Part shown: piece after piece, positions 1-64,000 of the stretch
How the letters are laid out: each line of letters opens with the position of its first letter
Numbering within the stretch: position 1 is the first letter of the stretch
Assembly (NCBI GenBank): GCA_947625045.1
Contig: CANQMW010000011.1
Coordinates: forward strand, 1 to 64,000
From: an uncultured Oscillospiraceae bacterium
GTDB lineage: Bacteria > Bacillota > Clostridia > Oscillospirales > Oscillospiraceae
Direction: 5' to 3'
DNA: 64,000 nt
The notes under the pieces: model-generated
Databases searched by the model: none
Seen by the model: only the letters and a program-made list of their open reading frames with translations
Told to the model about the DNA's origin: nothing
Program-made: the position numbers and the translations under genes

Positions 1-899
1 TGGAGGCCGTCATCCCGCCCGTGGAGGAGTTCCCCTACGCCATCCGCGTGGTCAGCGAGGTCCTGTCCTCCAACGGCTCCACCTCCCAGGGCTCCATCTG
101 CGGCACCACCCTGAGCCTGATGGCCGCCGGCGTGCCCATCAAGGCTCCCGTGGCCGGCATCAGCTGCGGCCTCATCCAGGACGGCGACGACTTCACCACC
201 TTCATCGACATCCAGGGTGTGGAGGACTTCCACGGCGAGATGGACTTCAAGGTGGCCGGCACCAAGCAGGGCATCACCGCCATCCAGATGGACCTGAAAA
301 ACGACGGCCTGAAGCATGAGATCGTGAAGAAGGCCTTCGAGATGACCCATGAGGCCCGGCTGCAGATCCTGGACGAGATCATGCTGCCCGTCATCAGCGA
401 GCCCCGCCATGAGCTGGCCCCCACCGCCCCCAAGATGATCAAGATGACCATCGACCCGGACAAGATCCGCGAGGTCATCGGCTCCGGCGGCAAGGTCATC
501 CAGAAGATCACCGCCGACACCGGCTGCAAGATCGACATCGAGGACGACGGCACCATCTATATCGCCTCCGAGGACATCGAGGCCTGCCGCGCCGCGAAGC
601 GGATCATCGACAACATCGTCTTCGTGCCTGAGGTGGGCAAGCTCTACTGGGGCAAGTGCGTGCGCATCATCCCCATCGGCGCGTTCATCGAGCTGGTGCC
701 CGGCAAGGATGGCATGGTCCACATCAAGGACCTGGAGTTCAAGCGCACCGAGAAGGTGGAGGACGTCATAAACGTGGGTGACTGGACTTGGGTCAAGGTC
801 AGCGAGATCGACGACCGGGGCCGCGTGAACCTGAGCCGCAAGGACGCCATCCGGGAGCGGGAGCAGGCCGGCCTGCCCACCGACCGGGGCGACGAATAA
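1..899 (+). CDS. pnp: Polyribonucleotide nucleotidyltransferase, 3' part (5' end outside window)
   Basis: This is the last 298 codons of PNPase, the phosphorolytic 3'-5' exoribonuclease of mRNA turnover. The reading frame is open from base 3, so the true start lies upstream. Visible in order are the end of the second RNase PH core, with the acidic DxxDFKVAGT stretch that carries catalytic aspartates, then a KH domain with the GSGGKVIQ loop, then a C-terminal S1 domain (VHIKDL...VNLSRKDA). The family usually has about 700 residues, so more than half is missing only because of the window edge. A small membrane gene follows 23 bp later and probably shares the transcript. Confidence 0.97.
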   Translation, partial: EAVIPPVEEFPYAIRVVSEVLSSNGSTSQGSICGTTLSLMAAGVPIKAPVAGISCGLIQDGDDFTTFIDIQGVEDFHGEMDFKVAGTKQGITAIQMDLKNDGLKHEIVKKAFEMTHEARLQILDEIMLPVISEPRHELAPTAPKMIKMTIDPDKIREVIGSGGKVIQKITADTGCKIDIEDDGTIYIASEDIEACRAAKRIIDNIVFVPEVGKLYWGKCVRIIPIGAFIELVPGKDGMVHIKDLEFKRTEKVEDVINVGDWTWVKVSEIDDRGRVNLSRKDAIREREQAGLPTDRGDE

Positions 900-922
900 G
901 ATAAAAAGAGGAGAAAACCGCT

Positions 923-1237
923 ATGAATGTGGATATCAGCCTTCTGGTATTGGGCATACTGGACCTGGTGTTCGGCATCGGGGGCCTCTGCGGCAAGACC
1001 AAGATCCCCGTGAAATATTCGGGGAAGAGCTGGTCCCAGGCCTATGGCCGGGACATGGCCATAGGGGAGATCATTCTGGGTGTGCTGTGGATCGCCGCGA
1101 CGCTGATCGTGGGGTTCGTGGAGGTGAGCTCCACCGTCCGTATGGTCATCCTCATCGGCTCGCTGGTCCCCGGCCTTGTCTACACTTTTGTGGCCAGCAG
1201 GAAGTACAAGAAAATGCTGAACGACAACATCCAGTAA
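923..1237 (+). CDS. Small membrane protein, unknown function
   Basis: This encodes 104 residues with three likely membrane segments: about residues 4-23, a central one around 47-65, and a C-terminal one around 71-90. The protein ends in a lysine-rich tail (SRKYKKML). The ATG is preceded by AGAGGAG at a normal distance, which supports the start. It lies 23 bp after pnp on the same strand and is followed by a strong terminator, so it is the last gene of that transcript. I do not recognise the family and infer no function. Confidence 0.75.
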   Translation: MNVDISLLVLGILDLVFGIGGLCGKTKIPVKYSGKSWSQAYGRDMAIGEIILGVLWIAATLIVGFVEVSSTVRMVILIGSLVPGLVYTFVASRKYKKMLNDNIQ

Positions 1238-1241
1238 AAGA

Positions 1242-1293
1242 CTGGACAAATAAAGAACGCGGTGCGAGAGCACCGCGTTTTTTATTTGTCCAG
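1242..1293. terminator. Bidirectional intrinsic terminator
   Basis: A near-perfect 24-bp stem (1242-1265 with 1270-1293) closes on a GAGA tetraloop. It has a G+C-rich core and A/T tracts on both sides, so it can stop transcription from the pnp side and from the convergent XRE gene. The core AACGCGGTGC/GCACCGCGTT recurs exactly at 2028-2051. Confidence 0.9.
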
Positions 1294-1521
1294 TTCCTCT
1301 TCCAGCGTTTCGATGACCGTACTCATTTTGACGTCCAGCGCCGTACATATCCTGTAAAACGTCTCAAGGGTCGGCTTTCTCTCGCCCCGCTCAATGGCGC
1401 TCAGATGGCTGCGGCCGATGTCGGCCAGCCCGCTGAGCACCTCCTGGGAAAGACCTCTTTTCTGCCGGTAATAGGCGATGACCCGCCCCACGGCGGCGGG
1501 GTCCAACGTAGGAATATACAT
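1282..1521 (-). CDS. XRE-family helix-turn-helix regulator
   Basis: This is a 79-residue Cro/C1-type DNA-binding protein, consisting of one HTH domain and a short tail. The motif runs through RQKRGLSQEVLSGLADI and SHLSAIERGERKPTL, a classic XRE recognition region. The ATG at 1521 was chosen because AGAGGTGG sits just upstream. The frame extends further, to 1584, but that would run through the operator-promoter region. The gene is divergent from the TM2 protein at 1639, and the intergenic region holds two copies of an inverted repeat. It is therefore likely a local repressor of itself and of that neighbour (inference). Confidence 0.9.
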   Translation of the reverse strand: MYIPTLDPAAVGRVIAYYRQKRGLSQEVLSGLADIGRSHLSAIERGERKPTLETFYRICTALDVKMSTVIETLEEELDK

Positions 1522-1565
1522 AGAGCCACCTCTGTGTATATTGTAGGTTGACCCTGTCGGATAAA

Positions 1566-1606
1566 TGAACACATATGTTGACAATTGAACACATATGTGT
1601 TATTTT
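1566..1606 (+). promoter_or_regulatory. Promoter with twin operator for the TM2 gene
   Basis: The -35 TTGACA lies at 1578-1583 and the -10 TATTTT at 1601-1606, with a 17-bp spacer. The spacer is filled by the perfect palindrome AACACATATGTGTT (1588-1601). A second copy of TGAACACATATGT lies 20 bp upstream (1566-1578 versus 1586-1598), about two helical turns away. This suits two repressor dimers on one DNA face. The adjacent XRE protein is the obvious candidate ligand (inference). Confidence 0.75.
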
Positions 1607-1638
1607 TATATTGACCAACAACAGGGGAGGGAAATGTG

Positions 1639-2010
1639 ATGGACCAGAGCTCACAGCAGACAGAGAGAATGAAATACTGCAAGCATTGTGGGGCGAGGAT
1701 ACCGGAAGACGCCGTCATCTGCACATCCTGCGGCCGGCAGGTCGAGACGGTCAGAAATGAGTCACAGCCGAATGTCGTGATACAAAACACGAACACCAAT
1801 GTGAACACAGGGGGACGTTACGGCAGGCCCAAGAACAAATGGGTGGCGTTTTTCCTGTGCCTTTTCCTGGGGTTCATCGGGGCCCATAAGTTCTACGAGG
1901 AAAAGACGGGAATGGGGATACTCTATCTGTTTACGGCGGGCCTGTTCATGATCGGCTCGGTGGTGGACCTTATAGCGCTGCTGTTCAAGCCGAATCCTTA
2001 CTATGTATGA
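1639..2010 (+). CDS. Zinc-ribbon and TM2 domain membrane protein
   Basis: The protein has 123 residues. An N-terminal zinc ribbon has two CxxC pairs (CKHCG near residue 12 and CTSCG near 29). A polar Asn/Thr-rich linker follows, then a TM2 domain of two membrane helices containing the family pattern (GFIGAHKFYEEKTGMGILYL). Members are small membrane proteins of unclear function. An in-frame GTG at 1636 precedes the ATG at 1639; the ATG is preferred because GGAGG lies 8 bases before it. It has its own promoter with an operator in the spacer, shared with the divergent XRE gene. Confidence 0.88.
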   Translation: MDQSSQQTERMKYCKHCGARIPEDAVICTSCGRQVETVRNESQPNVVIQNTNTNVNTGGRYGRPKNKWVAFFLCLFLGFIGAHKFYEEKTGMGILYLFTAGLFMIGSVVDLIALLFKPNPYYV

Positions 2011-2027
2011 GTTCAAGACAAACAAAG

Positions 2028-2057
2028 AACGCGGTGCGAGAGCACCGCGTTTTTTGT
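2028..2057. terminator. Intrinsic terminator between convergent genes
   Basis: The 10-bp stem AACGCGGTGC/GCACCGCGTT with loop GAGA is followed on the plus strand by a T run. It is identical to the core of the 1242-1293 terminator. It ends the TM2 transcript and lies 17 bp beyond the stop of the ABC permease gene. Confidence 0.85.
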
Positions 2058-2068
2058 ATATGGTTTGC

Positions 2069-3283
2069 TCACACCCGCTCCCGGCGGGACCACTTCAGGA
2101 TGGCGAAGGGGATGCACACGACGCCAATCAAAAACGGCACCGTGATGAGCATCCAGGGCGACCAGACGCTCAGGCCGAAGATGTGGAACACGTTGTAGCC
2201 GTAGATGTCATAGCTGCTGCCCACCAGGGGGAGATACTGGCTCACCGCCAGCAGCCATTTGGGCAGGTAGCGATAAAGGATGTCCGGCACGTATACGAAG
2301 GCCAGGCTGAATACCAGGGCCAGCACGTTGTTCTTCACCAGGGCGGACATGAGCATGACCAGCGCCGCATAGCCGAACACGCCGATCAAGCCGAAGGCCA
2401 GCTCGTAGAGCTCCGCCTGCAGCATGTTCCAGGGCGCCACGGCCAGGAGCCTGACGTATTGTATCGGCAGGTCCCACCCGGATGTGCCCAGATAAATGAG
2501 CTGCAGCAGCACCTTCCCGCCCGCGATGAGCAGATACAGCTCCAGCGCGAAGGCCATGCCGCTGAGGACCTTGATGCGGGCCAGCTTCTTCCAGCCGTAT
2601 TTCGTGGTGTGTAAAAGCGGCGCGGTGCTGTTGTGCCACTCCCCGGAGAACAGAAACCCCAGCGCGATGGCCAGATACGGCGCCAGCTTCGACCAGCCGA
2701 AGGACAGATTGGTCCAGCCCTGGGTCCACTGGTAGGGCCAGGGCTCCTCGATCTGGCTGTTCATATCCAGGAGCATCTGCTTGTCGGCCTCTGTCATCCC
2801 CTCGTTCTGCTTGGCGACCTCCAGGGTGAACTCCAGAAGGTCGGCCCGCCGCTGGTAAAAGTCCGTGAGCTTCGTCGTGTCGGCGTAGAGGATAAGGGGC
2901 TGATACCGCTGGTTTTCCGGGTCCTGCAGCTCCGGGTAGAGCTTTTCAAGGGCTGAGTAGGCCACAAACCAATCCCCCATGGATTGGATGCCCGGCCTTT
3001 CATAGAGGTCGTAGCTCTGATAGTCCGCCACGATCTTTTGGAACGTCTCGTCCGTCCAGTGGTCGCCGAATTGGGAAAACTGCTCCTGCCAGTCCCGGAT
3101 GGCGGTATAGCCGTCAAAGCTGTTGCCGTATATGTCGGTGCCGTCGTTCATGGTACCGAAGCCAAGCCATTGATACCACATCAGGCTCCCCCATATGACG
3201 CTGTAGAGAAAGCACAGCAGCACGCATATCCATACTCGGGGCGTCCGCCAGAGCCTCTTATGTTCCAGTGCAAACAGTTCCAT
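2069..3283 (-). CDS. ABC transporter permease
   Basis: This is a 404-residue membrane subunit of the ABC-2 type. One helix lies near residues 17-37, followed by a long extracytoplasmic segment of about 160 residues rich in aromatic and acidic residues. Five or so further helices fill the C-terminal half. The start lies one base after the stop of the ATPase gene, so the two are translationally linked. The large external loop after the first helix is typical of ABC-2 exporters of peptides or antibiotics. The substrate cannot be read from sequence. It is the last gene of an operon that starts with an ECF sigma factor. Confidence 0.85.
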   Translation of the reverse strand: MELFALEHKRLWRTPRVWICVLLCFLYSVIWGSLMWYQWLGFGTMNDGTDIYGNSFDGYTAIRDWQEQFSQFGDHWTDETFQKIVADYQSYDLYERPGIQSMGDWFVAYSALEKLYPELQDPENQRYQPLILYADTTKLTDFYQRRADLLEFTLEVAKQNEGMTEADKQMLLDMNSQIEEPWPYQWTQGWTNLSFGWSKLAPYLAIALGFLFSGEWHNSTAPLLHTTKYGWKKLARIKVLSGMAFALELYLLIAGGKVLLQLIYLGTSGWDLPIQYVRLLAVAPWNMLQAELYELAFGLIGVFGYAALVMLMSALVKNNVLALVFSLAFVYVPDILYRYLPKWLLAVSQYLPLVGSSYDIYGYNVFHIFGLSVWSPWMLITVPFLIGVVCIPFAILKWSRRERV

Positions 3284-3284
3284 C

Positions 3285-4154
3285 TTACGCCTCCTTCGCG
3301 CCGAAGTGGTAGAGATACGCGTCGTCCAGTACGGGCTCGCACGCCGTGGCCGCCGGGTCCGGCGCCTCCTCCGAGATGATGCGCAGCACCACGTTCTCCC
3401 CCTCGTGGCGGTAGCTGGCCACGGTGAAGTCTTCCTGCCAGAGCCTTGCCTTCTCCCGGGGCACGGTGAGCTCCCAGACCTTGCCCTTCACCTGCCGGGC
3501 CAGCTCCTGGACCGTGCCGTTCGCGATGAAACGCCCCGCGTTCATGATGAACACCTGGTCCGCGATGGCCTCCACGTCGGAGACGATGTGTGTGGAGAGA
3601 ATTACTATTTTATTTCCCGCGTATTCGCTCAGAAGGTTTCTCAGCCGCACCCGCTCCTTGGGGTCCAGCCCCGACGTGGGCTCGTCCAGAATGAGCACTT
3701 GGGGGTCGTTCAATAGCGCCTGGGCGATGCCCACCCGCTGCTTCATGCCGCCGGAGAAGGTCTTTATTTTTTTGTCCGCCACGGCCGTGAGCTCCAGCAT
3801 GCCCAGAAGCTCCCGCACCTTCTTGCCTGCCGCGGCCCGGGGGATGCCCTTCAGAGCGGCGATATACGCCAAAAACTCGGCGGCGGTATAGGTGGGATAG
3901 TAGCCGAAGTCCTGGGGCAGGTATCCCAGCACGTCCCGGTACGCCGGACCCATGGCCGCCACATCCTTCCCGTCCAGGCGCACCTCCCCGGAGGTGGGCT
4001 CCAATATGGCGCACAGCATCCGCATGAGGGTGGTCTTGCCCGCGCCGTTGGCCCCCAAGAGACCGTAGACCCCGGGGGTCAGCGCGGCGCTGACCCGGTC
4101 CACGGCGATCTTGCGGCCGTAGTTCTTCGTCAGCCTGTCGATGGCCAGTTCCAT
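3285..4154 (-). CDS. ABC transporter ATP-binding protein
   Basis: This 289-residue ATPase subunit pairs with the permease that follows. The Walker A motif GANGAGKTT is at residues 34-42, the signature FSGGMKQR near 133, Walker B VLILDEPTSGLD near 155, and the H-loop STHIVSD near 190. The C-terminal 80 residues are an accessory domain seen in CcmA/BcrA-like exporters. Its start lies inside the end of the upstream ligase-like gene (25-base overlap), which implies coupled translation. Confidence 0.95.
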   Translation of the reverse strand: MELAIDRLTKNYGRKIAVDRVSAALTPGVYGLLGANGAGKTTLMRMLCAILEPTSGEVRLDGKDVAAMGPAYRDVLGYLPQDFGYYPTYTAAEFLAYIAALKGIPRAAAGKKVRELLGMLELTAVADKKIKTFSGGMKQRVGIAQALLNDPQVLILDEPTSGLDPKERVRLRNLLSEYAGNKIVILSTHIVSDVEAIADQVFIMNAGRFIANGTVQELARQVKGKVWELTVPREKARLWQEDFTVASYRHEGENVVLRIISEEAPDPAATACEPVLDDAYLYHFGAKEA

Positions 4155-4909
4155 ATGGTTTCCTCCTTGTTCCTATGGTTGGTGATGAGCGGCCCGTCTT
4201 CGGCCCGCCCGGTATACTCTCTTATGAGGATGAAGGGCGTGAGCTGCCGGTCCTGCCCCGCCGGGTTGTCCGCGATCAGGGACAGCAGCGCTTCTTGCGT
4301 CCAGTCCTGCAGCCGGCTGCACCGGCCCAGCAGTTCCCGGGATAGGTCGTTGGCGTCCACTATCATCATCACGATGCCTGTCTTTTCATAGACCTGGTCG
4401 CACACGGCGTCCGGCCGGCTGGGGATGCGCACGCCCATATGGGCGTACTCCGGGATGTCCCGGCCGAAAAAGCCGTCCAGGCCCCGGACCTCAGGGTCCA
4501 GCATATCGTAAAACGTGCCGTGCACGCCCCGCAGCTTGTCCACGCCCGCCCAGAAGGCGGCCTGCAATACCCTTTTCAGGCCGCAGGTGTTGATGGCGAA
4601 CTGCATCTTTACCGGCAGGCCCATTCCCGGCCCCGCCGCCGTCTGATGGACGAAGCGGGCGAGGACCTTGGCCCAGAAGCCGGGCCGGCACTCCTCCTCG
4701 GTGACGACGCGCCCCTGGCACAGGGCGATGACCTTCTCGCTGACGGAGAGGATGTCCCCCGGCTGCCAGAGAGGCTTCACATAGTGCTCCAAAAGGTCTA
4801 TGTAGCTCTCGCCCACCTGGACGAAATGGGTCTTTATGGCGTGGCGGGCGAAGGTCTTGCCGCAGGCGCGGATGATGATGTCCTTGCCGGTGTTGGCGCA
4901 AAATTCCAT
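4130..4909 (-). CDS. Coenzyme F420-0:L-glutamate ligase-like (CofE-fold) protein
   Basis: These 259 residues match the CofE/FbiB glutamate-ligase fold. The characteristic block is GDILSVSEKVIALCQGRVV (near residues 51-69), followed by a region with an aspartate (IVDANDLS). In methanogens and actinobacteria this fold adds glutamate to F420-0. Clostridial homologues are widespread in organisms not known to make F420, so the substrate here is unknown. It lies between a membrane protein of the sigma-factor pair and an ABC transporter and overlaps the ATPase gene. That placement suggests a role in an envelope or export process rather than F420 metabolism (inference). Confidence 0.8.
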   Translation of the reverse strand: MEFCANTGKDIIIRACGKTFARHAIKTHFVQVGESYIDLLEHYVKPLWQPGDILSVSEKVIALCQGRVVTEEECRPGFWAKVLARFVHQTAAGPGMGLPVKMQFAINTCGLKRVLQAAFWAGVDKLRGVHGTFYDMLDPEVRGLDGFFGRDIPEYAHMGVRIPSRPDAVCDQVYEKTGIVMMIVDANDLSRELLGRCSRLQDWTQEALLSLIADNPAGQDRQLTPFILIREYTGRAEDGPLITNHRNKEETIWNWPSTG

Positions 4910-4937
4910 GGGTACGGTCTCCTCTTTCTCGCTGCCC

Positions 4938-5708
4938 TCAGCCGGCTATCCCATACATATCGACCGCCCTGTTCGCGCGGAGGATATACGCTATCTCCTT
5001 GGCCAGGAGACAGGAATAGATGAGCACTGCCAAAAGCCATATCCCGAGAGCCGACGCCTCGTAGAGCCAGGGCAGGAACATCCCGATATAACGCCAGAAA
5101 AAGACGGACCCCAAGGCGATGGCCATACAGACGGGCGCGCCGCTCTTTTTGCTCCGGCGGAGAAGGGCCAGCATGGCGGTCATGCAGGTGAGGTAGGGCA
5201 CCAGGCAGTAGATCACCATCCGGCCCAGACTCTCGAAGGAGCGCTGCATATATATCTTGAGCGCCAGCAGGACCGTGAGGCACACCAGCGCGCCCCCGCC
5301 GGCCAGGACCAGCCGGGCCAGGGTGAGCAATGCCCCGGAGGTGCGGGTGGCTGCCTCCATCTCGCTGACCCGGTAGCGCTGCCCCTTGAAAAAGGCGGGC
5401 GTCACCACCAGGATGAACAGGGGCATATACATGGGCAGGTCATAGTGGCCCAGGGGCGAGGCGAAGGCGGCCAGACACGCGGCGGCGAATACCGCCAGCT
5501 GGGACAGTAAAATGGGCACGCCCTCAAAGTGGAACACGTCGGACAGAAACCCCCAGAAGCTCTGCCGCCGCTCCGCCGGGGCGGCCGCCTGCGCGTCCAC
5601 AAGCTCCATGCACAGCCGGACGGTCTCCTCCTTCCGCCCGGGGCCGGGCTCCCCGCCCTGTGCCCGGAAATAGTCCGCCAGGCGTTTTTTCAGTTCGCCG
5701 TTATTCAT
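4938..5708 (-). CDS. Membrane protein paired with ECF sigma factor (possible anti-sigma)
   Basis: This 256-residue protein has a cytoplasmic N-terminal part of about 65 residues, followed by six likely membrane helices from about residue 70 to the end. Its start overlaps the sigma-factor stop by 8 bases, the usual arrangement of a sigma factor with its membrane anti-sigma. No zinc-binding anti-sigma motif (HxxxCxxC) is visible in the N-terminal region. The anti-sigma role therefore rests on gene order alone. It could also be a membrane subunit of the downstream transporter. Confidence 0.7.
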   Translation of the reverse strand: MNNGELKKRLADYFRAQGGEPGPGRKEETVRLCMELVDAQAAAPAERRQSFWGFLSDVFHFEGVPILLSQLAVFAAACLAAFASPLGHYDLPMYMPLFILVVTPAFFKGQRYRVSEMEAATRTSGALLTLARLVLAGGGALVCLTVLLALKIYMQRSFESLGRMVIYCLVPYLTCMTAMLALLRRSKKSGAPVCMAIALGSVFFWRYIGMFLPWLYEASALGIWLLAVLIYSCLLAKEIAYILRANRAVDMYGIAG

Positions 5709-6213
5709 GACCCATCCTCTTTCGCATCGTTTTTAGCGCGTACAGCACCCGGCTCTGGGCCGTGCGCAGTTTGCAGCCCGTGGCCCTGGCGATGTCACGA
5801 TAGCTGAGACCCATGCCGAACCGGAGGAATACCGCCTCCCGCTGCTCCGGGGGCAGGGTCTGCAAAAGTCCGCGCAGCTCGTCCCGGTCGTCCATGCGCT
5901 CTATCTCGTCCCGCCCGTCCGGGAGGGCCTCCCCGTCCTCCAGGGAACAGAGGGGAGCCTTTTTGCTCTCGTTGATGCAAAGGCGCCGGGCGATGAGAAA
6001 AAGCCACGCCTGGAACCGCCCCTTCTCGCTGTAGCCGGGCAGGGCCCGGAACAGCCGTAGAAACGTCTCCTGGGTCAGGTCCTCCGCCGTCTCCCGGTCG
6101 CCGCACCAATACCGGCAGTAGCGGAAGACCGGGGCGTAGTACCGGTCTATCAGCTCCTCCCCGGCGAGACGGTCGCCCTGGCGTATTCTCTTGATAAGCT
6201 CTTCATCGCTCAT
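5701..6213 (-). CDS. RNA polymerase ECF-type sigma factor
   Basis: This is a 170-residue sigma-70 family protein of group IV. Region 2 includes the core-binding and -10 recognition stretch (YCRYWCGDRETAEDLTQETF, near residues 34-53). Region 4 has the helix-turn-helix YRDIARATGCKLRTAQSRV. The ATG at 6213 begins a normal N-terminus (MSDEELIKRIRQGD); the longer frame would start inside the terminator of the preceding gene. It is the first gene of a five-gene operon ending in an ABC transporter. Such sigma factors usually transcribe their own operon, but I cannot identify its promoter with confidence. Confidence 0.93.
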   Translation of the reverse strand: MSDEELIKRIRQGDRLAGEELIDRYYAPVFRYCRYWCGDRETAEDLTQETFLRLFRALPGYSEKGRFQAWLFLIARRLCINESKKAPLCSLEDGEALPDGRDEIERMDDRDELRGLLQTLPPEQREAVFLRFGMGLSYRDIARATGCKLRTAQSRVLYALKTMRKRMGHE

Positions 6214-6299
6214 GGAAAGCTCGCTTTCTCTTTCTGCCCAATATAACCGCCGAAGACCCGAAAATGATTTAAACCCGCCCCAAAAATTTTTACGCGCGG

Positions 6300-6333
6300 A
6301 AAAAGAGATGGCATGGCCGGGCGGCCATGCCAT
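6300..6333 (-). terminator. Intrinsic terminator of the FAD oxidoreductase operon
   Basis: A 12-bp stem, ATGGCATGGCCG/CGGCCATGCCAT (6308-6319 with 6322-6333), is followed on the minus strand by CTCTTTTT. It sits 23 bp past the stop of the gene at 6356 and before the sigma-factor start. Confidence 0.8.
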
Positions 6334-6355
6334 TTTGCATGATAACGCATATCGT

Positions 6356-7918
6356 TTATTGGATGCTCGTGATCAGCGCCTCGGCGCACTTGAGGCCGTC
6401 CACGGCGGCGGACATGATGCCCCCGGCCCAGCCGGCCCCCTCCCCGCAGGGGTAGAGTCCCGCGAGGGCGGGAGATTGGAGGGTGTCTGTGCGCAGTATG
6501 CGCACCGGGCTGGAGGAACGGGTCTCCGGGCCGGTGAGCACTGCCTCTGGGTCCGCGAAGCCGCGGAGTTTCCTGTCGAAGACGGGCAGGGCCCCGGCGA
6601 TGGTGCCTGTTATGACCGGGGGCAGGACGGTGTGCAGGTCGACTACCGTCACGCCCGGCTCGTAAGAGGGCCGCACCTGGCCGAACCGGGAGGGGCCGCC
6701 TGTCAGGAAGCTGCCCACGGTCTGGGCCGGGGCCCGATAGCCGCCTCCAGCGGCCTCATAGGCCCGCCGTTCCAACTCCCGCTGCCATGCCACGCCTCCC
6801 AGCACCCCGGGATAGGGGAAGTCCTCCGGGGCCAGGGCCGCCAGCAGAGCGGCGTTGGAGTTAACATAATTTCTTTTATAAGGGCTGGCTCCGTTGGTGC
6901 ACACCATCCCCGGCTCGCTGGCGGCGGGGACCACTTCGCCCCCGGGGCACATGCAGAAGGTGTAGCACCGGCGGCCGTCCGGCAGCTCCGCGGCCAGGGC
7001 GTAGTCCGCCGGGGGCAGGGCGGGGTGGCCGGCGAAGGGGCCGTACTGGGCCCTGTCCGTATCGGCCTGCAAATGCTCGATGCGCACGCCCATGGCGAAG
7101 GGCTTGGGGGCCATAGGGATAAGTTTACATAAAAATTCAAATGTGTCCCTTGCGCTGTGGCCGCAGGCCAGTATCAACCGGGAGCAGGGGAGGGTCTCGG
7201 CGCTGGTGACGGCGGCGGTGAGGCGGCCGTGGGCCGTTTCCAGCGCCTCCAGGCGGGTGGAAAAGCGCACCTCGCCGCCCAGGGCTTCGATGCGCTTTCG
7301 GATGTTGGCGCATACGCCGGGGAGCAGGTCCGTGCCGATATGGGGCTTGGCGTCATACGTTATGTCAACCGGCGACCCGGCCTCCGCCAGCCGTTCCAGC
7401 ACCCAGGGGATGCGCCGGTCCTTCACGCCGGTGGAGAGCTTGCCGTCGGAGAAGGCACCGGCGCCGCCCTCGCCGAACTGGATGTTGCTCTCGGGGTCCA
7501 ACACGCCCTCCCGACGAAGGCGGGAAACTTTCTCCGCCCGGGCGGCGGCGTCCTCGCCCCGCTCCAGCACGATGGGCCGGAGCCCCGCCATGGCCAATGC
7601 CAGGGCCGCGAACATCCCCGCCGGACCGAAGCCCACCACGATGGGCCGGTCCTCCGGCAGGAACGCCGGGACAGGGGGCGCGTAGTTATTTACCGGGGCA
7701 GGGGAGGCGTCCCGGCACCGGGCCAACGCGCTGGCCTCGTCCCGGGCGGTCACGTCCAGGGTGTACACGAAATGCACGTCCGACTTCCGCCGGGCGTCCA
7801 CCGCCCGCCGGACTATTTTTATGTCGGACACCTTCGTCTTTAAGATCTGTTCGGCCCTGTCCCGCAGGGCCTCCCGGGGCTCGTCCAGGCCCAGGGCCAC
7901 ATTCCGCAGCCGGATCAT
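6356..7918 (-). CDS. NAD(P)/FAD-dependent dehydrogenase, COG2509-like
   Basis: This 520-residue flavoprotein has an N-terminal module of about 80 residues, then the dinucleotide-binding motif VVGFGPAGMFAAL near residue 92. Further FAD-contact regions follow (IQFGEGGAGAFSDGKLSTG) and a C-terminal LYPCGEGAGWAGGIMSAAVDG block that is diagnostic of the family. The physiological substrate is unknown for most members. The ATG at 7918 was chosen because it forms an ATGA overlap with the stop of the upstream flavoprotein gene. The gene carries three copies of the A+T-rich motif TTATGTNAAC (6860, 7123, 7360). Two of these fall where the local residues (KRNYVNSNA, FEFLCKL) use codons unlike the rest of the gene. 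Confidence 0.9.
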   Translation of the reverse strand: MIRLRNVALGLDEPREALRDRAEQILKTKVSDIKIVRRAVDARRKSDVHFVYTLDVTARDEASALARCRDASPAPVNNYAPPVPAFLPEDRPIVVGFGPAGMFAALALAMAGLRPIVLERGEDAAARAEKVSRLRREGVLDPESNIQFGEGGAGAFSDGKLSTGVKDRRIPWVLERLAEAGSPVDITYDAKPHIGTDLLPGVCANIRKRIEALGGEVRFSTRLEALETAHGRLTAAVTSAETLPCSRLILACGHSARDTFEFLCKLIPMAPKPFAMGVRIEHLQADTDRAQYGPFAGHPALPPADYALAAELPDGRRCYTFCMCPGGEVVPAASEPGMVCTNGASPYKRNYVNSNAALLAALAPEDFPYPGVLGGVAWQRELERRAYEAAGGGYRAPAQTVGSFLTGGPSRFGQVRPSYEPGVTVVDLHTVLPPVITGTIAGALPVFDRKLRGFADPEAVLTGPETRSSSPVRILRTDTLQSPALAGLYPCGEGAGWAGGIMSAAVDGLKCAEALITSIQ

Positions 7919-8346
7919 GGCGCGTCCTCCAAAAGGCCCCCGGCGGCCAGACCCGCCAGCCGCCCGCTGGACCAGGCCCACTGCAGGTTATAGCCTCCGC
8001 AGTCCCCGTCGATGTCCAGCACCTCGCCGCAGGCATAGAGCCCCGGCACCAGGCGGCTTTCCATGGTCTCAGGGTCGAACCCGGCGGTCTCCACGCCCCC
8101 GGCGGTGACCTGGGCGTCGTCGAAGCCCAGCGTGCCCGTGAGGGGCAGCTCGTAGCGGGTGAGGGCCTCCGCGATCTGTTCCAAGGCCCGGTCGGACAAT
8201 GCCCACAGCCGGGCTTCCAGGGGGATGCCCGCCCGGCGGAGAGCCGCCCGGGCGATCGAATTATGTAAAGCACCGCTCAGGATGTTTTCCGCCTTTTGGT
8301 CGGAAAAATCGTCTCTCTTGGCGGCAAGATATTCAATTATGTCAAC
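6860..8346. repeat. Cluster of TTATGTNAAC motifs
   Basis: Exact copies lie at 6860-6869 (complement), 7123-7132 (complement), 7360-7369 and 8337-8346, with a one-mismatch copy at 8261-8270. All are inside the two flavoprotein genes, in both orientations and with unrelated flanks. See findings. Confidence 0.7.
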
Positions 8347-9147
8347 TTCATCCATCTCCGGCAGCAGCCGCAGGCACAGGACATGCCCCGGCCCCGCCAG
8401 GGAGGCGGCCCGGGAGATGTCATAGGCCCCTGGGCCGCTGACGCCGTAGTCGGTGAACTGGACCTCTCCGCGGGCGGCGGCCAGTATCTCCCCGTCCCGT
8501 TCCAGGGTGAGGCCCGCCTGGGTGCGCACGCCCTTCAGGGGCCGGGTCCAGGTGTTGTCGGTCTTGAGCTGCACCAGGGAGGGGTAGAGCTCCGTCCGCC
8601 GGTGGCCGAAGAATGCCAGCAGGTCGTAGCCCAAGCTGACGCCGCCGAGGCGTGCTCCGGCGGCCCCGCCGCAGGCGATGATGAGCCTGTCCGCGGTGTA
8701 TTCCTCCCCCAGCTGGCCGGTGAGGAGGAAGCGGCCGCCGGTCTTCTCTGCCCGGACGATAGTCGAGGCGCAGGCGGTCTCGCCGCCCCGGGCCTCCAGG
8801 GCCAGGCGCAGCACGTCCACCACGCTCCCGGCGGTGTCCGAGAGGGGATAGACCCGCCCGGAGGGCTCCGCCGTGGTGACGAGCCCCAGGGAGGCGAACC
8901 AGCGCAGGGTGGCCTCCGGCCCGAAGCGGTAAAGGGCCGGACCGGCGAAAGCCGGGTCCTGGCCGTGGTAGTTGTCCAGAGACGCGCCCATATTGGTCAG
9001 GTTGCAGCGGCCGTTGCCGGTGGCCAGCAGCTTCCGGCCCACCCGGTTCTGCCGCTCGAAGACCGTGACATGATTGTCCAGGCTTTCCCGGGCGGCCAGC
9101 GCGGCGGCCAGCCCCGAGGCGCCCCCGCCGATGACGGCGATGTCCAT
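7915..9147 (-). CDS. NAD(P)/FAD-dependent oxidoreductase, BaiN/HI0933 family
   Basis: This is a 410-residue flavoprotein. The FAD-binding motif GGGASGLAAALAA is at residues 7-19 and the family signature ATGNGRCNLTN is near residue 42. The C-terminal DIDGDCGGYNLQWAWSSGR region closes the FAD site. Homologues include the bile-acid locus protein BaiN and many proteins of unknown role, so the reaction cannot be assigned. It overlaps the next flavoprotein gene by 4 bases, so the two are probably co-translated. One exact copy (8337) and one near copy (8261) of the TTATGTNAAC motif lie within it. Confidence 0.92.
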   Translation of the reverse strand: MDIAVIGGGASGLAAALAARESLDNHVTVFERQNRVGRKLLATGNGRCNLTNMGASLDNYHGQDPAFAGPALYRFGPEATLRWFASLGLVTTAEPSGRVYPLSDTAGSVVDVLRLALEARGGETACASTIVRAEKTGGRFLLTGQLGEEYTADRLIIACGGAAGARLGGVSLGYDLLAFFGHRRTELYPSLVQLKTDNTWTRPLKGVRTQAGLTLERDGEILAAARGEVQFTDYGVSGPGAYDISRAASLAGPGHVLCLRLLPEMDEVDIIEYLAAKRDDFSDQKAENILSGALHNSIARAALRRAGIPLEARLWALSDRALEQIAEALTRYELPLTGTLGFDDAQVTAGGVETAGFDPETMESRLVPGLYACGEVLDIDGDCGGYNLQWAWSSGRLAGLAAGGLLEDAP

Positions 9148-9198
9148 GTGGATCCCTCCAAACTATTATCTGACCGACGGGCGGTGAGTTTCTGTGCT

Positions 9199-9330
9199 GG
9201 CCGCCCTATGCCAGTCCGACGCCCGGCGGGAGCCGCCAGTGTGCCGGATGCGGTTGGTGAGCGTAGCGAACTTTAGCAGCAGGCATACTGTCGGGCCCGT
9301 CCGGGCAAAACCTGCATTGTGCTTGGGCGG
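9199..9330 (+). repeat. Dispersed repeat, long form (copy A)
   Basis: This noncoding repeat is bounded by GGCCGCCC at one end and GGGCGG at the other. Its core is CGGTTGGTGAGC followed by GCGAACTTTAGC. It is closely matched, inverted, by 55262-55386. A shorter related form lies at 44079-44180 and 55160-55261. It sits between the stop of the 9356 gene and the start of the 9147 flavoprotein gene. Confidence 0.8.
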
Positions 9331-9355
9331 CCCATATGAAAAACGGACGAGGGGT

Positions 9356-9565
9356 TCACCTTCGTCCGTAATACCTGTCGATCTGACGCTGCTCGTCGTT
9401 GATGAGCCACCGGGTGGCGAACAGGAGCCTGTCGGAGTAATAGCCCACCCGCCGGCGGTGGAAAAACTGCTTGGGGTCGTTGAGGAAGTCGGATACCTTT
9501 TCGCCCCGGACCATGCGCTTCGCGTCCCGCAAAATGCGCTTTTCCGTGGATATCTGCCGTGCCAT
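9356..9565 (-). CDS. Small basic protein, unknown function
   Basis: This encodes 69 residues, strongly basic, with many Arg/Lys and Tyr and no membrane segment or signal peptide. AAGGGGG lies 9-10 bases before the ATG, which supports real translation. It stands alone between the riboflavin transporter and a dispersed repeat. I do not recognise a domain; the charge pattern would suit nucleic-acid or ribosome association, but this is a guess. Confidence 0.65.
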   Translation of the reverse strand: MARQISTEKRILRDAKRMVRGEKVSDFLNDPKQFFHRRRVGYYSDRLLFATRWLINDEQRQIDRYYGRR

Positions 9566-9666
9566 GGCGTCCGCCCCCTTTCCGCCGCTATGATAGCATG
9601 GCAGGCCACAAAAGTCAATGCCGCCCCCGTTTTGGCGGGAGCGGCATGACGTTAACGCGGTACGCT

Positions 9667-10347
9667 TTACAGCACGCCGAGGAGCACCAATATCAGCAGC
9701 ACGCCGGTGGCTACCAGGGCCACGCCCAGGATGAGCGCGCCGGTGTGGACCTTGCCGGTGCCGCCGGAGCCGGAGGATTCCTCCACCAGATGGGCCTTGC
9801 GCAATGCGGTGACCACGGGCTTATAGAGCAGCAGTGTGAGGCCCGCGTTGATGGCCCCTTTCACCAGGTTGAAGGGGAGAAACAGCGTGGGCAGCATGGA
9901 GGCCACCACCTCCCGGGGCACGCCCTGATAGAGGGGGGTCACGATGTAGTTCCAAAGGCACATCATGGCGGCCATCACCGCCACGCCGGCGGCCAGGCTG
10001 CCGATGGCGCCCTTCATGCTGTGGGCCTTTTTGTAGATGAGGGCCGCGGGCACGGCGAAGGAGCAGGTGGATACCACGTTCATGAGAAAGCCCACAGGGC
10101 CGGTGCTGGACACGGTGAGCATCTCCACGAAGCTGACGATGACGGAGATAATGACGGCGGTGAGGGGCCCGAAGATGAAGCCGCCTATGACCACGATCAC
10201 GTCCTTGGGGTCGTAGCTGAGGATGCCCTGCACGGCGGGGACTACCTGGCCGATGAGCATGGCCGCGTAGGCCACGGCGCAGAGCATGCCCACGGTGGCG
10301 GGCCGGCGGGCGCTGGCATGATGGGTGTTGACGGGGTTGCTGTCCAT
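9667..10347 (-). CDS. ribU: Riboflavin ECF transporter substrate-binding component
   Basis: This is a 226-residue membrane protein with about six helices, matching the S component of energy-coupling-factor vitamin transporters. It has the RibU-like stretch DPKDVIVVIGGFIFGPLTA and the C-terminal LPFNLVKGAINA. The substrate is assigned mainly because the leader contains an FMN riboswitch with a terminator directly before the ribosome site. The shared EcfA/EcfA'/EcfT energising module is not in this window. The C-terminal Ser/Gly-rich linker and extra last helix (residues about 190-226) extend beyond the usual S-component length. Confidence 0.92.
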   Translation of the reverse strand: MDSNPVNTHHASARRPATVGMLCAVAYAAMLIGQVVPAVQGILSYDPKDVIVVIGGFIFGPLTAVIISVIVSFVEMLTVSSTGPVGFLMNVVSTCSFAVPAALIYKKAHSMKGAIGSLAAGVAVMAAMMCLWNYIVTPLYQGVPREVVASMLPTLFLPFNLVKGAINAGLTLLLYKPVVTALRKAHLVEESSGSGGTGKVHTGALILGVALVATGVLLILVLLGVL

Positions 10348-10363
10348 GGAAGGATACCTCCTG

Positions 10364-10409
10364 AAAAAATATTGACGCCTGGAAGCCCGTGTGCCTTCCA
10401 GGTGTCAAT
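10364..10409 (-). terminator. Riboswitch expression-platform terminator
   Basis: On the minus strand, a 15-bp stem (10395-10409 with 10371-10385, one mismatch or G-U pair) is followed by six T residues at 10364-10369. The ribU ribosome site AGGAGG begins immediately afterwards. This is an OFF-type transcription terminator downstream of the FMN aptamer. Confidence 0.88.
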
Positions 10410-10469
10410 ATGGGGCCGCGTTCCATGGGCGCGGGCAAGGCCCGCCGCCATTAGCAGCGCCGCTCAACA

Positions 10470-10594
10470 CATCTTCTTCCATCCAGACTGTCACTGTCGG
10501 TCCCGGAGTTCCACCGGGTCAACGCACAATACGAATACCATACGCTCGCGGACTGTACCGCCGATCGGGAATTTCACCCTGCCCTGAAGACATC
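10470..10594 (-). promoter_or_regulatory. FMN riboswitch aptamer (RFN element)
   Basis: The conserved RFN blocks are present in order on the minus strand: TTCAGGGCAGGGTGAAATTC, then CCGATCGGCGGTA, AGTCCGCGAGC, TTGACCCGGTGGAA, CCGACAGT and ACAGTCTGGATGGAAGAAGA. The element lies between a sigma-A promoter and the terminator before ribU. FMN binding should shut off riboflavin uptake. Confidence 0.96.
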
Positions 10595-10617
10595 GTTGCT
10601 TTTCAGTTGTCGGCTAT

Positions 10618-10646
10618 ACTATAGCACCATCGGTCAGGCAATGCAA
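10618..10646 (-). promoter_or_regulatory. Sigma-A promoter for riboswitch-ribU transcript
   Basis: On the minus strand, -35 TTGCAT (10641-10646) and -10 TATAGT (10618-10623) are separated by 17 bp. Transcription would start about 20 bases before the aptamer. Confidence 0.75.
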
Positions 10647-10658
10647 TACCAAAAATCG

Positions 10659-11693
10659 TCACAGCGCGGCAATGTCTTTCTTGAGGGCCTCCACCTCCTC
10701 CGGGAGGGTGGACCAGCTGACGCAAAAGCGCACGCAGTCGTGGGTCTCATCCACCAGGTGGTCCGGCTCGAAGACGTATTTCTTCTCCAGAACGGCCAGC
10801 TGCTCTTTCGTGAGGATGAAAAACTGCTGATTGGTGGGGCTGTCCATGTAGGAGGGGATGCCTCGGGCCTCGAAGGCGGCCTTCAGGTCCATGGCCATCT
10901 CCACCGCCCGGCGGGTGATATCGAAGTAGAGCCCGTCATGGAAGAGGGTATAGAATTGCAGGCCCAGCAGCCACCCCTTGGCCAGCATGGCGCCGTTCTG
11001 CTTGATGAAGTTGCGGAAGCAGGGCTTCAGCTCGGGGTTCAGGATGACCATGGCCTCGCCGAAGAGGGCCCCGCACTTCGTCCCGCCGATGTAGAAGATG
11101 TCCGCCAGCCGGGCGATATCCTTGATGGTCACGTCCCCGCCCGCGGCGGCCAGGCCGTAGCCCAGCCGGGCCCCGTCGATAAAGAGGTACAGCCCGTATT
11201 CATCGCACACCGCACGGATGTCGGTCAATTCATTAAGGGAGTAGACCGTGCCGTACTCGGTGGGGAAGGAGATGTAGACCATCTTGGGCTGGGTGATGTG
11301 CTCCTGGATGGGGCTCACCCGGTATTCCTCCGCCACGGCGGCGATCTGCTCTGCCGTCAGCTTCCCGTTCTCCGCCGGGAGGGTGAGGATCTTGTGGCCG
11401 CCGTGCTCCACCGCGCCGGTCTCATGGGCGTGGATGTGGCCGGTGACGGGGCTGATGACGGATTGATAGGCCCGCAGGCAGGCGGCGATGGCGGTGAAGT
11501 TGGCCTGGGTGCCGCCAATGACGAAATGCACGTCCGCGTCGGGGCGGCCGATGGCCTTTTGTATCTCCGCGGCGGCCTTTTCGCACCAGGGGTCGATGCC
11601 GTAGCCATTGTAGCTGGTGTCATTCGTCTCGGCCAGGGCCTTCAATATAGCGGGGTGGGCGCCCCGGCTGTAGTCGTTGTTGAAGCGGATCAT
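10659..11693 (-). CDS. Threonine aldolase / beta-eliminating lyase family PLP enzyme
   Basis: This is a 344-residue fold-type I PLP enzyme resembling low-specificity L-threonine aldolases. HIHAHETGAVE stacks on the cofactor, FIDGARLGYGL provides the PLP aspartate (near residue 173), and YIGGTKCGALFG provides the Schiff-base lysine (near 206). The expected reaction is cleavage of L-threonine or allo-threonine to glycine and acetaldehyde, though related enzymes act on other beta-hydroxy amino acids. The start is the ATG at 11693, since AAAGGAG precedes it; the upstream in-frame GTG would overlap that site. It is a single gene with its own promoter. Confidence 0.9.
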   Translation of the reverse strand: MIRFNNDYSRGAHPAILKALAETNDTSYNGYGIDPWCEKAAAEIQKAIGRPDADVHFVIGGTQANFTAIAACLRAYQSVISPVTGHIHAHETGAVEHGGHKILTLPAENGKLTAEQIAAVAEEYRVSPIQEHITQPKMVYISFPTEYGTVYSLNELTDIRAVCDEYGLYLFIDGARLGYGLAAAGGDVTIKDIARLADIFYIGGTKCGALFGEAMVILNPELKPCFRNFIKQNGAMLAKGWLLGLQFYTLFHDGLYFDITRRAVEMAMDLKAAFEARGIPSYMDSPTNQQFFILTKEQLAVLEKKYVFEPDHLVDETHDCVRFCVSWSTLPEEVEALKKDIAAL

Positions 11694-11726
11694 GGCATCT
11701 CCTTTTGTCACATGGTATCGACTGCC

Positions 11727-11755
11727 AGTATAGCACGTCCCGCCCCGTCAGGCAA
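11727..11755 (-). promoter_or_regulatory. Promoter of the aldolase gene
   Basis: On the minus strand, -35 TTGCCT (11750-11755) and -10 TATACT (11727-11732) have a 17-bp spacer and lie about 35 bp before the start codon. Confidence 0.7.
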
Positions 11756-11803
11756 TCGTGGTTTTTGCCAGTTGGCGCTCATAAACCCTGTGCGGTTTTA
11801 CCG

Positions 11804-11831
11804 TTGCAATCAAAGAAAAATCTGATATACT
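11804..11831 (+). promoter_or_regulatory. Promoter of the lipoprotein gene
   Basis: -35 TTGCAA (11804-11809) and -10 TATACT (11826-11831) have a 16-bp spacer and lie 45 bp before the ATG at 11876. Confidence 0.65.
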
Positions 11832-11875
11832 ATATCTTGTGATTTTATGTGACGACATACCCCGGAGGTAACGCG

Positions 11876-12358
11876 ATGCGACACGGAAAGGCTCTGTGCC
11901 TGGCGCTGGCCATACTCTTTGCGGCGTTGTGCGCAGGGTGCGGCGGCGGACAGCTCATGTCCGATCTGGACACCCTGTCCCATATCGACCTGGGCCAGGT
12001 GCTGGATGAGGCCATGGACGTGGACCGCAGCAACCAGCCGTCGCGGGCGCCCGCCCTGCCTCAGGCAGCGGAGGACGATGCCCGAAGCGCATTCGCCGCC
12101 GACGGCGACGCCTATCGGGGGGAGGACGGCAGCGTGCTCACCGTCCGGGCTGACGGCACATGTGTCTACGCCGTGCCCGCAGGGCCCCTGGGCGGGGACG
12201 AGAACGGCCAGCTCATCTTTGAGGGCACGGTGACGGACGGCGCCGTCACCTTCACACGCCTGAGCTATTTCGGTATGGACATCACGGCCCTGGCCCAGCA
12301 GGCGGGATTGGACGCCGCCCACTGGGAGGCGGACGCCGCGGCACTGTACGGCCGGTGA
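11876..12358 (+). CDS. Predicted lipoprotein, unknown function
   Basis: This 160-residue exported protein has a short basic N-terminus (MRHGK), a hydrophobic core, and a lipobox-like LCAGC with the acceptor cysteine near residue 22, followed by Gly-Gly-Gly. The mature part is acidic. It has a repeat-poor beta-rich C-terminal half (DGSVLTVRADGT, GQLIFEGTVTDGAVTF) of the kind seen in small extracytoplasmic beta domains. The ATG at 11876 follows CGGAGG at good spacing. No recognised family. Confidence 0.8.
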   Translation: MRHGKALCLALAILFAALCAGCGGGQLMSDLDTLSHIDLGQVLDEAMDVDRSNQPSRAPALPQAAEDDARSAFAADGDAYRGEDGSVLTVRADGTCVYAVPAGPLGGDENGQLIFEGTVTDGAVTFTRLSYFGMDITALAQQAGLDAAHWEADAAALYGR

Positions 12359-12430
12359 AAAAATGGACTTTACCCGGGTCAATATCTCCAGCGGCAACGG
12401 GATATAATAAAATGCAGAGGTGACACAGCT

Positions 12431-14812
12431 ATGACGTATCACAGAGAATTCGCCGCGACGCCGGACATGCTCCGCAGAATGGACATGTACTGGCGTGCCG
12501 CGAACTACCTCGCCGCCGGGCAGCTGTATCTGCTCAGCGATCCCCTGTTGAAAAAGCCCCTGACAGAGGCCAACTTTAAGCACAAGATCGTGGGCCACTG
12601 GGGCACCGTTCCCGGACAGAACTTCATCTATACCCACTTAAACCGCGTCATCCGGGCCTATGACCTGAACATGATCTACCTGTCCGGCCCCGGCCACGGG
12701 GGCAACGGCATGGTGGCCCAGGACTGGCTGGACGGCAGCTACACCGAGGTCTATCCCAACATCACCCGGGATGAGGCGGGTATGGAGAAGCTGTTCAAGC
12801 AGTTCTCCTTCCCCGGCGGCATCCCTTCCCATGTGGCCCCGGAGACCCCGGGCTCCATCCATGAGGGCGGCGAGCTGGGCTACTCCCTGGCCCACGCATT
12901 CGGCGCCGTCAGCGACAACCCCACCCTGATCGCGGCGTGCGTGGTGGGCGACGGCGAGGCCGAGACCGGCCCGCTGGCCACCTGCTGGCACCTCAATAAA
13001 TTCTCCGACCCACGGTCCGACGGCGTGGTGCTGCCCATCCTGCACCTGAACGGCTACAAGATCGCGAACCCCACCGTCCTCTCCCGCCTGCCCCATGACG
13101 AACTGAAGAAGTTCTTCGAGGGCTGCGGCTGGACCCCCATCTTCGTGGAGGGCGACGATCCCGCCAAGATGCACCCGGCCATGGCCAAGGCCCTGGACAC
13201 CGCCATCCGCTCCATCCTGAATGCCCAGGAGAAGGCCCGCCGGGAGGACGACGGCTCCCGTGTGGCCTGGCCCATGATCGTGCTGCGCACGCCCAAGGGC
13301 TGGACCGGCCCCAAGGAGGTGGACGGCCAGCGGATCGAGGGCACCTTCCGGGCCCACCAGGTCCCTATCAGCGCCGACACCGAGGAACACCGCCGCATGA
13401 TCGAGCAGTGGCTGAAGAGCTACCACCCCGAGGAGCTGTTCGACGAAAACGGCGTGCCCGTGCAGGAGCTTTTGGACCTGCCCCCCAAGGGCAACGCCCG
13501 TATGGGCGCGAACCCCAACGCCAACGGCGGCCTGCTTCTCCAGGACCTGCGCATGCCCGACTTCCGGGACTACGGTATCGACCTGCCCGCTCCCGGCGCC
13601 GTGGAGGCGGAGGATATGCGCAAGCTGGGCGAGTTCGTCCGGGATATCTATAAGCTGAACGAAGAGCAGCGCAACTTCCGGGTCTTCGGACCGGACGAGA
13701 CCATGTCCAACCGCCTGGGCCCCGTATTCGAGGTCACGGGCCGGGACTGGAACGGCGAGGTCTATCCCGACGACGAGTTTTTGTCCCAGGACGGCCAGGT
13801 GATGGACTCCTTCCTCAGTGAGCACGTGTGCGAGGGCATGCTGGAAGGGTATCTTCTCACCGGGCGGCATGGCTTCTTCAACTCCTATGAGGCCTTCATC
13901 CGTATCGTGGACAGCATGGTCTCCCAGCACGCCAAGTGGCTGAAGGTCTGCAACCAGCTTCCCTGGCGGCAGAAGATCGCCTCCCTCAACTACGTGCTGG
14001 CCTCCAATGTCTGGCAGCAGGACCACAACGGCTTCACCCATCAGGACCCGGGCTTCCTGGACCACGTGGCCAACAAGAAGGCGGACGTGGTACGGCTGTA
14101 CCTGCCCCCCGATGCCAACTGCCTCTTAAGCGTTTTTGACCACTGCATCCGCAGCCGCAACTACGTGAACGTGGTGGTGGCCAGCAAGCACCCCCGTCCC
14201 CAGTGGCTGACCATGGAGCAGGCCGTGAAGCACTGCACCGAGGGCATCGGCATCTGGCAGTGGGCCTCCACCGACGCCTGGGCGGAGCCGGACATCATCA
14301 TGGCCTGCTGCGGCGACACGCCCACCTTGGAGACTCTCGCGGCGGTGACCATCCTCCGCGACGCCTTCCCGGAGCTGAAGATCCGGGTCATCAACGTGGT
14401 GGACCTGATGCGTCTTCAGTCCGACGCCCAGCATCCCCACGGTCTGCCCGACCGGGACTACGACATGCTGTTCACCGTGGATAAGCCCATCGTGTTCGCC
14501 TTCCACGGCTATCCCAGCCTTATACACGAGTTCACCTACAAGCGCAAGAACAAGAACCTGCACGTGCGCGGCTATATCGAAGAGGGAACCATCACTACGC
14601 CCTTCGATATGCGGGTGCTCAATAACATCGACCGGTACCACCTGGTGCTCACCGCATTGCAGAACCTGAGCTGCCTGGGCAACCGCAGCGCGGCCCTGGC
14701 CCAGCAGATGCGGGATAAGCTGGTGGAGCACAAGCAGTATATCGCCAAGTACGGCGTGGACCTGCCGGAGGTCGCGGAATGGAAATGGACCCCGGCCAAG
14801 GGCAACGAGTAA
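12431..14812 (+). CDS. xfp: Phosphoketolase (xylulose-5-phosphate/fructose-6-phosphate)
   Basis: This 793-residue TPP enzyme cleaves xylulose 5-phosphate, and often fructose 6-phosphate, with phosphate to give acetyl phosphate plus glyceraldehyde 3-phosphate or erythrose 4-phosphate. Full family length is present. Recognisable blocks are SGPGHGGNG (near residue 77), [15 protein letters not shown] (near 150), and the cofactor-binding [10 protein letters not shown] (near 174). The C-terminal block ([19 protein letters not shown]) is also typical. Acetyl phosphate would feed acetate kinase for ATP, but no ackA or pta is in this window. AGAGGTG precedes the ATG, and a TATAAT at 12403-12408 may be its -10 box, without a clear -35. 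Confidence 0.97.
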
Positions 14813-14826
14813 TTTAATTTTGATTT

Positions 14827-14853
14827 GCCCCGCAGCCCATGGGGCTGCGGGGC
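14827..14853. terminator. Hairpin after phosphoketolase (possible weak terminator)
   Basis: The 12-bp G+C stem GCCCCGCAGCCC/GGGCTGCGGGGC has a 3-base loop but lacks a following T run. It may attenuate rather than end transcription into prmA. Confidence 0.5.
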
Positions 14854-14889
14854 TCATTATATGCGAGGCTTTTTAAGGAGAGAGCGTTT

Positions 14890-15807
14890 TTGTCGAATTG
14901 GTTAGAGGTGTCCGTGCCGGCTCATGGGGACCCGGAGGGCATGTGCGAAAAGCTGTCCGGCATGGGGCTGGAGGGCTTCGTGATAGAGGATGAGCGGGAC
15001 TTCCAGCAATTCCTGGAGAACAACACCCAGTACTGGGACTTCGTGGACGACGGCCTGGAGAAGGCCATGTCCGGGGCCAGCCGGGTGAAGTTCTGGCTGG
15101 CGGATACCGACGAGAGCCGGGCCATCGTGGCCCAGCTCTATGAAAAGGGCTTCCAGCCCGAGAGCCACGCCGTGGCGGACGAGGACTGGGAGAACAACTG
15201 GCGGGACTACTATAAGCCCGTGGAGACCGGGGAGAAGCTGGTCATCGTGCCCCAGTGGCAGGACTATGACGGGGACCGCACCCCTGTAAAGCTGGACCCG
15301 GGGCTCCTGTTCGGCACCGGGGACCATCCCACCACGAAGATGTGCCTTTCCGCCGTGGAGAGGTACGCAGGCCCCGGCAAACGGGTGCTGGATATCGGCT
15401 GCGGCAGCGGCATTTTGGGCATCGCCGCGGCGGTGCTGGGCGCCGGGCCCATCACGGCGGCGGATGTGGATGAAAAGGCCCCGGACATCGTCCGGGACAA
15501 CGCGAAATTGAATGGCGTGGAGGACGCCTTCACCGTCCACGTGGGCGACGTGATCGCGTCGGCGAAGCTGCGGGAGAAGCTGGGCGCCGGCTATGACCTG
15601 GTGCTGGCCAACATCGTGGCGGACGTGATCGTGCCCCTGGCACCATATGTGCCGGGCTTTCTCGCGGAGGGCGGCGTGTTCGTCTGCTCCGGCGTCATCG
15701 AGGGCCGGGAGGGGGACGTAGCCGCCGCTATTCGTGACGCGGGCATGGAGATAGCGGAAGAACTGCATCAAGAGGAATGGTATTGTTTCGTATGCACAGT
15801 GAGATAA
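14890..15807 (+). CDS. prmA: Ribosomal protein L11 methyltransferase
   Basis: This 305-residue SAM-dependent enzyme methylates ribosomal protein L11. The SAM motif VLDIGCGSGILGIAAA is near residues 166-181, preceded by the PrmA-typical DPGLLFGTGDHPTTKMCL block. LANIVADVIVPL is the catalytic-side motif. The start is read as TTG at 14890 (MSNWLEVSV...), because AAGGAG ends 9 bases before it. The more distal in-frame ATG lies inside the hairpin after xfp and has no ribosome site. The 3' end overlaps the HAD hydrolase gene. Confidence 0.93.
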   Translation: MSNWLEVSVPAHGDPEGMCEKLSGMGLEGFVIEDERDFQQFLENNTQYWDFVDDGLEKAMSGASRVKFWLADTDESRAIVAQLYEKGFQPESHAVADEDWENNWRDYYKPVETGEKLVIVPQWQDYDGDRTPVKLDPGLLFGTGDHPTTKMCLSAVERYAGPGKRVLDIGCGSGILGIAAAVLGAGPITAADVDEKAPDIVRDNAKLNGVEDAFTVHVGDVIASAKLREKLGAGYDLVLANIVADVIVPLAPYVPGFLAEGGVFVCSGVIEGREGDVAAAIRDAGMEIAEELHQEEWYCFVCTVR

Positions 15808-16415
15808 AAGACGTGGTATTCGATATGGGCCAGGTGCTCATCCGCTTCGACCGGGAGGCCATCATCGGCCGCCTGGGCCTGGGGCCGGAGGATGAGAAGA
15901 CCCTCATGAGGGAGGTGTTCCTGTCCAAGGAGTGGGAGCTCATGGACTGGGGGGAGCTTACCGACGAGCAGGCCGCGGAGAGCATATGCGCCCGGCTCCC
16001 GTCCCGGCTCCATGAGCCGGTGCGGCAGATCGTCCTGCACTGGGATGAACCCATCGAGCCCATGCCGGGCATGGCGGGGCTGGTGGCGGAGCTGAAGGAG
16101 GCCGGCTACGGCGTCTACCTTCTCTCCACCGCCAGCCACCGGCAGCCTAAGTACTGGCCCCGGGTGCCCGGGGCGGAGCTCTTCGACGGGGGCGTCGTCT
16201 CCGCCGGGATAGGGTACGTAAAGCCCGAGCGGCAGATGTATGAGACCCTTTTGGAGCGCTACGGCCTCAAGGCGGAGGAGTGCTTCTTCATCGACGACAC
16301 GCCCCTCAACGTGGTGGGAGCCATGCGCTGCGGCATGGACGGCGCGATATTCCATGGCGACATGGCGGAGCTCCGCCTACATATGCGAGGAGCAGGGATA
16401 AGAGTTCGGGCGTAA
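15792..16415 (+). CDS. HAD-superfamily hydrolase, YihX-like
   Basis: This is a 207-residue haloacid-dehalogenase-type phosphatase. Motif I is FDMGQVLIRFD, with the nucleophile Asp followed by M-G as in YihX-like sugar phosphatases. A threonine-type motif II lies in LLSTASHR, motif III lysine is in GYVKPERQMYE, and motif IV is FFIDDTPLNVVGA. The likely reaction is dephosphorylation of a sugar phosphate. The start is uncertain: ATG at 15777 is too close to the AGAGGA site, and ATG at 15792 is rather far. I prefer 15792 because it gives the family's N-terminus. It overlaps the end of prmA by 16 bases. Confidence 0.88.
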   Translation: MHSEIKDVVFDMGQVLIRFDREAIIGRLGLGPEDEKTLMREVFLSKEWELMDWGELTDEQAAESICARLPSRLHEPVRQIVLHWDEPIEPMPGMAGLVAELKEAGYGVYLLSTASHRQPKYWPRVPGAELFDGGVVSAGIGYVKPERQMYETLLERYGLKAEECFFIDDTPLNVVGAMRCGMDGAIFHGDMAELRLHMRGAGIRVRA

Positions 16416-16421
16416 CGCCTG

Positions 16422-16466
16422 ATAATACAACACCGCCTCCCCGATAGGGAGGCGGTGTTGTATTAT
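16422..16466. terminator. Bidirectional intrinsic terminator
   Basis: A perfect 20-bp stem (16422-16441 with 16447-16466) has a 5-base loop and A+T-rich ends on both sides, between convergent genes. A TTATGTNAAC motif (16463-16472) overlaps its right end. Confidence 0.92.
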
Positions 16467-16472
16467 GTCAAC

Positions 16473-17378
16473 TTAATCCACTTCAAAGCGGAACATGCCG
16501 GCGGTGCCCTCGGGGGTGTCGGGGGCGTACTGGACGGTGACGTCGTAGGTGCCGGGCAGCAGGAACATGGCGGCCTTGGCCCGCAGGTCCTGCCCGCCGC
16601 CGAAGGCGGCGCCTATTTTGCCGTCCTCGTCCGTCACGGTGATGTCCACCATGGCGTCGGTGTCCGCCTCTGCGTCCAGGGTGTAGAAGTCGGGCAGGTG
16701 CACATCGAAGGACCAGGTCCAGGGGCCCGCGGCCGGGTCATAGATATACTCGCTGTAGGAGTCGGCATGGATGCGGAAGAAGCTGTAGACGAGCCCCACG
16801 GCCAGCAGGAGGAACACCAGCGCGAAGCACCAGCGCAGGCTCTTCCGGGGCTTGTCCGTATCCTGACGGCGGATGCGCCGGGCCCCTGTCAGGATCGTGA
16901 CGCCCAGCATAAGGCAGGCAAGGGTGGTGAGGATGCCGGTGACGGAGGGCTCGCGAAAGGCCATCAGGGCGTTGAGCACGGTCACCGCCAATTCTATGAC
17001 GCCCAAGGTGGTCCCCAGGCGGCTCCAGCGGCCCGCCATGTCTCGCACCGACTGCTCGTCGGTGTAGATCTCATACTCCGTTGGGGGCAGGGCGGGGTCG
17101 TATTTTTTGCGGAAGAAGTGCCAGCCGTTGAAGGTGTCGCTGACGAACTCCCAGCCCTGCTCGGCGAAGGTGTCCCGGTAGCGGACCGGGTCGTCGATGC
17201 TCTGGTCATAGTCCAGGGCGTAGCGGTAGCGGGCGTTCTCATCCCGATAGAACACGCTGTGGAAACAGCCGCCCTTTTCCAGCTGCCAGCCCTCCTCCGA
17301 GAGCTTATTCAGGTCCTCCACCTCCCGCCGGTACTCCCAGGCGGGATACATGACATAGCGATGCTTTTTATTCCTCAT
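16473..17378 (-). CDS. DUF2812 domain membrane protein
   Basis: This is a 301-residue protein. Its N-terminal cytoplasmic region carries two copies of the DUF2812 pattern: YRREVEDLNKLSEEGWQLEKG near residue 17, and DTFAEQGWEFVSDTFNGWHFF near residue 68. About three membrane helices follow (about residues 123-160 and 183-203), then a C-terminal beta-rich extracytoplasmic domain. DUF2812 genes are commonly linked to PadR regulators, as here, where the two overlap by 11 bases. The role is unknown; it may be a membrane target or sensor for the regulator. Confidence 0.88.
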   Translation of the reverse strand: MRNKKHRYVMYPAWEYRREVEDLNKLSEEGWQLEKGGCFHSVFYRDENARYRYALDYDQSIDDPVRYRDTFAEQGWEFVSDTFNGWHFFRKKYDPALPPTEYEIYTDEQSVRDMAGRWSRLGTTLGVIELAVTVLNALMAFREPSVTGILTTLACLMLGVTILTGARRIRRQDTDKPRKSLRWCFALVFLLLAVGLVYSFFRIHADSYSEYIYDPAAGPWTWSFDVHLPDFYTLDAEADTDAMVDITVTDEDGKIGAAFGGGQDLRAKAAMFLLPGTYDVTVQYAPDTPEGTAGMFRFEVD

Positions 17379-17688
17379 TTTCCTCTCCTCCTATGATGTT
17401 CTCCGCCGCCGCGGCGAGGCTCCGCAGCCTGGCCGCCTCGGCCAGCAGGACCTCCCGGCCCGTGTCCGTCAGGGTGTAGAGCCGCCGCCGGTCTGCGTCC
17501 GGGGCGGGCAGTTCGGCGATCCAGCCCTTTTTCATCATGTTGGACGTGGCCCCATACATGGTGCCCGAGCCGATGTGCACCCGGCCGCCCGACAGGCGCA
17601 GGGCGTCCTGCATGATGCCGTAGCCGTGGCTGGGGCCCCGGTACAGGCACAGCAGGATATAGAAATAGCTCTCGGTCAGGGGCTCCAT
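17368..17688 (-). CDS. PadR-family transcriptional regulator
   Basis: This 106-residue winged-helix regulator contains the PadR pattern SYFYILLCLYRGPSHGYGI and a winged segment (PDADRRRLYTLTDTGREVL). It then has a short dimerisation helix. The first gene of a two-gene operon with DUF2812, it has a clear sigma-A promoter and an inverted repeat just after the -10, so autorepression is likely. AAGGA precedes the ATG. Confidence 0.95.
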   Translation of the reverse strand: MEPLTESYFYILLCLYRGPSHGYGIMQDALRLSGGRVHIGSGTMYGATSNMMKKGWIAELPAPDADRRRLYTLTDTGREVLLAEAARLRSLAAAAENIIGGEENEE

Positions 17689-17715
17689 TGGCTCATCGTC
17701 CTTATGTCGGATTTC

Positions 17716-17738
17716 GATATGTCGTCACTCGACATATC
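17716..17738. promoter_or_regulatory. Probable PadR operator
   Basis: A perfect inverted repeat GATATGTCG-N5-CGACATATC sits directly downstream of the -10 box of the padR promoter. A further half-like TATGTCGGA lies at 17703-17711. Confidence 0.75.
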
Positions 17739-17746
17739 ATGGCCGT

Positions 17747-17775
17747 ATCATAGCACACGCCCGCCGCCCTGTCAA
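17747..17775 (-). promoter_or_regulatory. Sigma-A promoter of the padR operon
   Basis: On the minus strand, -35 TTGACA (17770-17775) and -10 TATGAT (17747-17752) have a 17-bp spacer. Confidence 0.85.
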
Positions 17776-17807
17776 TAGGGCAGCGGTGATTTTATGCGGA
17801 GGCTGTC

Positions 17808-17879
17808 GCAGGTGGTCGTTTTGGCGGCGCAGGTGGTCGGAAAGTGAGGTTGAATTGCCGGGAGGGCCTATTATATAAT
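17808..17879 (+). promoter_or_regulatory. LytTR-type direct repeats and promoter
   Basis: Two exact copies of GCAGGTGGTCG (17808-17818 and 17829-17839) are 21 bp apart start to start, the spacing of AgrA-like LytTR sites. Ten bases later are -35 TTGAAT (17850-17855), an 18-bp spacer and -10 TATAAT (17874-17879). The layout suits activation by the adjacent response regulator (inference). Confidence 0.8.
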
Positions 17880-17923
17880 CAAAATAAGTGTGCAGGAAGT
17901 CCAAAAGTGGGGAGGCGAGAGCC

Positions 17924-18610
17924 GTGCGCGTGGCGGTATGTGAAGACGACCGGGAGGATATGGAGCTGATGTGCTCCCTGCTGTATGATTACGACCAGCT
18001 GAGCCGCTTTCAGATCTTCCGCTTTTCCTCCGGCGGGGAGCTTCTGGCCGCGGCGGCAGAGGAGAGCTTCGACCTGGCCCTCATGGACATCGAGATGAGC
18101 GAACCCAACGGCTTCGAGACGGCCCGGCAGCTGGCCGCATCGGCGGAGCCGCCCCTCATCATCTTCGCCACCCGGACCATGGAGTATACCATCCAAGGCT
18201 ATGGCGTGGCCTTCCGCTATATCCCCAAGCCGGTGACCATGGAGAAGCTGGCCCCGGCCCTGGACGCGGCGGTGCGGGAGATATGGGCCAACCGGTTCAC
18301 CTTCTCGGTGGAGGAGAAGTCCTACATCCTGCGCATGCAGGAGATATACTATATCGACGTGTACGACCACGTGACCACGGTACATACGGCGACGGAGGAC
18401 TACTCCGTCCGGGCCACATTGAAGGACATGCTGGCCCAGCTGCCCCAGGGCTATTTCGGCATGCCCCATCAGAGCTTCATCGTCAATCTTGCCCATGTGC
18501 GCACGGCCACGGCCCAGGAGGTGACCCTGACCAATGGGGCGGTCATCCCCGTGAGCCGGCGGCGGCAGATGGAGTTCATGGCCCAGCTTCAGTCGTTTTT
18601 GGGGCGGTGA
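17924..18610 (+). CDS. LytTR-family response regulator (AgrA-like)
   Basis: This is a 228-residue two-component regulator. The receiver domain (1-120) has the acidic pocket CEDD near residues 6-9, phospho-acceptor Asp55 in LMDIEM, and lysine in YIPKPV. The LytTR DNA-binding domain (about 130-225) includes YYIDVYDHVTTVHT and FGMPHQSFIVNLAHV. The GTG at 17924 is chosen since GGGGAGG lies 8 bases before it; an upstream GTG at 17888 has no ribosome site. The gene is followed after 3 bases by its GHKL sensor kinase. No agrB or agrD-like gene is nearby. Confidence 0.95.
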   Translation: MRVAVCEDDREDMELMCSLLYDYDQLSRFQIFRFSSGGELLAAAAEESFDLALMDIEMSEPNGFETARQLAASAEPPLIIFATRTMEYTIQGYGVAFRYIPKPVTMEKLAPALDAAVREIWANRFTFSVEEKSYILRMQEIYYIDVYDHVTTVHTATEDYSVRATLKDMLAQLPQGYFGMPHQSFIVNLAHVRTATAQEVTLTNGAVIPVSRRRQMEFMAQLQSFLGR

Positions 18611-18613
18611 GGG

Positions 18614-19858
18614 ATGAAGTACTTTGTGCTGACCGTCTGCGCGGTGGCGGAGGTCATATTCTTAACGCTCATCTCGGACGGGTTCTTCCTCCGGCGGACC
18701 GTGCCCCGGTGGCGCACGGCGCTCGTCTATATCCTCTTCAGCGCCGGCGCGGCGGCATTGGCCCTGTCGCCGAAGCTGGTGCTCATCCGGGGGCTCTACT
18801 GGGCCCTGGGCGGTGGGGCGCTGGTGTGGGCCAATTACGACGCAAAGCCCCTGCAGGCCCTTCTCGCCGCGGTGACCCTGGTCATCATCTCCGCCATCTC
18901 CGCCACGGCGGTGACTATCCTTCTGTCCTTCACCGGCCCGGAGGACCGGGACGCGGTGATCCGGGGGGCATGGTCCCTCTATGTGACCATATGCCGGCTA
19001 TCAGACCTATTGTTCGTGGTGGCGGTGCGCCTCGCGGGAGACTATCTCACCGGCCGGCCCCGGACGCGCATCTTCCTGCCCGCCTACCCCGGCCTCGCCA
19101 TCGGCATCATGTTCGTGTGCCTCATCGCGTCGGAGATATCCGGCCGGGCGGAGATCATCGCCCTGGGGCTTTTATACACCTGCATCGTGGTCATCCTCTT
19201 CACCCTCCGGCTCCAGGACCAGGAGAACGAGCGCCGGGAGCTGGAGCAGGCAAACGACCGCTACGCTACCCAAAAGGCCTATTATGAGCAGCTCCAGGCC
19301 CAGCAGGAGCAGATACGTGCCCTGTGGCACGACCTGGACAAGTACCTGCACGCCGTGCAGGCCGAGACGGGCCAGAGCCCCTCATTGGACCAGCTGCGGG
19401 ACATGGCCGGGGCGGTCCGGCCGGTGGTGGACGTGGACAACCGGGTGGTGAGCATTATACTAAATGAGTATGTCCAGGCGGCGGAAGAGGCAGGCGCGCG
19501 CCTCACCCTGGACGTGCAGGTGCCCCCGGAGATCTCCGTGACGGCGGCGGACCTCTATATCCTCATCGGCAACACCGTGGACAACGCTTTGGAGGCGGTG
19601 GCCGCCCTGCCGGAGGATAGGCGGCGCATAGACTTGAAGCTTCGCATGCACAACGGCATGCTCTTTTACGAGATATCCAACCCCTACGACCCGGACCAGG
19701 GGAAGAAGGCCGGGAGCCTGCACGGCTACGGCCTTCGGAACGTCCGGGAGTGCGTCCGGCGCAGCCGGGGCAGCGTCCAGACCGTCCGGGAAAACGGGGT
19801 ATATACCCTCTCCGTCCTCATGAACTGCGGCGAAAACTTACCGCTTACGTCGCCATAA
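18614..19858 (+). CDS. GHKL-domain sensor histidine kinase (AgrC/VirS-like)
   Basis: This is a 414-residue membrane kinase. Six or so N-terminal helices (about residues 5-205) form the sensor. A coiled coil follows (RLQDQENERRELEQAND...QAQQEQ). The dimerisation helix carries LWHDLDKYLHAVQ with the likely phosphorylated histidine near 238. The GHKL ATPase domain has N-box NTVDNALEAV and G-box HGYGLRNV. This architecture is used for peptide sensing in Gram-positives. The ligand is unknown, as no peptide or export gene accompanies the pair. Confidence 0.93.
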   Translation: MKYFVLTVCAVAEVIFLTLISDGFFLRRTVPRWRTALVYILFSAGAAALALSPKLVLIRGLYWALGGGALVWANYDAKPLQALLAAVTLVIISAISATAVTILLSFTGPEDRDAVIRGAWSLYVTICRLSDLLFVVAVRLAGDYLTGRPRTRIFLPAYPGLAIGIMFVCLIASEISGRAEIIALGLLYTCIVVILFTLRLQDQENERRELEQANDRYATQKAYYEQLQAQQEQIRALWHDLDKYLHAVQAETGQSPSLDQLRDMAGAVRPVVDVDNRVVSIILNEYVQAAEEAGARLTLDVQVPPEISVTAADLYILIGNTVDNALEAVAALPEDRRRIDLKLRMHNGMLFYEISNPYDPDQGKKAGSLHGYGLRNVRECVRRSRGSVQTVRENGVYTLSVLMNCGENLPLTSP

Positions 19859-19972
19859 CTGCCATCTGCGGCAAAAATATTGCGTCCCCCCTGGGACTGT
19901 GTTATGTTATCTGCGTAATGGTTACAAAGGATACAAACAGGTAACAAACCAGTCAAAAGGGGGACCTTTTTT

Positions 19973-21181
19973 ATGCATAGAAGGCTTTTGAGCGCCCTGC
20001 TGGCGATAGAACTGCTGCTGGCGGCGGCAGTTCCGGCTTGGGCGGACAGCGGCGCCATCCGGGACGAGCTGGACGGTTTGAACGCCCGGCGGGGCGAGAT
20101 ACAAGGCCGCATGGACGCCATCCAGGCGGAGATAGAGAGCCTGGACCAGGAGAAGACCAATGCCCTGGAGAAGAAGCTCGTCCTGGACGAGAAGAACCAG
20201 GCGGCCCGGGAGGAGCTGGACGTGCTCCAGGAGCAGATCGACATCGTGGACGGCATGCTCACCTCCATCCAGGAGGACCTGGAGCGGGCCCGGGCGAGGG
20301 AGGAATACCAGCGCAGGAAATGGCTGGGCCGGGTCCGGGCCATGGAGGAGACCTCGGAGGTCAGTTACATGGAGGTCCTCTTCGAGGCCGACAGCTTTTC
20401 CGACCTTCTGACGCGGCTGGACATGGTGGGGGGCGTCATGGCGTACGACGAGGGCCTGGAGGAGGCCTACATCGCAGCCCGGTCCGATGCGGAGGCCCTG
20501 GAGGCCAGGGCCCAGGCCATGTACGCCCAGAACCAGGCCAGCCGCCAGGAGCTGGAGGCGAAGAAGGCACAGCTGGACGCGGACACGGCCGCGGCCTGTG
20601 AGCTCATCGCCGGGATGGAGAGCAATATCGACCAATACACCGAGATCATGGCCCAGGAGGCGGAGACCCGGGCCGGGGTGGACGCGCTCATCATCGAGAA
20701 GGAGAAGGAGCTGAAAGCGGCCCAGGCCGCGGAGGCGGCAGTTCAGAGCGGGACCGTGGCCACCGGCTCCGCCGACAGCGGGGCCTGGATGATGTGGCCC
20801 AGCTATACAAAGTACCTCACCAGCCCCTTCGGACCCCGGAACCACCCCATCAGCGGCCAGTATAAAAACCACGACGGCGTGGACATCGGCGCGAGCTATG
20901 GCAGCGACATCTGGGCCGCGGCGGCGGGCACGGTCATCCTGGCCGGGCGGAACGGCGGCTACGGCAACTGCGTCATCGTCAACCACGGCATCGGCTATAC
21001 CACCGTATACGGCCACATGGACAGCATCGCCGTCAGCGTGGGACAGAGCGTATCCATGGGCCAGGTGCTGGGCTATGTGGGCTCCACCGGCAACTCCACG
21101 GGCCCCCACCTGCACTTTGAGATACGCTCCAGCGCCACGGCATATCCCATCGACCCCCAGAGTTTTTTGTATCTGACGTAA
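19973..21181 (+). CDS. Murein hydrolase with coiled coil and M23 peptidase domain
   Basis: This is a 402-residue exported protein. A signal peptide (cleavage near VPAWA, residue 23) is followed by a long coiled coil (about 28-255) rich in E, Q and K. A LytM/M23 zinc endopeptidase domain follows (about 280-400). Zinc-ligand motifs are HDGVD near residue 299 and HLHFE near 379, so the active site looks intact. The layout matches PcsB/CwlO/EnvC-like cell-separation hydrolases. It is 18 bp before the SLH surface protein, with which it is probably transcribed. Confidence 0.93.
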   Translation: MHRRLLSALLAIELLLAAAVPAWADSGAIRDELDGLNARRGEIQGRMDAIQAEIESLDQEKTNALEKKLVLDEKNQAAREELDVLQEQIDIVDGMLTSIQEDLERARAREEYQRRKWLGRVRAMEETSEVSYMEVLFEADSFSDLLTRLDMVGGVMAYDEGLEEAYIAARSDAEALEARAQAMYAQNQASRQELEAKKAQLDADTAAACELIAGMESNIDQYTEIMAQEAETRAGVDALIIEKEKELKAAQAAEAAVQSGTVATGSADSGAWMMWPSYTKYLTSPFGPRNHPISGQYKNHDGVDIGASYGSDIWAAAAGTVILAGRNGGYGNCVIVNHGIGYTTVYGHMDSIAVSVGQSVSMGQVLGYVGSTGNSTGPHLHFEIRSSATAYPIDPQSFLYLT

Positions 21182-21199
21182 AGGAAAGGAGACAAAAAC

Positions 21200-24100
21200 A
21201 TGAAGAAGCTTTTGAGTGTTCTTTTGGCCCTCGTCATGACGTTGACGGCGGCAGCGCCCGCCCTGGCTGCGGAGGCCCCGCCCGTGGCGGAGGACGTGCC
21301 CCAGACCGCCGAGGCGGCCCCGGCAGCCGAGATGGCCCCGGTCGCCGATACGGCCCAGGGGCGGGAAGTGCCCCTGACCTTCCACGGCTGGTCCGAGAGC
21401 ATCGCGCTCCACTGTGATTTCCTCGCCGACGGCGAAGAGGTCACTGTTCTGGAGGACGGGTCATTGCAGGACACGGTCCTGGCCGGCGCGGACTTTTCCG
21501 TGGTCATGGCGGCGGGCTATGGCCTGGAGGTGATGGCGGGCGGCAGCGTGACCGGGAGCCATACCCCCGACGACCCCGCTTTTCCCGAGGGCACGGAGTA
21601 CGACGTGCATGTGAACGAGGACGCGGAGGCGGTGGTTTTGGCGGCGGTGTGCACCGGCGAGGGCGCAGTCGTCCCGTCGGAGACGGAGACAGAGGAGCAA
21701 ACCGTCGAGACGGCTCCTATAGCGGATGCGCCAATGACAGATGAGAGCGCTCCCCAGGAGGCGGTCCCGGCAGAGGAGACTATCCCTGAGACCGCGCCCG
21801 AGGCGGAAGTGCCGGAGGCTCCCGAGGGGGAGGCCGTTCCCGAGCAGGAGGCCCCGGAGGCCGCGGCGGCCCAGGGCTTGGCGGTGACGCTGGCCGGGCC
21901 GGTGGAGGCGGTGAAGAGCCTCGTCTATACCGGCGCTGACGGGGAGCTGGTCAACTGCGACGCCTTCGACGGGGAGACCCTCCCCACGGCGGTGACTGTC
22001 CCGGCGGGCGGCGAGGTGCGGCTTTTCATGGACGCGGCCTATAACGTGGCTGTGGAGAACGTCACGATAACGGAAAACACCTTCACCGTCGTCCCCTACG
22101 CGTTGGGGCCGGGACCCAACGGCCATCAGCGGTATGAGCTGTCCGCCAACCGCTGGGTGGTGATGACCCTGGGCCAGACGGGCGCGGTCACCATCAACAT
22201 CGTTCCCACGGAGGGGCCCATCCCGGAGCTGGTACCCTATACGTTCTATAACGACGAGTGGTATGACAATGGCGGCGGCATCGTAGGCGGCGGTGGCAGT
22301 TCCGACAGTTCCTATGGCTGGTCGGCCGTCACGGTGGAGGACGGAACCATCACCACCGGCGGCGTGCTGGAGGAGTGGACAGCGCCGGGCTATGAGATAC
22401 AGGTCCTGGAGGGCGGCCACGTGGTAGAGACCCATGAGCCCACCGGCCCGGCGGCCAGCGACATACCCGCCGGGAGCACCGCCTACGTGCTGATGGTGGA
22501 CCTGGGGGCCAAGGCGTTCACCATCGCCTGCGTCCGCGAGGGTGAGACGTTCACTATTCCCGAAGAGCACCCCGCCACGGGGACTTTCAAGGACGTGCCC
22601 GACGACAGCTGGTATAAGGACGTGGTGGAGCAGGCCTATGCCTCCGGCATGATCTCCGGCACCTCGGCGGATACCTTCTCTCCCAACGCCCCGGCCAGCC
22701 GGGGCCAGACCGTGGCCATGCTCTACCGGGAGGCCGGGTGCCCCGACGTGGACGCGCCCGTGACCTTCGGCGACCTGACGGCGGATTACTACAAGGACGC
22801 GGTGAAGTGGGCCGCCGCCATCGGCGCGGTCCAGGGCGTGTCCGAGACGGAGTTTGCCCCTGACCAGGCGGTGACCCGCCAGCAGCTGGCGGCCATGCTC
22901 TACCGCATGGCGGGCCAGCCCGGCATCTGGGCCGGCGGCATGATGGAGGACTATACTGACGCCTATTCCATCGCCGAGTACGCCCGGGGACCCATGCAGT
23001 GGGCCCTGGACAACGGCATCATCAAGGGCTATGGCGACAGGACCATGCGGCCCAACGCCACCGCTACCAGGGCGGAGGTGTGCGCCATGCTGGTGCGCTA
23101 TAACGAGGTCATCGCCCTCTATCCCGACGACCCGGTGTGGTGGGCCGGCCCCGGCAGCGGCACCGGCGGGACCGGAGCCGAGGAGCAGGCTGAGGCCGAG
23201 ACTGAGACCGTGACCCAGGAGCAGACGCAGACCGTATCTCATACTGGCTGGAACCTGGATAACCCAAAGCTCATCAAGCCAAAACGGGACAAGATCGACG
23301 ATGGCCTTTACAGCAATGACGAGACCGCGGATCAGTTCTATCAGCAGTGGGCCGAGACGTTGTGGGGCCTGGACCGTTCCGGGGAGGACATCATGTGGTG
23401 CACCCGATATCTGACCAGGCTGCGCTCCGGCCCCGGTGAGCAGTATGACGTGGTCTGGACCGTGAATGAGAATAACGAAGTCTCCCGCCTGGGGCCCGAT
23501 GAAAACGGCTGGACCCCGGTGGTGTACCACCAGTATGTGACCAGCGAGGGGTTCACCGGCTGGGATTACACTGGGTATCTGCCGACCAAGTACCTGACCG
23601 ACCAGAAGCCCGCCCATCCCACCGTACAGCCCACTACCGGCCCAGAGCTGGAGGCGTGGTTCAACTACGGCATGGACGCGCCAGTGCCCGAAGGCTACGG
23701 GATGGAATACCTGGAGCGAATGGAAAAGGAAAACCCCTTCCAGTTCCAGGAGTACGAGCCTGCCTCCATAGATGGCAGCACCTATACCTATAAGATCTCG
23801 GGCGGCGGCACCGTCCGCATCCACAACGTGGTTCCTGAGGGGCTGACCCGCGTGTCCACCTCGGAGCGGGTGAAGGACGACACCCTGTCCGTCAGCATTA
23901 TGGTGGAGCGGGGATATGGTATTGATGGCCCGTCAGGCTTCATGTCCAATAACCTGTCCCTCAACCCCTGGGGCTGTGGCTTGACCCAAAGCGCCGACTA
24001 CAGCAAATGCTGGGTGACCGGAGGGGCGGAACTGAACCGGGGAGAGGACGTGGACTTCTATATGACCAGCGGCGACGAGGCGCCCCGGGTGCTCCAGGTG

Positions 24101-24343
24101 AGCGCCAAGAACACAGCGGGCGGTCTGCGTATGGCCGAGGCCTGCCATCAGTTCATCCTGCTGGACAAAGACGGCAACCCTCCCGACTCCTATATGGATT
24201 TCTTCAACCTATGGAATGGCTATAAGCTGAAGAGCCTGAGCCCTTATGTGACCATAGGAAAGGTGGAGAATGAGCTCCACTACTTCAAGGTCAGCCAAGT
24301 GCCCGCGGGTATAGACCAGGTCTTCGTGGAAGTGACCCGGTAA
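21200..24343 (+). CDS. S-layer homology (SLH) surface protein with SH3-like domain
   Basis: This is a 1,047-residue exported protein. A signal peptide ends near ALAAEA (residue 24). The N-terminal half has an Ala/Glu/Pro-rich stretch (about 150-230) and repeated beta modules. Three SLH repeats at about 459-637 should bind cell-wall polymers (motifs FKDVPDDSWYKDVVEQA, YKDAVKWAAAIGAVQG, ARGPMQWALDNGIIKGYGD). A Glu/Thr linker follows, then an SH3b-like segment near 730-800 (TRLRSGPGEQYDVVWTV). A unique C-terminal domain ends the protein. SLH repeats are internal rather than terminal, leaving both ends exposed. Confidence 0.92.
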   Translation: MKKLLSVLLALVMTLTAAAPALAAEAPPVAEDVPQTAEAAPAAEMAPVADTAQGREVPLTFHGWSESIALHCDFLADGEEVTVLEDGSLQDTVLAGADFSVVMAAGYGLEVMAGGSVTGSHTPDDPAFPEGTEYDVHVNEDAEAVVLAAVCTGEGAVVPSETETEEQTVETAPIADAPMTDESAPQEAVPAEETIPETAPEAEVPEAPEGEAVPEQEAPEAAAAQGLAVTLAGPVEAVKSLVYTGADGELVNCDAFDGETLPTAVTVPAGGEVRLFMDAAYNVAVENVTITENTFTVVPYALGPGPNGHQRYELSANRWVVMTLGQTGAVTINIVPTEGPIPELVPYTFYNDEWYDNGGGIVGGGGSSDSSYGWSAVTVEDGTITTGGVLEEWTAPGYEIQVLEGGHVVETHEPTGPAASDIPAGSTAYVLMVDLGAKAFTIACVREGETFTIPEEHPATGTFKDVPDDSWYKDVVEQAYASGMISGTSADTFSPNAPASRGQTVAMLYREAGCPDVDAPVTFGDLTADYYKDAVKWAAAIGAVQGVSETEFAPDQAVTRQQLAAMLYRMAGQPGIWAGGMMEDYTDAYSIAEYARGPMQWALDNGIIKGYGDRTMRPNATATRAEVCAMLVRYNEVIALYPDDPVWWAGPGSGTGGTGAEEQAEAETETVTQEQTQTVSHTGWNLDNPKLIKPKRDKIDDGLYSNDETADQFYQQWAETLWGLDRSGEDIMWCTRYLTRLRSGPGEQYDVVWTVNENNEVSRLGPDENGWTPVVYHQYVTSEGFTGWDYTGYLPTKYLTDQKPAHPTVQPTTGPELEAWFNYGMDAPVPEGYGMEYLERMEKENPFQFQEYEPASIDGSTYTYKISGGGTVRIHNVVPEGLTRVSTSERVKDDTLSVSIMVERGYGIDGPSGFMSNNLSLNPWGCGLTQSADYSKCWVTGGAELNRGEDVDFYMTSGDEAPRVLQVSAKNTAGGLRMAEACHQFILLDKDGNPPDSYMDFFNLWNGYKLKSLSPYVTIGKVENELHYFKVSQVPAGIDQVFVEVTR

Positions 24344-24358
24344 AAAGCAACAATAAAG

Positions 24359-24390
24359 CCGGGACGGCATGAGCCGTCCCGGTCTTTTCT
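24359..24390. terminator. Intrinsic terminator between convergent genes
   Basis: The 10-bp stem CCGGGACGGC/GCCGTCCCGG with loop ATGA is followed by TCTTTTCT on the plus strand. It ends the SLH transcript and may also serve the DAK2 gene. Confidence 0.88.
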
Positions 24391-24401
24391 ATGTGTGGAG
24401 C

Positions 24402-26054
24402 TTATTCCACGCTTATCATGTAGTAGTACACCGGCTGGCCGCCCCGGATGAGGCTGGTCTCGGCCTCGCCCAGGTTGGCGCCCAGGGCGTCGGAGAAGCT
24501 CTCCGCGTCAGCCTCCGCCACGTCCTGGCCGTAGTAGACGGTGACGAACTCCGGCTGCAGGCCGCTGATGGCGGGCTCCAGGCCGGATACCAGCGCGTCG
24601 GTGTCGGCGAAGGAACCAACCAGCTGGCCGTCCATGAGGGTCAGGTACTCCCCGGCCTTGATTGTGTGGCCGTCGAACTCCGAGTCCCGGGCGGCGTAGG
24701 TCACCTGGATGGTGTGAACACTCGCCAGCGCGTCGGTGAACTCGGCCTCCAGTTCATCCGGGTCCCCGTCGGGGGTCAGGCGCATCATGGCGCTGATGCC
24801 CTGGCACACGGAGCGGGAGGGGATGACGACGACCTTTTTGGTTGTCATGGGGATGCACTGCTCCGCGGCCATGATGATGTTTTTATTGTTGGGGAAGACG
24901 AACACAGTCTCCGCCGGGGTCAGGTTCACGGCCTTGAGGATGTCCTCGGTGGAGGGGTTCATGGTCTGGCCGCCGGAGACGATGCCGTCCGCGCCCAGCT
25001 GGCGGAACAGCTCCTCCAGCCCGTCGCCGGCGCACACGCACACCGTGCCCACCGGTTTTTCCGCCGGCACCGGGTCCGGGATGGCGTGGGGGTCGGCCTC
25101 TTCTTCCGCGGGCGCGGCCTGCTTCTCCTCCAGGGAGGTGTGCTGCTCCCGCATGTTCTCGATCTTCACGGTCATCAGCGCGCCGTAGGTCAGCGCCTGG
25201 GTCAGGACCCGGCCGGGGACGTTGGTGTGGACATGGACCTTGATGATGTCGTCCTCGTCCACCAGCACGATACTGTCGCCGATGGTGCCCAGGAAGGCGC
25301 GCAGCCGGTCGGCGCTCTTTTTGTTGGCCTTGCGGACGATGAACTCGGTGCAGTAGGTGAACTTGATGTCCTCGTCGGCGATGGCGGAGAAGTCCGCCTT
25401 GGCCTTGGCCGCGCCGGGGGCGGCGTTGGCGGTGATGCGGCCTTCCAAGCTGCCCAGCATGGCCTCCAGCATCAGGATATAGCCGTAGCCGCCGGCGTCC
25501 ACCACCCCGGCCTTCTTGAGGACCGGGTTCTGGTTCACCGTGTCGTCCAGGGCGGCCTTGCCGGCCTCCAGGGCGGCGTAGATCATCTCCTCCATATAGG
25601 CCGACTCCTTGGCCTTCGCCACCGCGGCCTCGGCGGCCAGACGGCTGACGGTCAAGATCGTGCCCTCGGCGGGCTTCATGACGGCCTTGTAGGCCGCCTC
25701 CACGCCGGAGGTCATGGCCTTGGCGTAATCCTCCGCACTGGCGGTCTCCAGACCCTTCAGGCCCTTGGAAAGGCCCCGGAACAGCAGGGAGAGGATAACG
25801 CCGGAGTTGCCCCGGGCGCCCCGCAGCAGGGCGGAGGCCGTCTGGGCCGCCGTCTCCGTCACGGTGCCCGGCGTCTGCTTCTGCCGCAGCTCCGTGGCGG
25901 CGGAGCCCATGGTCAGGCGCATGTTGGTGCCCGTGTCGCCGTCGGGGACGGGGAACACGTTCAGCTCGTTGATGGCCTGTTCGTTCGCTTCAAGGGCGTC
26001 GTAGGCGCACAGGAGCATCTCCCGCAGCGCGGCGCCGTCTATATGTTCTCTCAA
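24402..26054 (-). CDS. DAK2 domain protein, YloV/FakA-like
   Basis: This 550-residue protein has an N-terminal DAK2 kinase-like domain (about 1-200), with the nucleotide/metal motif NVFPVPDGDTGTNM near residues 31-44 and a GARGNSGVI loop. The C-terminal region resembles the DegV-associated domain. FakA homologues phosphorylate fatty acids held by DegV/FakB proteins for phospholipid synthesis. No fakB is visible here. It lies 19 bp after an Asp23 gene, the conserved yloU-yloV order in Firmicutes. Confidence 0.93.
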   Translation of the reverse strand: MREHIDGAALREMLLCAYDALEANEQAINELNVFPVPDGDTGTNMRLTMGSAATELRQKQTPGTVTETAAQTASALLRGARGNSGVILSLLFRGLSKGLKGLETASAEDYAKAMTSGVEAAYKAVMKPAEGTILTVSRLAAEAAVAKAKESAYMEEMIYAALEAGKAALDDTVNQNPVLKKAGVVDAGGYGYILMLEAMLGSLEGRITANAAPGAAKAKADFSAIADEDIKFTYCTEFIVRKANKKSADRLRAFLGTIGDSIVLVDEDDIIKVHVHTNVPGRVLTQALTYGALMTVKIENMREQHTSLEEKQAAPAEEEADPHAIPDPVPAEKPVGTVCVCAGDGLEELFRQLGADGIVSGGQTMNPSTEDILKAVNLTPAETVFVFPNNKNIIMAAEQCIPMTTKKVVVIPSRSVCQGISAMMRLTPDGDPDELEAEFTDALASVHTIQVTYAARDSEFDGHTIKAGEYLTLMDGQLVGSFADTDALVSGLEPAISGLQPEFVTVYYGQDVAEADAESFSDALGANLGEAETSLIRGGQPVYYYMISVE

Positions 26055-26073
26055 TTTCGGTACCTCTTATGGC

Positions 26074-26427
26074 TCAGTCCATGTTCATCGAGTCGATGAA
26101 CACGTTCACCTGGCTCACGGGCACGCCGGTGCTGGCGGTGACCTTGTAGCCCACCTCCGCGATGATGCTCTCGCACAGCGCGGACACGTTCACCCCGTGA
26201 TCCACTACGATATGCAGCTCCACGATCAGGGAGTCGTCCTCCCCGAAATCCACGTTCACGCCCTTGGACATAGACTCCCGGCGCAGCAGCTGCCACACGC
26301 CGCTTTCCTTGGAGCGGCTGGCCATGCCCTTCACGCCGAAGCAGCTGGAGGCGGCGTCGCCCACGATGCTGGTGAAGACGTCGTTGGTGATCTCAATAAC
26401 GCCCTTTTCACTGGCTTTCCTGACCAA
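26074..26427 (-). CDS. Asp23/Gls24 family protein (YloU-like)
   Basis: This is a 117-residue envelope-associated stress protein. The core runs from KGVIEITNDVFTSIVGDAA through VELHIVVDHGVNVS to the C-terminal VNVFIDSM. I place the start at TTG 26427 (MVRKASEKGVIEI...), because AAAGGGGG lies 8 bases upstream and the family begins there. An ATG further upstream (26487) would add about 20 residues without a good ribosome site. It is the first gene of an operon with the DAK2 gene. Confidence 0.88.
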   Translation of the reverse strand: MVRKASEKGVIEITNDVFTSIVGDAASSCFGVKGMASRSKESGVWQLLRRESMSKGVNVDFGEDDSLIVELHIVVDHGVNVSALCESIIAEVGYKVTASTGVPVSQVNVFIDSMNMD

Positions 26428-26504
26428 TTCGAAGACCCCCTTTGTCCCTGTGGCGCCTACCTGCCCCCAAATGGGCATAGTAAGCACTATAATATAGCCT
26501 TTCC

Positions 26505-26533
26505 ATTATACAGCATATTCACCAGTTTCACAA
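26505..26533 (-). promoter_or_regulatory. Promoter of the Asp23-DAK2 operon
   Basis: On the minus strand, -35 TTGTGA (26528-26533), a 17-bp spacer and -10 TATAAT (26505-26510). Confidence 0.78.
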
Positions 26534-26579
26534 GAAAAAATTTATCGCCCTTTTTCATGAAAAAAGGAAATAAAAACGC

Positions 26580-26608
26580 TTTTCAAGAGGGATGGTTTAT
26601 GATATAAT
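26580..26608 (+). promoter_or_regulatory. Probable promoter of pyruvate:ferredoxin oxidoreductase
   Basis: -10 TATAAT at 26603-26608 is in a TGATATAATG context, with a weak -35 TTTTCA at 26580-26585 and a 17-bp spacer. The transcript would have a leader of about 70 bases. Confidence 0.6.
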
Positions 26609-26686
26609 GCCCAATGGCAAGGCGCGCGGCGTCTTGCTCACCCGATATGTCTTGGAAAAATACATTACATAAAGGAGATGCGCCTT

Positions 26687-30250
<3,564 letters not shown>

Positions 30251-30271
30251 TTTCCAATATCCAACGCACTG

Positions 30272-30300
30272 CCCCCGGCTCACGCCGGGGGTGGTTTTTT
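30272..30300 (+). terminator. Intrinsic terminator of nifJ
   Basis: The 8-bp stem CCCCCGGC/GCCGGGGG is followed by TGG and six T residues. Confidence 0.92.
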
Positions 30301-30311
30301 ATGGTCCCGGC

Positions 30312-30340
30312 TTGACATCCGGGCCCGGGACCGTCATAAT
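30312..30340 (+). promoter_or_regulatory. Sigma-A promoter of the TPR/RCC1-like gene
   Basis: -35 TTGACA (30312-30317), 17-bp spacer, -10 CATAAT (30335-30340). Confidence 0.82.
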
Positions 30341-30385
30341 CAATAGTAAGAAGATGTACACCTCATGCCCAAAAAGGAGGCCGCT

Positions 30386-32008
30386 ATGGACGAACAGGAA
30401 AAGGTACCACAGGAACAGACCACACCGGAACAGGCGCCCGAGACGCCTCGGCCCGGCGGCCCCAAGCGCTCGGGCTCCAAGGGGGCCATCGTGCTCATCA
30501 TACTGGTGCTGCTGGCCGCGGCGGCGGTAGTGGTGACCAAGGTGGTCATCCCCAACAACCGCTACGCCATCGCCGAGAAGGCCCTGACCGACGGGAACTA
30601 TGAAGAGGCCATCGCGGCCTTTGAGGACCTGGGGAGCTTTAAGGACAGCGCCGACCGGGCGGCCCAGGCCCGGGACGCCCAGGCGGAGGCGGAACACGCC
30701 GCCGCCTATGACGAGGCGGCCCAATTGCTGGACGCCGGGGACCTGGAGGGGGCCCTGGCCGCCTTCCAGGCGCTGGGGGACTACTCCGACAGCTCCGCCC
30801 AGGCGGAATTGGCCCAGCAGCTGATCGACCAGCGCAACGCCGACGCCTACGACGAGGCGGAGGAGCTGTTCGCGGGCGGGGAATATGAAAAGGCCATCGC
30901 GGCCTTCGAGGCTCTGGGGGATTACGCCGACAGCGCTGACAGAGCCGAGGCGGCCCGGGACGCCCAAGCGGAGGCGGAGAACGCCAAGGCCTACGGTGAG
31001 GCGGCGGAGCTCTTCGCCGCCGGGGACTATGTGGCCGCGGCGGGGGCCTACCAGGCCCTGGGAGATTACGCCGACAGCGCCCAGCGGGTGCCCATGGCTC
31101 TCTATTCCGCCGCCACGGCCCTGGCGGACAGCGGCCGCAGCGCCGCGGCCGCCATCGGCTACTACGCCCTGGGTGACTATGCCGACGCCCAGGAGCGGAG
31201 CATGAAGCTGTGGGCCCGGGCCGCCGGCCAGACCGTGGATGTGTTCGGCGGCATGGCCGCCGCCGTGCTGGCGAAGGGCGCTCAGGCTCAGGCCGTGGGC
31301 GAAGATACCTATAACTATGAGACGGGCGCCAGCTCCGTCATGGCCGTGGCTTTGGGGGATGGCTGGATGGCCTGTCTCCATGAGGACGGCACCGTCCGGG
31401 TGACCGGCGACAACGGCGGGGACATCGACGCCGTGCGCTGGACGGATGTGAAGGCCCTCTCCGCCGCGTCCTATCTGCTGGCGCTCAAGACCGACGGCAC
31501 CGCCATGACCGCCGGCCAGTCCACGCCCGAGGAGCCCGCCCCCGACGTGAGCGGCTGGACCGATATCGTAGCCATTGCGGCGGACAGTGCCTATGCCTTG
31601 GGCCTTAAGGTGGATGGCACCGTGGTCACCGCCGGCGTGGGCGCCCCCGACGTGAGCGGGTGGTCGGATATCATCGCCATCGACGTGGGCCTGGACTATG
31701 CCCTTGCCCTCACCGCCGACGGCACGGCCCTTACGGTGAGCGTGACGCCGGGACTGGAGGCACCTGACGTGAGCGGCTGGACGGACATCGTGGCCGTCGC
31801 CGCGGGGGATGGGTTCGCCCTGGGGCTCAAGTCCGACGGCACCGTCGTCACCGCCGGGGAGCCTGCGCCCGACGTGAGCGAATGGACGGATATTGCCGCC
31901 ATTGCCGCGGGCACCTTTGCCCTGGGCGTGAAGACCGACGGCACCGCCGTCGCCGCCGGGGAGAACGCCCCGGACGTGAGCGGCTGGGAGAATATCGTAC
32001 TTGACTAA
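30386..32008 (+). CDS. Membrane-anchored protein with TPR-like and RCC1-like repeats
   Basis: This is a 540-residue protein. A Pro-rich cytoplasmic N-terminus (about 1-30) is followed by one membrane helix (about 33-52). Four or five alpha-helical repeats follow, each near 50-58 residues, built on YEEAIAAFEDLGSFKDSADRA. The C-terminal half has five repeats of about 35-40 residues built on APDVSGWTDIVAIAAG..ALGLKTDGTVVTAG, typical of RCC1-like beta-propeller repeats. The ATG at 30386 has AAGGAGG upstream. The repeats face outside the cell if the single helix is an anchor. The function is unknown, likely a scaffold or ligand-binding surface. Confidence 0.88.
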   Translation: MDEQEKVPQEQTTPEQAPETPRPGGPKRSGSKGAIVLIILVLLAAAAVVVTKVVIPNNRYAIAEKALTDGNYEEAIAAFEDLGSFKDSADRAAQARDAQAEAEHAAAYDEAAQLLDAGDLEGALAAFQALGDYSDSSAQAELAQQLIDQRNADAYDEAEELFAGGEYEKAIAAFEALGDYADSADRAEAARDAQAEAENAKAYGEAAELFAAGDYVAAAGAYQALGDYADSAQRVPMALYSAATALADSGRSAAAAIGYYALGDYADAQERSMKLWARAAGQTVDVFGGMAAAVLAKGAQAQAVGEDTYNYETGASSVMAVALGDGWMACLHEDGTVRVTGDNGGDIDAVRWTDVKALSAASYLLALKTDGTAMTAGQSTPEEPAPDVSGWTDIVAIAADSAYALGLKVDGTVVTAGVGAPDVSGWSDIIAIDVGLDYALALTADGTALTVSVTPGLEAPDVSGWTDIVAVAAGDGFALGLKSDGTVVTAGEPAPDVSEWTDIAAIAAGTFALGVKTDGTAVAAGENAPDVSGWENIVLD

Positions 32009-32015
32009 AGACGCA

Positions 32016-32047
32016 GGGCCCCCGCCAAACAGCGGGGGCCCCGTCTC
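32016..32047 (+). terminator. Probable intrinsic terminator
   Basis: The 10-bp stem GGGCCCCCGC/GCGGGGGCCC is followed by a weak T-rich tail (CGTCTCTTC). A second dyad, CCCCATGAAA...TTTCATGGGG, spans 32050-32084, just before the rpsF promoter. Confidence 0.75.
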
Positions 32048-32102
32048 TTCCCCATGAAACCCATTTCATTGGGCTTTCATGGGGACCCCAGGGAAAAAGT
32101 AA

Positions 32103-32130
32103 TTGACAAAAGGAAGAAAATAGGTATAAT
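32103..32130 (+). promoter_or_regulatory. Sigma-A promoter of rpsF-ssb-rpsR
   Basis: -35 TTGACA (32103-32108), 16-bp spacer, -10 TATAAT (32125-32130). The leader of about 75 bases contains nested inverted repeats (TTGGCC...GGCCAA), possibly the S6:S18 feedback element. Confidence 0.85.
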
Positions 32131-32213
32131 AAAAAGGCTTGGCCGTTCCGGCCAGGCCAATTTCCTTGCTCCTGGGGACAACAGGGGCCACTAGACCAGA
32201 AGGAGGTGCTCAA

Positions 32214-32510
32214 ATGGCGAAGACAAGCGAGAAGTACGAAGTGATGTACATCATCGACCCCAATCTGGAGGAAGAGGAGCGCACCGCTATCGTCGACAAG
32301 TTCAAGGCGCTTGTGGAGCAGCACGGCACAGTCGATGAGATGGAGGTCAAGGACAAGCAGAAGCTGGCCTACCCCATCAACTACATCGGCGAGGGCTATT
32401 ACGTGCTGGTGAAGTTCACGAGCGATCCCGCTTTCCCGGCGGAGCTGGACCGTGTGCTCGGCATCACGGACGGCATCATGCGCAGCCTGATCACGCTGCG
32501 CGTGGACTGA
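32214..32510 (+). CDS. rpsF: 30S ribosomal protein S6
   Basis: This 98-residue small-subunit protein pairs with S18 on the platform. It has the family's YEVMYIIDPNLEEEE start and the AYPINYIGEGYYVL core. The ATG at 32214 follows AAGGAGG. It opens the conserved rpsF-ssb-rpsR operon. Confidence 0.97.
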   Translation: MAKTSEKYEVMYIIDPNLEEEERTAIVDKFKALVEQHGTVDEMEVKDKQKLAYPINYIGEGYYVLVKFTSDPAFPAELDRVLGITDGIMRSLITLRVD

Positions 32511-32522
32511 CGGAGGATAGAG

Positions 32523-33005
32523 ATGCTCAACCACATCATCGTCATGGGCCGTTTGACCCGTGACCCCGAGCTGCGCTATACCCAGACCCAGACGCCGGTG
32601 GTATCCTTCACCGTGGCGGTGGACCGGGACTTTGGCGGCCGGGACAACCGGGAACGCCAGACCGATTTCATCGACTGCGTGGCCTGGCGCAGCACGGCTG
32701 AGTTCGTATCCAAGTACTTCCAGAAGGGGAGCATGGCGGTCGTCTCCGGGCGGCTGCAGATCCGTGACTGGACCGACCGGGAGGGCGGAAAGCGCCGCTC
32801 CGCGGAGATCGTCGCGGACAACGTCTACTTCGGCGAGAGCAAGCGCTCCCGCGAAGAGGGCCAGTATGCCGGCGGTTCTTCCGCTTCCGGCGGCTATGCC
32901 CCCAGATCCGCTTCCGGCGCCTTCGACGCCGGGTTCAGCGACGCCCCCGCCGGGGACAGCGCGTTTTCCGAGCTGGATGACGGCGACGGCGACCTGCCAT
33001 TTTGA
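32523..33005 (+). CDS. ssb: Single-stranded DNA-binding protein
   Basis: This is a 160-residue SSB. The OB-fold occupies about 1-105 (MLNHIIVMGRLTRDPELRYT, FIDCVAWRSTAEFVSKYF). A Gly/Ser/Ala-rich linker follows, with the acidic partner-binding tip DGDLPF at the end. It lies between rpsF and rpsR, 12 and 18 bp from them. Confidence 0.98.
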   Translation: MLNHIIVMGRLTRDPELRYTQTQTPVVSFTVAVDRDFGGRDNRERQTDFIDCVAWRSTAEFVSKYFQKGSMAVVSGRLQIRDWTDREGGKRRSAEIVADNVYFGESKRSREEGQYAGGSSASGGYAPRSASGAFDAGFSDAPAGDSAFSELDDGDGDLPF

Positions 33006-33023
33006 TAAAGGAGGATAAGCGAA

Positions 33024-33293
33024 ATGCCTTTCGATAAAGCCAATGCCCCTGCGGACGCCACCGGCCGCGCGCCGGCGAAGCCCCGCAAGCGCCGCAAGGT
33101 GTGCCAGTTCTGCGTGGACAAGATGACCCACGTGGACTACAAGGACACCGCCCGGCTGCGCAAGTACCTGTCCGAGCGCGGCAAGATCCTGCCCCGCCGC
33201 ACCACCGGTACCTGCGCCATGCATCAGCGCCAGCTGACCACGGCCATCAAGCAGGCCCGCCAGATCGCGCTGCTGCCCTATGTTGCTGACTAA
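33024..33293 (+). CDS. rpsR: 30S ribosomal protein S18
   Basis: This 89-residue protein contains the conserved [31 protein letters not shown] core, described by its key parts FCVDK, DYKDT and ERGKILPRR. An N-terminal basic extension precedes it. It is the last gene of the operon and ends just before a strong terminator. Confidence 0.97.
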
Positions 33294-33298
33294 CCAAT

Positions 33299-33330
33299 AA
33301 AAATACGCGGCCGACCGGCCGCGTATTTTT
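33299..33330. terminator. Bidirectional intrinsic terminator
   Basis: A 15-bp stem (33299-33313 with 33316-33330) is flanked by A5 and T5 and lies between convergent rpsR and the glycosyltransferase-like gene. Confidence 0.92.
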
Positions 33331-33345
33331 ATGCCCGAAGTTAGT

Positions 33346-34578
33346 TTACATAATCGCTTGGCCCTGCATGAACCAGTAGTTGTAGAGGAAGAAAAACGCA
33401 AGCTCGGCCACGAGGATGAAGGCCCGGACAGCGGGGTGTTTGAGCCGGCCGACGCTGAGGTACAGGGGAAGGCACCCCAGCATGTACCGGCCGCCGCTGA
33501 TGAGCCATCCGGCGGTGTAGCACATGCCGAGATAGGCGGTGCCGTAGAGGATATAAGCATTGTCCAGTTCCCGCCGAAAGCCTGCCATGAGCAGCGCCGC
33601 CGCGATGAAATAGAGGGCCATCTGGGGCCAGTAGATCCAGGGGGCGACGCCGGGATAGGCCACGGCCATGGTGAACTGCTGGGCCAGGGTGTCCCCCAGC
33701 CACTGGGCGGTCTGGTACCAGGGCGCGCTGGCCTCATAGCCCTTGAAGGCGAAGAAACTGCCGCACACGGCCTTGTTGAGAAGAAGATAGATGCCAAAGC
33801 CCAGGAGCGGCCCCAGCAGGGCCAGGGCCCCGGGCTGCCATTTTTTATCCTCCCGCATGGCCCGCCAGGCCATGTAGACGCCCGGCAGGAGCAGCAGCAC
33901 GCCCTGGACCCGGGTGAGGGCGCAGAGAAGGCCCACACACCCCGCCCCCAGCCATTTCCGCTCCCCCATGAGGTACAGGGCGGACACGGTCAGCAGCAGG
34001 AAGAGCCCCTCCGTGTACACCCCCTGGGCGAAGAAGCCGAAGGGATAGAACCAGTAGGCCATGAGCGCCGCGCCGGGGCAGGCGCACTCCTTTTTTGCGA
34101 GGCGGGCGAATACCACGGCGGAGAAGCCATAGCAGACCTGGGACACGATGAGCCCCGCGAGAGCCGTCCTGCCGCCCAGTGCCGCGCCCAGCAGGCCCAT
34201 GAGCGCGGGGTAGAGGGGGTAAAAAACGATGTTTATCACGTTTTCCCCCGCGGGCACATAGCCATTTTCGGCGATGAAGCGGTAGCGCTCCGCGTCCCCG
34301 GCGGTGGTGAACCGGTCCCAGTAGTGGGCGAAAAAGCCCGCGGCGCTGCGGGTGAGGGCCAGGTGAGCAATAAAGGCACCCAGCCACAGAATGGCGAGGG
34401 ATACGGCGAAAATGCAGGGACAGGGCCAGTCGGCCGGGGAGAGCTTCTCCGGCAGGGGGAGGTCCGGAGCGGGTGCTTTCAGCTCTTTCCCCAGCAGCTC
34501 CCGCCAGGCCCGGAGGGCCAGCATGCCCAGCAGCGCCAGCATCGCCGCCGTGGACCCCACCCAGAGCATCCGTGTCAT
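33346..34578 (-). CDS. Multi-spanning membrane protein, PIG-V-like mannosyltransferase
   Basis: This is a 410-residue protein with about ten membrane helices. After the second helix, the loop WDRFTTAGDAERYRFIAENGY and then VFYPLYPALMGL resemble the catalytic loop and FxPLYP motif of PIG-V-type GT-C glycosyltransferases using lipid-linked sugar donors. The start at 34578 has GAGGGG upstream. An open frame continues far past it but has no coding character and overlaps the neighbouring gene. It ends a BlaI-M56 operon. The stop codon lies inside a TTATGTNAAC motif. Confidence 0.78.
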   Translation of the reverse strand: MTRMLWVGSTAAMLALLGMLALRAWRELLGKELKAPAPDLPLPEKLSPADWPCPCIFAVSLAILWLGAFIAHLALTRSAAGFFAHYWDRFTTAGDAERYRFIAENGYVPAGENVINIVFYPLYPALMGLLGAALGGRTALAGLIVSQVCYGFSAVVFARLAKKECACPGAALMAYWFYPFGFFAQGVYTEGLFLLLTVSALYLMGERKWLGAGCVGLLCALTRVQGVLLLLPGVYMAWRAMREDKKWQPGALALLGPLLGFGIYLLLNKAVCGSFFAFKGYEASAPWYQTAQWLGDTLAQQFTMAVAYPGVAPWIYWPQMALYFIAAALLMAGFRRELDNAYILYGTAYLGMCYTAGWLISGGRYMLGCLPLYLSVGRLKHPAVRAFILVAELAFFFLYNYWFMQGQAIM

Positions 34579-34589
34579 GGCGCGCCCCC

Positions 34590-35813
34590 TCAGGTGTTGA
34601 AGAACATGTGCATGGCCCCGTACACGTTGAACACTATGGCGAGGCCGCCGATGAGAAGCTCCCAGTCGGCGACGCGTTTGGGCCCCCTCTTCGCCAGGAA
34701 CATGTAGGCGAAGGGGAGAAGGTCGCAGGTGTAGCGGGCGCCGAACTGCCAGGCGCCAAGGGTGCGGTGCATGCAGGTGAGCAGCAGCTCCGTCCCCATG
34801 CCCGCGGCCAGCAGGATATCCTCCAGTGCCAGGTCCTTTCTGACCGCCAGGCGGATGAAATGGATAGCCCAGATGATGAACAGGGGATTGGCGATATAGA
34901 ACATGAACCCCTGGAACAGGGGCACGTCCAAAAGCCCGTCCCGGAACCGGACCGGCTCGAAGAGCAGCCGCTTCAGGTTGGGCCACAGGTAGCCTATATA
35001 GAACTGCCCGTGCTCCGCCCGCTGGAACTCCGGCAAGTAGTTGTGGCCAAATTCCAGCACGTTGTGGAAGCGCACATAGTTGTAGGCCATGTAGCAGACC
35101 CCGATGAGGACGGGACCCACAAGGCACCGCCATTGGGCGAGGAAGCTTCTGCAAAAACCGCCGCGCTCTTCCCGCTCGTCCCAGGCAAAGCACACCGCGA
35201 AGACGGGCAGATAGACGGCGCTCCAGGGCCTGCACCCCACCGCCAGGGCCAGGAAGGTGGTGGAAAGGGCCTTTCGGCCCTTCATGGCCGCGAGCACGGC
35301 GGCCAGGCACATGACCATGTTGAGGGCCTGGGCCTGGAACCACACGCCGCCGTTGGTGGTCATCCACATCATGTTGCTGCCCCACACGCACACCAGCGCC
35401 CAGAAGGCACTGGTCCGGGGGCTGCGGCCGGCGGTGAGCATGACCTCATAGGCCAGGGCCGCGGCGATGAGGCCGTAAAACCCCACGATGGCGTTGTTGG
35501 GAGTGGCCAGGCCGAACAGGGCCGCGAAGGGGAGCATGACCACTGAGGGCAGGGGCGGGAAGGACACGTAGTACCGGCCCTCATAGATGGCCAGCTCCAG
35601 CCAGTCATACATATCTCCGTCGGGGATGTAGGTCCGGCCCCGGAGCCAGTTGTATGCCTGGAGGGTATAGCTGTCCCACTGCTGGTGCTGGAAGAGGGTG
35701 CCGCCCATCAGGTCGCTCAAAAGGAAGTACCCCATCCCCATCACGGCCAGCAGCGCCAGCAGCACCCGGGTCTCCTCAGGCAGGATATCATCCAGTTTTC
35801 GGGTCTTTTCCAT
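34590..35813 (-). CDS. Multi-spanning membrane protein, GT-C glycosyltransferase-like
   Basis: This is a 407-residue protein with about nine helices. The first external loop has an acidic patch (YIPDGDMYDWLE) followed by YYVSFPPLPSVVMLPF, a pattern seen in PMT/ArnT-like GT-C enzymes. The donor and acceptor are unknown; lipid- or wall-linked sugars are plausible. AAGGAG precedes the ATG. It starts 10 bp after the M56 gene and is followed by the second GT-C-like gene, so it is probably controlled by BlaI. Confidence 0.75.
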   Translation of the reverse strand: MEKTRKLDDILPEETRVLLALLAVMGMGYFLLSDLMGGTLFQHQQWDSYTLQAYNWLRGRTYIPDGDMYDWLELAIYEGRYYVSFPPLPSVVMLPFAALFGLATPNNAIVGFYGLIAAALAYEVMLTAGRSPRTSAFWALVCVWGSNMMWMTTNGGVWFQAQALNMVMCLAAVLAAMKGRKALSTTFLALAVGCRPWSAVYLPVFAVCFAWDEREERGGFCRSFLAQWRCLVGPVLIGVCYMAYNYVRFHNVLEFGHNYLPEFQRAEHGQFYIGYLWPNLKRLLFEPVRFRDGLLDVPLFQGFMFYIANPLFIIWAIHFIRLAVRKDLALEDILLAAGMGTELLLTCMHRTLGAWQFGARYTCDLLPFAYMFLAKRGPKRVADWELLIGGLAIVFNVYGAMHMFFNT

Positions 35814-35822
35814 GGCTGCTCC

Positions 35823-37211
35823 TTAGATGATGGGCTCCGCTGTGGGTTCTGGAGTCTGGGGCACGGGGGCGGGCGTGGCTCCGTCGGGGATGACCGGCGG
35901 CGTGGGCGTCAGGACCTCCGGGCCGCCATGGACCACAGGCGGCGTCGCGGGGGCCCAGGGGATGGGCGAGGGCGTGGCTCCGTCAGGTATGGCATCCTCA
36001 GGGGGCGGCGGCGTGGGTTCCGCCATGGGCTCCTCCGTGGGCTCCGGGGTATACACCGGCTCCACCTCCACGGGGGCGGGGGTGCTCTCCGGGGTGGGCG
36101 TTGGCTCTGCCGCAGGCAGGGCCGCGGCGGTGGCCGCTGGGGCCTCATAGGTCCGCACCGCGGCCGCGGCCGTGGGCGCGGGAGTCCCGGTGGGGACGGG
36201 CGTTAAGTTTACATAATTAGCTTCCGGCCTCTCTGTGGACCGGGCGGGGACGACGGTCACGTAGGCCACGGGGGTAGGCGTGGGCATGACGAACCCCTCG
36301 GAGAGCCGGGGCGGGGACAGGGGCGCGCTCTCCGCCGCTGCGGCGAACACCGTGGCGGACAGGAGCACCAGTGCTGCCGCTGATACCACGCTCACCGCTC
36401 CGGCGGGGCGAAAGCGCATGATCTGGCGGATGCGTTCCCGGACGGCCTTGGCCCCAAAGCCGGAGAGCAGCGGGCTCAGGGTCCGGCGCTCCTCCAATTC
36501 GATAAGGGCCATAGCGTACCCCGCCCGGCCGTCCCGGGCCCGGCGGAGCACCGCCTCGTCGCAGCTTAGCTCGATGTCCCGCCCCGCCAGCACATACATG
36601 ACCCAGGCCAGGGGGTCGAACCAGTGCAGGCATACCGCCGCTGTCAAGAGGTATTTGAAGGGGATATGAAACCGGCGGATGTGAGTAAGCTCATGGGCCA
36701 GGATGTACGCAAGCCGCCGCCTGTCCCGCCGGTCCAGGTCCGCGGGCAGCAATATGACCGGCCGGAATACGCCGTAGGTCAGGGGTGTGCCCAGCCCCTG
36801 GCACAGGCGGACGGATACATGCCGCCGGGGGAGAAAGCGCTGTACGAACCGCGCCGCGCCGGGGTCATCCAGAGGCAGCGCCTCCCGGTAGCGGCGCATA
36901 GCGCGGAGGTGGCCAAAGAGGAACCATCCGGCGCAGAGGACTGCGCCCGTGAGCCACGCTGCCGCGGCCCAGGGAAAGGCGTTTTGTACCGGCGCGGGCG
37001 CTGCCTGGGCCACCGCCCGGTAGGCCGCCGACACCGGCGCCGCCGGGGCGGGCACGGTGAGGGAGAAGGGCAGCACCATCCGTATGGCTGCCACCAGCCA
37101 CAGGGCCGTGAAGGTCCGCTTGGGCAGCTTTTCCAGCCACAGGGCCCGCAGCAGCGCCGTGAAGGCGATCAATACCGAGGCCTGGGCCGTCATCTCCAGG
37201 AGCCTGGTCAT
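35823..37211 (-). CDS. M56-family (BlaR1-like) membrane peptidase
   Basis: This is a 462-residue membrane metallopeptidase. N-terminal helices precede a cytosolic protease domain with the zinc motif HELTHIRRFHIPFKY (near residues 194-208) and the downstream acidic ligand region ELSCDEAVLRRA. A transmembrane helix near 285-305 leads to an extracytoplasmic tail of about 150 residues made of Pro/Thr/Ala/Glu repeats instead of a penicillin-binding sensor domain. In the BlaR1/MecR1 systems such proteases lead to BlaI inactivation. It overlaps blaI by 4 bases. The signal sensed is unknown. Confidence 0.92.
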   Translation of the reverse strand: MTRLLEMTAQASVLIAFTALLRALWLEKLPKRTFTALWLVAAIRMVLPFSLTVPAPAAPVSAAYRAVAQAAPAPVQNAFPWAAAAWLTGAVLCAGWFLFGHLRAMRRYREALPLDDPGAARFVQRFLPRRHVSVRLCQGLGTPLTYGVFRPVILLPADLDRRDRRRLAYILAHELTHIRRFHIPFKYLLTAAVCLHWFDPLAWVMYVLAGRDIELSCDEAVLRRARDGRAGYAMALIELEERRTLSPLLSGFGAKAVRERIRQIMRFRPAGAVSVVSAAALVLLSATVFAAAAESAPLSPPRLSEGFVMPTPTPVAYVTVVPARSTERPEANYVNLTPVPTGTPAPTAAAAVRTYEAPAATAAALPAAEPTPTPESTPAPVEVEPVYTPEPTEEPMAEPTPPPPEDAIPDGATPSPIPWAPATPPVVHGGPEVLTPTPPVIPDGATPAPVPQTPEPTAEPII

Positions 37212-37564
37212 TTCAGTTCCTCCACCAGCTTTTTGAGGCTATCGATCTCATCCTTAGTGAGCCGCTTCCGGCCTAAGAGAGAGGCCACCAGCCGGTCCGC
37301 CGCGCCGCCGTAGAGCTTGTCCACCAGCTCGTCGGTGGCGTATGCCTGGGCCTCCTCCCGGGAGACGAGGGCGCGGCAGATAAAGCCCGGCTCCGAGCGC
37401 GCTATGGCGCCCTTGTCCAGGCATTTTTTGATGACCGTGTAGGTGGTTGTCTTGGACCAGCCCACCTGCTGGCCCAGCACCTGGGCGATGGTCTTGGCGC
37501 TGGCGTCCCCCCGGTCCCACAGGACCTCCATGACTTTGAGCTCCGAATCGAACAGCTTTATCAT
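37208..37564 (-). CDS. BlaI/MecI/CopY-family repressor
   Basis: This 118-residue winged-helix repressor has LFDSELKVMEVLWDRGDASAKTIA and the recognition region GWSKTTTYTVIKKCLDKGAI. A C-terminal helical dimerisation part ends it. It begins a four-gene operon with M56 and two glycosyltransferase-like genes. Its promoter contains two copies of a perfect inverted repeat, indicating autorepression. Confidence 0.96.
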   Translation of the reverse strand: MIKLFDSELKVMEVLWDRGDASAKTIAQVLGQQVGWSKTTTYTVIKKCLDKGAIARSEPGFICRALVSREEAQAYATDELVDKLYGGAADRLVASLLGRKRLTKDEIDSLKKLVEELK

Positions 37565-37580
37565 GACCCGTTCCTTCCAT

Positions 37581-37636
37581 TTCTATCCAAATAGAACCAC
37601 TACAAATATTCTATAATGATAGAAGTATCTTGTCAA
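37581..37636 (-). promoter_or_regulatory. Promoter with twin BlaI operators
   Basis: On the minus strand, -35 TTGACA (37631-37636) and -10 TAGAAT (37608-37613) have a 17-bp spacer. The inverted repeat TTCTAT-N4-ATAGAA occurs twice: 37609-37624, covering the -10 and spacer, and 37581-37596, about 28 bp downstream. Confidence 0.88.
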
Positions 37637-37640
37637 GAAG

Positions 37641-37666
37641 AAACGCCGCCCAGGCGGGCGGCGTTT
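37641..37666 (-). terminator. Intrinsic terminator of the DUF4173 operon
   Basis: The 11-bp stem AAACGCCGCCC/GGGCGGCGTTT is followed on the minus strand by TTTCTTCTT. It lies directly after the DUF4173 stop and just before the blaI promoter. Confidence 0.82.
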
Positions 37667-37668
37667 GC

Positions 37669-39093
37669 CTATTTTGCGGCCCGCTGATAGCTCGCGCTCA
37701 CCTGGGCCCATGGCCTGCCGGCGGGCATGTCCGCCTCCTCACCCAGCGCCCGGAGGGCGGGCAGGGCGTCGGCGCCCAGGGACCGGAGATAGCCGGCGTC
37801 CACCTCTGTCAATTGGCCGGAGAGGTACCGGTCCGCGTTGTAGTTCGCGATGAGGCGTCCCGGCCCGGCCAGGGCCATGACGCACCATAGCCCCAGGGCG
37901 AAGAGGCCCGCCGCCCGGAAGAAGGATGCGCCGGGGCGGCGGAGCTTCCAGCCTGCCATGAGGATGCCGAAGGCGATGACCGCCATGGCCCAGAGGGTCA
38001 GCAGCCGCAGCACGCTGAGACCAAAGGCGTCGATGTAAAGGCACATCCGCCGGAAGGCGGAGGCCAGGATCACCGCGGTGAGGGCCAGCAGCAGAGCATA
38101 GAGCCCCCGCAGGAGCTTTCCGCCATGGGAGGCGAAGCGCTCTTTATCCGTGCCCGCGAGGCACAGGGTCAGATTGATGGCCGCCACGGCCACCAGCTGG
38201 AAGAACCCGGACCGGGCGTACTCCGCCCAGCCCCCGGCCATGGACGCCTCCGCAGCACCGCCGAAGAGGTACTTGATCTGGATATAGCAGAAAATTATGT
38301 AAACTATATCCAGCGCCGCCGTCATGCCCAGAAACAGCACCGCCCGCCGGGGTCTGCCGAGATATTCCGCCGCCCTGGGGGTAGGGGCCTCACGGATAAA
38401 GTACAATGCCGAGGCGAGGAACAGCGCCGTCGTTAAGGTCCGGAGAGGTCGGAAAATACGGCCTATGGGAAAGTCCGGGCGGAGGCGGGAGAAGAGGTCG
38501 GAGAACACCGCGTCCGCGCTGGATAAGAGCCACAGCACCACCGCCGCCACCGGCAGGGCGAGGAGCACCGACGCGGCGGCATAGCCCAGCTTTTTCCGAT
38601 CTGCCCGCCGCCCAAGCTGGCCCAGGGCCCGGAAGGGCCGCCCAAGCCGGGTGCACAGGGCCAGGATGGACAGCGTCACCGCGTCGAAGATGGCCCGGGG
38701 CCGGCAGCAGTCCGTCCGGCCCGCCAGGGCGAAGGTGGCCATGGCGGCGGTGAGAAGGATGACCAAGCAGTTCAGCGCCGTGAAGATGGGCTCGTCCCAC
38801 AGGGCGCAGGCGAGCGCCGACAGGAGGACGGCGGCCACGCAGACCACCGCGCCGGGGGAGAGCCGGGCCCGGCGGCCCAGGGCAATGAACACCGCGGCGA
38901 AGTGGGCGCACACCAGCGCGGTCACCCCCAGGTGGGGCAGGCCGAAGTCCAGCATCCGCACGAAGTCGAAGTTTGCCCAGAAAAGCCACGCCAGCCCGAT
39001 CGCCAGCGCCGGGATGGCTCCGTCCCGCCAGGAGAGGGGCTCCGCCAGCGTCGATTTAGTTTCCATAATATATTCTTGCTTTGCCTCGTCCAT
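37669..39093 (-). CDS. DUF4173 family membrane protein
   Basis: This is a 474-residue protein with about eleven to twelve membrane helices and the DUF4173 signature GGWAEYARSGFFQLVAVAAINL near residue 285, shown here by its parts YARSGFFQL and AAINL. The C-terminal part is soluble. GGAGG is 10 bases before the ATG. It is the last gene of an operon with an XRE regulator and three DUF2975 proteins. The biochemical role of the family is unknown. Confidence 0.88.
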   Translation of the reverse strand: MDEAKQEYIMETKSTLAEPLSWRDGAIPALAIGLAWLFWANFDFVRMLDFGLPHLGVTALVCAHFAAVFIALGRRARLSPGAVVCVAAVLLSALACALWDEPIFTALNCLVILLTAAMATFALAGRTDCCRPRAIFDAVTLSILALCTRLGRPFRALGQLGRRADRKKLGYAAASVLLALPVAAVVLWLLSSADAVFSDLFSRLRPDFPIGRIFRPLRTLTTALFLASALYFIREAPTPRAAEYLGRPRRAVLFLGMTAALDIVYIIFCYIQIKYLFGGAAEASMAGGWAEYARSGFFQLVAVAAINLTLCLAGTDKERFASHGGKLLRGLYALLLALTAVILASAFRRMCLYIDAFGLSVLRLLTLWAMAVIAFGILMAGWKLRRPGASFFRAAGLFALGLWCVMALAGPGRLIANYNADRYLSGQLTEVDAGYLRSLGADALPALRALGEEADMPAGRPWAQVSASYQRAAK

Positions 39094-39097
39094 GGCG

Positions 39098-39301
39098 TCA
39101 GTCCTCCCGGTATTCCAGGATGTCCCCGGGCTGGCAGTCCAGGGCCCGGCAGATAGCGTCCAGGGTGGAAAACCGCACGGCCTTGGCCTTTCCGGTCTTA
39201 AGGACGGATAGGTTCGCGATGGTGAGGCCCACCCGCTCCGCCAACTGGGTCAGGCTCATGTGCCGCCGGGCAAGCATCACATCAAGGTTAACATAAATCA
39301 T
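39098..39301 (-). CDS. XRE-family regulator, YozG-like
   Basis: This is a 67-residue single-domain HTH protein: LARRHMSLTQLAERVGLTIANL then VRFSTLDAICRALDCQPGDILEY. Proteins of this short type commonly sit beside DUF2975 genes, as here. It lies 4 bp before the DUF4173 gene. It probably binds the palindromes in the promoter of its own operon at 40941-40997 (inference). Confidence 0.94.
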   Translation of the reverse strand: MIYVNLDVMLARRHMSLTQLAERVGLTIANLSVLKTGKAKAVRFSTLDAICRALDCQPGDILEYRED

Positions 39302-39311
39302 AACGCTGCCC

Positions 39312-39842
39312 TCATATGGTCAGGTCGTTCACCGCCTGCTCCACAGCGGCTCTCTCCGCCAGGCGGCTGAGGGTGAACAGCACGGCCGTGATGATGGCGG
39401 CGGCAAGAGCCAGAGCCAGCATCTCCATCACGTATATGTCCAGCCGGTACACCAGGCGCTGGAGCACGCTCATGGCCTGGTCCACCCGGTCTGCCCGCTC
39501 GTAGAGCATGGTCCACACGAGCAGCGCCAGCAGCACCGTGTCGGCGCCGCCGCACCGGCCCATCCGGCGCAGGCGGCCGGCGGCGGAGCCGTCGAACCTC
39601 CCGCCGCACTGACCGGCCAGAGCCCACATGTCCCACAGAATGGGGGCAGCCGCCACGAGGGCAAGCAGAATGAGGGATTCCGTTGCCGTAGACCGGCCGA
39701 ACACCCCGTAGGACGCGGGCCATGCCTGGCCCCGGAGGGCCAGAACGAAGTGATATGTATTATCTGCCACGAGATACAGCCAAAAGGCGGCCCCCAGCGC
39801 CGCCAGGGCCCGCAGGCTCCGGGTGAGAGGTTTATTATCCAT
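39312..39842 (-). CDS. DUF2975 membrane protein (paralogue 3)
   Basis: This is a 176-residue protein with four helices in two pairs. A cytoplasmic loop (CGGRFDGSAAGRLRRMG) corresponds to the family's FxxxNxxRLRRI region. It ends in VNDLTI, matching the ends of the two upstream paralogues (DENALTI, DENDLTI). It is the third of three tandem copies and the one adjacent to the XRE regulator. Confidence 0.85.
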   Translation of the reverse strand: MDNKPLTRSLRALAALGAAFWLYLVADNTYHFVLALRGQAWPASYGVFGRSTATESLILLALVAAAPILWDMWALAGQCGGRFDGSAAGRLRRMGRCGGADTVLLALLVWTMLYERADRVDQAMSVLQRLVYRLDIYVMEMLALALAAAIITAVLFTLSRLAERAAVEQAVNDLTI

Positions 39843-39857
39843 ATCCCGCGCCTCCTT

Positions 39858-40385
39858 TCAGATGGTCAGGGCGTTCTCGTCCGCCAGCGCCGCCGCGCGC
39901 CCGGCGGACCGGCTCAGGGCCAGCACCGCCGCCGTCATGGCCGCGCAGCCCAGGGTGAGCCCTAAGTACAGGAGCATGGTTCCGTCCAGCATCCGGGGCA
40001 GGCCCCAGAGAAAGCCGCCGCCCAGCCGGTCCGTGCGGAAGGAGAGCATCATCGCGTCCGACGCCGCGAGAAGGACCGTCTCCAGCCCGGAGAGCATTGC
40101 CAGCACCCGCAGGCGCTTTTCCTGGTAAAAACCCCGGCCCAGGCCCACCTGCCGGAAGAGGCCCCAGGCCGCGATCAGGGCGGGGAATGGGGCGAGATGG
40201 GCCAGGCACAGCAGTATACTGCTGACGAAGCTGCGCTGATAGAGGGAGGCCTCGTAGGGGTCGTTCCTTAGGTTGGAGACGACGACGCGCAGATCGTATA
40301 GATCCAGCCGCAGACGCATGGCCAGCGCCAGGCCTGCCAGCACCAGCAGGGCCCGCAGCAGCCAGGAGAGTTTTTTCAGTTCCAT
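39858..40385 (-). CDS. DUF2975 membrane protein (paralogue 2)
   Basis: This is a 175-residue, four-helix protein. The loop GRGFYQEKRLRVLAM is the family's central motif, and the C-terminus is DENALTI. The start is the ATG at 40385 (MELKKLSWLLRALL); the frame runs further upstream but only into the preceding gene. Spacing to both neighbours is 11-15 bp, so the three paralogues are one transcript. Confidence 0.85.
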   Translation of the reverse strand: MELKKLSWLLRALLVLAGLALAMRLRLDLYDLRVVVSNLRNDPYEASLYQRSFVSSILLCLAHLAPFPALIAAWGLFRQVGLGRGFYQEKRLRVLAMLSGLETVLLAASDAMMLSFRTDRLGGGFLWGLPRMLDGTMLLYLGLTLGCAAMTAAVLALSRSAGRAAALADENALTI

Positions 40386-40396
40386 GGCGTCTCCCT

Positions 40397-40915
40397 TCAT
40401 ATGGTCAGGTCGTTTTCGTCCTGCAGGTCGGCAGCCTTCAATGTCAGGTGGCTCAGCGCCGCGGCGGCCACCGTCGCTGCCACGCCGATGAAGGCCACGA
40501 ACAGGCACCGGACCACGGCGCCGAACACATCCCCGTCCAGCCGGCTGAAAAAGCTGTCCGAGGGGGCGTTGGCGGCGGAGATGTGGAATTTATAGATAAG
40601 TCCATAGACCAGCATGACCACGTCCAGCACCGTGTCGGTCAGGGCGCATAGACTGATGCGCCGCAGGCGGCGGGCGTTTTCCACGCAGAAGCTGTTGTTT
40701 CTGCCGATCTGGGTGAAGATGTGCCAGGCGTCCCAGAGCACCAGCAGCGGCGGCAGCAGCATCAGGCACAGCAGCAGGGGATAGGCCACCACGTAGGCTC
40801 CATCCGCGATGGCGATGCCCAGCATCCGGCCAAACCAGTTGGCGAACACCAGCCACACCAGTCCGCATAAGACGACCACCGCCCGCAGGAGGATGGAGAG
40901 TTCCTTTTGTTTCAT
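40397..40915 (-). CDS. DUF2975 membrane protein (paralogue 1)
   Basis: This is a 172-residue, four-helix protein. The central motif NNSFCVENARRLRRISL is closest to the family consensus among the three copies, and the protein ends DENDLTI. It is the first gene of the five-gene operon, with a strong promoter and two palindromes upstream. Function unknown. Confidence 0.88.
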   Translation of the reverse strand: MKQKELSILLRAVVVLCGLVWLVFANWFGRMLGIAIADGAYVVAYPLLLCLMLLPPLLVLWDAWHIFTQIGRNNSFCVENARRLRRISLCALTDTVLDVVMLVYGLIYKFHISAANAPSDSFFSRLDGDVFGAVVRCLFVAFIGVAATVAAAALSHLTLKAADLQDENDLTI

Positions 40916-40940
40916 GTCAGATCACCTCCGATGTGGCCTC

Positions 40941-40997
40941 AGTATAGCGCGGTAATTACCGAATGTCAATAAAAATTTATCGAATTTCGATAAATTT
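40941..40997 (-). promoter_or_regulatory. Operator-bearing promoter of the DUF2975 operon
   Basis: On the minus strand, -35 TTGACA (40964-40969), 17-bp spacer and -10 TATACT (40941-40946). A perfect palindrome CGGTAATTACCG (40950-40961) fills the spacer. A perfect 11-bp inverted repeat, AAATTTATCGA-ATT-TCGATAAATTT (40973-40997), lies directly upstream of the -35. Confidence 0.88.
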
Positions 40998-41016
40998 CTT
41001 TGAAGGCGAGGACGCT

Positions 41017-41168
41017 CCAAAAAGGCCCCCTTGTGCAAAGGGGGCTGGCACGGCGCAGCCGTGACTGGGGGATTGTTACCCAGACTGGAGGTTGTCTTAC
41101 ACTGGTAACAACCCCTCCGAGCCGCCTTATGGCGGCCCACCTCCCCTTGCACAGGGTAGGCTTTTGGG
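41017..41168. repeat. Palindromic MITE-like repeat, about 150 bp
   Basis: The ends are imperfect inverted repeats (CCAAAAAGGCCCCCTTGTGC against the complement of TTGCACAGGGTAGGCTTTTG). Internal inverted pairs are CACGGCGCAGCCGTG, GTTACC...GGTAAC and GCCGCCTTATGGCGGC. There is no coding capacity. It is very likely a dispersed, nonautonomous element or structured spacer, and it separates the DUF2975 operon from a methyltransferase. Confidence 0.75.
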
Positions 41169-41176
41169 CGCTCAAT

Positions 41177-41797
41177 TTACTTCTCAACGATCACGACGAA
41201 CTCCCCCCTGGGTCCCGTTCCCCGGTGGAGTATGCGCAGGCCCGCCAGCAGCCTCTCCGCCGCCGGAACGTCGTAGGGATGAAAGATCATGCCGCCGGCG
41301 TATCGGATGCTCCCGTCTGGCAGTAGGGTATGCTCCCGGGCGAGGTCGTCCTCCTCCGGCTTGTCGAAGGCCAGCAGGAGCAGACCGCCGGACCGGGTGA
41401 TGCGTGTAAGCTCCCGGAGGGCCCTCTGCCCGTCGGGGACGGTCATGTGGTCCAGCACGGAAAAGCAGACCACGCCGTCGAAGGCGCCGTCGGGCCAGCC
41501 GGTGTCCAGGACGCTGGCGGTCCTGTGTCCGGCAAGCGCAAGGCCGTACCGCTCCAGGACCTGCCCGGTGATCTCTACCGCCGTCTGGGACACATCCAGG
41601 GCCGTCACTTCAAAGCCGTTGGAGGCCAGCGCCAGGGCCCATGCCCCCCAGCCGCACCCGGCGTCGCAGACGGAACGGACGCCATGCCGCCGGAAGAGCT
41701 CTATCTCCGGCGAGGCCAGGCGGTACCAGGGCCTGGCATAGGTTACATAGTCAAGGTCCCTGTCCCGCTGCCAGCTCCGCTCCCAAAAGTCCGGCAT
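41177..41797 (-). CDS. Class I SAM-dependent methyltransferase
   Basis: This is a 206-residue protein. The SAM-binding glycine motif SVCDAGCGWGAWAL is near residue 42, the acidic VTALDVS near 64, and a motif near GVVCFSVLDHM, then a Methyltransf_11-type C-terminal half. Acceptor unknown. The ATG at 41797 is preferred over 41803 because GGGGAGGG abuts the latter. Confidence 0.85.
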   Translation of the reverse strand: MPDFWERSWQRDRDLDYVTYARPWYRLASPEIELFRRHGVRSVCDAGCGWGAWALALASNGFEVTALDVSQTAVEITGQVLERYGLALAGHRTASVLDTGWPDGAFDGVVCFSVLDHMTVPDGQRALRELTRITRSGGLLLLAFDKPEEDDLAREHTLLPDGSIRYAGGMIFHPYDVPAAERLLAGLRILHRGTGPRGEFVVIVEK

Positions 41798-41913
41798 GTC
41801 CATCCCTCCCCGGCGTGTAATACAACAATTTTACACCCTGCCGCGAAGGTTGTAAATCGCCGCCGCATAGTTTCGACAGCCCTCGCATACATACTCTATG
41901 GGAGGGGATCGTT

Positions 41914-42195
41914 ATGCAGAGCCGGTTTTCGGATTTCCGGTACAAAGAGGTCATCAACGTCCGCTCAGGGCAGCGGCTGGGGTACGTGTGCGACGCGGAG
42001 TTTTCCACCCGGGATGGGCGCATCACCGCCCTCATTGTGCCGGGGAAGGCCCGGTATTTTGGCTACATCGGCCGGGAGGAGGACTACGTGCTGCCCTGGG
42101 AGTGCATCGGCCGCATCGGGGACGACTTGATACTCGTTGAGTCCGACGCGGGCATCCGCCGGGAGAAACGGCCCAAAAAGGGGCTGTTCGGGTGA
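41914..42195 (+). CDS. YlmC/YmxH-family PRC-barrel protein
   Basis: This is a 93-residue protein of the PRC-barrel fold, with the pattern SDFRYKEVINVRSGQRLGYVCDAEF and the PWECIGRIGDDLILV end. Homologues are in the sporulation regulon of Bacillus and Clostridia. Presence supports an endospore-forming ancestry. It is a single gene before the rpsB promoter. Confidence 0.93.
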   Translation: MQSRFSDFRYKEVINVRSGQRLGYVCDAEFSTRDGRITALIVPGKARYFGYIGREEDYVLPWECIGRIGDDLILVESDAGIRREKRPKKGLFG

Positions 42196-42204
42196 AAAAA
42201 GGGC

Positions 42205-42233
42205 TTGAAATGGTTGGATAATGCTGATATAAT
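42205..42233 (+). promoter_or_regulatory. Sigma-A promoter of rpsB-tsf
   Basis: -35 TTGAAA (42205-42210), 17-bp spacer, -10 TATAAT (42228-42233). The leader of about 110 bases (to 42349) holds G+C-rich inverted repeats and may be an S2 autoregulatory leader. Confidence 0.85.
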
Positions 42234-42349
42234 ATCCTAGCTTGCCTATTACGCACGGGCGCTGACGCACGGCCCTGTCCCGCAAGGGTGGCCGCAAGGA
42301 TGAGGCGTCCGGAGGGTAAAAACTGAAAAAATAAGGAGGAAAAAACGTA

Positions 42350-43105
42350 ATGGCAGTAGTAACGATGAAGCAGCTCCTGGAGGCCGGCGTCCACTTCGGA
42401 CACCAGACCCGCCGCTGGAACCCCAAGATGGCGGAGTACATCTACCTGGAGCGCAACGGCATCTATATCATCGACCTGCAGAAGACCGCGAAGAAGCTGG
42501 AGGAGGCCTACGCCTTCGTCCGCGGGCTTGCCGAGAGCGGCCAGTCCATCCTGTTCGTGGGCACCAAGAAGCAGGCCCATGACGCGGTGGCCGAGGAGGC
42601 CAGCCGGGTGGGCCAGTACTACGTGAACGCCCGCTGGCTGGGCGGCATGCTCACCAACTTCAAGACCATGCGCACCCGCGTGGACCGTCTCAACCAGCTC
42701 AAGCGCATGGCCGAGGACGGCACCTTCGATATGCTGCCCAAGAAGGAAGTCATGAAGCTCATGGGCGAGCAGGCGAAGCTGGAGAAGTACCTGGGCGGCG
42801 TGAAGGACATGAAGAAGCTGCCCGGCGCCCTGTTCGTCATCGACCCCCGCAAGGAGCACAACGCCATCGCCGAGGCCCGGAAGCTCCACATCCCCATCGT
42901 GGCCATCGTGGACACCAACTGCGACCCCGACGAGATCGACTATGTTATCCCCGGCAACGACGACGCCATCCGCGCCATCCGGCTCATCTCCAACGCCATG
43001 GCCAACGCCGTGCAGGAGGGTCGCCAGGGCCAGGACGCCGAGGCTGAGGCCGAGGCTCCCGCCGAAGTGACCGAGGAAGAGACTGCCAAGGAGGAAGAGG
43101 AATAA
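42350..43105 (+). CDS. rpsB: 30S ribosomal protein S2
   Basis: This 251-residue protein has the opening [20 protein letters not shown], then GGMLTNFKT and [12 protein letters not shown] motifs. An acidic C-terminal tail (residues about 232-251, nearly all Glu/Ala) is longer than in some homologues. The stop overlaps the tsf start by one base. Confidence 0.99.
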
Positions 43106-44022
43106 TGGCTGCTGTTACCGCGAAAATGGTGAACGACCTGCGCCAGAGCACCGGCGCGGGGCTGATGGACTGCAAGAAGGCCCTGGTGGCCTGCGACGGC
43201 GATATGGACAAGGCCGTCGACTATCTGCGTGAAAAGGGCCTGGCCAGCGCCGGCAAGAAGGCCAGCCGCATCGCGGCCGAGGGCATGGCCTACGCCACCG
43301 TCATCGACGGCGTGGGCGTGGTGGTCGAGGTCAACTGCGAGAGCGACTTCGTCGCCAGCAACGAGAAATTCACCGGCTTTGTGAAGGACCTGGCCAAGGT
43401 CATCGCCAAGGAGAACCCCGCCGACGTGGACGCCCTGCAGGAGTGCAAGTGGGTGGACGGCACCGGCACCGTGGCCGACGCCAAGAACGAGGTGTTCCTG
43501 GCCCTGCGTGAGAATATGCAGATTCGCCGCTTCGAGCGCGTCGAAGGCGGCGTGAACGTGCCCTACGTGCACATGAACGGCAAGGTGGGCGTGCTGGTGA
43601 CCCTGGATACCGCCTCCACCGCCGAGCCCGTCATCGAGCTGGGCAAGGACGTGGCCATGCAGATATGCGCCATGCGTCCCCAGTACCTGGACAAGTCCGT
43701 GGTGGACGAGGCCTTCATCGCCCATGAGAAGGAAGTCCGCCTGGCCCAGGCCATGCAGGACCCGAAGAATGCCAAGAAGCCCGAGGCCATCATCGAGAAG
43801 ATCGTCATGGGCGGCATCGAGAAGTATTACAAGGAGATCTGCCTTCTCCAGCAGGCCTACGTGAAGGGAGAGGGCGAGGACGTTTCCGCCCATGTGGCCG
43901 CCGTCGCCAAGGAAGTGGGCGCGCCCATCACCGTGAAGAGCTATATCCGCTACGAGAAGGGCGAGGGCATCGAGAAGCGTCAGGACGACTTGGCCGCCGA
44001 AGTGGCCAAGATGATCGGCTGA
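43105..44022 (+). CDS. tsf: Elongation factor Ts
   Basis: This 305-residue nucleotide-exchange factor for EF-Tu has an N-terminal UBA-like domain with LRQSTGAGLMDCKKAL, the core EVNCESDFVA, and the C-terminal dimerisation part. It is translationally linked to rpsB and followed by a strong terminator. Confidence 0.99.
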   Translation: MAAVTAKMVNDLRQSTGAGLMDCKKALVACDGDMDKAVDYLREKGLASAGKKASRIAAEGMAYATVIDGVGVVVEVNCESDFVASNEKFTGFVKDLAKVIAKENPADVDALQECKWVDGTGTVADAKNEVFLALRENMQIRRFERVEGGVNVPYVHMNGKVGVLVTLDTASTAEPVIELGKDVAMQICAMRPQYLDKSVVDEAFIAHEKEVRLAQAMQDPKNAKKPEAIIEKIVMGGIEKYYKEICLLQQAYVKGEGEDVSAHVAAVAKEVGAPITVKSYIRYEKGEGIEKRQDDLAAEVAKMIG

Positions 44023-44044
44023 TTGGCCCAAACAGAAAACGCAG

Positions 44045-44078
44045 AGAGGCGCTCCATGCGGAGCGCCTCTTTTGTTTG
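44045..44078 (+). terminator. Intrinsic terminator of rpsB-tsf
   Basis: The 11-bp stem AGAGGCGCTCC/GGAGCGCCTCT with loop ATGC is followed by TTTTGTTT. Confidence 0.93.
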
Positions 44079-44180
44079 CCAGCCCGACGGGCGGCGAGAA
44101 CCGGCAGTGCCCCGCACGCGGTTGGTGAGCGAAGCGAACTTTAGCGGGAGGGGCCCTGTCGGGCGAGGCCGCCCTTTGCC
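44079..44180 (+). repeat. Dispersed repeat, short form (copy B)
   Basis: It begins GCCAGCCCGACGGGCGGCGA and contains GTTGGTGAGCGAAGCGAACT. It is nearly the same as 55160-55261 and related to 9199-9330. Confidence 0.8.
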
Positions 44181-44240
44181 AACCACATTTGACAGCCTGC
44201 GGGATATGGAGTAAAATCGTCGGAGAAGCGGGGTGGTCGG

Positions 44241-45062
44241 ATGAAAAAGCGGGAGGACGGCCTGGAAAAGGTGTTCTGGCCCTATTATATCGGCGCGGCG
44301 GTCATCTGCGCGGTGCTGGGGTGCGTCTACCACTGGAACGTGTGGATGTGGCTGGGCATGTTCGTGTGCTGGTCCGTGACGCTGCTGCTGGCCTGGGTGC
44401 TGATCGTATGGGCGCTGTCCTGGACGGTGGATCTTAATAAGCCCGTGAAGGAGGACCACCCGGGCGCCCGGCGCATCATCCTCAGCTTTATCGGCATTCT
44501 CTGCCGCATCGGGCGGCTCCGCATCCACGTCACCGGCTGGGAGAACATCCCTGAGGGGCGCTTTCTGCTGGTTGGCAACCACCGCTCCAACTATGACCCC
44601 ATCCTCACCATCTGGGCCCTGCGGCAGAGGGGCGTCGATATCGCCTTTATCACAAAGCCGGAGAACATGAAGATACCCCTGGTTCGGTATATCCACATGG
44701 GCAATTATCTGGTCATCGACCGGGACGACCCCCGGAAGGCCATCGCTACCATGAACGAGGCGGCGGAGCTTTTAAAAAACGACGTGGTGAGCGTGGGCGT
44801 CTACCCCGAGGGCACCCGCAGCCGGGGCAAGGCCATGGTCCCCTTCCACAACGCCATCTTCAAGATCGCCCAGAAGGCCAAGGTCCCCATGGTGGTGGCC
44901 GCCGTCACAGGCACGGAGAACATCGCCCGCAACATGCCCTGGCGGCACACGGACGTGTATCTGAACTTCTGCGCCTGCCTTTATGACGCCGCGGCCATGT
45001 CTACAAAGGACATGAGCCAGCGGACACAGGAGCTCCTGACGGCCGCCATGGGGGACGATTGA
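44241..45062 (+). CDS. plsC: 1-acyl-sn-glycerol-3-phosphate acyltransferase (PlsC-like)
   Basis: This is a 273-residue membrane acyltransferase of phospholipid synthesis. Two N-terminal helices (about 16-65) precede the catalytic domain with the HX4D motif NHRSNYDP (near residue 113) and the acceptor-binding PEGTRSRGK (near 193). Length slightly exceeds the usual 240 because of the extra N-terminal helices. The ribosome site GGGGTGG is moderate. Confidence 0.92.
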   Translation: MKKREDGLEKVFWPYYIGAAVICAVLGCVYHWNVWMWLGMFVCWSVTLLLAWVLIVWALSWTVDLNKPVKEDHPGARRIILSFIGILCRIGRLRIHVTGWENIPEGRFLLVGNHRSNYDPILTIWALRQRGVDIAFITKPENMKIPLVRYIHMGNYLVIDRDDPRKAIATMNEAAELLKNDVVSVGVYPEGTRSRGKAMVPFHNAIFKIAQKAKVPMVVAAVTGTENIARNMPWRHTDVYLNFCACLYDAAAMSTKDMSQRTQELLTAAMGDD

Positions 45063-45070
45063 GGCGGATT

Positions 45071-45099
45071 TTGCAATTGTACAAGCATTGTGGTATAAT
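45071..45099 (+). promoter_or_regulatory. Promoter of the membrane gene at 45145
   Basis: -35 TTGCAA (45071-45076), 17-bp spacer, -10 TATAAT (45094-45099). Transcription would begin near 45106. Confidence 0.78.
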
Positions 45100-45144
45100 A
45101 TCCCTGTAAGCATCAAGAGCGTCATCCGAAAGGAGGGAAGGCGT

Positions 45145-45840
45145 CTGAAAAAGCGTGAGAAAAAAGAGGACAAGCCCCAGGCGGACAAGCGGAAAAAATC
45201 CCGAAAGAAGAAAATAGCCGCCGGCATCGCCGGCATGCTGCTGGCCGCGGGCGTGACCGTGAACGAGGCCTTCGACCCCAAGGAGCTCCTCCAGAGCAAG
45301 GACACCCTGGCCCAGCCCAAAGTCCAGGAGCAGGTCCGGATGGCCGCGGAGCAGAGCGTGGCGGAGGAGAGCTATGAGCGGGTGACCCTGGCGGACGCGG
45401 CCCGGGGCTGGTTCATCCGGCTGCCCGTGGCGGTGAAGGGGACCATACTGCTGCCCCTGTGGGCCATCGGGGCCATCCCCGTGGCGCTGGCGTCGGCGCT
45501 GTCGCCCCTGCGGTGGGCGCTTTTGAGCCTGGCGCTGCAGGTCGTGGTGCTGCTGGTGCTCTTTTGCGTCGTGTACAAGCTCATCTTCCCCCAGCGGAAG
45601 GTGCGGGAGCTCTTCAAAAAGAAGAACCTGGCCCGGCTGTTCCTGGGGGCGCTGACCGTGACGGCGGCTAACATCCTGCTGACCCAGCTTTGGACGGACT
45701 GGCCCGTGTGGCGGGCGGTGCTGCTGGCCGTGGTGGGCCTCGCCGTGGTGTGCGTGCTCTATAAGCGCATATGCGGCGCGTTCAAGGCCCCCGCCCCGGA
45801 GGTGGTGAAGACCCGCCTGGTGGTGGAGAGCGGTACCTAA
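45145..45840 (+). CDS. Lys-rich membrane protein with apparent CTG start, unknown function
   Basis: This is a 231-residue protein. A very basic first 30 residues (KKREKKEDKPQADKRKKSRK) is followed by a first helix, an external stretch of about 65 residues (NEAFDPKELLQSKDTL...), and then four helices. No ATG, GTG or TTG start fits. The only in-frame one upstream (TTG at 45088) overlaps the -10 box and lies before the probable transcription start. AAAGGAGGG ends 8 bases before a CTG at 45145, so CTG is the best start. Family not recognised. Confidence 0.68.
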   Translation: MKKREKKEDKPQADKRKKSRKKKIAAGIAGMLLAAGVTVNEAFDPKELLQSKDTLAQPKVQEQVRMAAEQSVAEESYERVTLADAARGWFIRLPVAVKGTILLPLWAIGAIPVALASALSPLRWALLSLALQVVVLLVLFCVVYKLIFPQRKVRELFKKKNLARLFLGALTVTAANILLTQLWTDWPVWRAVLLAVVGLAVVCVLYKRICGAFKAPAPEVVKTRLVVESGT

Positions 45841-45862
45841 TTATTAAATTTTCCGAAGGACA

Positions 45863-45896
45863 GGGACGTTGGACAGGTTCCAACGTCCCATTTTTC
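45863..45896 (+). terminator. Intrinsic terminator
   Basis: The 10-bp stem GGGACGTTGG/CCAACGTCCC is followed by ATTTTTC. Confidence 0.88.
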
Positions 45897-45933
45897 GGGC
45901 TTTTTGGCCCGTGGGCCTGTCCATGTCGCGGCG

Positions 45934-45962
45934 TTGACAAAGCCGGGGCGGATGGATATACT
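45934..45962 (+). promoter_or_regulatory. Sigma-A promoter of the Mrp-type gene
   Basis: -35 TTGACA (45934-45939), 17-bp spacer, -10 TATACT (45957-45962). Confidence 0.83.
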
Positions 45963-46000
45963 ACCTCTTGGACCAATCTTAAATATAGGAGTGAAAATAT

Positions 46001-46819
46001 ATGAGCGAGACGTGTTCCCATGACTGCTCCAGCTGCGGGGTGGACTGCTCCCAGCGCACCGAGCCTTCCAGCCTTTTGGAGCCTTTGAACGAGGCCTCCC
46101 GGGTAGGCAAGGTCATCGCCGTCGTCAGCGGCAAGGGCGGCGTGGGCAAGAGCATGGTGACCTCCATGCTGGCGGTCAGCGCCGCCAAGGCGGGGAAAAA
46201 GGTGGGCGTGCTGGACGCGGATATCACCGGCCCCTCCATCCCCACCGCCTTCGGCGTCCACGCCAGGCCCCAGGCCACGGAGAAGGGCCTGCCCGCCCTG
46301 GTGAGCCGGGACGGCGTGAAGATCATGAGCATCAACCTGCTTCTGGACAGCGAGACCGACCCGGTGGTGTGGCGGGGGCCCATCATCGCCTCGGCGGTGA
46401 AGCAGTTCTGGACGGACGTCATCTGGGGCGACCTGGACTATATGTTCGTGGACATGCCTCCCGGGACGGGGGACGTGCCCCTGACGGTGTTCCAGTCCCT
46501 GCCCATCAGCGGCGTGGTGGTGGTCACTACTCCCCAGGACCTGGTGGGCATGATCGTGGAAAAGGCCGTGAACATGGCGAAGATGATGAATGTGCCCGTG
46601 CTGGGTCTGGTGGAGAACATGGCCTGGTATGAGTGCCCCTGCTGCGGGCAGAAGCTGCCCATCTTCGGCCAGAGCCACGCCGAGGAGCAGGGCATGCGCC
46701 TGGGCATCGGCAACACCGTGAGCCTGCCTCTGGACGCCACGATCGCCGCGGCCTGCGACAGCGGGAAGGTGGAGGACGCGGACGTGTCCCGGCTGTGGGA
46801 GTTCTCCCAGCGGCTGTAA
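46001..46819 (+). CDS. Mrp/NBP35-family P-loop ATPase (Fe-S carrier)
   Basis: This 272-residue protein has an N-terminal Cys cluster (CSHDCSSCGVDC, near residues 5-16), then the deviant Walker A GKGGVGKS near 45. VLDADITGPS and the Mrp-typical DYMFVDMPPGTGDVPLT follow, and CPCCGQ near 212 completes a second Cys pair. Members bind and transfer 4Fe-4S clusters to apoproteins. AGGAG precedes the ATG. It is followed 24 bp later by a two-component system, but probably functions separately. Confidence 0.94.
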   Translation: MSETCSHDCSSCGVDCSQRTEPSSLLEPLNEASRVGKVIAVVSGKGGVGKSMVTSMLAVSAAKAGKKVGVLDADITGPSIPTAFGVHARPQATEKGLPALVSRDGVKIMSINLLLDSETDPVVWRGPIIASAVKQFWTDVIWGDLDYMFVDMPPGTGDVPLTVFQSLPISGVVVVTTPQDLVGMIVEKAVNMAKMMNVPVLGLVENMAWYECPCCGQKLPIFGQSHAEEQGMRLGIGNTVSLPLDATIAAACDSGKVEDADVSRLWEFSQRL

Positions 46820-46843
46820 ATCCGGCGGGAAAGAGAGGAGCCC

Positions 46844-47497
46844 ATGATACGTATCCTGGTGGTGGAGGACGAACGGCCCATCTCGGACCTCATACGCATG
46901 AGCCTGCAGAAGGCGGGCTATGAGTGCGCCTGCGTCTACGACGGGCTGGCCGCGGCGGATACGCTGGAGACGGAGCGGTTTGACCTTATCCTGCTGGACG
47001 TGATGCTCCCCGGCGTGGATGGCTTCGCCCTCATGGACTATATCCGGCCCCTGGGCATCCCGGTCATCTTCCTCACGGCGAAAAACGCCCTGGACGACCG
47101 GGTGAAGGGCCTGAGGATGGGGGCGGAGGACTATATCATAAAGCCCTTTGAGGTGCTGGAGCTGCTGGCCCGGGTGGAGGTGGTCCTGCGCCGGTATAAC
47201 AAGCTGGACGAGGTGCTGCACGTGAGCGGGCTGGACATCGACACCCGCTCCATGACCGTGGCCCGGGACGGGGAGGACATCCCCCTCACCGCCAAGGAAT
47301 ATGAGCTGCTGCTCCTCTTTGCCCGCAACCCGGGCGTGGCCCTGTACCGGGAGACCATTTACGAGCGGGTGTGGGGCGGCGACTATATGAGCGGCAGCCG
47401 CACCGTGGACCTGCATGTCCAGCGCATGCGCCGGAAGGTGGGCTGGGAGGACCGTCTGGTGGCCCTGCCCAAGGTGGGCTACCGCCTGGAAGCGTAA
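46844..47497 (+). CDS. OmpR-family response regulator
   Basis: This is a 217-residue regulator. The receiver has phospho-acceptor Asp52 (LLDVMLPG), acidic residues VEDE near 7-10, and Lys100 in IIKPFE. The winged-helix DNA-binding domain (about 120-217) contains LTAKEYELLLLFARNPG and SRTVDLHVQRMRRKV. It is followed after 6 bases by its kinase. Confidence 0.96.
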   Translation: MIRILVVEDERPISDLIRMSLQKAGYECACVYDGLAAADTLETERFDLILLDVMLPGVDGFALMDYIRPLGIPVIFLTAKNALDDRVKGLRMGAEDYIIKPFEVLELLARVEVVLRRYNKLDEVLHVSGLDIDTRSMTVARDGEDIPLTAKEYELLLLFARNPGVALYRETIYERVWGGDYMSGSRTVDLHVQRMRRKVGWEDRLVALPKVGYRLEA

Positions 47498-47503
47498 GAA
47501 TAT

Positions 47504-48895
47504 ATGAGATTTCGACTGCGGATGACGCTGTGTATCGTGATGCTCCTGGCCCTGGTTTTCGGGGCCGGGGGCAGCATGCTCATATCTGTCTCCTTCCGGC
47601 AGAGCCTGGAAAGCGAGCGGGACACGGCCGTCCGCAGTTTCCGCATGGTGGAGAGCACTATGGTGCTGGCCAATTCCATCTCCCCCCAGACGGGCTATGA
47701 GGACCTGACGGGCACCCTGCGCCAGCTGGACAGCCAGGCCGACGCCCCCTGGAGCGGCCTGCGCCTTTCCGACGGGGAGCGGGCCCTCTATGAGAGCGGG
47801 AGCCTGCCCTTCCCGGCCCGGATGGACGGCGAGCCGGAGCTGTGCACGGTCCGCCTCTGGGCGGAGGACGGCGCGGGGATATTGCAGGTCTCCGGGGCGC
47901 TGCAGGTGAATAACTCCTACCTCTACCTGGACGCGGGGTATTCCGTGAGCCACCTCTATACCCTGCGGCAGATACAGCTGAATATCTACTACCGGCTTCT
48001 CGCGGCGGTGGTGGCCGTGGGGGCGGTCATGAGCTGGTTTTTATCCATGTACCTGACCCGGCCCCTCTATCAGCTTTCACGGGTGACGCGGCAGATCGCC
48101 GGCGGCAATCTCGCCAGCCGGGCCAACATCCGCTCAGGGGATGAGTTCGAGCAGCTGGCGGGGGACTTCAACGTCATGACCGACCGGGTGGAGGAGGACA
48201 TTGCCGCCCTGCAGGAGGCCATGCGCCGGCAGGAGGAATTCATGGGCAGCTTTGCCCACGAGATGAAGACGCCCATGACCTCCATCATCGGCTATGCCGA
48301 CCTCCTCCGGGGACAGAGCCTGACGGAGGAAGACCAGCAGAAGGCCGCCAACTACATCTTCTCCGAGGGCCGGCGGCTGGAGAGCCTGTCCTTAAAGCTC
48401 CTGGACCTGCTGGTGCTGCGCAAGAGGGACTTTGAGCTCACCGAGGGCTCCCCCAAGGCGGTGATCTCCGCCCTGGTGCAGGTGCTGCGGCCCGCCATGC
48501 TGGAAAAGGATATCATCTTGCAGTGCCGGTGCGAGGAAGGGCGGTGCCGGATGGAGCCGGACCTGGTGAAGAGCCTGGTCATCAACCTCATCGACAACGC
48601 CCGCAAGGCCATGGACGGGGCGGGAAACATCTATGTGCTGGGCCAGATGACCGATACCGGCTGCCGCATCCAGGTGGTAGACAACGGCCGGGGCATGCCC
48701 CAGAAGGAGATCAGCCGTATCACCGAGGCCTTTTACCGGGTGGATAAATCCCGCTCCCGGGCCCAGGGGGGCGTGGGGCTGGGCCTGGCTCTGTGCCAGG
48801 AGATCGTGGCGCTGCACGGCGGGACCATGGAGTTTCAGAGCGCCCAGGGCAAGGGCACCATCGTGACGGTATGTTTGAACGGAGGGCGGCTATGA
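47504..48895 (+). CDS. Membrane sensor histidine kinase
   Basis: This is a 463-residue kinase. Two membrane helices (about 8-28 and 160-185) flank an extracytoplasmic sensor of about 130 residues. A HAMP domain follows (about 186-238), then HisKA with His252 in FAHEMKTPMTSIIGYADLL. HATPase has N-box LIDNARKAMDG and G-box GVGLGLALCQEI. The sensor shows no known domain, so the stimulus is unknown. The stop overlaps the next gene by 4 bases. Confidence 0.95.
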   Translation: MRFRLRMTLCIVMLLALVFGAGGSMLISVSFRQSLESERDTAVRSFRMVESTMVLANSISPQTGYEDLTGTLRQLDSQADAPWSGLRLSDGERALYESGSLPFPARMDGEPELCTVRLWAEDGAGILQVSGALQVNNSYLYLDAGYSVSHLYTLRQIQLNIYYRLLAAVVAVGAVMSWFLSMYLTRPLYQLSRVTRQIAGGNLASRANIRSGDEFEQLAGDFNVMTDRVEEDIAALQEAMRRQEEFMGSFAHEMKTPMTSIIGYADLLRGQSLTEEDQQKAANYIFSEGRRLESLSLKLLDLLVLRKRDFELTEGSPKAVISALVQVLRPAMLEKDIILQCRCEEGRCRMEPDLVKSLVINLIDNARKAMDGAGNIYVLGQMTDTGCRIQVVDNGRGMPQKEISRITEAFYRVDKSRSRAQGGVGLGLALCQEIVALHGGTMEFQSAQGKGTIVTVCLNGGRL

Positions 48896-49671
48896 AGAGA
48901 AAGACGGCCCTTTGGCTCATCCTGACCGCCCTGGTTGTGGCAATAAGCGCCCTGCTGCCGGAGGCGGCCCTGGCCATCCAGGACGCCCGCTTGGAGGGCG
49001 CCGTGGACACCCAGCGGGTGGAGACGGTGGACCTGAGCCTGCTGGCGGAGCTCAGCATAGAGGACACCCTCTATATGGTCCAGACCTACCAGTCCCGGGT
49101 CCGGCTGGACACGGGCCGTCAGCTGAACGAGGGCCAGGCCGGCCGCATCGCGATCGACACGCTGGAGGAGGTATACGACCGGATAGGCTACGCCTCCGGG
49201 TTTTATGTGACGGACACATCGCCCTGGCTCTACGTGGGGCCGGGGGGCGAGAGCGTGGTGCTGTGGGAGGTCGCCGCCTCCGGCCAGGAGGAGGTCCCCC
49301 TGTGGGCCATGCTGGGCTATGAGGCCCTGCGCCGGGTGGACGCCACAGCCCTGGTGGACGAGCGGAGCGGACAGGTGGTGTCCCTGCGCATACGCCTGGC
49401 CGACGAGACATCCGGCGAAAGCGTGCTGCCCGACCCGGTCCCCACGGCCCTGCCCTACGGGGAGGTACCGGTGGAGGAGATACAGGACATCTCCAATGCC
49501 GTCGGCTATACGATGCTGTGGATGTTCGCGGACCGGCTGGGCCTGCGGGACGCCCCGCGGGACGTGATACAGGACGGGGAGTATGGGACGTATCTCACCC
49601 TGACCACCGACGGCGGCACGCCCTTCACCGTCACCGTCTCCTGCGACCTGAACGAACTGCGCTTCAACTGA
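48892..49671 (+). CDS. Exported protein of the two-component operon, unknown function
   Basis: This is a 259-residue protein with an N-terminal signal peptide or anchor (residues about 4-23, ending near ALLPEAALA) and no later membrane helix. The rest is acidic with regular alternating segments (DLSLLAELSIEDTLYMVQTYQSR in parts DLSLLAEL and EDTLYMVQ). ATGA overlap with the kinase gene implies joint translation. It may be an accessory or sensing partner of the kinase, but no domain is recognised. Confidence 0.78.
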   Translation: MKRKTALWLILTALVVAISALLPEAALAIQDARLEGAVDTQRVETVDLSLLAELSIEDTLYMVQTYQSRVRLDTGRQLNEGQAGRIAIDTLEEVYDRIGYASGFYVTDTSPWLYVGPGGESVVLWEVAASGQEEVPLWAMLGYEALRRVDATALVDERSGQVVSLRIRLADETSGESVLPDPVPTALPYGEVPVEEIQDISNAVGYTMLWMFADRLGLRDAPRDVIQDGEYGTYLTLTTDGGTPFTVTVSCDLNELRFN

Positions 49672-49679
49672 AAAGGGCA

Positions 49680-49709
49680 AAAAACCACCGCCCGGCATAC
49701 GCCGGGCGG
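49680..49709 (-). terminator. Intrinsic terminator of the XRE gene
   Basis: The 10-bp stem ACCGCCCGGC/GCCGGGCGGT is followed on the minus strand by GGTTTTTT. It abuts the stop codon of the regulator and lies between convergent genes. A near-identical hairpin lies at 50871-50903. Confidence 0.86.
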
Positions 49710-49910
49710 TCAGTCGTCCTTATATTCTGCTATATCTTCCAGCCGGCAGGAGAGGATACGACACAGCTGGGAGAGGGTATAGGTGCTCACATTTTCATTT
49801 TTCCGTAGCCGGTCCAGCTGGCCGCTGCTGACGTGATGGTCCTTTATGAGCTTGTATTGGGATACGCCCCGGTCCCGCATGGTGGCCCAGAGCCGGTCAT
49901 ATACGATCAT
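49710..49910 (-). CDS. XRE-family helix-turn-helix regulator
   Basis: This 66-residue single HTH protein contains MRDRGVSQYKLIKDHHVSSGQLDRL and a YozG-like end (CRILSCRLEDIAEYKDD). It is divergent from an exported two-domain protein, with overlapping promoters that carry inverted repeats. It likely regulates both (inference). The ribosome site is weak (AAGGGG 7 bases before the ATG). Confidence 0.92.
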   Translation of the reverse strand: MIVYDRLWATMRDRGVSQYKLIKDHHVSSGQLDRLRKNENVSTYTLSQLCRILSCRLEDIAEYKDD

Positions 49911-49938
49911 GGCAAAGCCCCTTCACTAGCCTTGCCAC

Positions 49939-49990
49939 TAGGATATTTTCCTATACGTTTGTTGACAATAGCCCGTGTTCGGGCTATACT
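49939..49990. promoter_or_regulatory. Back-to-back promoters with inverted repeats
   Basis: Plus strand: -35 TTGACA (49962-49967), 17-bp spacer, -10 TATACT (49985-49990). Minus strand: -35 TTGTCA (49963-49968), 17-bp spacer, -10 TATCCT (49940-49945). The -35 boxes overlap. ATAGCCCG-N4-CGGGCTAT fills the plus spacer (49968-49987), and TAGGA-N5-TCCTA covers the minus -10 (49939-49953). Confidence 0.82.
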
Positions 49991-50020
49991 TTTATCATCA
50001 AACGAAGGAGGGCTTTGAAG

Positions 50021-50860
50021 ATGAAAAAGCTTATATCCATGTGCCTGTGCCTGGCCATGATGCTGACGCTGACGGCAGGGATGGGGGTATCTGCCTTGGC
50101 GGCAGATGACTTCCAGGAAGTGACCGCGGTGGACAATGAGGTGTGCGCCGTTACCATCAAGAGCATCGACCCGGACGACATGTGGGGCTATACCCTAAAG
50201 GTGCTGCTGGAAAACCGGTCCGCGGAGACATCCTATATGTTTGCCGTGGAGAGTGCGTTTATAAACGGCGTGGAGTGCGACCCCTTTTTTGCACGGGAAG
50301 TGGCGCCCGGCAAGAAATCCAATGAGGATGTCAGCTTTAAACTTGACACGCTGGAGGAAAATGGCGTGGGCGAGCCGACGGATATAGAGATCGTCTTCCG
50401 GGTCCATGACGCCGATGACTGGACGGCGGAGGATGTGGCCCATGAGACGGTGCATATCTATCCCGCCGGGGAGGACAAGGTCCAAACATTCCAGCGGCAG
50501 GAACAGGATACGGATACGGTCCTGGCGGATAACGACGATATCTCCGTCATCGTCACCGGCTATGACCCGGACAGCCTTTGGGGCTATACGATGAAGGTGT
50601 TTCTGGCCAACAAGACGGACCGGTCGATGATGTTCGGCGTCAATGATGCCTCCGTGAACGGCTTTATGCTGGACCCCTTCTATGCCCATAAGCTGGCGCC
50701 TGGCAAGTGTTGCTTCGGCGAGGTGAACTGGTCCAACAGCGGCCTGGAGGAGAACAGCATTGAAACAGTGGAGGAGTTAGCTTTCACGCTCCGGGTCCAT
50801 GACGCCGACGACTGGACAGCGGAGGATATCTTCAACGAGGTCCTGACGCTGAATCCCTGA
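50021..50860 (+). CDS. Exported protein with two tandem homologous domains
   Basis: This is a 279-residue protein. Its signal peptide ends near VSALAA (residue 26). Two copies of a domain of about 120 residues follow. Each begins with WGYTLKV/WGYTMKV, contains a DPFF/DPFY segment followed by APGK, and ends with the shared string RVHDADDWTAED. The repeats look like beta-sandwich extracellular modules, arising from an internal duplication. The ATG at 50021 is 9 bases after GGAGG; a TTG at 50015 is too close. The function is unknown. Confidence 0.85.
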   Translation: MKKLISMCLCLAMMLTLTAGMGVSALAADDFQEVTAVDNEVCAVTIKSIDPDDMWGYTLKVLLENRSAETSYMFAVESAFINGVECDPFFAREVAPGKKSNEDVSFKLDTLEENGVGEPTDIEIVFRVHDADDWTAEDVAHETVHIYPAGEDKVQTFQRQEQDTDTVLADNDDISVIVTGYDPDSLWGYTMKVFLANKTDRSMMFGVNDASVNGFMLDPFYAHKLAPGKCCFGEVNWSNSGLEENSIETVEELAFTLRVHDADDWTAEDIFNEVLTLNP

Positions 50861-50870
50861 AACAAGCCGC

Positions 50871-50903
50871 AAAAAACCACCGCCCGGCGTATCGCCGGGC
50901 GGT
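50871..50903 (-). terminator. Intrinsic terminator of the ilvA-ridA operon
   Basis: The 11-bp stem ACCGCCCGGCG/CGCCGGGCGGT is followed on the minus strand by GGTTTTTT. Confidence 0.88.
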
Positions 50904-50919
50904 ACTATATTATGTTGAC

Positions 50920-51297
50920 TTAATGCAATGCGGCGACGATCTCGATCTCGCACAGCACCTTTTTGGGCAGTTCCTTCACCGCCACGCAGGAGCGGGCGGG
51001 CTTGCCGGTGAAGTACTGGGCATACACGCCGTTGAAGGCGGCGAAATCGGCCATGTCGGCCAGAAAGCAGGTGGTCTTCACCACGTCCTCAAAGCCCAGG
51101 CCGTTGGCCTTCAGGATGGCGGCGATGTTTTGGCAGGCCCGGTGAGTCTGCTCCTCGATGGCCGTGCCCACCACCTCGCCGGTGCCGGGCATGAGGGGGA
51201 CCTGGCCGGAGGCGAAGAGGAAGCCGTTGGCCTTCACGGCCTGGGAGTAGGGGCCGATGGCCTCGGGGGCGTCGGGGGTATAGGTCTTTTCCAGCAT
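50920..51297 (-). CDS. ridA: RidA family reactive-intermediate deaminase
   Basis: This is a 125-residue YjgF/YER057c/UK114 protein that hydrolyses enamine/imine intermediates such as 2-aminoacrylate. Conserved blocks are PEAIGPYSQAVKANGFLFASGQVP, with its substrate Tyr/Arg region, and PARSCVAVKELPKKVLCEIE, in parts ARSCVAV and CEIE. It lies 18 bp after ilvA, whose product forms these intermediates, so the two form a functional pair. Confidence 0.97.
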   Translation of the reverse strand: MLEKTYTPDAPEAIGPYSQAVKANGFLFASGQVPLMPGTGEVVGTAIEEQTHRACQNIAAILKANGLGFEDVVKTTCFLADMADFAAFNGVYAQYFTGKPARSCVAVKELPKKVLCEIEIVAALH

Positions 51298-51315
51298 TTA
51301 AGTCAGTTCCTTTCT

Positions 51316-52503
51316 TTAGTTTAAAAGGGGATAGCCCCTGCCCAGCAGGGACTTTTTGATGTGGGCCACATGCTCGGCGTCCCGGGTCTCCAGGACCATG
51401 GTGACGGTGCAGGTGCCCACGGCGGCGTGCTCATCCTCACGGGCGTGGTGGATGCGCACCACGTTGGCCCCGGTCTGGGAGACGATTTGGAGAAGGTCGA
51501 TGAGGCTGCCGGGCTTGTCGGCCACCTCTACGGAGAGCTCCACAATGCGGCCGGATTTGACGAGGCCCTTGGTTATCACCCGGGAGAGAGTGGTCACATC
51601 CACGTTGCCGCCGGACACCACGCACACGGTCTTTTTATCCATGTCCACCTTCCCGAACATGCAGGCGGCCACGGAGGCGGCCCCGGCGCCCTCGGAGACA
51701 GTCTTCTGGTTCTCCATGAGGGAGAGCATAGCGGCGCATATCTCGTCCTCGTTGACGGTGACGATGTCGTCCACATACTCCCGGCACAGGTCGAAGGTGA
51801 GCCTGCCGGGGGTGAGGACGTGGATGCCGTCGGCGATGGTGTCTCTATCGGGGACGGTGACGATCTTGCCCATGCGGACGGACTCGTACATGGAGCCCAC
51901 CTGGGCGGCCTGGACGCCCACGATCTGGCAGGAGGGCTTCAGGCTCTTCACGGCAAAGGCGATGCCGGATATGAGCCCGCCCCCGCCGATGGGGCAGACG
52001 ATCTGCTCCACGTCGGGCAGCTGCTCCAGTATCTCCAGGCCGATGGTGCCCTGCCCGGCGATGACGTAGGCGTCGTCGAAGGGGTGGGCGAAGGTGTAGC
52101 CGTTTTCTTCCGCGAGACGCGCCGCCTCCCGGGCGGTGTCGTCGTAGACGCCCGGCACCAGCACCACCTCCGCGCCGTAGCTGCGGGTGGCCTCCACCTT
52201 GCTGATGGGGGCGCCGGCGGGCATGCATATGATGGCCCGGATGCCCAGCTTTGCCGCGGACAGGGCGATGCCCTGGGCGTGGTTGCCGGCGGAGCAGGCG
52301 ATGACGCCCCGGGCGGCCTCCTCCGGGGCCAGGGAGCGTATCTTGTTGTAGCCGCCCCGGAGCTTGAAGGAGCCCGTGAGCTGCAGGTTCTCCGCCTTGA
52401 TGTAGAGGTTTTTGCCGATGCGGGGGGCGTTTTCCAGGGGCGTGCGCCGGGCGATGCCCCGCAGGGCCGACTGGGCGTCCCATATCATGTCCAGAGTGAG
52501 CAT
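51316..52503 (-). CDS. ilvA: Threonine ammonia-lyase (dehydratase) with ACT domain
   Basis: This is a 395-residue PLP enzyme converting threonine to 2-oxobutyrate and ammonia. The Schiff-base lysine is in GSFKLRGGYNKI (near residue 50), the phosphate loop is CPIGGGGLISGIA (near 170-182), and a C-terminal ACT domain (about 325-395) is present. The length fits the short, single-ACT catabolic type (TdcB-like) more than the biosynthetic form. It is directly upstream of ridA. Confidence 0.95.
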   Translation of the reverse strand: MLTLDMIWDAQSALRGIARRTPLENAPRIGKNLYIKAENLQLTGSFKLRGGYNKIRSLAPEEAARGVIACSAGNHAQGIALSAAKLGIRAIICMPAGAPISKVEATRSYGAEVVLVPGVYDDTAREAARLAEENGYTFAHPFDDAYVIAGQGTIGLEILEQLPDVEQIVCPIGGGGLISGIAFAVKSLKPSCQIVGVQAAQVGSMYESVRMGKIVTVPDRDTIADGIHVLTPGRLTFDLCREYVDDIVTVNEDEICAAMLSLMENQKTVSEGAGAASVAACMFGKVDMDKKTVCVVSGGNVDVTTLSRVITKGLVKSGRIVELSVEVADKPGSLIDLLQIVSQTGANVVRIHHAREDEHAAVGTCTVTMVLETRDAEHVAHIKKSLLGRGYPLLN

Positions 52504-52522
52504 GGTATAGCCTCCTTATTTG

Positions 52523-53266
52523 CTACATCCCGAAGACCCAGAGCTTCCACATGGCGAAGGCCTCCCGGACGGCGTAGTTGACGAACAGGGGGAAGATGCT
52601 GGTTTTTGCGGCTACCAGCGTGGCTTCGCAGCCCAGGTGTTCAGCCATGTACCCCAGCCGGTGCAGGTGGTACTCGCTGGATAGGATGGCCACCCGGCCG
52701 TCGTAGCCCGGCTCCCGGGCCCGGATGAGGGCGAGGGAGTTGGCGATGTTCTCATAGCTATCGTCCGCCCGGTCCTCCAGAATGAGCCGGGCCGGGTCCA
52801 CGCCGTGGGCCGTGAGCCAGTCCACCATGGCCTGGCCCTCGGACAGGGCCTCCCGGGGCCCCTGGCTGCCGGTGAGGACGGCGGAACTGTCCGGGTTCTC
52901 ATTGAGCCACGTGAGCGCGGCATTCAGCCTGTCCGCAAGGGACCGGGAGGGCTCATTGCCCTTGAGGCCCGCGCCGCAGACGATCAGATATGGCGCGGAG
53001 GTATCCGCGTCGGAGCGGCAGTCGGCGAGGATGGGTATCTCCGCCGCCAGAAAGCAGCCGCAGCCGATGATGAGAACGGCGGCCAGGGCTATGCGGGCGG
53101 CCTTGGCGGCTTTGGTAGTCTTCCCGGAAAGAGCCCCGAATATGGCAAGCACCGCCGCGCCCGCCAAGAGCAGCACCGCCGTCACCCGATAGCCCACCAG
53201 GGCGAACTCAAACACGGCCGCCGCGGCGATGAGCAGGCCGGCGCCGATGAATAAGGTTTTCTTCAT
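52523..53266 (-). CDS. DUF218/YdcF-family membrane protein
   Basis: This is a 247-residue protein. Two to three N-terminal helices (about 1-65) are followed by the DUF218 domain with YLIVCGAGLKG, LTGSQGPREALSEGQAM, and LEDRADDSYENIANSL motifs, then LSSEYHLHRLGYMA. YdcF/SanA proteins affect envelope integrity and antibiotic sensitivity; the enzyme activity is unknown. The start at 53266 forms an ATGA overlap with the ABC-F gene's stop. Confidence 0.9.
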   Translation of the reverse strand: MKKTLFIGAGLLIAAAAVFEFALVGYRVTAVLLLAGAAVLAIFGALSGKTTKAAKAARIALAAVLIIGCGCFLAAEIPILADCRSDADTSAPYLIVCGAGLKGNEPSRSLADRLNAALTWLNENPDSSAVLTGSQGPREALSEGQAMVDWLTAHGVDPARLILEDRADDSYENIANSLALIRAREPGYDGRVAILSSEYHLHRLGYMAEHLGCEATLVAAKTSIFPLFVNYAVREAFAMWKLWVFGM

Positions 53267-55134
53267 CCCTCCGCCAGCGCCTCCCATTCCTCGTAGAGGC
53301 CGTCCAGCTGCTCCTGCACGCCGGCACGCTCTTCCGACAGCTCCATGAGCTTCTGGTAGTCGGTGGCGGCGGCCTCCTCCCGGGCGGATATGTCCGCGAG
53401 GGCAGCCTCCAGCTTTTCGATCTCCCGCTCCACCTTGGCCAGGCGCTTGGCCGGGTCCTTCTCCCTCGGAGGGCGTTGGGCCTTTACCTTGGGCTCGTGG
53501 TGCTTGGCGATCTGGGTGAGCTCCGCCTGCCGGGCCTTATAGGCCTCGTACTCCGTGTAGCCCCCGGGGAAGTCCGTGAGCACGCCGTTTTTGAGCTCCC
53601 ACACCCTTGTGGCGAAGCGGTCCGTGAACCATCGGTCGTGGCTTACGAACAGGAGCGTGCCGCCGTAGTCGTCCAGGGCCTGCTCGATCCACTCGCGGCT
53701 CGCGATATCCAAATGGTTGGTAGGCTCGTCCAGGATGAGGAAGTTGATGTCCGACTTCATGAGCATGCACAGCCGAAGCCTGCTCTGCTCGCCGCCGGAG
53801 AGGCTGCCCACGGTCTTGAACACGTCCTCGCCGGTGAAGTTGAAGGCGGCGAGACGGTCTCGTGCGTCCTGGGGCTGGGCCTTGTCGTCGTAGATGAGGG
53901 TGTCCACCAGCGTCCGCTCGGGATGGGCGAAGGTCACCTGCTGGGGCAGATAGGCCGCCCGGATGGCGGGGCCCAGGCGGGTATAGCCCGCGTCCGGGGT
54001 CACCTCGCCCAGAATGATCTTCACCAGGGTGGACTTGCCGCTGCCGTTGTCTCCCATGACGGCCACCCGCTCCCCGGGGCGGATGAGAAGGTCCAGGCGC
54101 TCGAAAAGCAGTTTCTCGCCGTAGGCCTTGCCCAGGTCCTGGGCCACCAGCACCTCGTCGCCGAAAAAGTCCCGCTCCTTGAACCGGACCGAGAGCTTTT
54201 TCGCCTGGGTGGGCTTGGGGGCCATCTGGAGCTTCGAGATGCGCTTTTCCATGGAAAAGGCCCGCTTGTAGAGCTTGTCGTTGCCCAAAAACGCCCACAG
54301 ACGCAGGTTCTTGGCCGCCTCCTCCAGGTGGGCGATCTCCCGCTGGCTCTTCTCATACTGCCGCCGCAGCTCTTGGTACCGGCGCTGCTTTTCCTCGATA
54401 TAGAAGCTGTAGCTGCCCGCGTAGAACTGGCACACGCCGTTGTCCAGCTCGATGGTCCGCTGGGCGATGTTGTCCAAAAACCACCGGTCGTGGCTGACGG
54501 TGAGGACCGTACCCTTGAACTTGGCGAGGAATCCCTCCAGCCACTGGGTGCTCTTGAGGTCCAAGTGGTTGGTTGGCTCGTCCAAGAGCAATATGTCCGT
54601 GTCCTCCAAAAGGAGCCGGGCCAGGTTCACCCGGGTCTTCTCCCCGCCGGAGAGGCTATCGAAGAGCTGCTCCCGCATGGCGGGGGAGAGGTCCAGGCCG
54701 TTGGCCACCCGGTCCCGCTCGAAGTCCGCGTCGTAGCCCCCCAAGCGGTCAAATTCCGCTGCCAGGCGGTCATATTTGGAAAGGGTGGCTGGGGAAGCGT
54801 CCGTAGCCATGGCCGCTTCAAGCTGGGTCATCTGCTCCCGGATGTCGTCTAAGTGGCGCACGGCGGAGCGGAGCACATCCTCGGTGGTGTAGCCCTCGGG
54901 GTAGACGGGTATCTGGCTGATGAGGCCGATGCGCTTGCCCGCGGCCAGAACCACCTCCCCCTCGTCGGGCTCCAATGCCCCGGTGAGGATGCGGAGAAGA
55001 GTGGTCTTGCCCGCGCCGTTGGGGCCCAGGAGGGCCACCCGCTCGCCGGATTGGACATCAAAGCTGACGCCGCGGAGGATCTCCACGCCGCCGAAGCTCT
55101 TTTTTACGTTGTGCAGGGATATATCGATCATCAA
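53263..55134 (-). CDS. ABC-F family ATPase
   Basis: This is a 623-residue protein with two nucleotide-binding domains and no membrane segments. First Walker A LGPNGAGKTT is near residue 35, signature LSGGEKTRVNLARLL near 160; second Walker A MGDNGSGKST near 357, signature LSGGEQSRLRLCML near 440. The linker between the domains (about 240-300) is basic, and the C-terminal coiled coil (about 545-623) matches the YdiF/Uup type. ABC-F proteins act at the ribosome, in some cases giving antibiotic resistance; which subtype is uncertain. Confidence 0.95.
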   Translation of the reverse strand: MMIDISLHNVKKSFGGVEILRGVSFDVQSGERVALLGPNGAGKTTLLRILTGALEPDEGEVVLAAGKRIGLISQIPVYPEGYTTEDVLRSAVRHLDDIREQMTQLEAAMATDASPATLSKYDRLAAEFDRLGGYDADFERDRVANGLDLSPAMREQLFDSLSGGEKTRVNLARLLLEDTDILLLDEPTNHLDLKSTQWLEGFLAKFKGTVLTVSHDRWFLDNIAQRTIELDNGVCQFYAGSYSFYIEEKQRRYQELRRQYEKSQREIAHLEEAAKNLRLWAFLGNDKLYKRAFSMEKRISKLQMAPKPTQAKKLSVRFKERDFFGDEVLVAQDLGKAYGEKLLFERLDLLIRPGERVAVMGDNGSGKSTLVKIILGEVTPDAGYTRLGPAIRAAYLPQQVTFAHPERTLVDTLIYDDKAQPQDARDRLAAFNFTGEDVFKTVGSLSGGEQSRLRLCMLMKSDINFLILDEPTNHLDIASREWIEQALDDYGGTLLFVSHDRWFTDRFATRVWELKNGVLTDFPGGYTEYEAYKARQAELTQIAKHHEPKVKAQRPPREKDPAKRLAKVEREIEKLEAALADISAREEAAATDYQKLMELSEERAGVQEQLDGLYEEWEALAEG

Positions 55135-55159
55135 TATGTTTCCTTGTAAGCGTTATAGA

Positions 55160-55261
55160 GGCCGCCAGCCCGACGGGCGGTGAGAACCGGCAGTGCCCCG
55201 CACGCGCTCGGTGAACGAAGTGAACTTTAGCGGGAGGGGCCCTGTCGGGCTCAGCCGCCCT
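55160..55261 (+). repeat. Dispersed repeat, short form (copy C)
   Basis: This repeat has the same orientation and almost the same sequence as 44079-44180 (GCCAGCCCGACGGGCGGTGA...). It abuts an inverted long-form copy. Confidence 0.8.
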
Positions 55262-55386
55262 GGGACCAGGCAGGTCTTGCCCGGACGGGCCCGCCAGTAT
55301 GCCTGCTGCTAAAGTTCGCGATGCTCACCAACCGCATCCGGCACACTGGCGGCTCCCGCCGGGCGTCGGACTGGCAAGGGCGGCCT
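55262..55386 (-). repeat. Dispersed repeat, long form, inverted (copy D)
   Basis: Read on the minus strand it matches 9199-9330 almost throughout (GGCGGGAGCCGCCAGTGTGC..., GCATACTGGCGGGCCCGTCC). It ends at the stop codon of the PBP gene. Confidence 0.82.
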
Positions 55387-56711
55387 CAGCCATTTGCCTT
55401 TTGCACCGCCTTCTGCAATGTGGCGTTGGCGATGGGGGAGGCCACGTAATAGCCGCCGCCGGCCCGCTCCGCCAGGACCACAAAGGCATAGGGGGCGTTG
55501 GCGTTGGTGATAAAGCCGGCGAACCAGGCGTGGGTGCCGCCGTAGGTCTCGGCGGTGCCGGTCTTGGCGTGCATCTCAAGCCCTGGGTATGTACCGGCGC
55601 CGTATTCATACTGCACGTTGTAGCCCATCATCTCGGAGAGGGTCTGGGCGGTGTTGGGGTCCATGAGCTGGGTGGTGCCGGCGCTCTCCCCGTAGAGAAT
55701 GGTGGGCTCCACGCACACGCCGCCGTTGGCGATGGCGCCGATGAACCGCAGGAAGGCGTAGGGGTTTATTAGGTCCTCATACTGGCCGATGCCCTCCCAG
55801 GCCGCGTCGCCTATCTCCCCGCGCCCGGCGGGCACGCTGCCCGCGGCGGTGGGTATCTTGCCGTTGAGCATATGGGAGGAGGTGAGGCCGTACTTCTCCG
55901 CGTACTGGCTTATCAGGGCACTGCCCAGCTGGGCGGCGATCTCGCCGAAGGCGCAGTTGCAGGAGTGTGCCAGGGCCTGCTCCACGGTGATGGTGCCGTG
56001 CACGCCGGAGCACTTCACCCGCTGGCCGCCGATGATGGTGTCCCCGTCGCAGTAGAATGTCTGCTGCCAGATATCCGGGATGTTCTCCAGCGCCGCCGCC
56101 AAGGTGACAAGTTTGAAGACAGACCCCGGGGTGAAGGTGGAGCTCAGGGCCCGGTTGATGAACGCGCCCTCGTAGGCCTCGCTGTTGGCGTCGAAGTCGA
56201 TGCCGTATTCCGGGTCCCAGGTGGGGGTGGAGACCATGCAGATGATCTCCCCGGTGCGGTAGTTGTACACCAGCACCGTGCCCTTCTTCCCGGCGATGGC
56301 GTTGTAGGCCGCGGCGCACACGTCCGCGTCCAGGGTGAGTTTCATACTGGCCGCCTCGGCGGTGGTACCGGTGAAGAAGGAGTAATTGACGAAGTCCGCC
56401 CGGTACATGGACAGGATGCTTGTGCCCACGTTGCCCCCCAGGTCGCCCACAGCGTGCAGGCAGGCCTTTCGGATGTCGGCGTCGTCTGCATAGTGGAAGC
56501 CCTCGTCGCTGGCGGTGGCCAGGACAAGGCCGTTTCGGTCCGCGACGGAGCCCCGGTTCAGGACGCCCTCGGAGTAGATGCTCTGGTTGGCATAGAAGGT
56601 GGCCCAGTCGCCCCCGTCCACGGCGAGCCTATAGATGAACACGCCGGTGCCGGCCAGGGTGAGCGCCACTAAGAGCAGCACGGCGAAGGCGCGGGTAGTG
56701 ACTTTTTTCAT
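55386..56711 (-). CDS. Penicillin-binding transpeptidase (class B-like)
   Basis: This is a 441-residue single-pass membrane enzyme. An N-terminal helix (about 8-28) is followed by a short pedestal, then the transpeptidase domain. The catalytic Ser197-V-F-K200 is in TPGSVFK, the SxN motif is Ser250-C-Asn252, and the KTG triad is Lys383-Thr-Gly in AKTGTAE. It is shorter than typical FtsI/PBP2 (about 550-700), having a reduced N-terminal module, and resembles the PbpA class. It overlaps the FtsW gene by 4 bases, so it is the likely partner of that glycosyltransferase. Confidence 0.93.
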   Translation of the reverse strand: MKKVTTRAFAVLLLVALTLAGTGVFIYRLAVDGGDWATFYANQSIYSEGVLNRGSVADRNGLVLATASDEGFHYADDADIRKACLHAVGDLGGNVGTSILSMYRADFVNYSFFTGTTAEAASMKLTLDADVCAAAYNAIAGKKGTVLVYNYRTGEIICMVSTPTWDPEYGIDFDANSEAYEGAFINRALSSTFTPGSVFKLVTLAAALENIPDIWQQTFYCDGDTIIGGQRVKCSGVHGTITVEQALAHSCNCAFGEIAAQLGSALISQYAEKYGLTSSHMLNGKIPTAAGSVPAGRGEIGDAAWEGIGQYEDLINPYAFLRFIGAIANGGVCVEPTILYGESAGTTQLMDPNTAQTLSEMMGYNVQYEYGAGTYPGLEMHAKTGTAETYGGTHAWFAGFITNANAPYAFVVLAERAGGGYYVASPIANATLQKAVQKANG

Positions 56712-58543
56712 GCGCGCCCGCCTCCCCGGTAATAGCCGTCCTTGGGGTCGTCATAATAGCCGCCCTCAGGACTGCCGTCATAGTATCCGCCCCCGGGGCT
56801 GTAGTAGTCCTCCTCCGGCTCGCTTTCGTCCTCCACGCCCGCGCCGCCGGTGAACCGCTCCGGGCGCACCACGGCGAAGCTGGCGTTGGCCCGGGTGTCG
56901 CTGCCCTTGACGAAGGCCAGCAGCATCCAGCAGGCAAGAAGGCTCGTGCCGCCCATGGACACGAAGGGGAAGGTGACACCGGTGAAGGGCAGGATGTCCA
57001 TGGCGCCGAACACATTGAGGCACAGCTGCACCAGCATCATGCTCACCGCCCCGGCGGCGGCGATGCAGAAATAGGAGGACCGGCCCGCGGCGGCGTTCTT
57101 CACCACGAAGCCCGCCAGGGCCAGCAGGGACGCGATGCAGCACAGGGCGGTGATCAGCCCCAGCTCCTCGCACAGCACCGCGAACACCAGGTCTGTCTCC
57201 GCGGCGATGATGCCGATGAACCAGCCGTTGCCGGCCCCGTGGCCGAAGAGGCCGCCGCTGGCCGCGGCGGAGAGGGCGCGGGACTGCTGATAGCCCCGCC
57301 AGTCCACGTCCTCCCACACGTGGCCCCAGGTCTCGAACCGGGCCACCACGTGGGGCTTCACCGTCACTACCAAGAGCACCCCCAGCACCGCCCCCGCTAC
57401 GGCGAGAAACACCGTGGCGAAAGAGCCGGAGCGCATGAAGGAGATGACGAGGAACGTCACGAAAAACACCAGCGCCGTGCCAAAGTCGCCCATGAGGGAC
57501 AGAAGGCCCACACACCCGGCGGAAAAGCCGATGTAGAATATCAGGTTTCGGTTCACGAAGAGCCGGTCCAGGGTGGCCGCCCCGGCGTAGATGTACAGGA
57601 CTTTTACAAGCTCCGAGGGCTGGATAGAGAGGCTGCCGAAGTGGAGCCAGCTTCGCGCGCCGTTGTCCACCGGCGCCAGCACCAGCGTCACCAGAAGCAT
57701 GCCGATGGCGGCGATGAAGGCGTACAGCCGCACGGATTTCACCCGGTCCAGGTTACGTATCCACAGGCACATGAAGATGTAAAGGCCGATGGCCGCGAGA
57801 AGAAGGATGATCTGCTTGAGCATGTCGTCCGGGGTCTTGGACGCCGCTACGGAGAGGCCCACCGTGGACAGGAACAGCGCCAGTATCTCCGGCTCGAAGC
57901 CCCGCTGGCCGGAGGCCCGCAGGACGATGAAATAGCCCCACTGGACCGTGGCCAGCACGGCGAAGGCCATGATGACGCCCAGGCCCGCCCCGGCGTCATA
58001 GGCCAGGTGCTGCAATAGAAGGCCGATCTGGAATATGGTCAGCAGCAGCAGCGTCACACTGGGCCGCACCCGGCGGCCGGGGGCGTGGCGGTATTTCAAA
58101 AGGGAGGAGCGCTCCTGCTCCGTCAGGTCCACGAACCGGGCGGAGACCGTGCCCAGGGTGAGCACGTCCGCGTCCTGGATGGGAGCGCCGCCGGGCAGCA
58201 CCTGCTCGCCGTTCACATAGGTCCTGCCCTTGCCCAGGTTGTAGACCGTCCAGGTCCCCTCCGGCGTGCGGATAAGGCAGGCGTGCATCCGCTCCACCGC
58301 CGGGTCGTCCACCCGCCCGTCCACGGACCGGGCCCGGCCCAGGATGCACTCCCAGTGGCGCAGGGGCACCATCACGTTGCCGTTGAGGTAGAGGTAGGCC
58401 CAGGTCTCCGGGTCGTACCGCTCCCGGAGCATGCTCACGATGCAGCGGGCCACGATGAGCACTGCCACAAAGGGCAGGATATAGCGGGATATATCGGCGA
58501 TGCGGGGGGCATATTCGCCGAAGATGAAGGTGACCAGTTCCAC
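56708..58543 (-). CDS. FHA-domain fused to FtsW/RodA/SpoVE glycan polymerase
   Basis: This 611-residue fusion has one helix (about 18-38), then an FHA-like domain (about 50-140) with ILGR near 67-70 and TYVNGEQVLPGG near 108-119. The rest is a SEDS family polymerase with about ten helices and the GDFGTAL and PFTGVTFPFVSMGGTSLL-type motifs (in parts PFVSMGGTS). The usual phosphothreonine-contact SR.H reads VERMH here, so binding may be altered. A Gly/Tyr/Glu/Asp-rich tail closes it. The start is GTG 58543, because AAAGGAG lies 6 bases before it. Confidence 0.9.
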   Translation of the reverse strand: MELVTFIFGEYAPRIADISRYILPFVAVLIVARCIVSMLRERYDPETWAYLYLNGNVMVPLRHWECILGRARSVDGRVDDPAVERMHACLIRTPEGTWTVYNLGKGRTYVNGEQVLPGGAPIQDADVLTLGTVSARFVDLTEQERSSLLKYRHAPGRRVRPSVTLLLLTIFQIGLLLQHLAYDAGAGLGVIMAFAVLATVQWGYFIVLRASGQRGFEPEILALFLSTVGLSVAASKTPDDMLKQIILLLAAIGLYIFMCLWIRNLDRVKSVRLYAFIAAIGMLLVTLVLAPVDNGARSWLHFGSLSIQPSELVKVLYIYAGAATLDRLFVNRNLIFYIGFSAGCVGLLSLMGDFGTALVFFVTFLVISFMRSGSFATVFLAVAGAVLGVLLVVTVKPHVVARFETWGHVWEDVDWRGYQQSRALSAAASGGLFGHGAGNGWFIGIIAAETDLVFAVLCEELGLITALCCIASLLALAGFVVKNAAAGRSSYFCIAAAGAVSMMLVQLCLNVFGAMDILPFTGVTFPFVSMGGTSLLACWMLLAFVKGSDTRANASFAVVRPERFTGGAGVEDESEPEEDYYSPGGGYYDGSPEGGYYDDPKDGYYRGGGRA

Positions 58544-58605
58544 GGGCGGCTCCTTTCCGGAAGGATGGGGGTAGTAAAAAGTTCGGGGACAGACCAAACC
58601 GTCTA

Positions 58606-58639
58606 TTGACATTATACGATATTGTAACTAAAATGTAAA
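58606..58639. promoter_or_regulatory. Face-to-face overlapping promoters
   Basis: Plus: -35 TTGACA (58606-58611), 17-bp spacer, -10 TAAAAT (58629-58634). Minus: -35 TTTACA (58634-58639), 17-bp spacer, -10 TATAAT (58611-58616). The two promoters occupy the same 34 bp, so they should be mutually exclusive. Confidence 0.82.
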
Positions 58640-58641
58640 CT

Positions 58642-58998
58642 ATGAAAGGCAAAACATGGAAGGGAAAAACGGTATTCTGGGCGGTGCTGTTCGCGCTGCT
58701 GGCCGCGGGGGGGATAGGCGTATACACGCTGCGCCCCGCCGGGACCGTGGCGGCGGTGTCCGTGGACGGCCAGCTTTGGGAGACCATCGATTTGGCGGCG
58801 GTGGCGGCGCCCTATGAGAAGACCGTGGAGACGCCCTGGGGCAGGAACACCATCCGGGTGAGCCCCGGCGCCATCCAGGTCATCGACGCTGACTGCCCCA
58901 ACCATGACTGCGTAAAGCAGGGGGCCATATCCGACGGGGCCATCCCCATCGTGTGCCTGCCCCACCGGCTGGTGATAGAGATAGAGCGGGATGAATAG
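58642..58998 (+). CDS. NusG domain II-containing membrane protein
   Basis: This is a 118-residue protein. One N-terminal helix (about 10-29) is followed by a NusG_II beta domain with INTIRVSPGAIQVIDADCPN-type motif (visible parts VSPGAIQVIDADCPNHDC and CLPHRLVIEI). These domains are found near electron-transport or quinone-linked genes. Its start has no ribosome site and is at or one base from the expected transcription start, so the mRNA may be leaderless. It overlaps the Gx gene by 8 bases. Confidence 0.88.
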   Translation: MKGKTWKGKTVFWAVLFALLAAGGIGVYTLRPAGTVAAVSVDGQLWETIDLAAVAAPYEKTVETPWGRNTIRVSPGAIQVIDADCPNHDCVKQGAISDGAIPIVCLPHRLVIEIERDE

Positions 58999-59497
58999 GA
59001 CACGAAAGCTTGTATTCATGGCGCTTTTGACGGCGCTGGAGCTGACCATATGGGTCATTGAGGCCCAGATACCCGCCCCTGTCCCCGTGCCGGGGATAAA
59101 GCTGGGGCTGGCAAGCGTCATCACCCTGGCCGCCATGGCCTCCCTGGGCCGGAGGGAGGCGGGCTGCATCCTGCTGGCCCGCATCCTGCTGGGGGCCCTG
59201 TTCGCGGGAAGCGCCTCGGCGCTGCTCTTCTCCCTCACGGGCGGCATCGTGAGCTGGTGCGTGATGGCGGCGCTCCTGGGGCTGTTCCCGGAAAAGCTCA
59301 TGTGGGTGGTGAGCGTGTTCGGCGCCATCGGCCACAACGCCGGGCAGCTGCTGGCGGCAGTGCTCGTGACGGGCACGCCGGGCATACTGTGGTATGGACC
59401 GGCGCTGCTGGCGGCGGCCATCGTCACCGGCGTATTCACCGGCCTGGGGGCCATGTACCTGACCCGGGCCCTGCGGGCCTATACGGGCCGGAAATAA
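58991..59497 (+). CDS. Gx transporter family membrane protein
   Basis: This is a 168-residue protein with five or six helices. The N-terminal block IEAQIPAPVPVPGIKLGLASVI is typical of the 'heptaprenyl diphosphate synthase component I' or Gx transporter family, an S-component-like fold. Its substrate is not known. It follows NusG-II, an arrangement common in Clostridia, which supports a joint role at the membrane. Confidence 0.88.
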   Translation: MNRTRKLVFMALLTALELTIWVIEAQIPAPVPVPGIKLGLASVITLAAMASLGRREAGCILLARILLGALFAGSASALLFSLTGGIVSWCVMAALLGLFPEKLMWVVSVFGAIGHNAGQLLAAVLVTGTPGILWYGPALLAAAIVTGVFTGLGAMYLTRALRAYTGRK

Positions 59498-59509
59498 GGA
59501 GAAAAAGAT

Positions 59510-60307
59510 ATGCGTATCGATAGACGTGAGCTGAAGCAGCAGGCACGGATCGCCATGGGCAATGCCCGGCCCCGGCCCTACTGGGTGTGCCTGGCCTATA
59601 TGGTCATCCTCACGCTGCTGGAACTTTTGAGCATGAGCCTGAGCGGCAGCATCGAGGCCTATAAGCAGATGTTCCTGAGCGCCCGGATGGGCGTGGTGGC
59701 CTATGTGGAGCCCGTGCCTATGGGGGGCATGACGGGCTGGATACTGGACGTGGCGCTGCAGATCATGACCGCGGTGATGGCCGTGGGCTTCGTGATCTAC
59801 GCCCTGCGGGTCTGGCGGCATGTCCACGCCTCCGTGGGGGACCTGTTCGACGGGTTTGGGGTGTTCTTCCGGGCCGTGTGGATTCAGCTTCTGCCCTCGC
59901 TGCTCATTGGCCTGTGGAGCATGCTCTATGCCTTCCCGGCGGCTACGCTGGTGGTGATGACCCGGCAGAGCTGGTGGATGATCGTGCTGCTGCCTCTGCT
60001 GGCCCCGGCCATCATGGCGTCCTATTCCTACCGCCTGGCCACCTACGTGATGCTGGACAGGCCGGAGCTGGGCGGCTTCCAGTGCGTGGCCGTGAGCCGG
60101 GACATGATGCGGGGCCACCGGTGGGAGCTTTTTAAGCTGGACATGAGCTTCATCGGCTGGGGGCTTCTGTGCGCCATCCCCGTAGTGGGGCTCTTCCTCG
60201 CCATATGGCTGTACGTATACATGCAGGTGACGGAAGCGGGGTATTATGAGACCCTGGCCCGGCAGACCATGCCGGGGTGGGCGCCGCCGGAGCCGCCCCC
60301 TGTGTGA
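59510..60307 (+). CDS. DUF975 membrane protein
   Basis: This is a 265-residue protein with six helices. It opens with RRELKQQARIAMGNARPRPYWV, the DUF975 start, and contains GFQCVAVSRDMMRGHRWELFKLDMSFIGWGLL in parts (SRDMMRGHRWELF, LDMSFIGW). It ends with a short Pro-rich tail. The function is unknown. Last gene of the NusG-II/Gx transcript. Confidence 0.9.
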   Translation: MRIDRRELKQQARIAMGNARPRPYWVCLAYMVILTLLELLSMSLSGSIEAYKQMFLSARMGVVAYVEPVPMGGMTGWILDVALQIMTAVMAVGFVIYALRVWRHVHASVGDLFDGFGVFFRAVWIQLLPSLLIGLWSMLYAFPAATLVVMTRQSWWMIVLLPLLAPAIMASYSYRLATYVMLDRPELGGFQCVAVSRDMMRGHRWELFKLDMSFIGWGLLCAIPVVGLFLAIWLYVYMQVTEAGYYETLARQTMPGWAPPEPPPV

Positions 60308-60310
60308 ATC

Positions 60311-60348
60311 AAAAAAGCAGCAGACGGCGACGCATCTGCTGCTTTTTT
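60311..60348. terminator. Bidirectional intrinsic terminator
   Basis: The 14-bp stem AAAAAAGCAGCAGA/TCTGCTGCTTTTTT has a 10-base loop and lies between convergent DUF975 and rodA genes. Confidence 0.92.
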
Positions 60349-60352
60349 ACGG

Positions 60353-61510
60353 TCAGAATTCCGTGGAGTAGGAGCGGAACTGGGTGGGCTTCGGCCGGTA
60401 TCGTATGCCCGAGACGATGCCCATGGCGGCGAACATGGTGAAGAGACTGGACCCTCCGTAGCTGAAGAAGGGGAGGGTCAGGCCGATGACCGGCGTGAGC
60501 CCTGTGCACATGCCCACGGAGTTGAAAAGCTGGAAGCATATCATGGCCGCCATGCCCATGCACACCAGCATGCCGAAGGTGCTGTGGCAGTGGAGCCCCA
60601 CGTACACGCACCGGATGATGATGGCGGTCAGCAGCAGGATCACCACGATGCAGCCAACCATGCCCATCTCCTCGCCGATGCAGGCAAAGATATAGTCGGC
60701 GTGCTTGCTTCGCAGGCCGCCCTCGGCGGTCTGGGTCTGGGTGCCCTGATAGAGCCCTGTGCCCCAGAGACGGCCGGAGGACAGGGCCAGCTGGGCCCGG
60801 GTGGGCTCCCAGCTCAGGCCGTAGCCGGAGGGGTCGATCTGGTCCTGCATGTAGGGCAGGAGGATGCGTATCTTCTGGTTGTCGCTGAGCACATAGTTCC
60901 AGGCCAGGGGGATGGCCAGGGCCATGGCCGCCGCGCCGAAGAGGAACCAATAGAGCTTTATCCCCCCGGCGAACACCATCACCACGAATATGAAGAAGAA
61001 CACCAGGGCGTTTCCCAGGTCGCTGGAGATGACCATGTACAGCCCGAACAGCAGCAGCAGATGGCCCACCAGCTGGAACACGGAAAGCGGCGAGGAGAGG
61101 CTCCGGTACTCCTTCAGGTACGTGATGTGCTTGGCTGTCAGGACGATATAGATGACCTTGATGATCTCCGCCGGCTGGATGCCGATGCCGAGAAACCGTA
61201 TCCAAGCCCGGTTGCCGGTGTCATCTTTGGAGCCGAACACCGCCAGCAGCAATATAAGGCCGATCTCCGCCACCAGCAGCAGCGGCCACTGGTCGGCGAA
61301 CACGTCCGCGTCGATGAGGGTGAAGGCGAAATAGAAGGCGATGCCGATGAGCAGCGCGAATATCTGCACGTAGATCATGGTTGGGCTCATGGTTCGGGTG
61401 GCACTGGATATGGCCACCAGGCCCATGATGGACGCGGCCATGCACAGGATGAACAGGAGCATGTCCGCCCGCTTCAGAAAATCGCGGACCACGGCCATCT
61501 TCCCTTTCAC
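60353..61510 (-). CDS. rodA: Rod shape-determining protein RodA (SEDS family)
   Basis: This is a 385-residue glycan polymerase with about ten helices. Motifs include WIRFLGIGIQPAEIIKVIYI, DLGNALVFFFIF, and the C-terminal GLTLPFFSYGGSSLFTMFAAMG in parts (LPFFSYGGSS). It is a normal-length RodA, in contrast to the FHA-fused SEDS at 56708. The start is read as GTG 61510 after GGAGGG; the ATG upstream has no room for a ribosome site. Confidence 0.95.
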   Translation of the reverse strand: MKGKMAVVRDFLKRADMLLFILCMAASIMGLVAISSATRTMSPTMIYVQIFALLIGIAFYFAFTLIDADVFADQWPLLLVAEIGLILLLAVFGSKDDTGNRAWIRFLGIGIQPAEIIKVIYIVLTAKHITYLKEYRSLSSPLSVFQLVGHLLLLFGLYMVISSDLGNALVFFFIFVVMVFAGGIKLYWFLFGAAAMALAIPLAWNYVLSDNQKIRILLPYMQDQIDPSGYGLSWEPTRAQLALSSGRLWGTGLYQGTQTQTAEGGLRSKHADYIFACIGEEMGMVGCIVVILLLTAIIIRCVYVGLHCHSTFGMLVCMGMAAMICFQLFNSVGMCTGLTPVIGLTLPFFSYGGSSLFTMFAAMGIVSGIRYRPKPTQFRSYSTEF

Positions 61511-61543
61511 GGCACTCCCTCCTTCCATCGGACTTGCTCCGAC

Positions 61544-61572
61544 AGTATATCACACTCGATACAAAGTAGCAA
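61544..61572 (-). promoter_or_regulatory. Promoter of rodA
   Basis: On the minus strand, -35 TTGCTA (61567-61572), 17-bp spacer, -10 TATACT (61544-61549). Confidence 0.75.
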
Positions 61573-61597
61573 TTAACATTTCATTAAGAAAGAGATA

Positions 61598-62284
61598 ATG
61601 CATATGGCAGATCACACCGGACACCGCCGGCGGATGCGGGAGCGTTTCATCCGCTACGGCCTGGACAATTTCGACGACCACAACGTGCTGGAGCTGCTGC
61701 TGTTCTATGCCGTGCCCCGGCAGGACACCAACGCCCTGGCCCATGACCTGCTGGAGGCCTTCGGCACCCTGGACGGGGTCTTCGACGCCTCTATCGACGC
61801 GCTCAAGAGCGTGAACGGCGTGGGGGACACGGCCGCGGCCCTCATCCACCTGGTGCCGGAGGCCGCCCGGCGGTACTTCATCTCCAAGGCCGGGCCCGGG
61901 GACATCCTGGCCGACAGCGAGGCGGCGGGGAAGTATCTGCTGCCCCGGTTCATGACCTGCCGGGACGAGACCATGTATCTCGTCTGCATGGACGCGAAGC
62001 TGAAGGTGCTGGACTGCCGCCCTGTAGCGGAGGGCAGCACCACCGCCGTCAGCGTGAACCTGCGGCGCGTCGCGCAGATCGCCCTGGGGCAGAACGCCTC
62101 CTGCGTGCTGCTGGCCCACAACCACACCAGCGGCATCGCCCTGCCCTCCCAGGAGGACGTGGCCGTGACGCTGCGCATCCGGGACCTGCTGGAACAGGTG
62201 GGCGTCACCCTGACGGACCATATCGTGGTGGCCGGGGACGATTTCGTCTCCATGGCCGACAGCGGCCTTTTGGCGCAGAAGTGA
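61598..62284 (+). CDS. radC: RadC family JAB/MPN protein
   Basis: This is a 228-residue protein. An N-terminal helix-hairpin-helix-like region (about 35-80) is followed by a JAMM/MPN+ metal motif, LLAHNHTSGIALPSQED (His-x-His-x10-Asp near residues 169-181). All metal ligands are present, so peptidase-like activity is possible. RadC's historical DNA-repair role is disputed. Start ATG at 61598 or 61604; the ribosome site is poor. Confidence 0.92.
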   Translation: MHMADHTGHRRRMRERFIRYGLDNFDDHNVLELLLFYAVPRQDTNALAHDLLEAFGTLDGVFDASIDALKSVNGVGDTAAALIHLVPEAARRYFISKAGPGDILADSEAAGKYLLPRFMTCRDETMYLVCMDAKLKVLDCRPVAEGSTTAVSVNLRRVAQIALGQNASCVLLAHNHTSGIALPSQEDVAVTLRIRDLLEQVGVTLTDHIVVAGDDFVSMADSGLLAQK

Positions 62285-62709
62285 GGAAAAATGCAAGCGA
62301 AGGGTGCCTCGCTGGCATACTGTCCGCCCGGTATGCAGAGCGCTGTGAAAAGTCCGGATTATGTTATATAATAAATTGAAACTATTTGTTGCTTTACACG
62401 TTACAAGAATTTGAAGAAATTGGTAAATTTGGCTGAAACCGTTGGGAAATCGCGATTCAACGGGTGTTGAAAGACCTGTTCAAAATGTTGATAACATTCT
62501 GCATTAGAAATGAAATAAAATATTATGTGAATTAAATTATCGCAGTTTCAGATGCGAAAGAACGGTTGAAACAAGGGGCTTTCCGCCCCTGGTCAAAAAT
62601 GGAAACAGGTATTCCGGCGGATGAAAATGCACGCTGCCGGGATGCAGATGGGCCGGAATTGCAAGACATAATACGATCTGTAATCGTGGGCCTATACAGA
62701 ACATTTCTG
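62285..62709 (+). other. A+T-rich spacer without a convincing gene
   Basis: About 425 bases hold no protein gene I can support. From 62340 to 62560 the composition is far more A+T-rich than the genes around it. It contains dyads (CCGTTG...CAACGG, 62439-62463, around AATCGCGATT) and several TTGAAA/TGAAAC repeats. A 6-base-stem hairpin, AGGGGC-TTTCC-GCCCCT, lies near 62575-62592. Possible untranslated RNA or degraded element. Confidence 0.6.
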
Positions 62710-62739
62710 TTGACTTCCCGGGGGGCTGTATGCTACAAT
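62710..62739 (+). promoter_or_regulatory. Promoter of tRNA-Thr
   Basis: -35 TTGACT (62710-62715), 18-bp spacer, -10 TACAAT (62734-62739), ending 15 bases before the tRNA. Confidence 0.8.
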
Positions 62740-62754
62740 ATGCGGGCGTGAAAC

Positions 62755-62830
62755 GCTAGTGTAGCTCAGTCGGTAGAGCAGCTGATTCGTAATCAGCAGG
62801 TCGCCAGTTCGAGTCTGGCCACTAGCTCCA
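62755..62830 (+). tRNA. tRNA-Thr (anticodon CGT)
   Basis: A full cloverleaf is visible: acceptor GCTAGTG/CACTAGC, D arm with AGCTCAGTCGGTAGAGC, anticodon stem CTGAT/ATCAG with loop TTCGTAA, and T arm GTTCGAGTC. CCA is encoded. Anticodon CGT reads ACG, a threonine codon. Confidence 0.97.
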
Positions 62831-62836
62831 ACGTCG

Positions 62837-62907
62837 AAAGGCTTCTGAAGATTTGAGGTCCTGGCAAGCCAGGCCCCCTCATCGGTCAGAAGCCTTTCTC
62901 CTTTTTT
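62837..62907. terminator. Terminator between tRNA-Thr and symporter gene
   Basis: The 12-bp outer stem AAAGGCTTCTGA/TCAGAAGCCTTT is followed by CTCCTTTTTT, with an inner stem CCTGGC/GCCAGG. It serves the tRNA and possibly the convergent symporter gene. Confidence 0.85.
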
Positions 62908-62925
62908 AGCCCTTTCACTTCATCT

Positions 62926-64000
62926 TTATGCCCTGCTTCTCAGGGTATCCACGTCCAGCATATCCAGCGAGCCGCCCAGGTCCGTCAGCGCCAGCTGCAG
63001 GCCAAACAGGTTCAGCGCCGTGGCGAGGAACTCCAGTATCACGTTCAGAGCCGTCATGATGGCCACCGCCTCCATGGGCATGCCCAGCTGGGTGAAAAGC
63101 AGCGTATAGCACGTCAGCGCCGCTCCCGGCACCGGCGGCGCCGCGATGGCCAGCATCACGGAGATGAAGAGCAGCGTCAGCAGCCACGCAGGGGTTATGG
63201 CCACGCCGTATGTCTCCGCCATGCACAGGCCTCCCACCAGAAACAGCACCGACGCGCCGGGCATGTATATGACCTGCCCCAGGGGGATACCGAAGCGGGT
63301 GATCTTATCGCTTATGCCCAGTTTCCTTTCGCAGCACTCCTGGTTGGTTGGATAAGCCGCCACGGCAGAGGCCGTGCTCAGGCCGATGAGGAAGGTGGGC
63401 ATGGTCTTTTTGAGAATGGTCATGGGCCCGACCTTCCACCGGACACACACCAGCGCCAGGTCACATGCCATCACTACCGCCGTGCCCAGGACCATAACGA
63501 GGATGATCTTATAGGACCGGGCCAGAAGCAGGAACTCGTCCCCCAAAAACATCTTGAAGACGCTGCCGAACACGAACACCGGGACCAGGGTACTGACCGC
63601 CTCCATGATGAGCTGGACCACGTAGTTGGACTGCTCCACGAAGGTGATCGTCACGGAGACCTTCTCCCCCAAAAGCAGCATCGCTATACCGATGAGCACC
63701 GCCACGAAAATGATCTGCAGGGGGTTGCCCTCCGTGAAGGGGGTGAAGAAGTTGGCCGGCACGATGTCCAGCACCATGTCCATCAGTTCCGTCGGGTCAA
63801 AGGCCTGTCCGCTCCCCGAGGTCACGGAGAAGAAGGGCAGCACGGCCGCCCCCGCGATGGTCGTGAGGACGACGGTGAGCAGGATGAACATGGCGATCAT
63901 CCGCTTGCCTATCCGCCCGAAGGAGACCACGTCGCCGATGCAGCAGATGCCCCATGTCACCGACAGGAATATCATGGGGCCGGATACGGCGGTGAGAAGG
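62926..64000 (-). CDS. Dicarboxylate/amino acid:cation symporter (DAACS family), partial
   Basis: The C-terminal 358 codons, open through the window end, belong to a glutamate/dicarboxylate-type Na+ or H+ symporter. The frame extends before the ATG at 63975 (TAVSGPMIFLSVTWGI), so the real start lies outside. Two hairpin regions and late helices show the family's TASAVAAYPTNQE and a PGASVLFLVGG segment. IAAPPVPGAAL stands where the family has a Gly/Pro-rich hairpin. Substrate not assignable. Confidence 0.9.
   Translation of the reverse strand, partial: LLTAVSGPMIFLSVTWGICCIGDVVSFGRIGKRMIAMFILLTVVLTTIAGAAVLPFFSVTSGSGQAFDPTELMDMVLDIVPANFFTPFTEGNPLQIIFVAVLIGIAMLLLGEKVSVTITFVEQSNYVVQLIMEAVSTLVPVFVFGSVFKMFLGDEFLLLARSYKIILVMVLGTAVVMACDLALVCVRWKVGPMTILKKTMPTFLIGLSTASAVAAYPTNQECCERKLGISDKITRFGIPLGQVIYMPGASVLFLVGGLCMAETYGVAITPAWLLTLLFISVMLAIAAPPVPGAALTCYTLLFTQLGMPMEAVAIMTALNVILEFLATALNLFGLQLALTDLGGSLDMLDVDTLRSRA

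Follow-up and report, generated by a model that had tools for sequence, protein, structure and literature searches.

The locus and its sites

The window analysed here, a stretch of 64,000 nt from the genome of an uncultured gut bacterium of the Oscillospiraceae, contains a gene for an FAD-dependent protein and a gene for an HI0933-like flavoprotein, which hold the sites between 6860 and 8337 (Table 1). Nine exact copies of the word TTATGTNAAC are found in the window, compared with 0.09 expected and a maximum of 1 in 100 dinucleotide shuffles. When one mismatch is allowed, there are 17 matches, compared with 2.8 expected. An earlier note had reported the same nine copies at the same places, and its hand estimate of about 0.1 expected copy agrees with the shuffles. 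The note had also assigned all of them to minus-strand genes, either inside or at the end; this holds for eight, which lie in, or directly past the stop of, such genes, but not for 33344, which lies downstream of a plus-strand gene that we take, from its sequence, to be rpsR-like. Among the eight, the copy at 39287 is at the start of a gene, and that at 16463 is between convergent genes.

Table 1 Putative XerD half-sites and the two site-rich genes in the window.
Feature	Sequence	Position	Strand	Context
FAD-dependent protein gene		6356..7981	-	Pfam PF21688 FAD-depend_C, 231 bits; three sites inside
HI0933-like flavoprotein gene		7915..9147	-	Pfam PF03486, 229 bits; sites 8261 and 8337 inside
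Putative half-site	TTATGTTAAC(T)	6860..6869	-	In frame N-Y-V-N, gene 6356-7981
Putative half-site	TTATGTAAACTT	7123..7132	-	L-C-K-L, codons TTA TGT AAA CTT; gene 6356-7981
Putative half-site	TTATGTCAAC	7360..7369	+	Antisense to gene 6356-7981
Near copy	TTATGTAAAG	8261..8270	+	In gene 7915-9147
Putative half-site	TTATGTCAACTT	8337..8346	+	Antisense in HI0933-like gene 7915-9147
Putative half-site	TTATGTCAACTT	16463..16472	+	Between convergent genes; adjoins stop codon of 16473-17378(-)
Putative half-site	TTATGTAAACT	33344..33353	-	51 bp downstream of plus-strand gene 33024-33293
Putative half-site	TTATGTAAACTT	36207..36216	-	In frame N-Y-V-N-L, Peptidase_M56 gene 35823-37211
Putative half-site	TTATGTAAACT	38295..38304	+	Antisense in DUF4153 gene 37669-39093
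Putative half-site	TTATGTTAAC	39287..39296	-	Opening codons (I-Y-V-N), small gene 39098-39301
Near copy	TTATGTTGAC(TT)	50910..50919	+	Directly past stop of gene 50920-51297(-)

A genome-wide count, as the earlier note had proposed, gives 59 copies of the motif in the whole genome (2.93 Mb) and 9 of the reversed word, which served as our control. The codon-preserving shuffle covered contig C11 (93 kb), whose called genes contain 6 copies, compared with a mean of 0.44 and a maximum of 3 in 1000 synonymous-codon shuffles. The open position of the 59 copies is A in 35, C in 16, T in 8, and G in none, and the base after the 10-mer is T in 35; the fuller word is TTATGT[A/C/T]AACT. About 36 of the 59 sites are inside called genes (27 of them called sense-strand), 18 are outside, and 5 are partial, an approximate split (27/9/18/5) made with a simple GC-phase gene scorer that missed gene 7915-9147, assigned 8337 to a spurious frame in which it reads as sense, and put 39287 outside genes. 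The sites are often grouped, with 2-5 of them within 1-1.5 kb. Adjacent gaps of at most 1 kb number 13 in the genome, compared with 1.15 for random placement, and 11 compared with 1.9 on C11, which is a dense zone.

Comparison with dif and the array beside xerD

The suggestion of the earlier note that the word is a DNA-level signal, either a binding site or a recombination motif, is well supported, and the signal can be named as the XerD arm of dif, the XerCD chromosome dimer resolution site. The 11-mer is the published XerD arm of Bacillus subtilis dif. The XerD arms of the published dif seeds are TTATGTAAACT (B. subtilis), TTATGTTAAAT (E. coli), and TTATGTCAAGT (F. alni); these three carry A, T, or C, respectively, at the open position, the same bases as in this genome. 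The 11-mer matches the known arm TTATGTNAACT, with N never G.

The right 11 bp are the same word as in dif, whereas the left arm is wanting in eight of the nine window copies: 6 bp before the XerD arm, these eight match the B. subtilis left arm at only 0-4 of 11 bases, and no second unit is found 14 bp away. The left flank of 6860 matches at 6 of 11 bases, a score that 2.4% of random places reach, and this arm is variable (4-7 of 11 matches over 11 own-genus loci, our own included). Three orthologues of 6860 (in G001, G021, and G024) fit the canonical dif pattern with 3 mismatches, and 6860 may be a full dif-like site. Across relatives, canonical B. subtilis-type dif with both arms and at most 3 mismatches is found at chance level (17 matches in 14 of 40 relatives, compared with 20 for the control); the three orthologues of 6860 are among the 17. 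The candidate dif of Oscillospiraceae consists of two or three units in direct array and does not resemble the B. subtilis left arm.

In a scan of 33 xerD loci, 28 have a three-unit array, TTATG-N8-TTATGT-N8-TTATG, at a distance of 806-937 bp upstream of the gene; of 60 sampled 12-kb stretches, none contains it. Two more xerD loci, our own (L293) and that of G497 (L289), have no array within the 1.5 kb of xerD examined, which brings the count to 28 of 35; in G497 an array lies 1.6 kb away (L261). Our own xerD, on contig C14, has no adjoining array and has a one-mismatch site directly before the gene. Both xerD and the array map at or near the GC-skew switch in three closed genomes. The contig with dnaA also carries parS.

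Co-occurrence with xerD across the family

Among 75 family genomes, the 11-mer occurs 616 times, compared with 110 for the control, in the 59 genomes with a XerD match (E up to 1e-78), and 26 times, compared with 53, in the 16 without one (Mann-Whitney p ~1e-7 for counts with and without a match, taking no account of kinship among these non-independent genomes). The excess accompanies xerD and is absent elsewhere. The set of 16 comprises 10 genomes listed as without a match and 6 among 18 genomes not listed, and some absences may be assembly gaps, G016 being in ~200 contigs and G233 in ~100. The same contrast is seen within genera: in g31 the counts are 14, 11, and 3 with XerD and 0, 2, 0, 0, 1, and 0 without, and in g17 they are 2 and 10 with and 0, 0, and 2 without. 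Beyond Oscillospiraceae, family f8 also shows an excess (47 compared with 9 in three genomes, summed by hand).

However, xerD alone is insufficient for a motif excess. Of the 11 relatives whose genomes are closed or nearly so, seven (G494, G493, G404, G253, G453, G465, and G243), all with a XerD match, show no clear excess of the 10-mer (8-18 copies, compared with 5-25 for controls), and genus g34 shows none of the 11-mer (10 compared with 10).

Conservation within the genus and cost to the protein

Among 12 loci of the own genus, ours included, 6 have 6860 exactly, 5 have it with one mismatch, and 1 has lost it, and the site is found in 0 of 62 extra-genus loci among those listed. On the same basis, 7123 is exact in 9 of 12, with one mismatch in 2 and lost in 1, and 7360 is exact in just 3 of 12. 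Among six other own-genus loci, the near copy at 8261 is identical in four and 8337 is exact in five. The site at 16463 is missing from L001, the sole relative reaching that position. The pair 7121(-)/8337(+) keeps a spacing of 1216-1219 bp in at least seven other own-genus genomes. Ranked among 10-mers, 7123 is in the top 2.6%, 6860 and 8261 in the top 15%, and 8337 in the top 25%, while 7360 is not conserved; by this test, the window sites are modestly conserved.

In this genus, the word is kept despite altering conserved protein sequence, and with rare codons. In gene 6356-7981, family-common residues are replaced at 6860 and 7123, and YVN is gained where relatives mostly carry DGEN. At 7123 the codon TTA, which makes up 1.5% of Leu codons on C11, is retained, and the own genus is one codon shorter there, not longer.

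Position on the chromosome

Clustering was analysed in four of the 11 relatives with closed or nearly closed genomes, namely those in which the motif excess is clear. In G516, 28 of 30 site loci are closer to the origin than to dif, and the belt of sites flanks the origin. In G497, the sites peak 60-80% of the way from origin to terminus. Only G513 peaks at the terminus, beside dif, and G177 shows no significant cluster among 23 of its 27 sites. Belts are therefore not consistently terminal, which argues against a simple terminus model. On C11, a plus-to-minus skew switch was not found. The assembly of our genome comprises 73 contigs, and C11 genes map to scattered positions on sampled stretches of three closed relatives.

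Interpretation

The computed enrichment, the identity with the XerD arm, the co-occurrence with xerD, the array by most xerD genes examined, and the genus conservation at a cost to protein sequence are probably best explained by isolated XerD half-sites at which SMC would be unloaded, as in B. subtilis. Each TTATGT[A/C/T]AAC(T) would be an isolated binding half-site of XerD, a tyrosine recombinase that also acts at dif. We are strongly inclined to believe that XerD binds these sites. As the half-sites have no XerC arm, XerD bound there should not recombine them. It would instead release translocating SMC complexes from the DNA at specific sites, as reported for B. subtilis, a role that we favour by a small measure, and the belt would then mark where SMC leaves the chromosome.

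The half-sites are probably like the XDS that Karaboja et al. reportedly described in 2021, the places on the B. subtilis chromosome where bound XerD (RipX) unloads SMC. In both cases the XerD arm stands by itself at several places on one chromosome, and the genome, that of a member of the Bacillota, also has parS and XerD. They differ in that the belts here are not always terminal, the sites form groups of less than 1 kb within genes, and protein sequence has changed to fit them; binding and unloading are here predicted. It is known that matS marks the E. coli terminus. Through MatP, these dispersed short sites clear a condensin from a chromosome region, according to PMC10945525; the likeness is in scattered short sites and condensin removal, and the protein and the motif are different. 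Counting against unloading at half-sites, PMC13342612 makes the case that SMC is unloaded primarily at dif. Our literature search, with most subscription journals outside its coverage, found no account of XerD half-sites with SMC, or of dif, for Oscillospiraceae, and for XDS with XerD and SMC only E. coli MukBEF surfaced.

XerD might instead bind the half-sites for another role, such as anchoring or insulating domains, or the half-sites might be remnants of Xer-integrated elements (IMEX); taken together, we regard these alternatives as less likely than not. Belts at differing fractions of the origin-terminus axis between genera are consistent with a role other than unloading. Remnants are opposed by conservation over species and by the five aligned sites from 6860 to 8337, through which orthologues are collinear, with no inserted element flanked by dif-like sites. 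There are also no extra bases in our genome, and at 7123 the genus is one codon shorter, so the tiny insertions put forward in the earlier note were rejected at these sites. The word could also be a transcription-factor operator with unusually many intragenic sites and the xerD-side array as one target. Dense arrays do precede genes in some relatives, for example six copies in 86 bp upstream of a gene at L124 (presumably radA-like, named by eye), a one-mismatch site precedes our own xerD, and the xerD-linked array could itself be an operator. We consider this improbable, as most of our sites are inside called genes and the word, identical to the dif arm bound by XerD, occurs in excess where XerD is present.

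A restriction or methylation motif would account for a fixed word on both strands, but such a motif would not be expected to group locally, to be conserved over species, or to coincide with a dif arm, which makes it very unlikely. Still harder to credit is a coding by-product of frequent Tyr-Val-Asn tripeptides. Although 20 of 27 sense-called sites are in xYVN phase and many C-form sites in G516 and G513 encode YVN, YVN is gained in our genus at a DGEN position, the synonymous shuffle yields far fewer copies than observed (0.44 compared with 6), and the G form is seen in 0 of 59 copies, although GTG accounts for 63.5% of Val codons on C11, more than any other, and this form should therefore be the most frequent. 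On the shuffle and the missing G form, we rejected this explanation.

Only for a few bacterial species is it understood in detail how SMC complexes are removed from the chromosome. Isolated XerD half-sites would provide a sequence-readable family map of likely XerD sites, in which single genera include genomes with neither a XerD match nor sites. With this map, it becomes testable whether XerD unloading is general and must be terminal, and in what way the demands of DNA binding can remodel a protein's sequence. Speculatively, belts of XerD half-sites may set where SMC-driven arm alignment ends, with genera of this gut family differing in how far from the origin the belt lies, once round the origin itself. 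The reach of chromosome folding would then be an evolvable, sequence-coded trait that overrides conserved protein sequence.

Results

Judged by sequence, TTATGT[ACT]AACT, the completed 11-mer form of the A+T-rich 10-mer motif, is the XerD half of dif, the XerCD chromosome dimer resolution site. The dif seeds excerpted from PMC3025954 include ACTTCCTAGAATATATATTATGTAAACT for Bacillus subtilis, and those for E. coli and Frankia alni end in TTATGTTAAAT and TTATGTCAAGT, respectively; in the table drawn from PMC2731167, proteobacterial XerD arms include TTATGTTAACT and TTATGTAAACT alongside differing ones. Among 59 copies in the window's own genome, the open position is A in 35, C in 16, T in 8, and never G, and the base after the motif is T in 35. 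GTG is the top valine codon (0.635) on the window's contig C11, so codon usage does not explain why G is missing.

The earlier note had reported nine exact copies in the window and an excess over chance. All nine were recovered at its positions, against 0.09 expected from a dinucleotide shuffle, and the excess holds genome-wide, with 59 copies in 2.93 Mb versus 9 of the reversed word. The closest relatives of this genome that carry a name are uncultured Oscillospiraceae. Called genes of C11 contain 6 copies versus 0.44 expected when synonymous codons alone are shuffled, and in 153 kb of own sequence the motif ranks first among 2000 same-letter rearrangements (13 versus a mean of 0.28). The 11-mer occurs 642 times versus 163 control copies in 75 family genomes, each at least 95% complete. 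The window organism's family is not alone in this excess, since three genomes of family f8, from the same order, together have 47 versus 9 control copies; many other families of the order, taken one by one, lie near their control counts.

The motif excess is tied to the presence of xerD. In genomes picked by motif count, XerD scored above the TIGR02225 cut-off in all six motif-rich and none of five motif-poor genomes; across the family, 248 of 286 genomes have a XerD match at E up to 1e-78, and 213 exceed the cut-off. Within the 75 genomes, the 59 with a XerD match hold 616 motifs versus 110 controls, and the 16 without one (ten given as such, plus G188, G223, G278, G310, G318, and G384, which are in no listed match row and among 18 genomes not itemised) hold 26 versus 53. 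Control counts showed no significant difference between the two groups, and XerD was weak in G278 and G384 in the motif-count comparison as well. The association also appears within genera: g31 genomes have 14, 11, and 3 copies with XerD and 0, 2, 0, 0, 1, and 0 without, and g17 genomes have 2 and 10 with it and 0, 0, and 2 without. Seven listed genomes of genus g23 and parts of g31 and g17 lack a strong XerD match, and those of them that were sampled showed no motif excess. The presence of xerD alone does not suffice, as a XerD match goes with no clear 10-mer excess in seven of the 11 relatives whose genomes are closed or nearly so. Because the family genomes are not independent, the link, though strong, falls short of proof.

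Most of the family encodes a sequence close to R-D-G-E-N-A-N at site 6860, and the window's own genus encodes R-N-Y-V-N-S/A-N. The motif at this site was found in none of 62 listed loci outside the genus, and one same-genus species (L143, G002) is without both the 6860 and 7123 sites. These counts cover the 74 listed loci, all above 55% identity, out of 100 aligned for this gene; L005 and L146 are seemingly one genome, and the genus of L001-L004 and L021 was assigned from identity. Conservation ranks among all 10-mers of the region are modest (2.6% to 25%, with 7360 at 66%), and the DNA-over-protein argument thus rests on altered residues and rare codons. Together these suggest selection on the DNA word over the protein at 6860 and 7123 in the own genus. 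An origin from tiny insertions, which the earlier note had proposed, is contradicted by orthologue alignment with relatives: no inserted bases were found at the five aligned sites from 6860 to 8337.

Motif-related features and their surroundings
Feature	Location	Observation
Motif, FAD-dependent protein gene 6356-7981(-)	6860	Own genus: exact in 6/12 loci (own copy included), one mismatch in 5/12
Motif, same gene	7123	Own genus: exact in 9/12, one mismatch in 2/12
Motif, same gene	7360	Own genus: exact in only 3/12
Motif, HI0933-like gene 7915-9147(-)	8337	Own genus: exact in 5/6 other loci
Motif	16463	Absent in the single relative reaching this position
tRNA-Lys call (97 nt)	28478-28574	Inside long reading frame 26678-30250; probably false
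Two-unit array form, own genome	C34:21019-21056	
Weaker two-unit pair, own genome	C24:12364	
One-mismatch half-site TTATGTCAAAT	L356, G000:C14:11614	Directly before own xerD start
Six word copies in 86 bp	L124 (G055:C9), ~1932-2017	Directly upstream of a gene that looks radA-like by eye; xerD and its array lie 6-8 kb away
Crowded word copies	L123 1924-2007; L126 756-2362	Within and around a single gene, judged by eye to be homocysteine methyltransferase-like
Five near-tandem repeats, ~170 bp each	L132 (G258:C4), 1451-2136	5.7-kb contig; each with imperfect palindrome GTTTACATAA...GTAAAC or similar

In eight of the nine window copies, 0-4 of 11 bases agree with the B. subtilis dif left arm, and a second unit is absent. 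Site 6860 may be a full dif-like site: it matches at 6 of 11 bases, which 2.4% of random places equal, its orthologues match at 4-7, and three of these fit the canonical dif pattern at three mismatches. The candidate dif of the family is an array in which three direct copies follow one another at intervals of 13 and 14 bp (TTATG-N8-TTATGT-N8-TTATG), located 806-937 bp upstream of xerD in 28 of 33 scanned loci (29 of the 30 top-scoring xerD loci and four from genomes picked by motif count) and in none of 60 sampled 12-kb stretches. In closed relatives G516 and G513, xerD lies between samples where GC skew switches sign, and in G497 it lies near a sign change, opposite dnaA. Because the left arm of the array is unlike that of B. 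subtilis dif, the array may be an operator. It is absent within 1.5 kb of two xerD loci outside the scan, our own (L293) and that of G497 (L289); in G497 it lies ~1.6 kb from xerD (L261). The own xerD, on C14, has no array beside it, and autoregulation through the half-site before it is possible. The two-unit form occurs in 7 of 35 own-genus genomes.

Own sites are grouped: neighbouring sites lie no more than 1 kb apart in 13 cases versus 1.15 at random, and C11 holds 11 sites versus 1.9 expected. Taking the array as the candidate dif, we compared site belts in four closed relatives with clear excess. In G513 the belt has its peak next to dif, where 400 kb hold 15 of 38 site loci, counting dif itself; in G497 the peak is at 60-80% of the distance from the origin to the terminus (16 of 35). 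In G516 it occupies both arms around the origin: 28 of 30 site loci are closer to the origin than to dif, and 40 of 42 exact sites (G516:C1, L268-L277) fall at 0.03-0.71 and 2.66-3.06 Mb, with the other two at 1.009 Mb and at 1.714 Mb, the candidate dif. No significant site cluster was found in G177. The own genome carries parS on the dnaA contig (C28), which fits a ParB-SMC loading system.

Discussion

The half-sites, that is, copies of the XerD arm alone, are very probably bound by XerD. At the B. subtilis terminus, XerD on its sites is reported to unload SMC (Karaboja et al. 2021, as related in passages of PMC12322038, PMC10945525, and PMC13220808), and a passage of PMC13342612 argues that dif is the primary SMC unloading site. 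A system that unloads SMC by means of XerD would need just such isolated half-sites, linked to the presence of xerD, and we lean slightly towards such unloading as their main role. The origin-flanking belt of G516 is not as predicted by a terminus-only model. SMC may be halted early in that lineage, or the half-sites may also serve another function.
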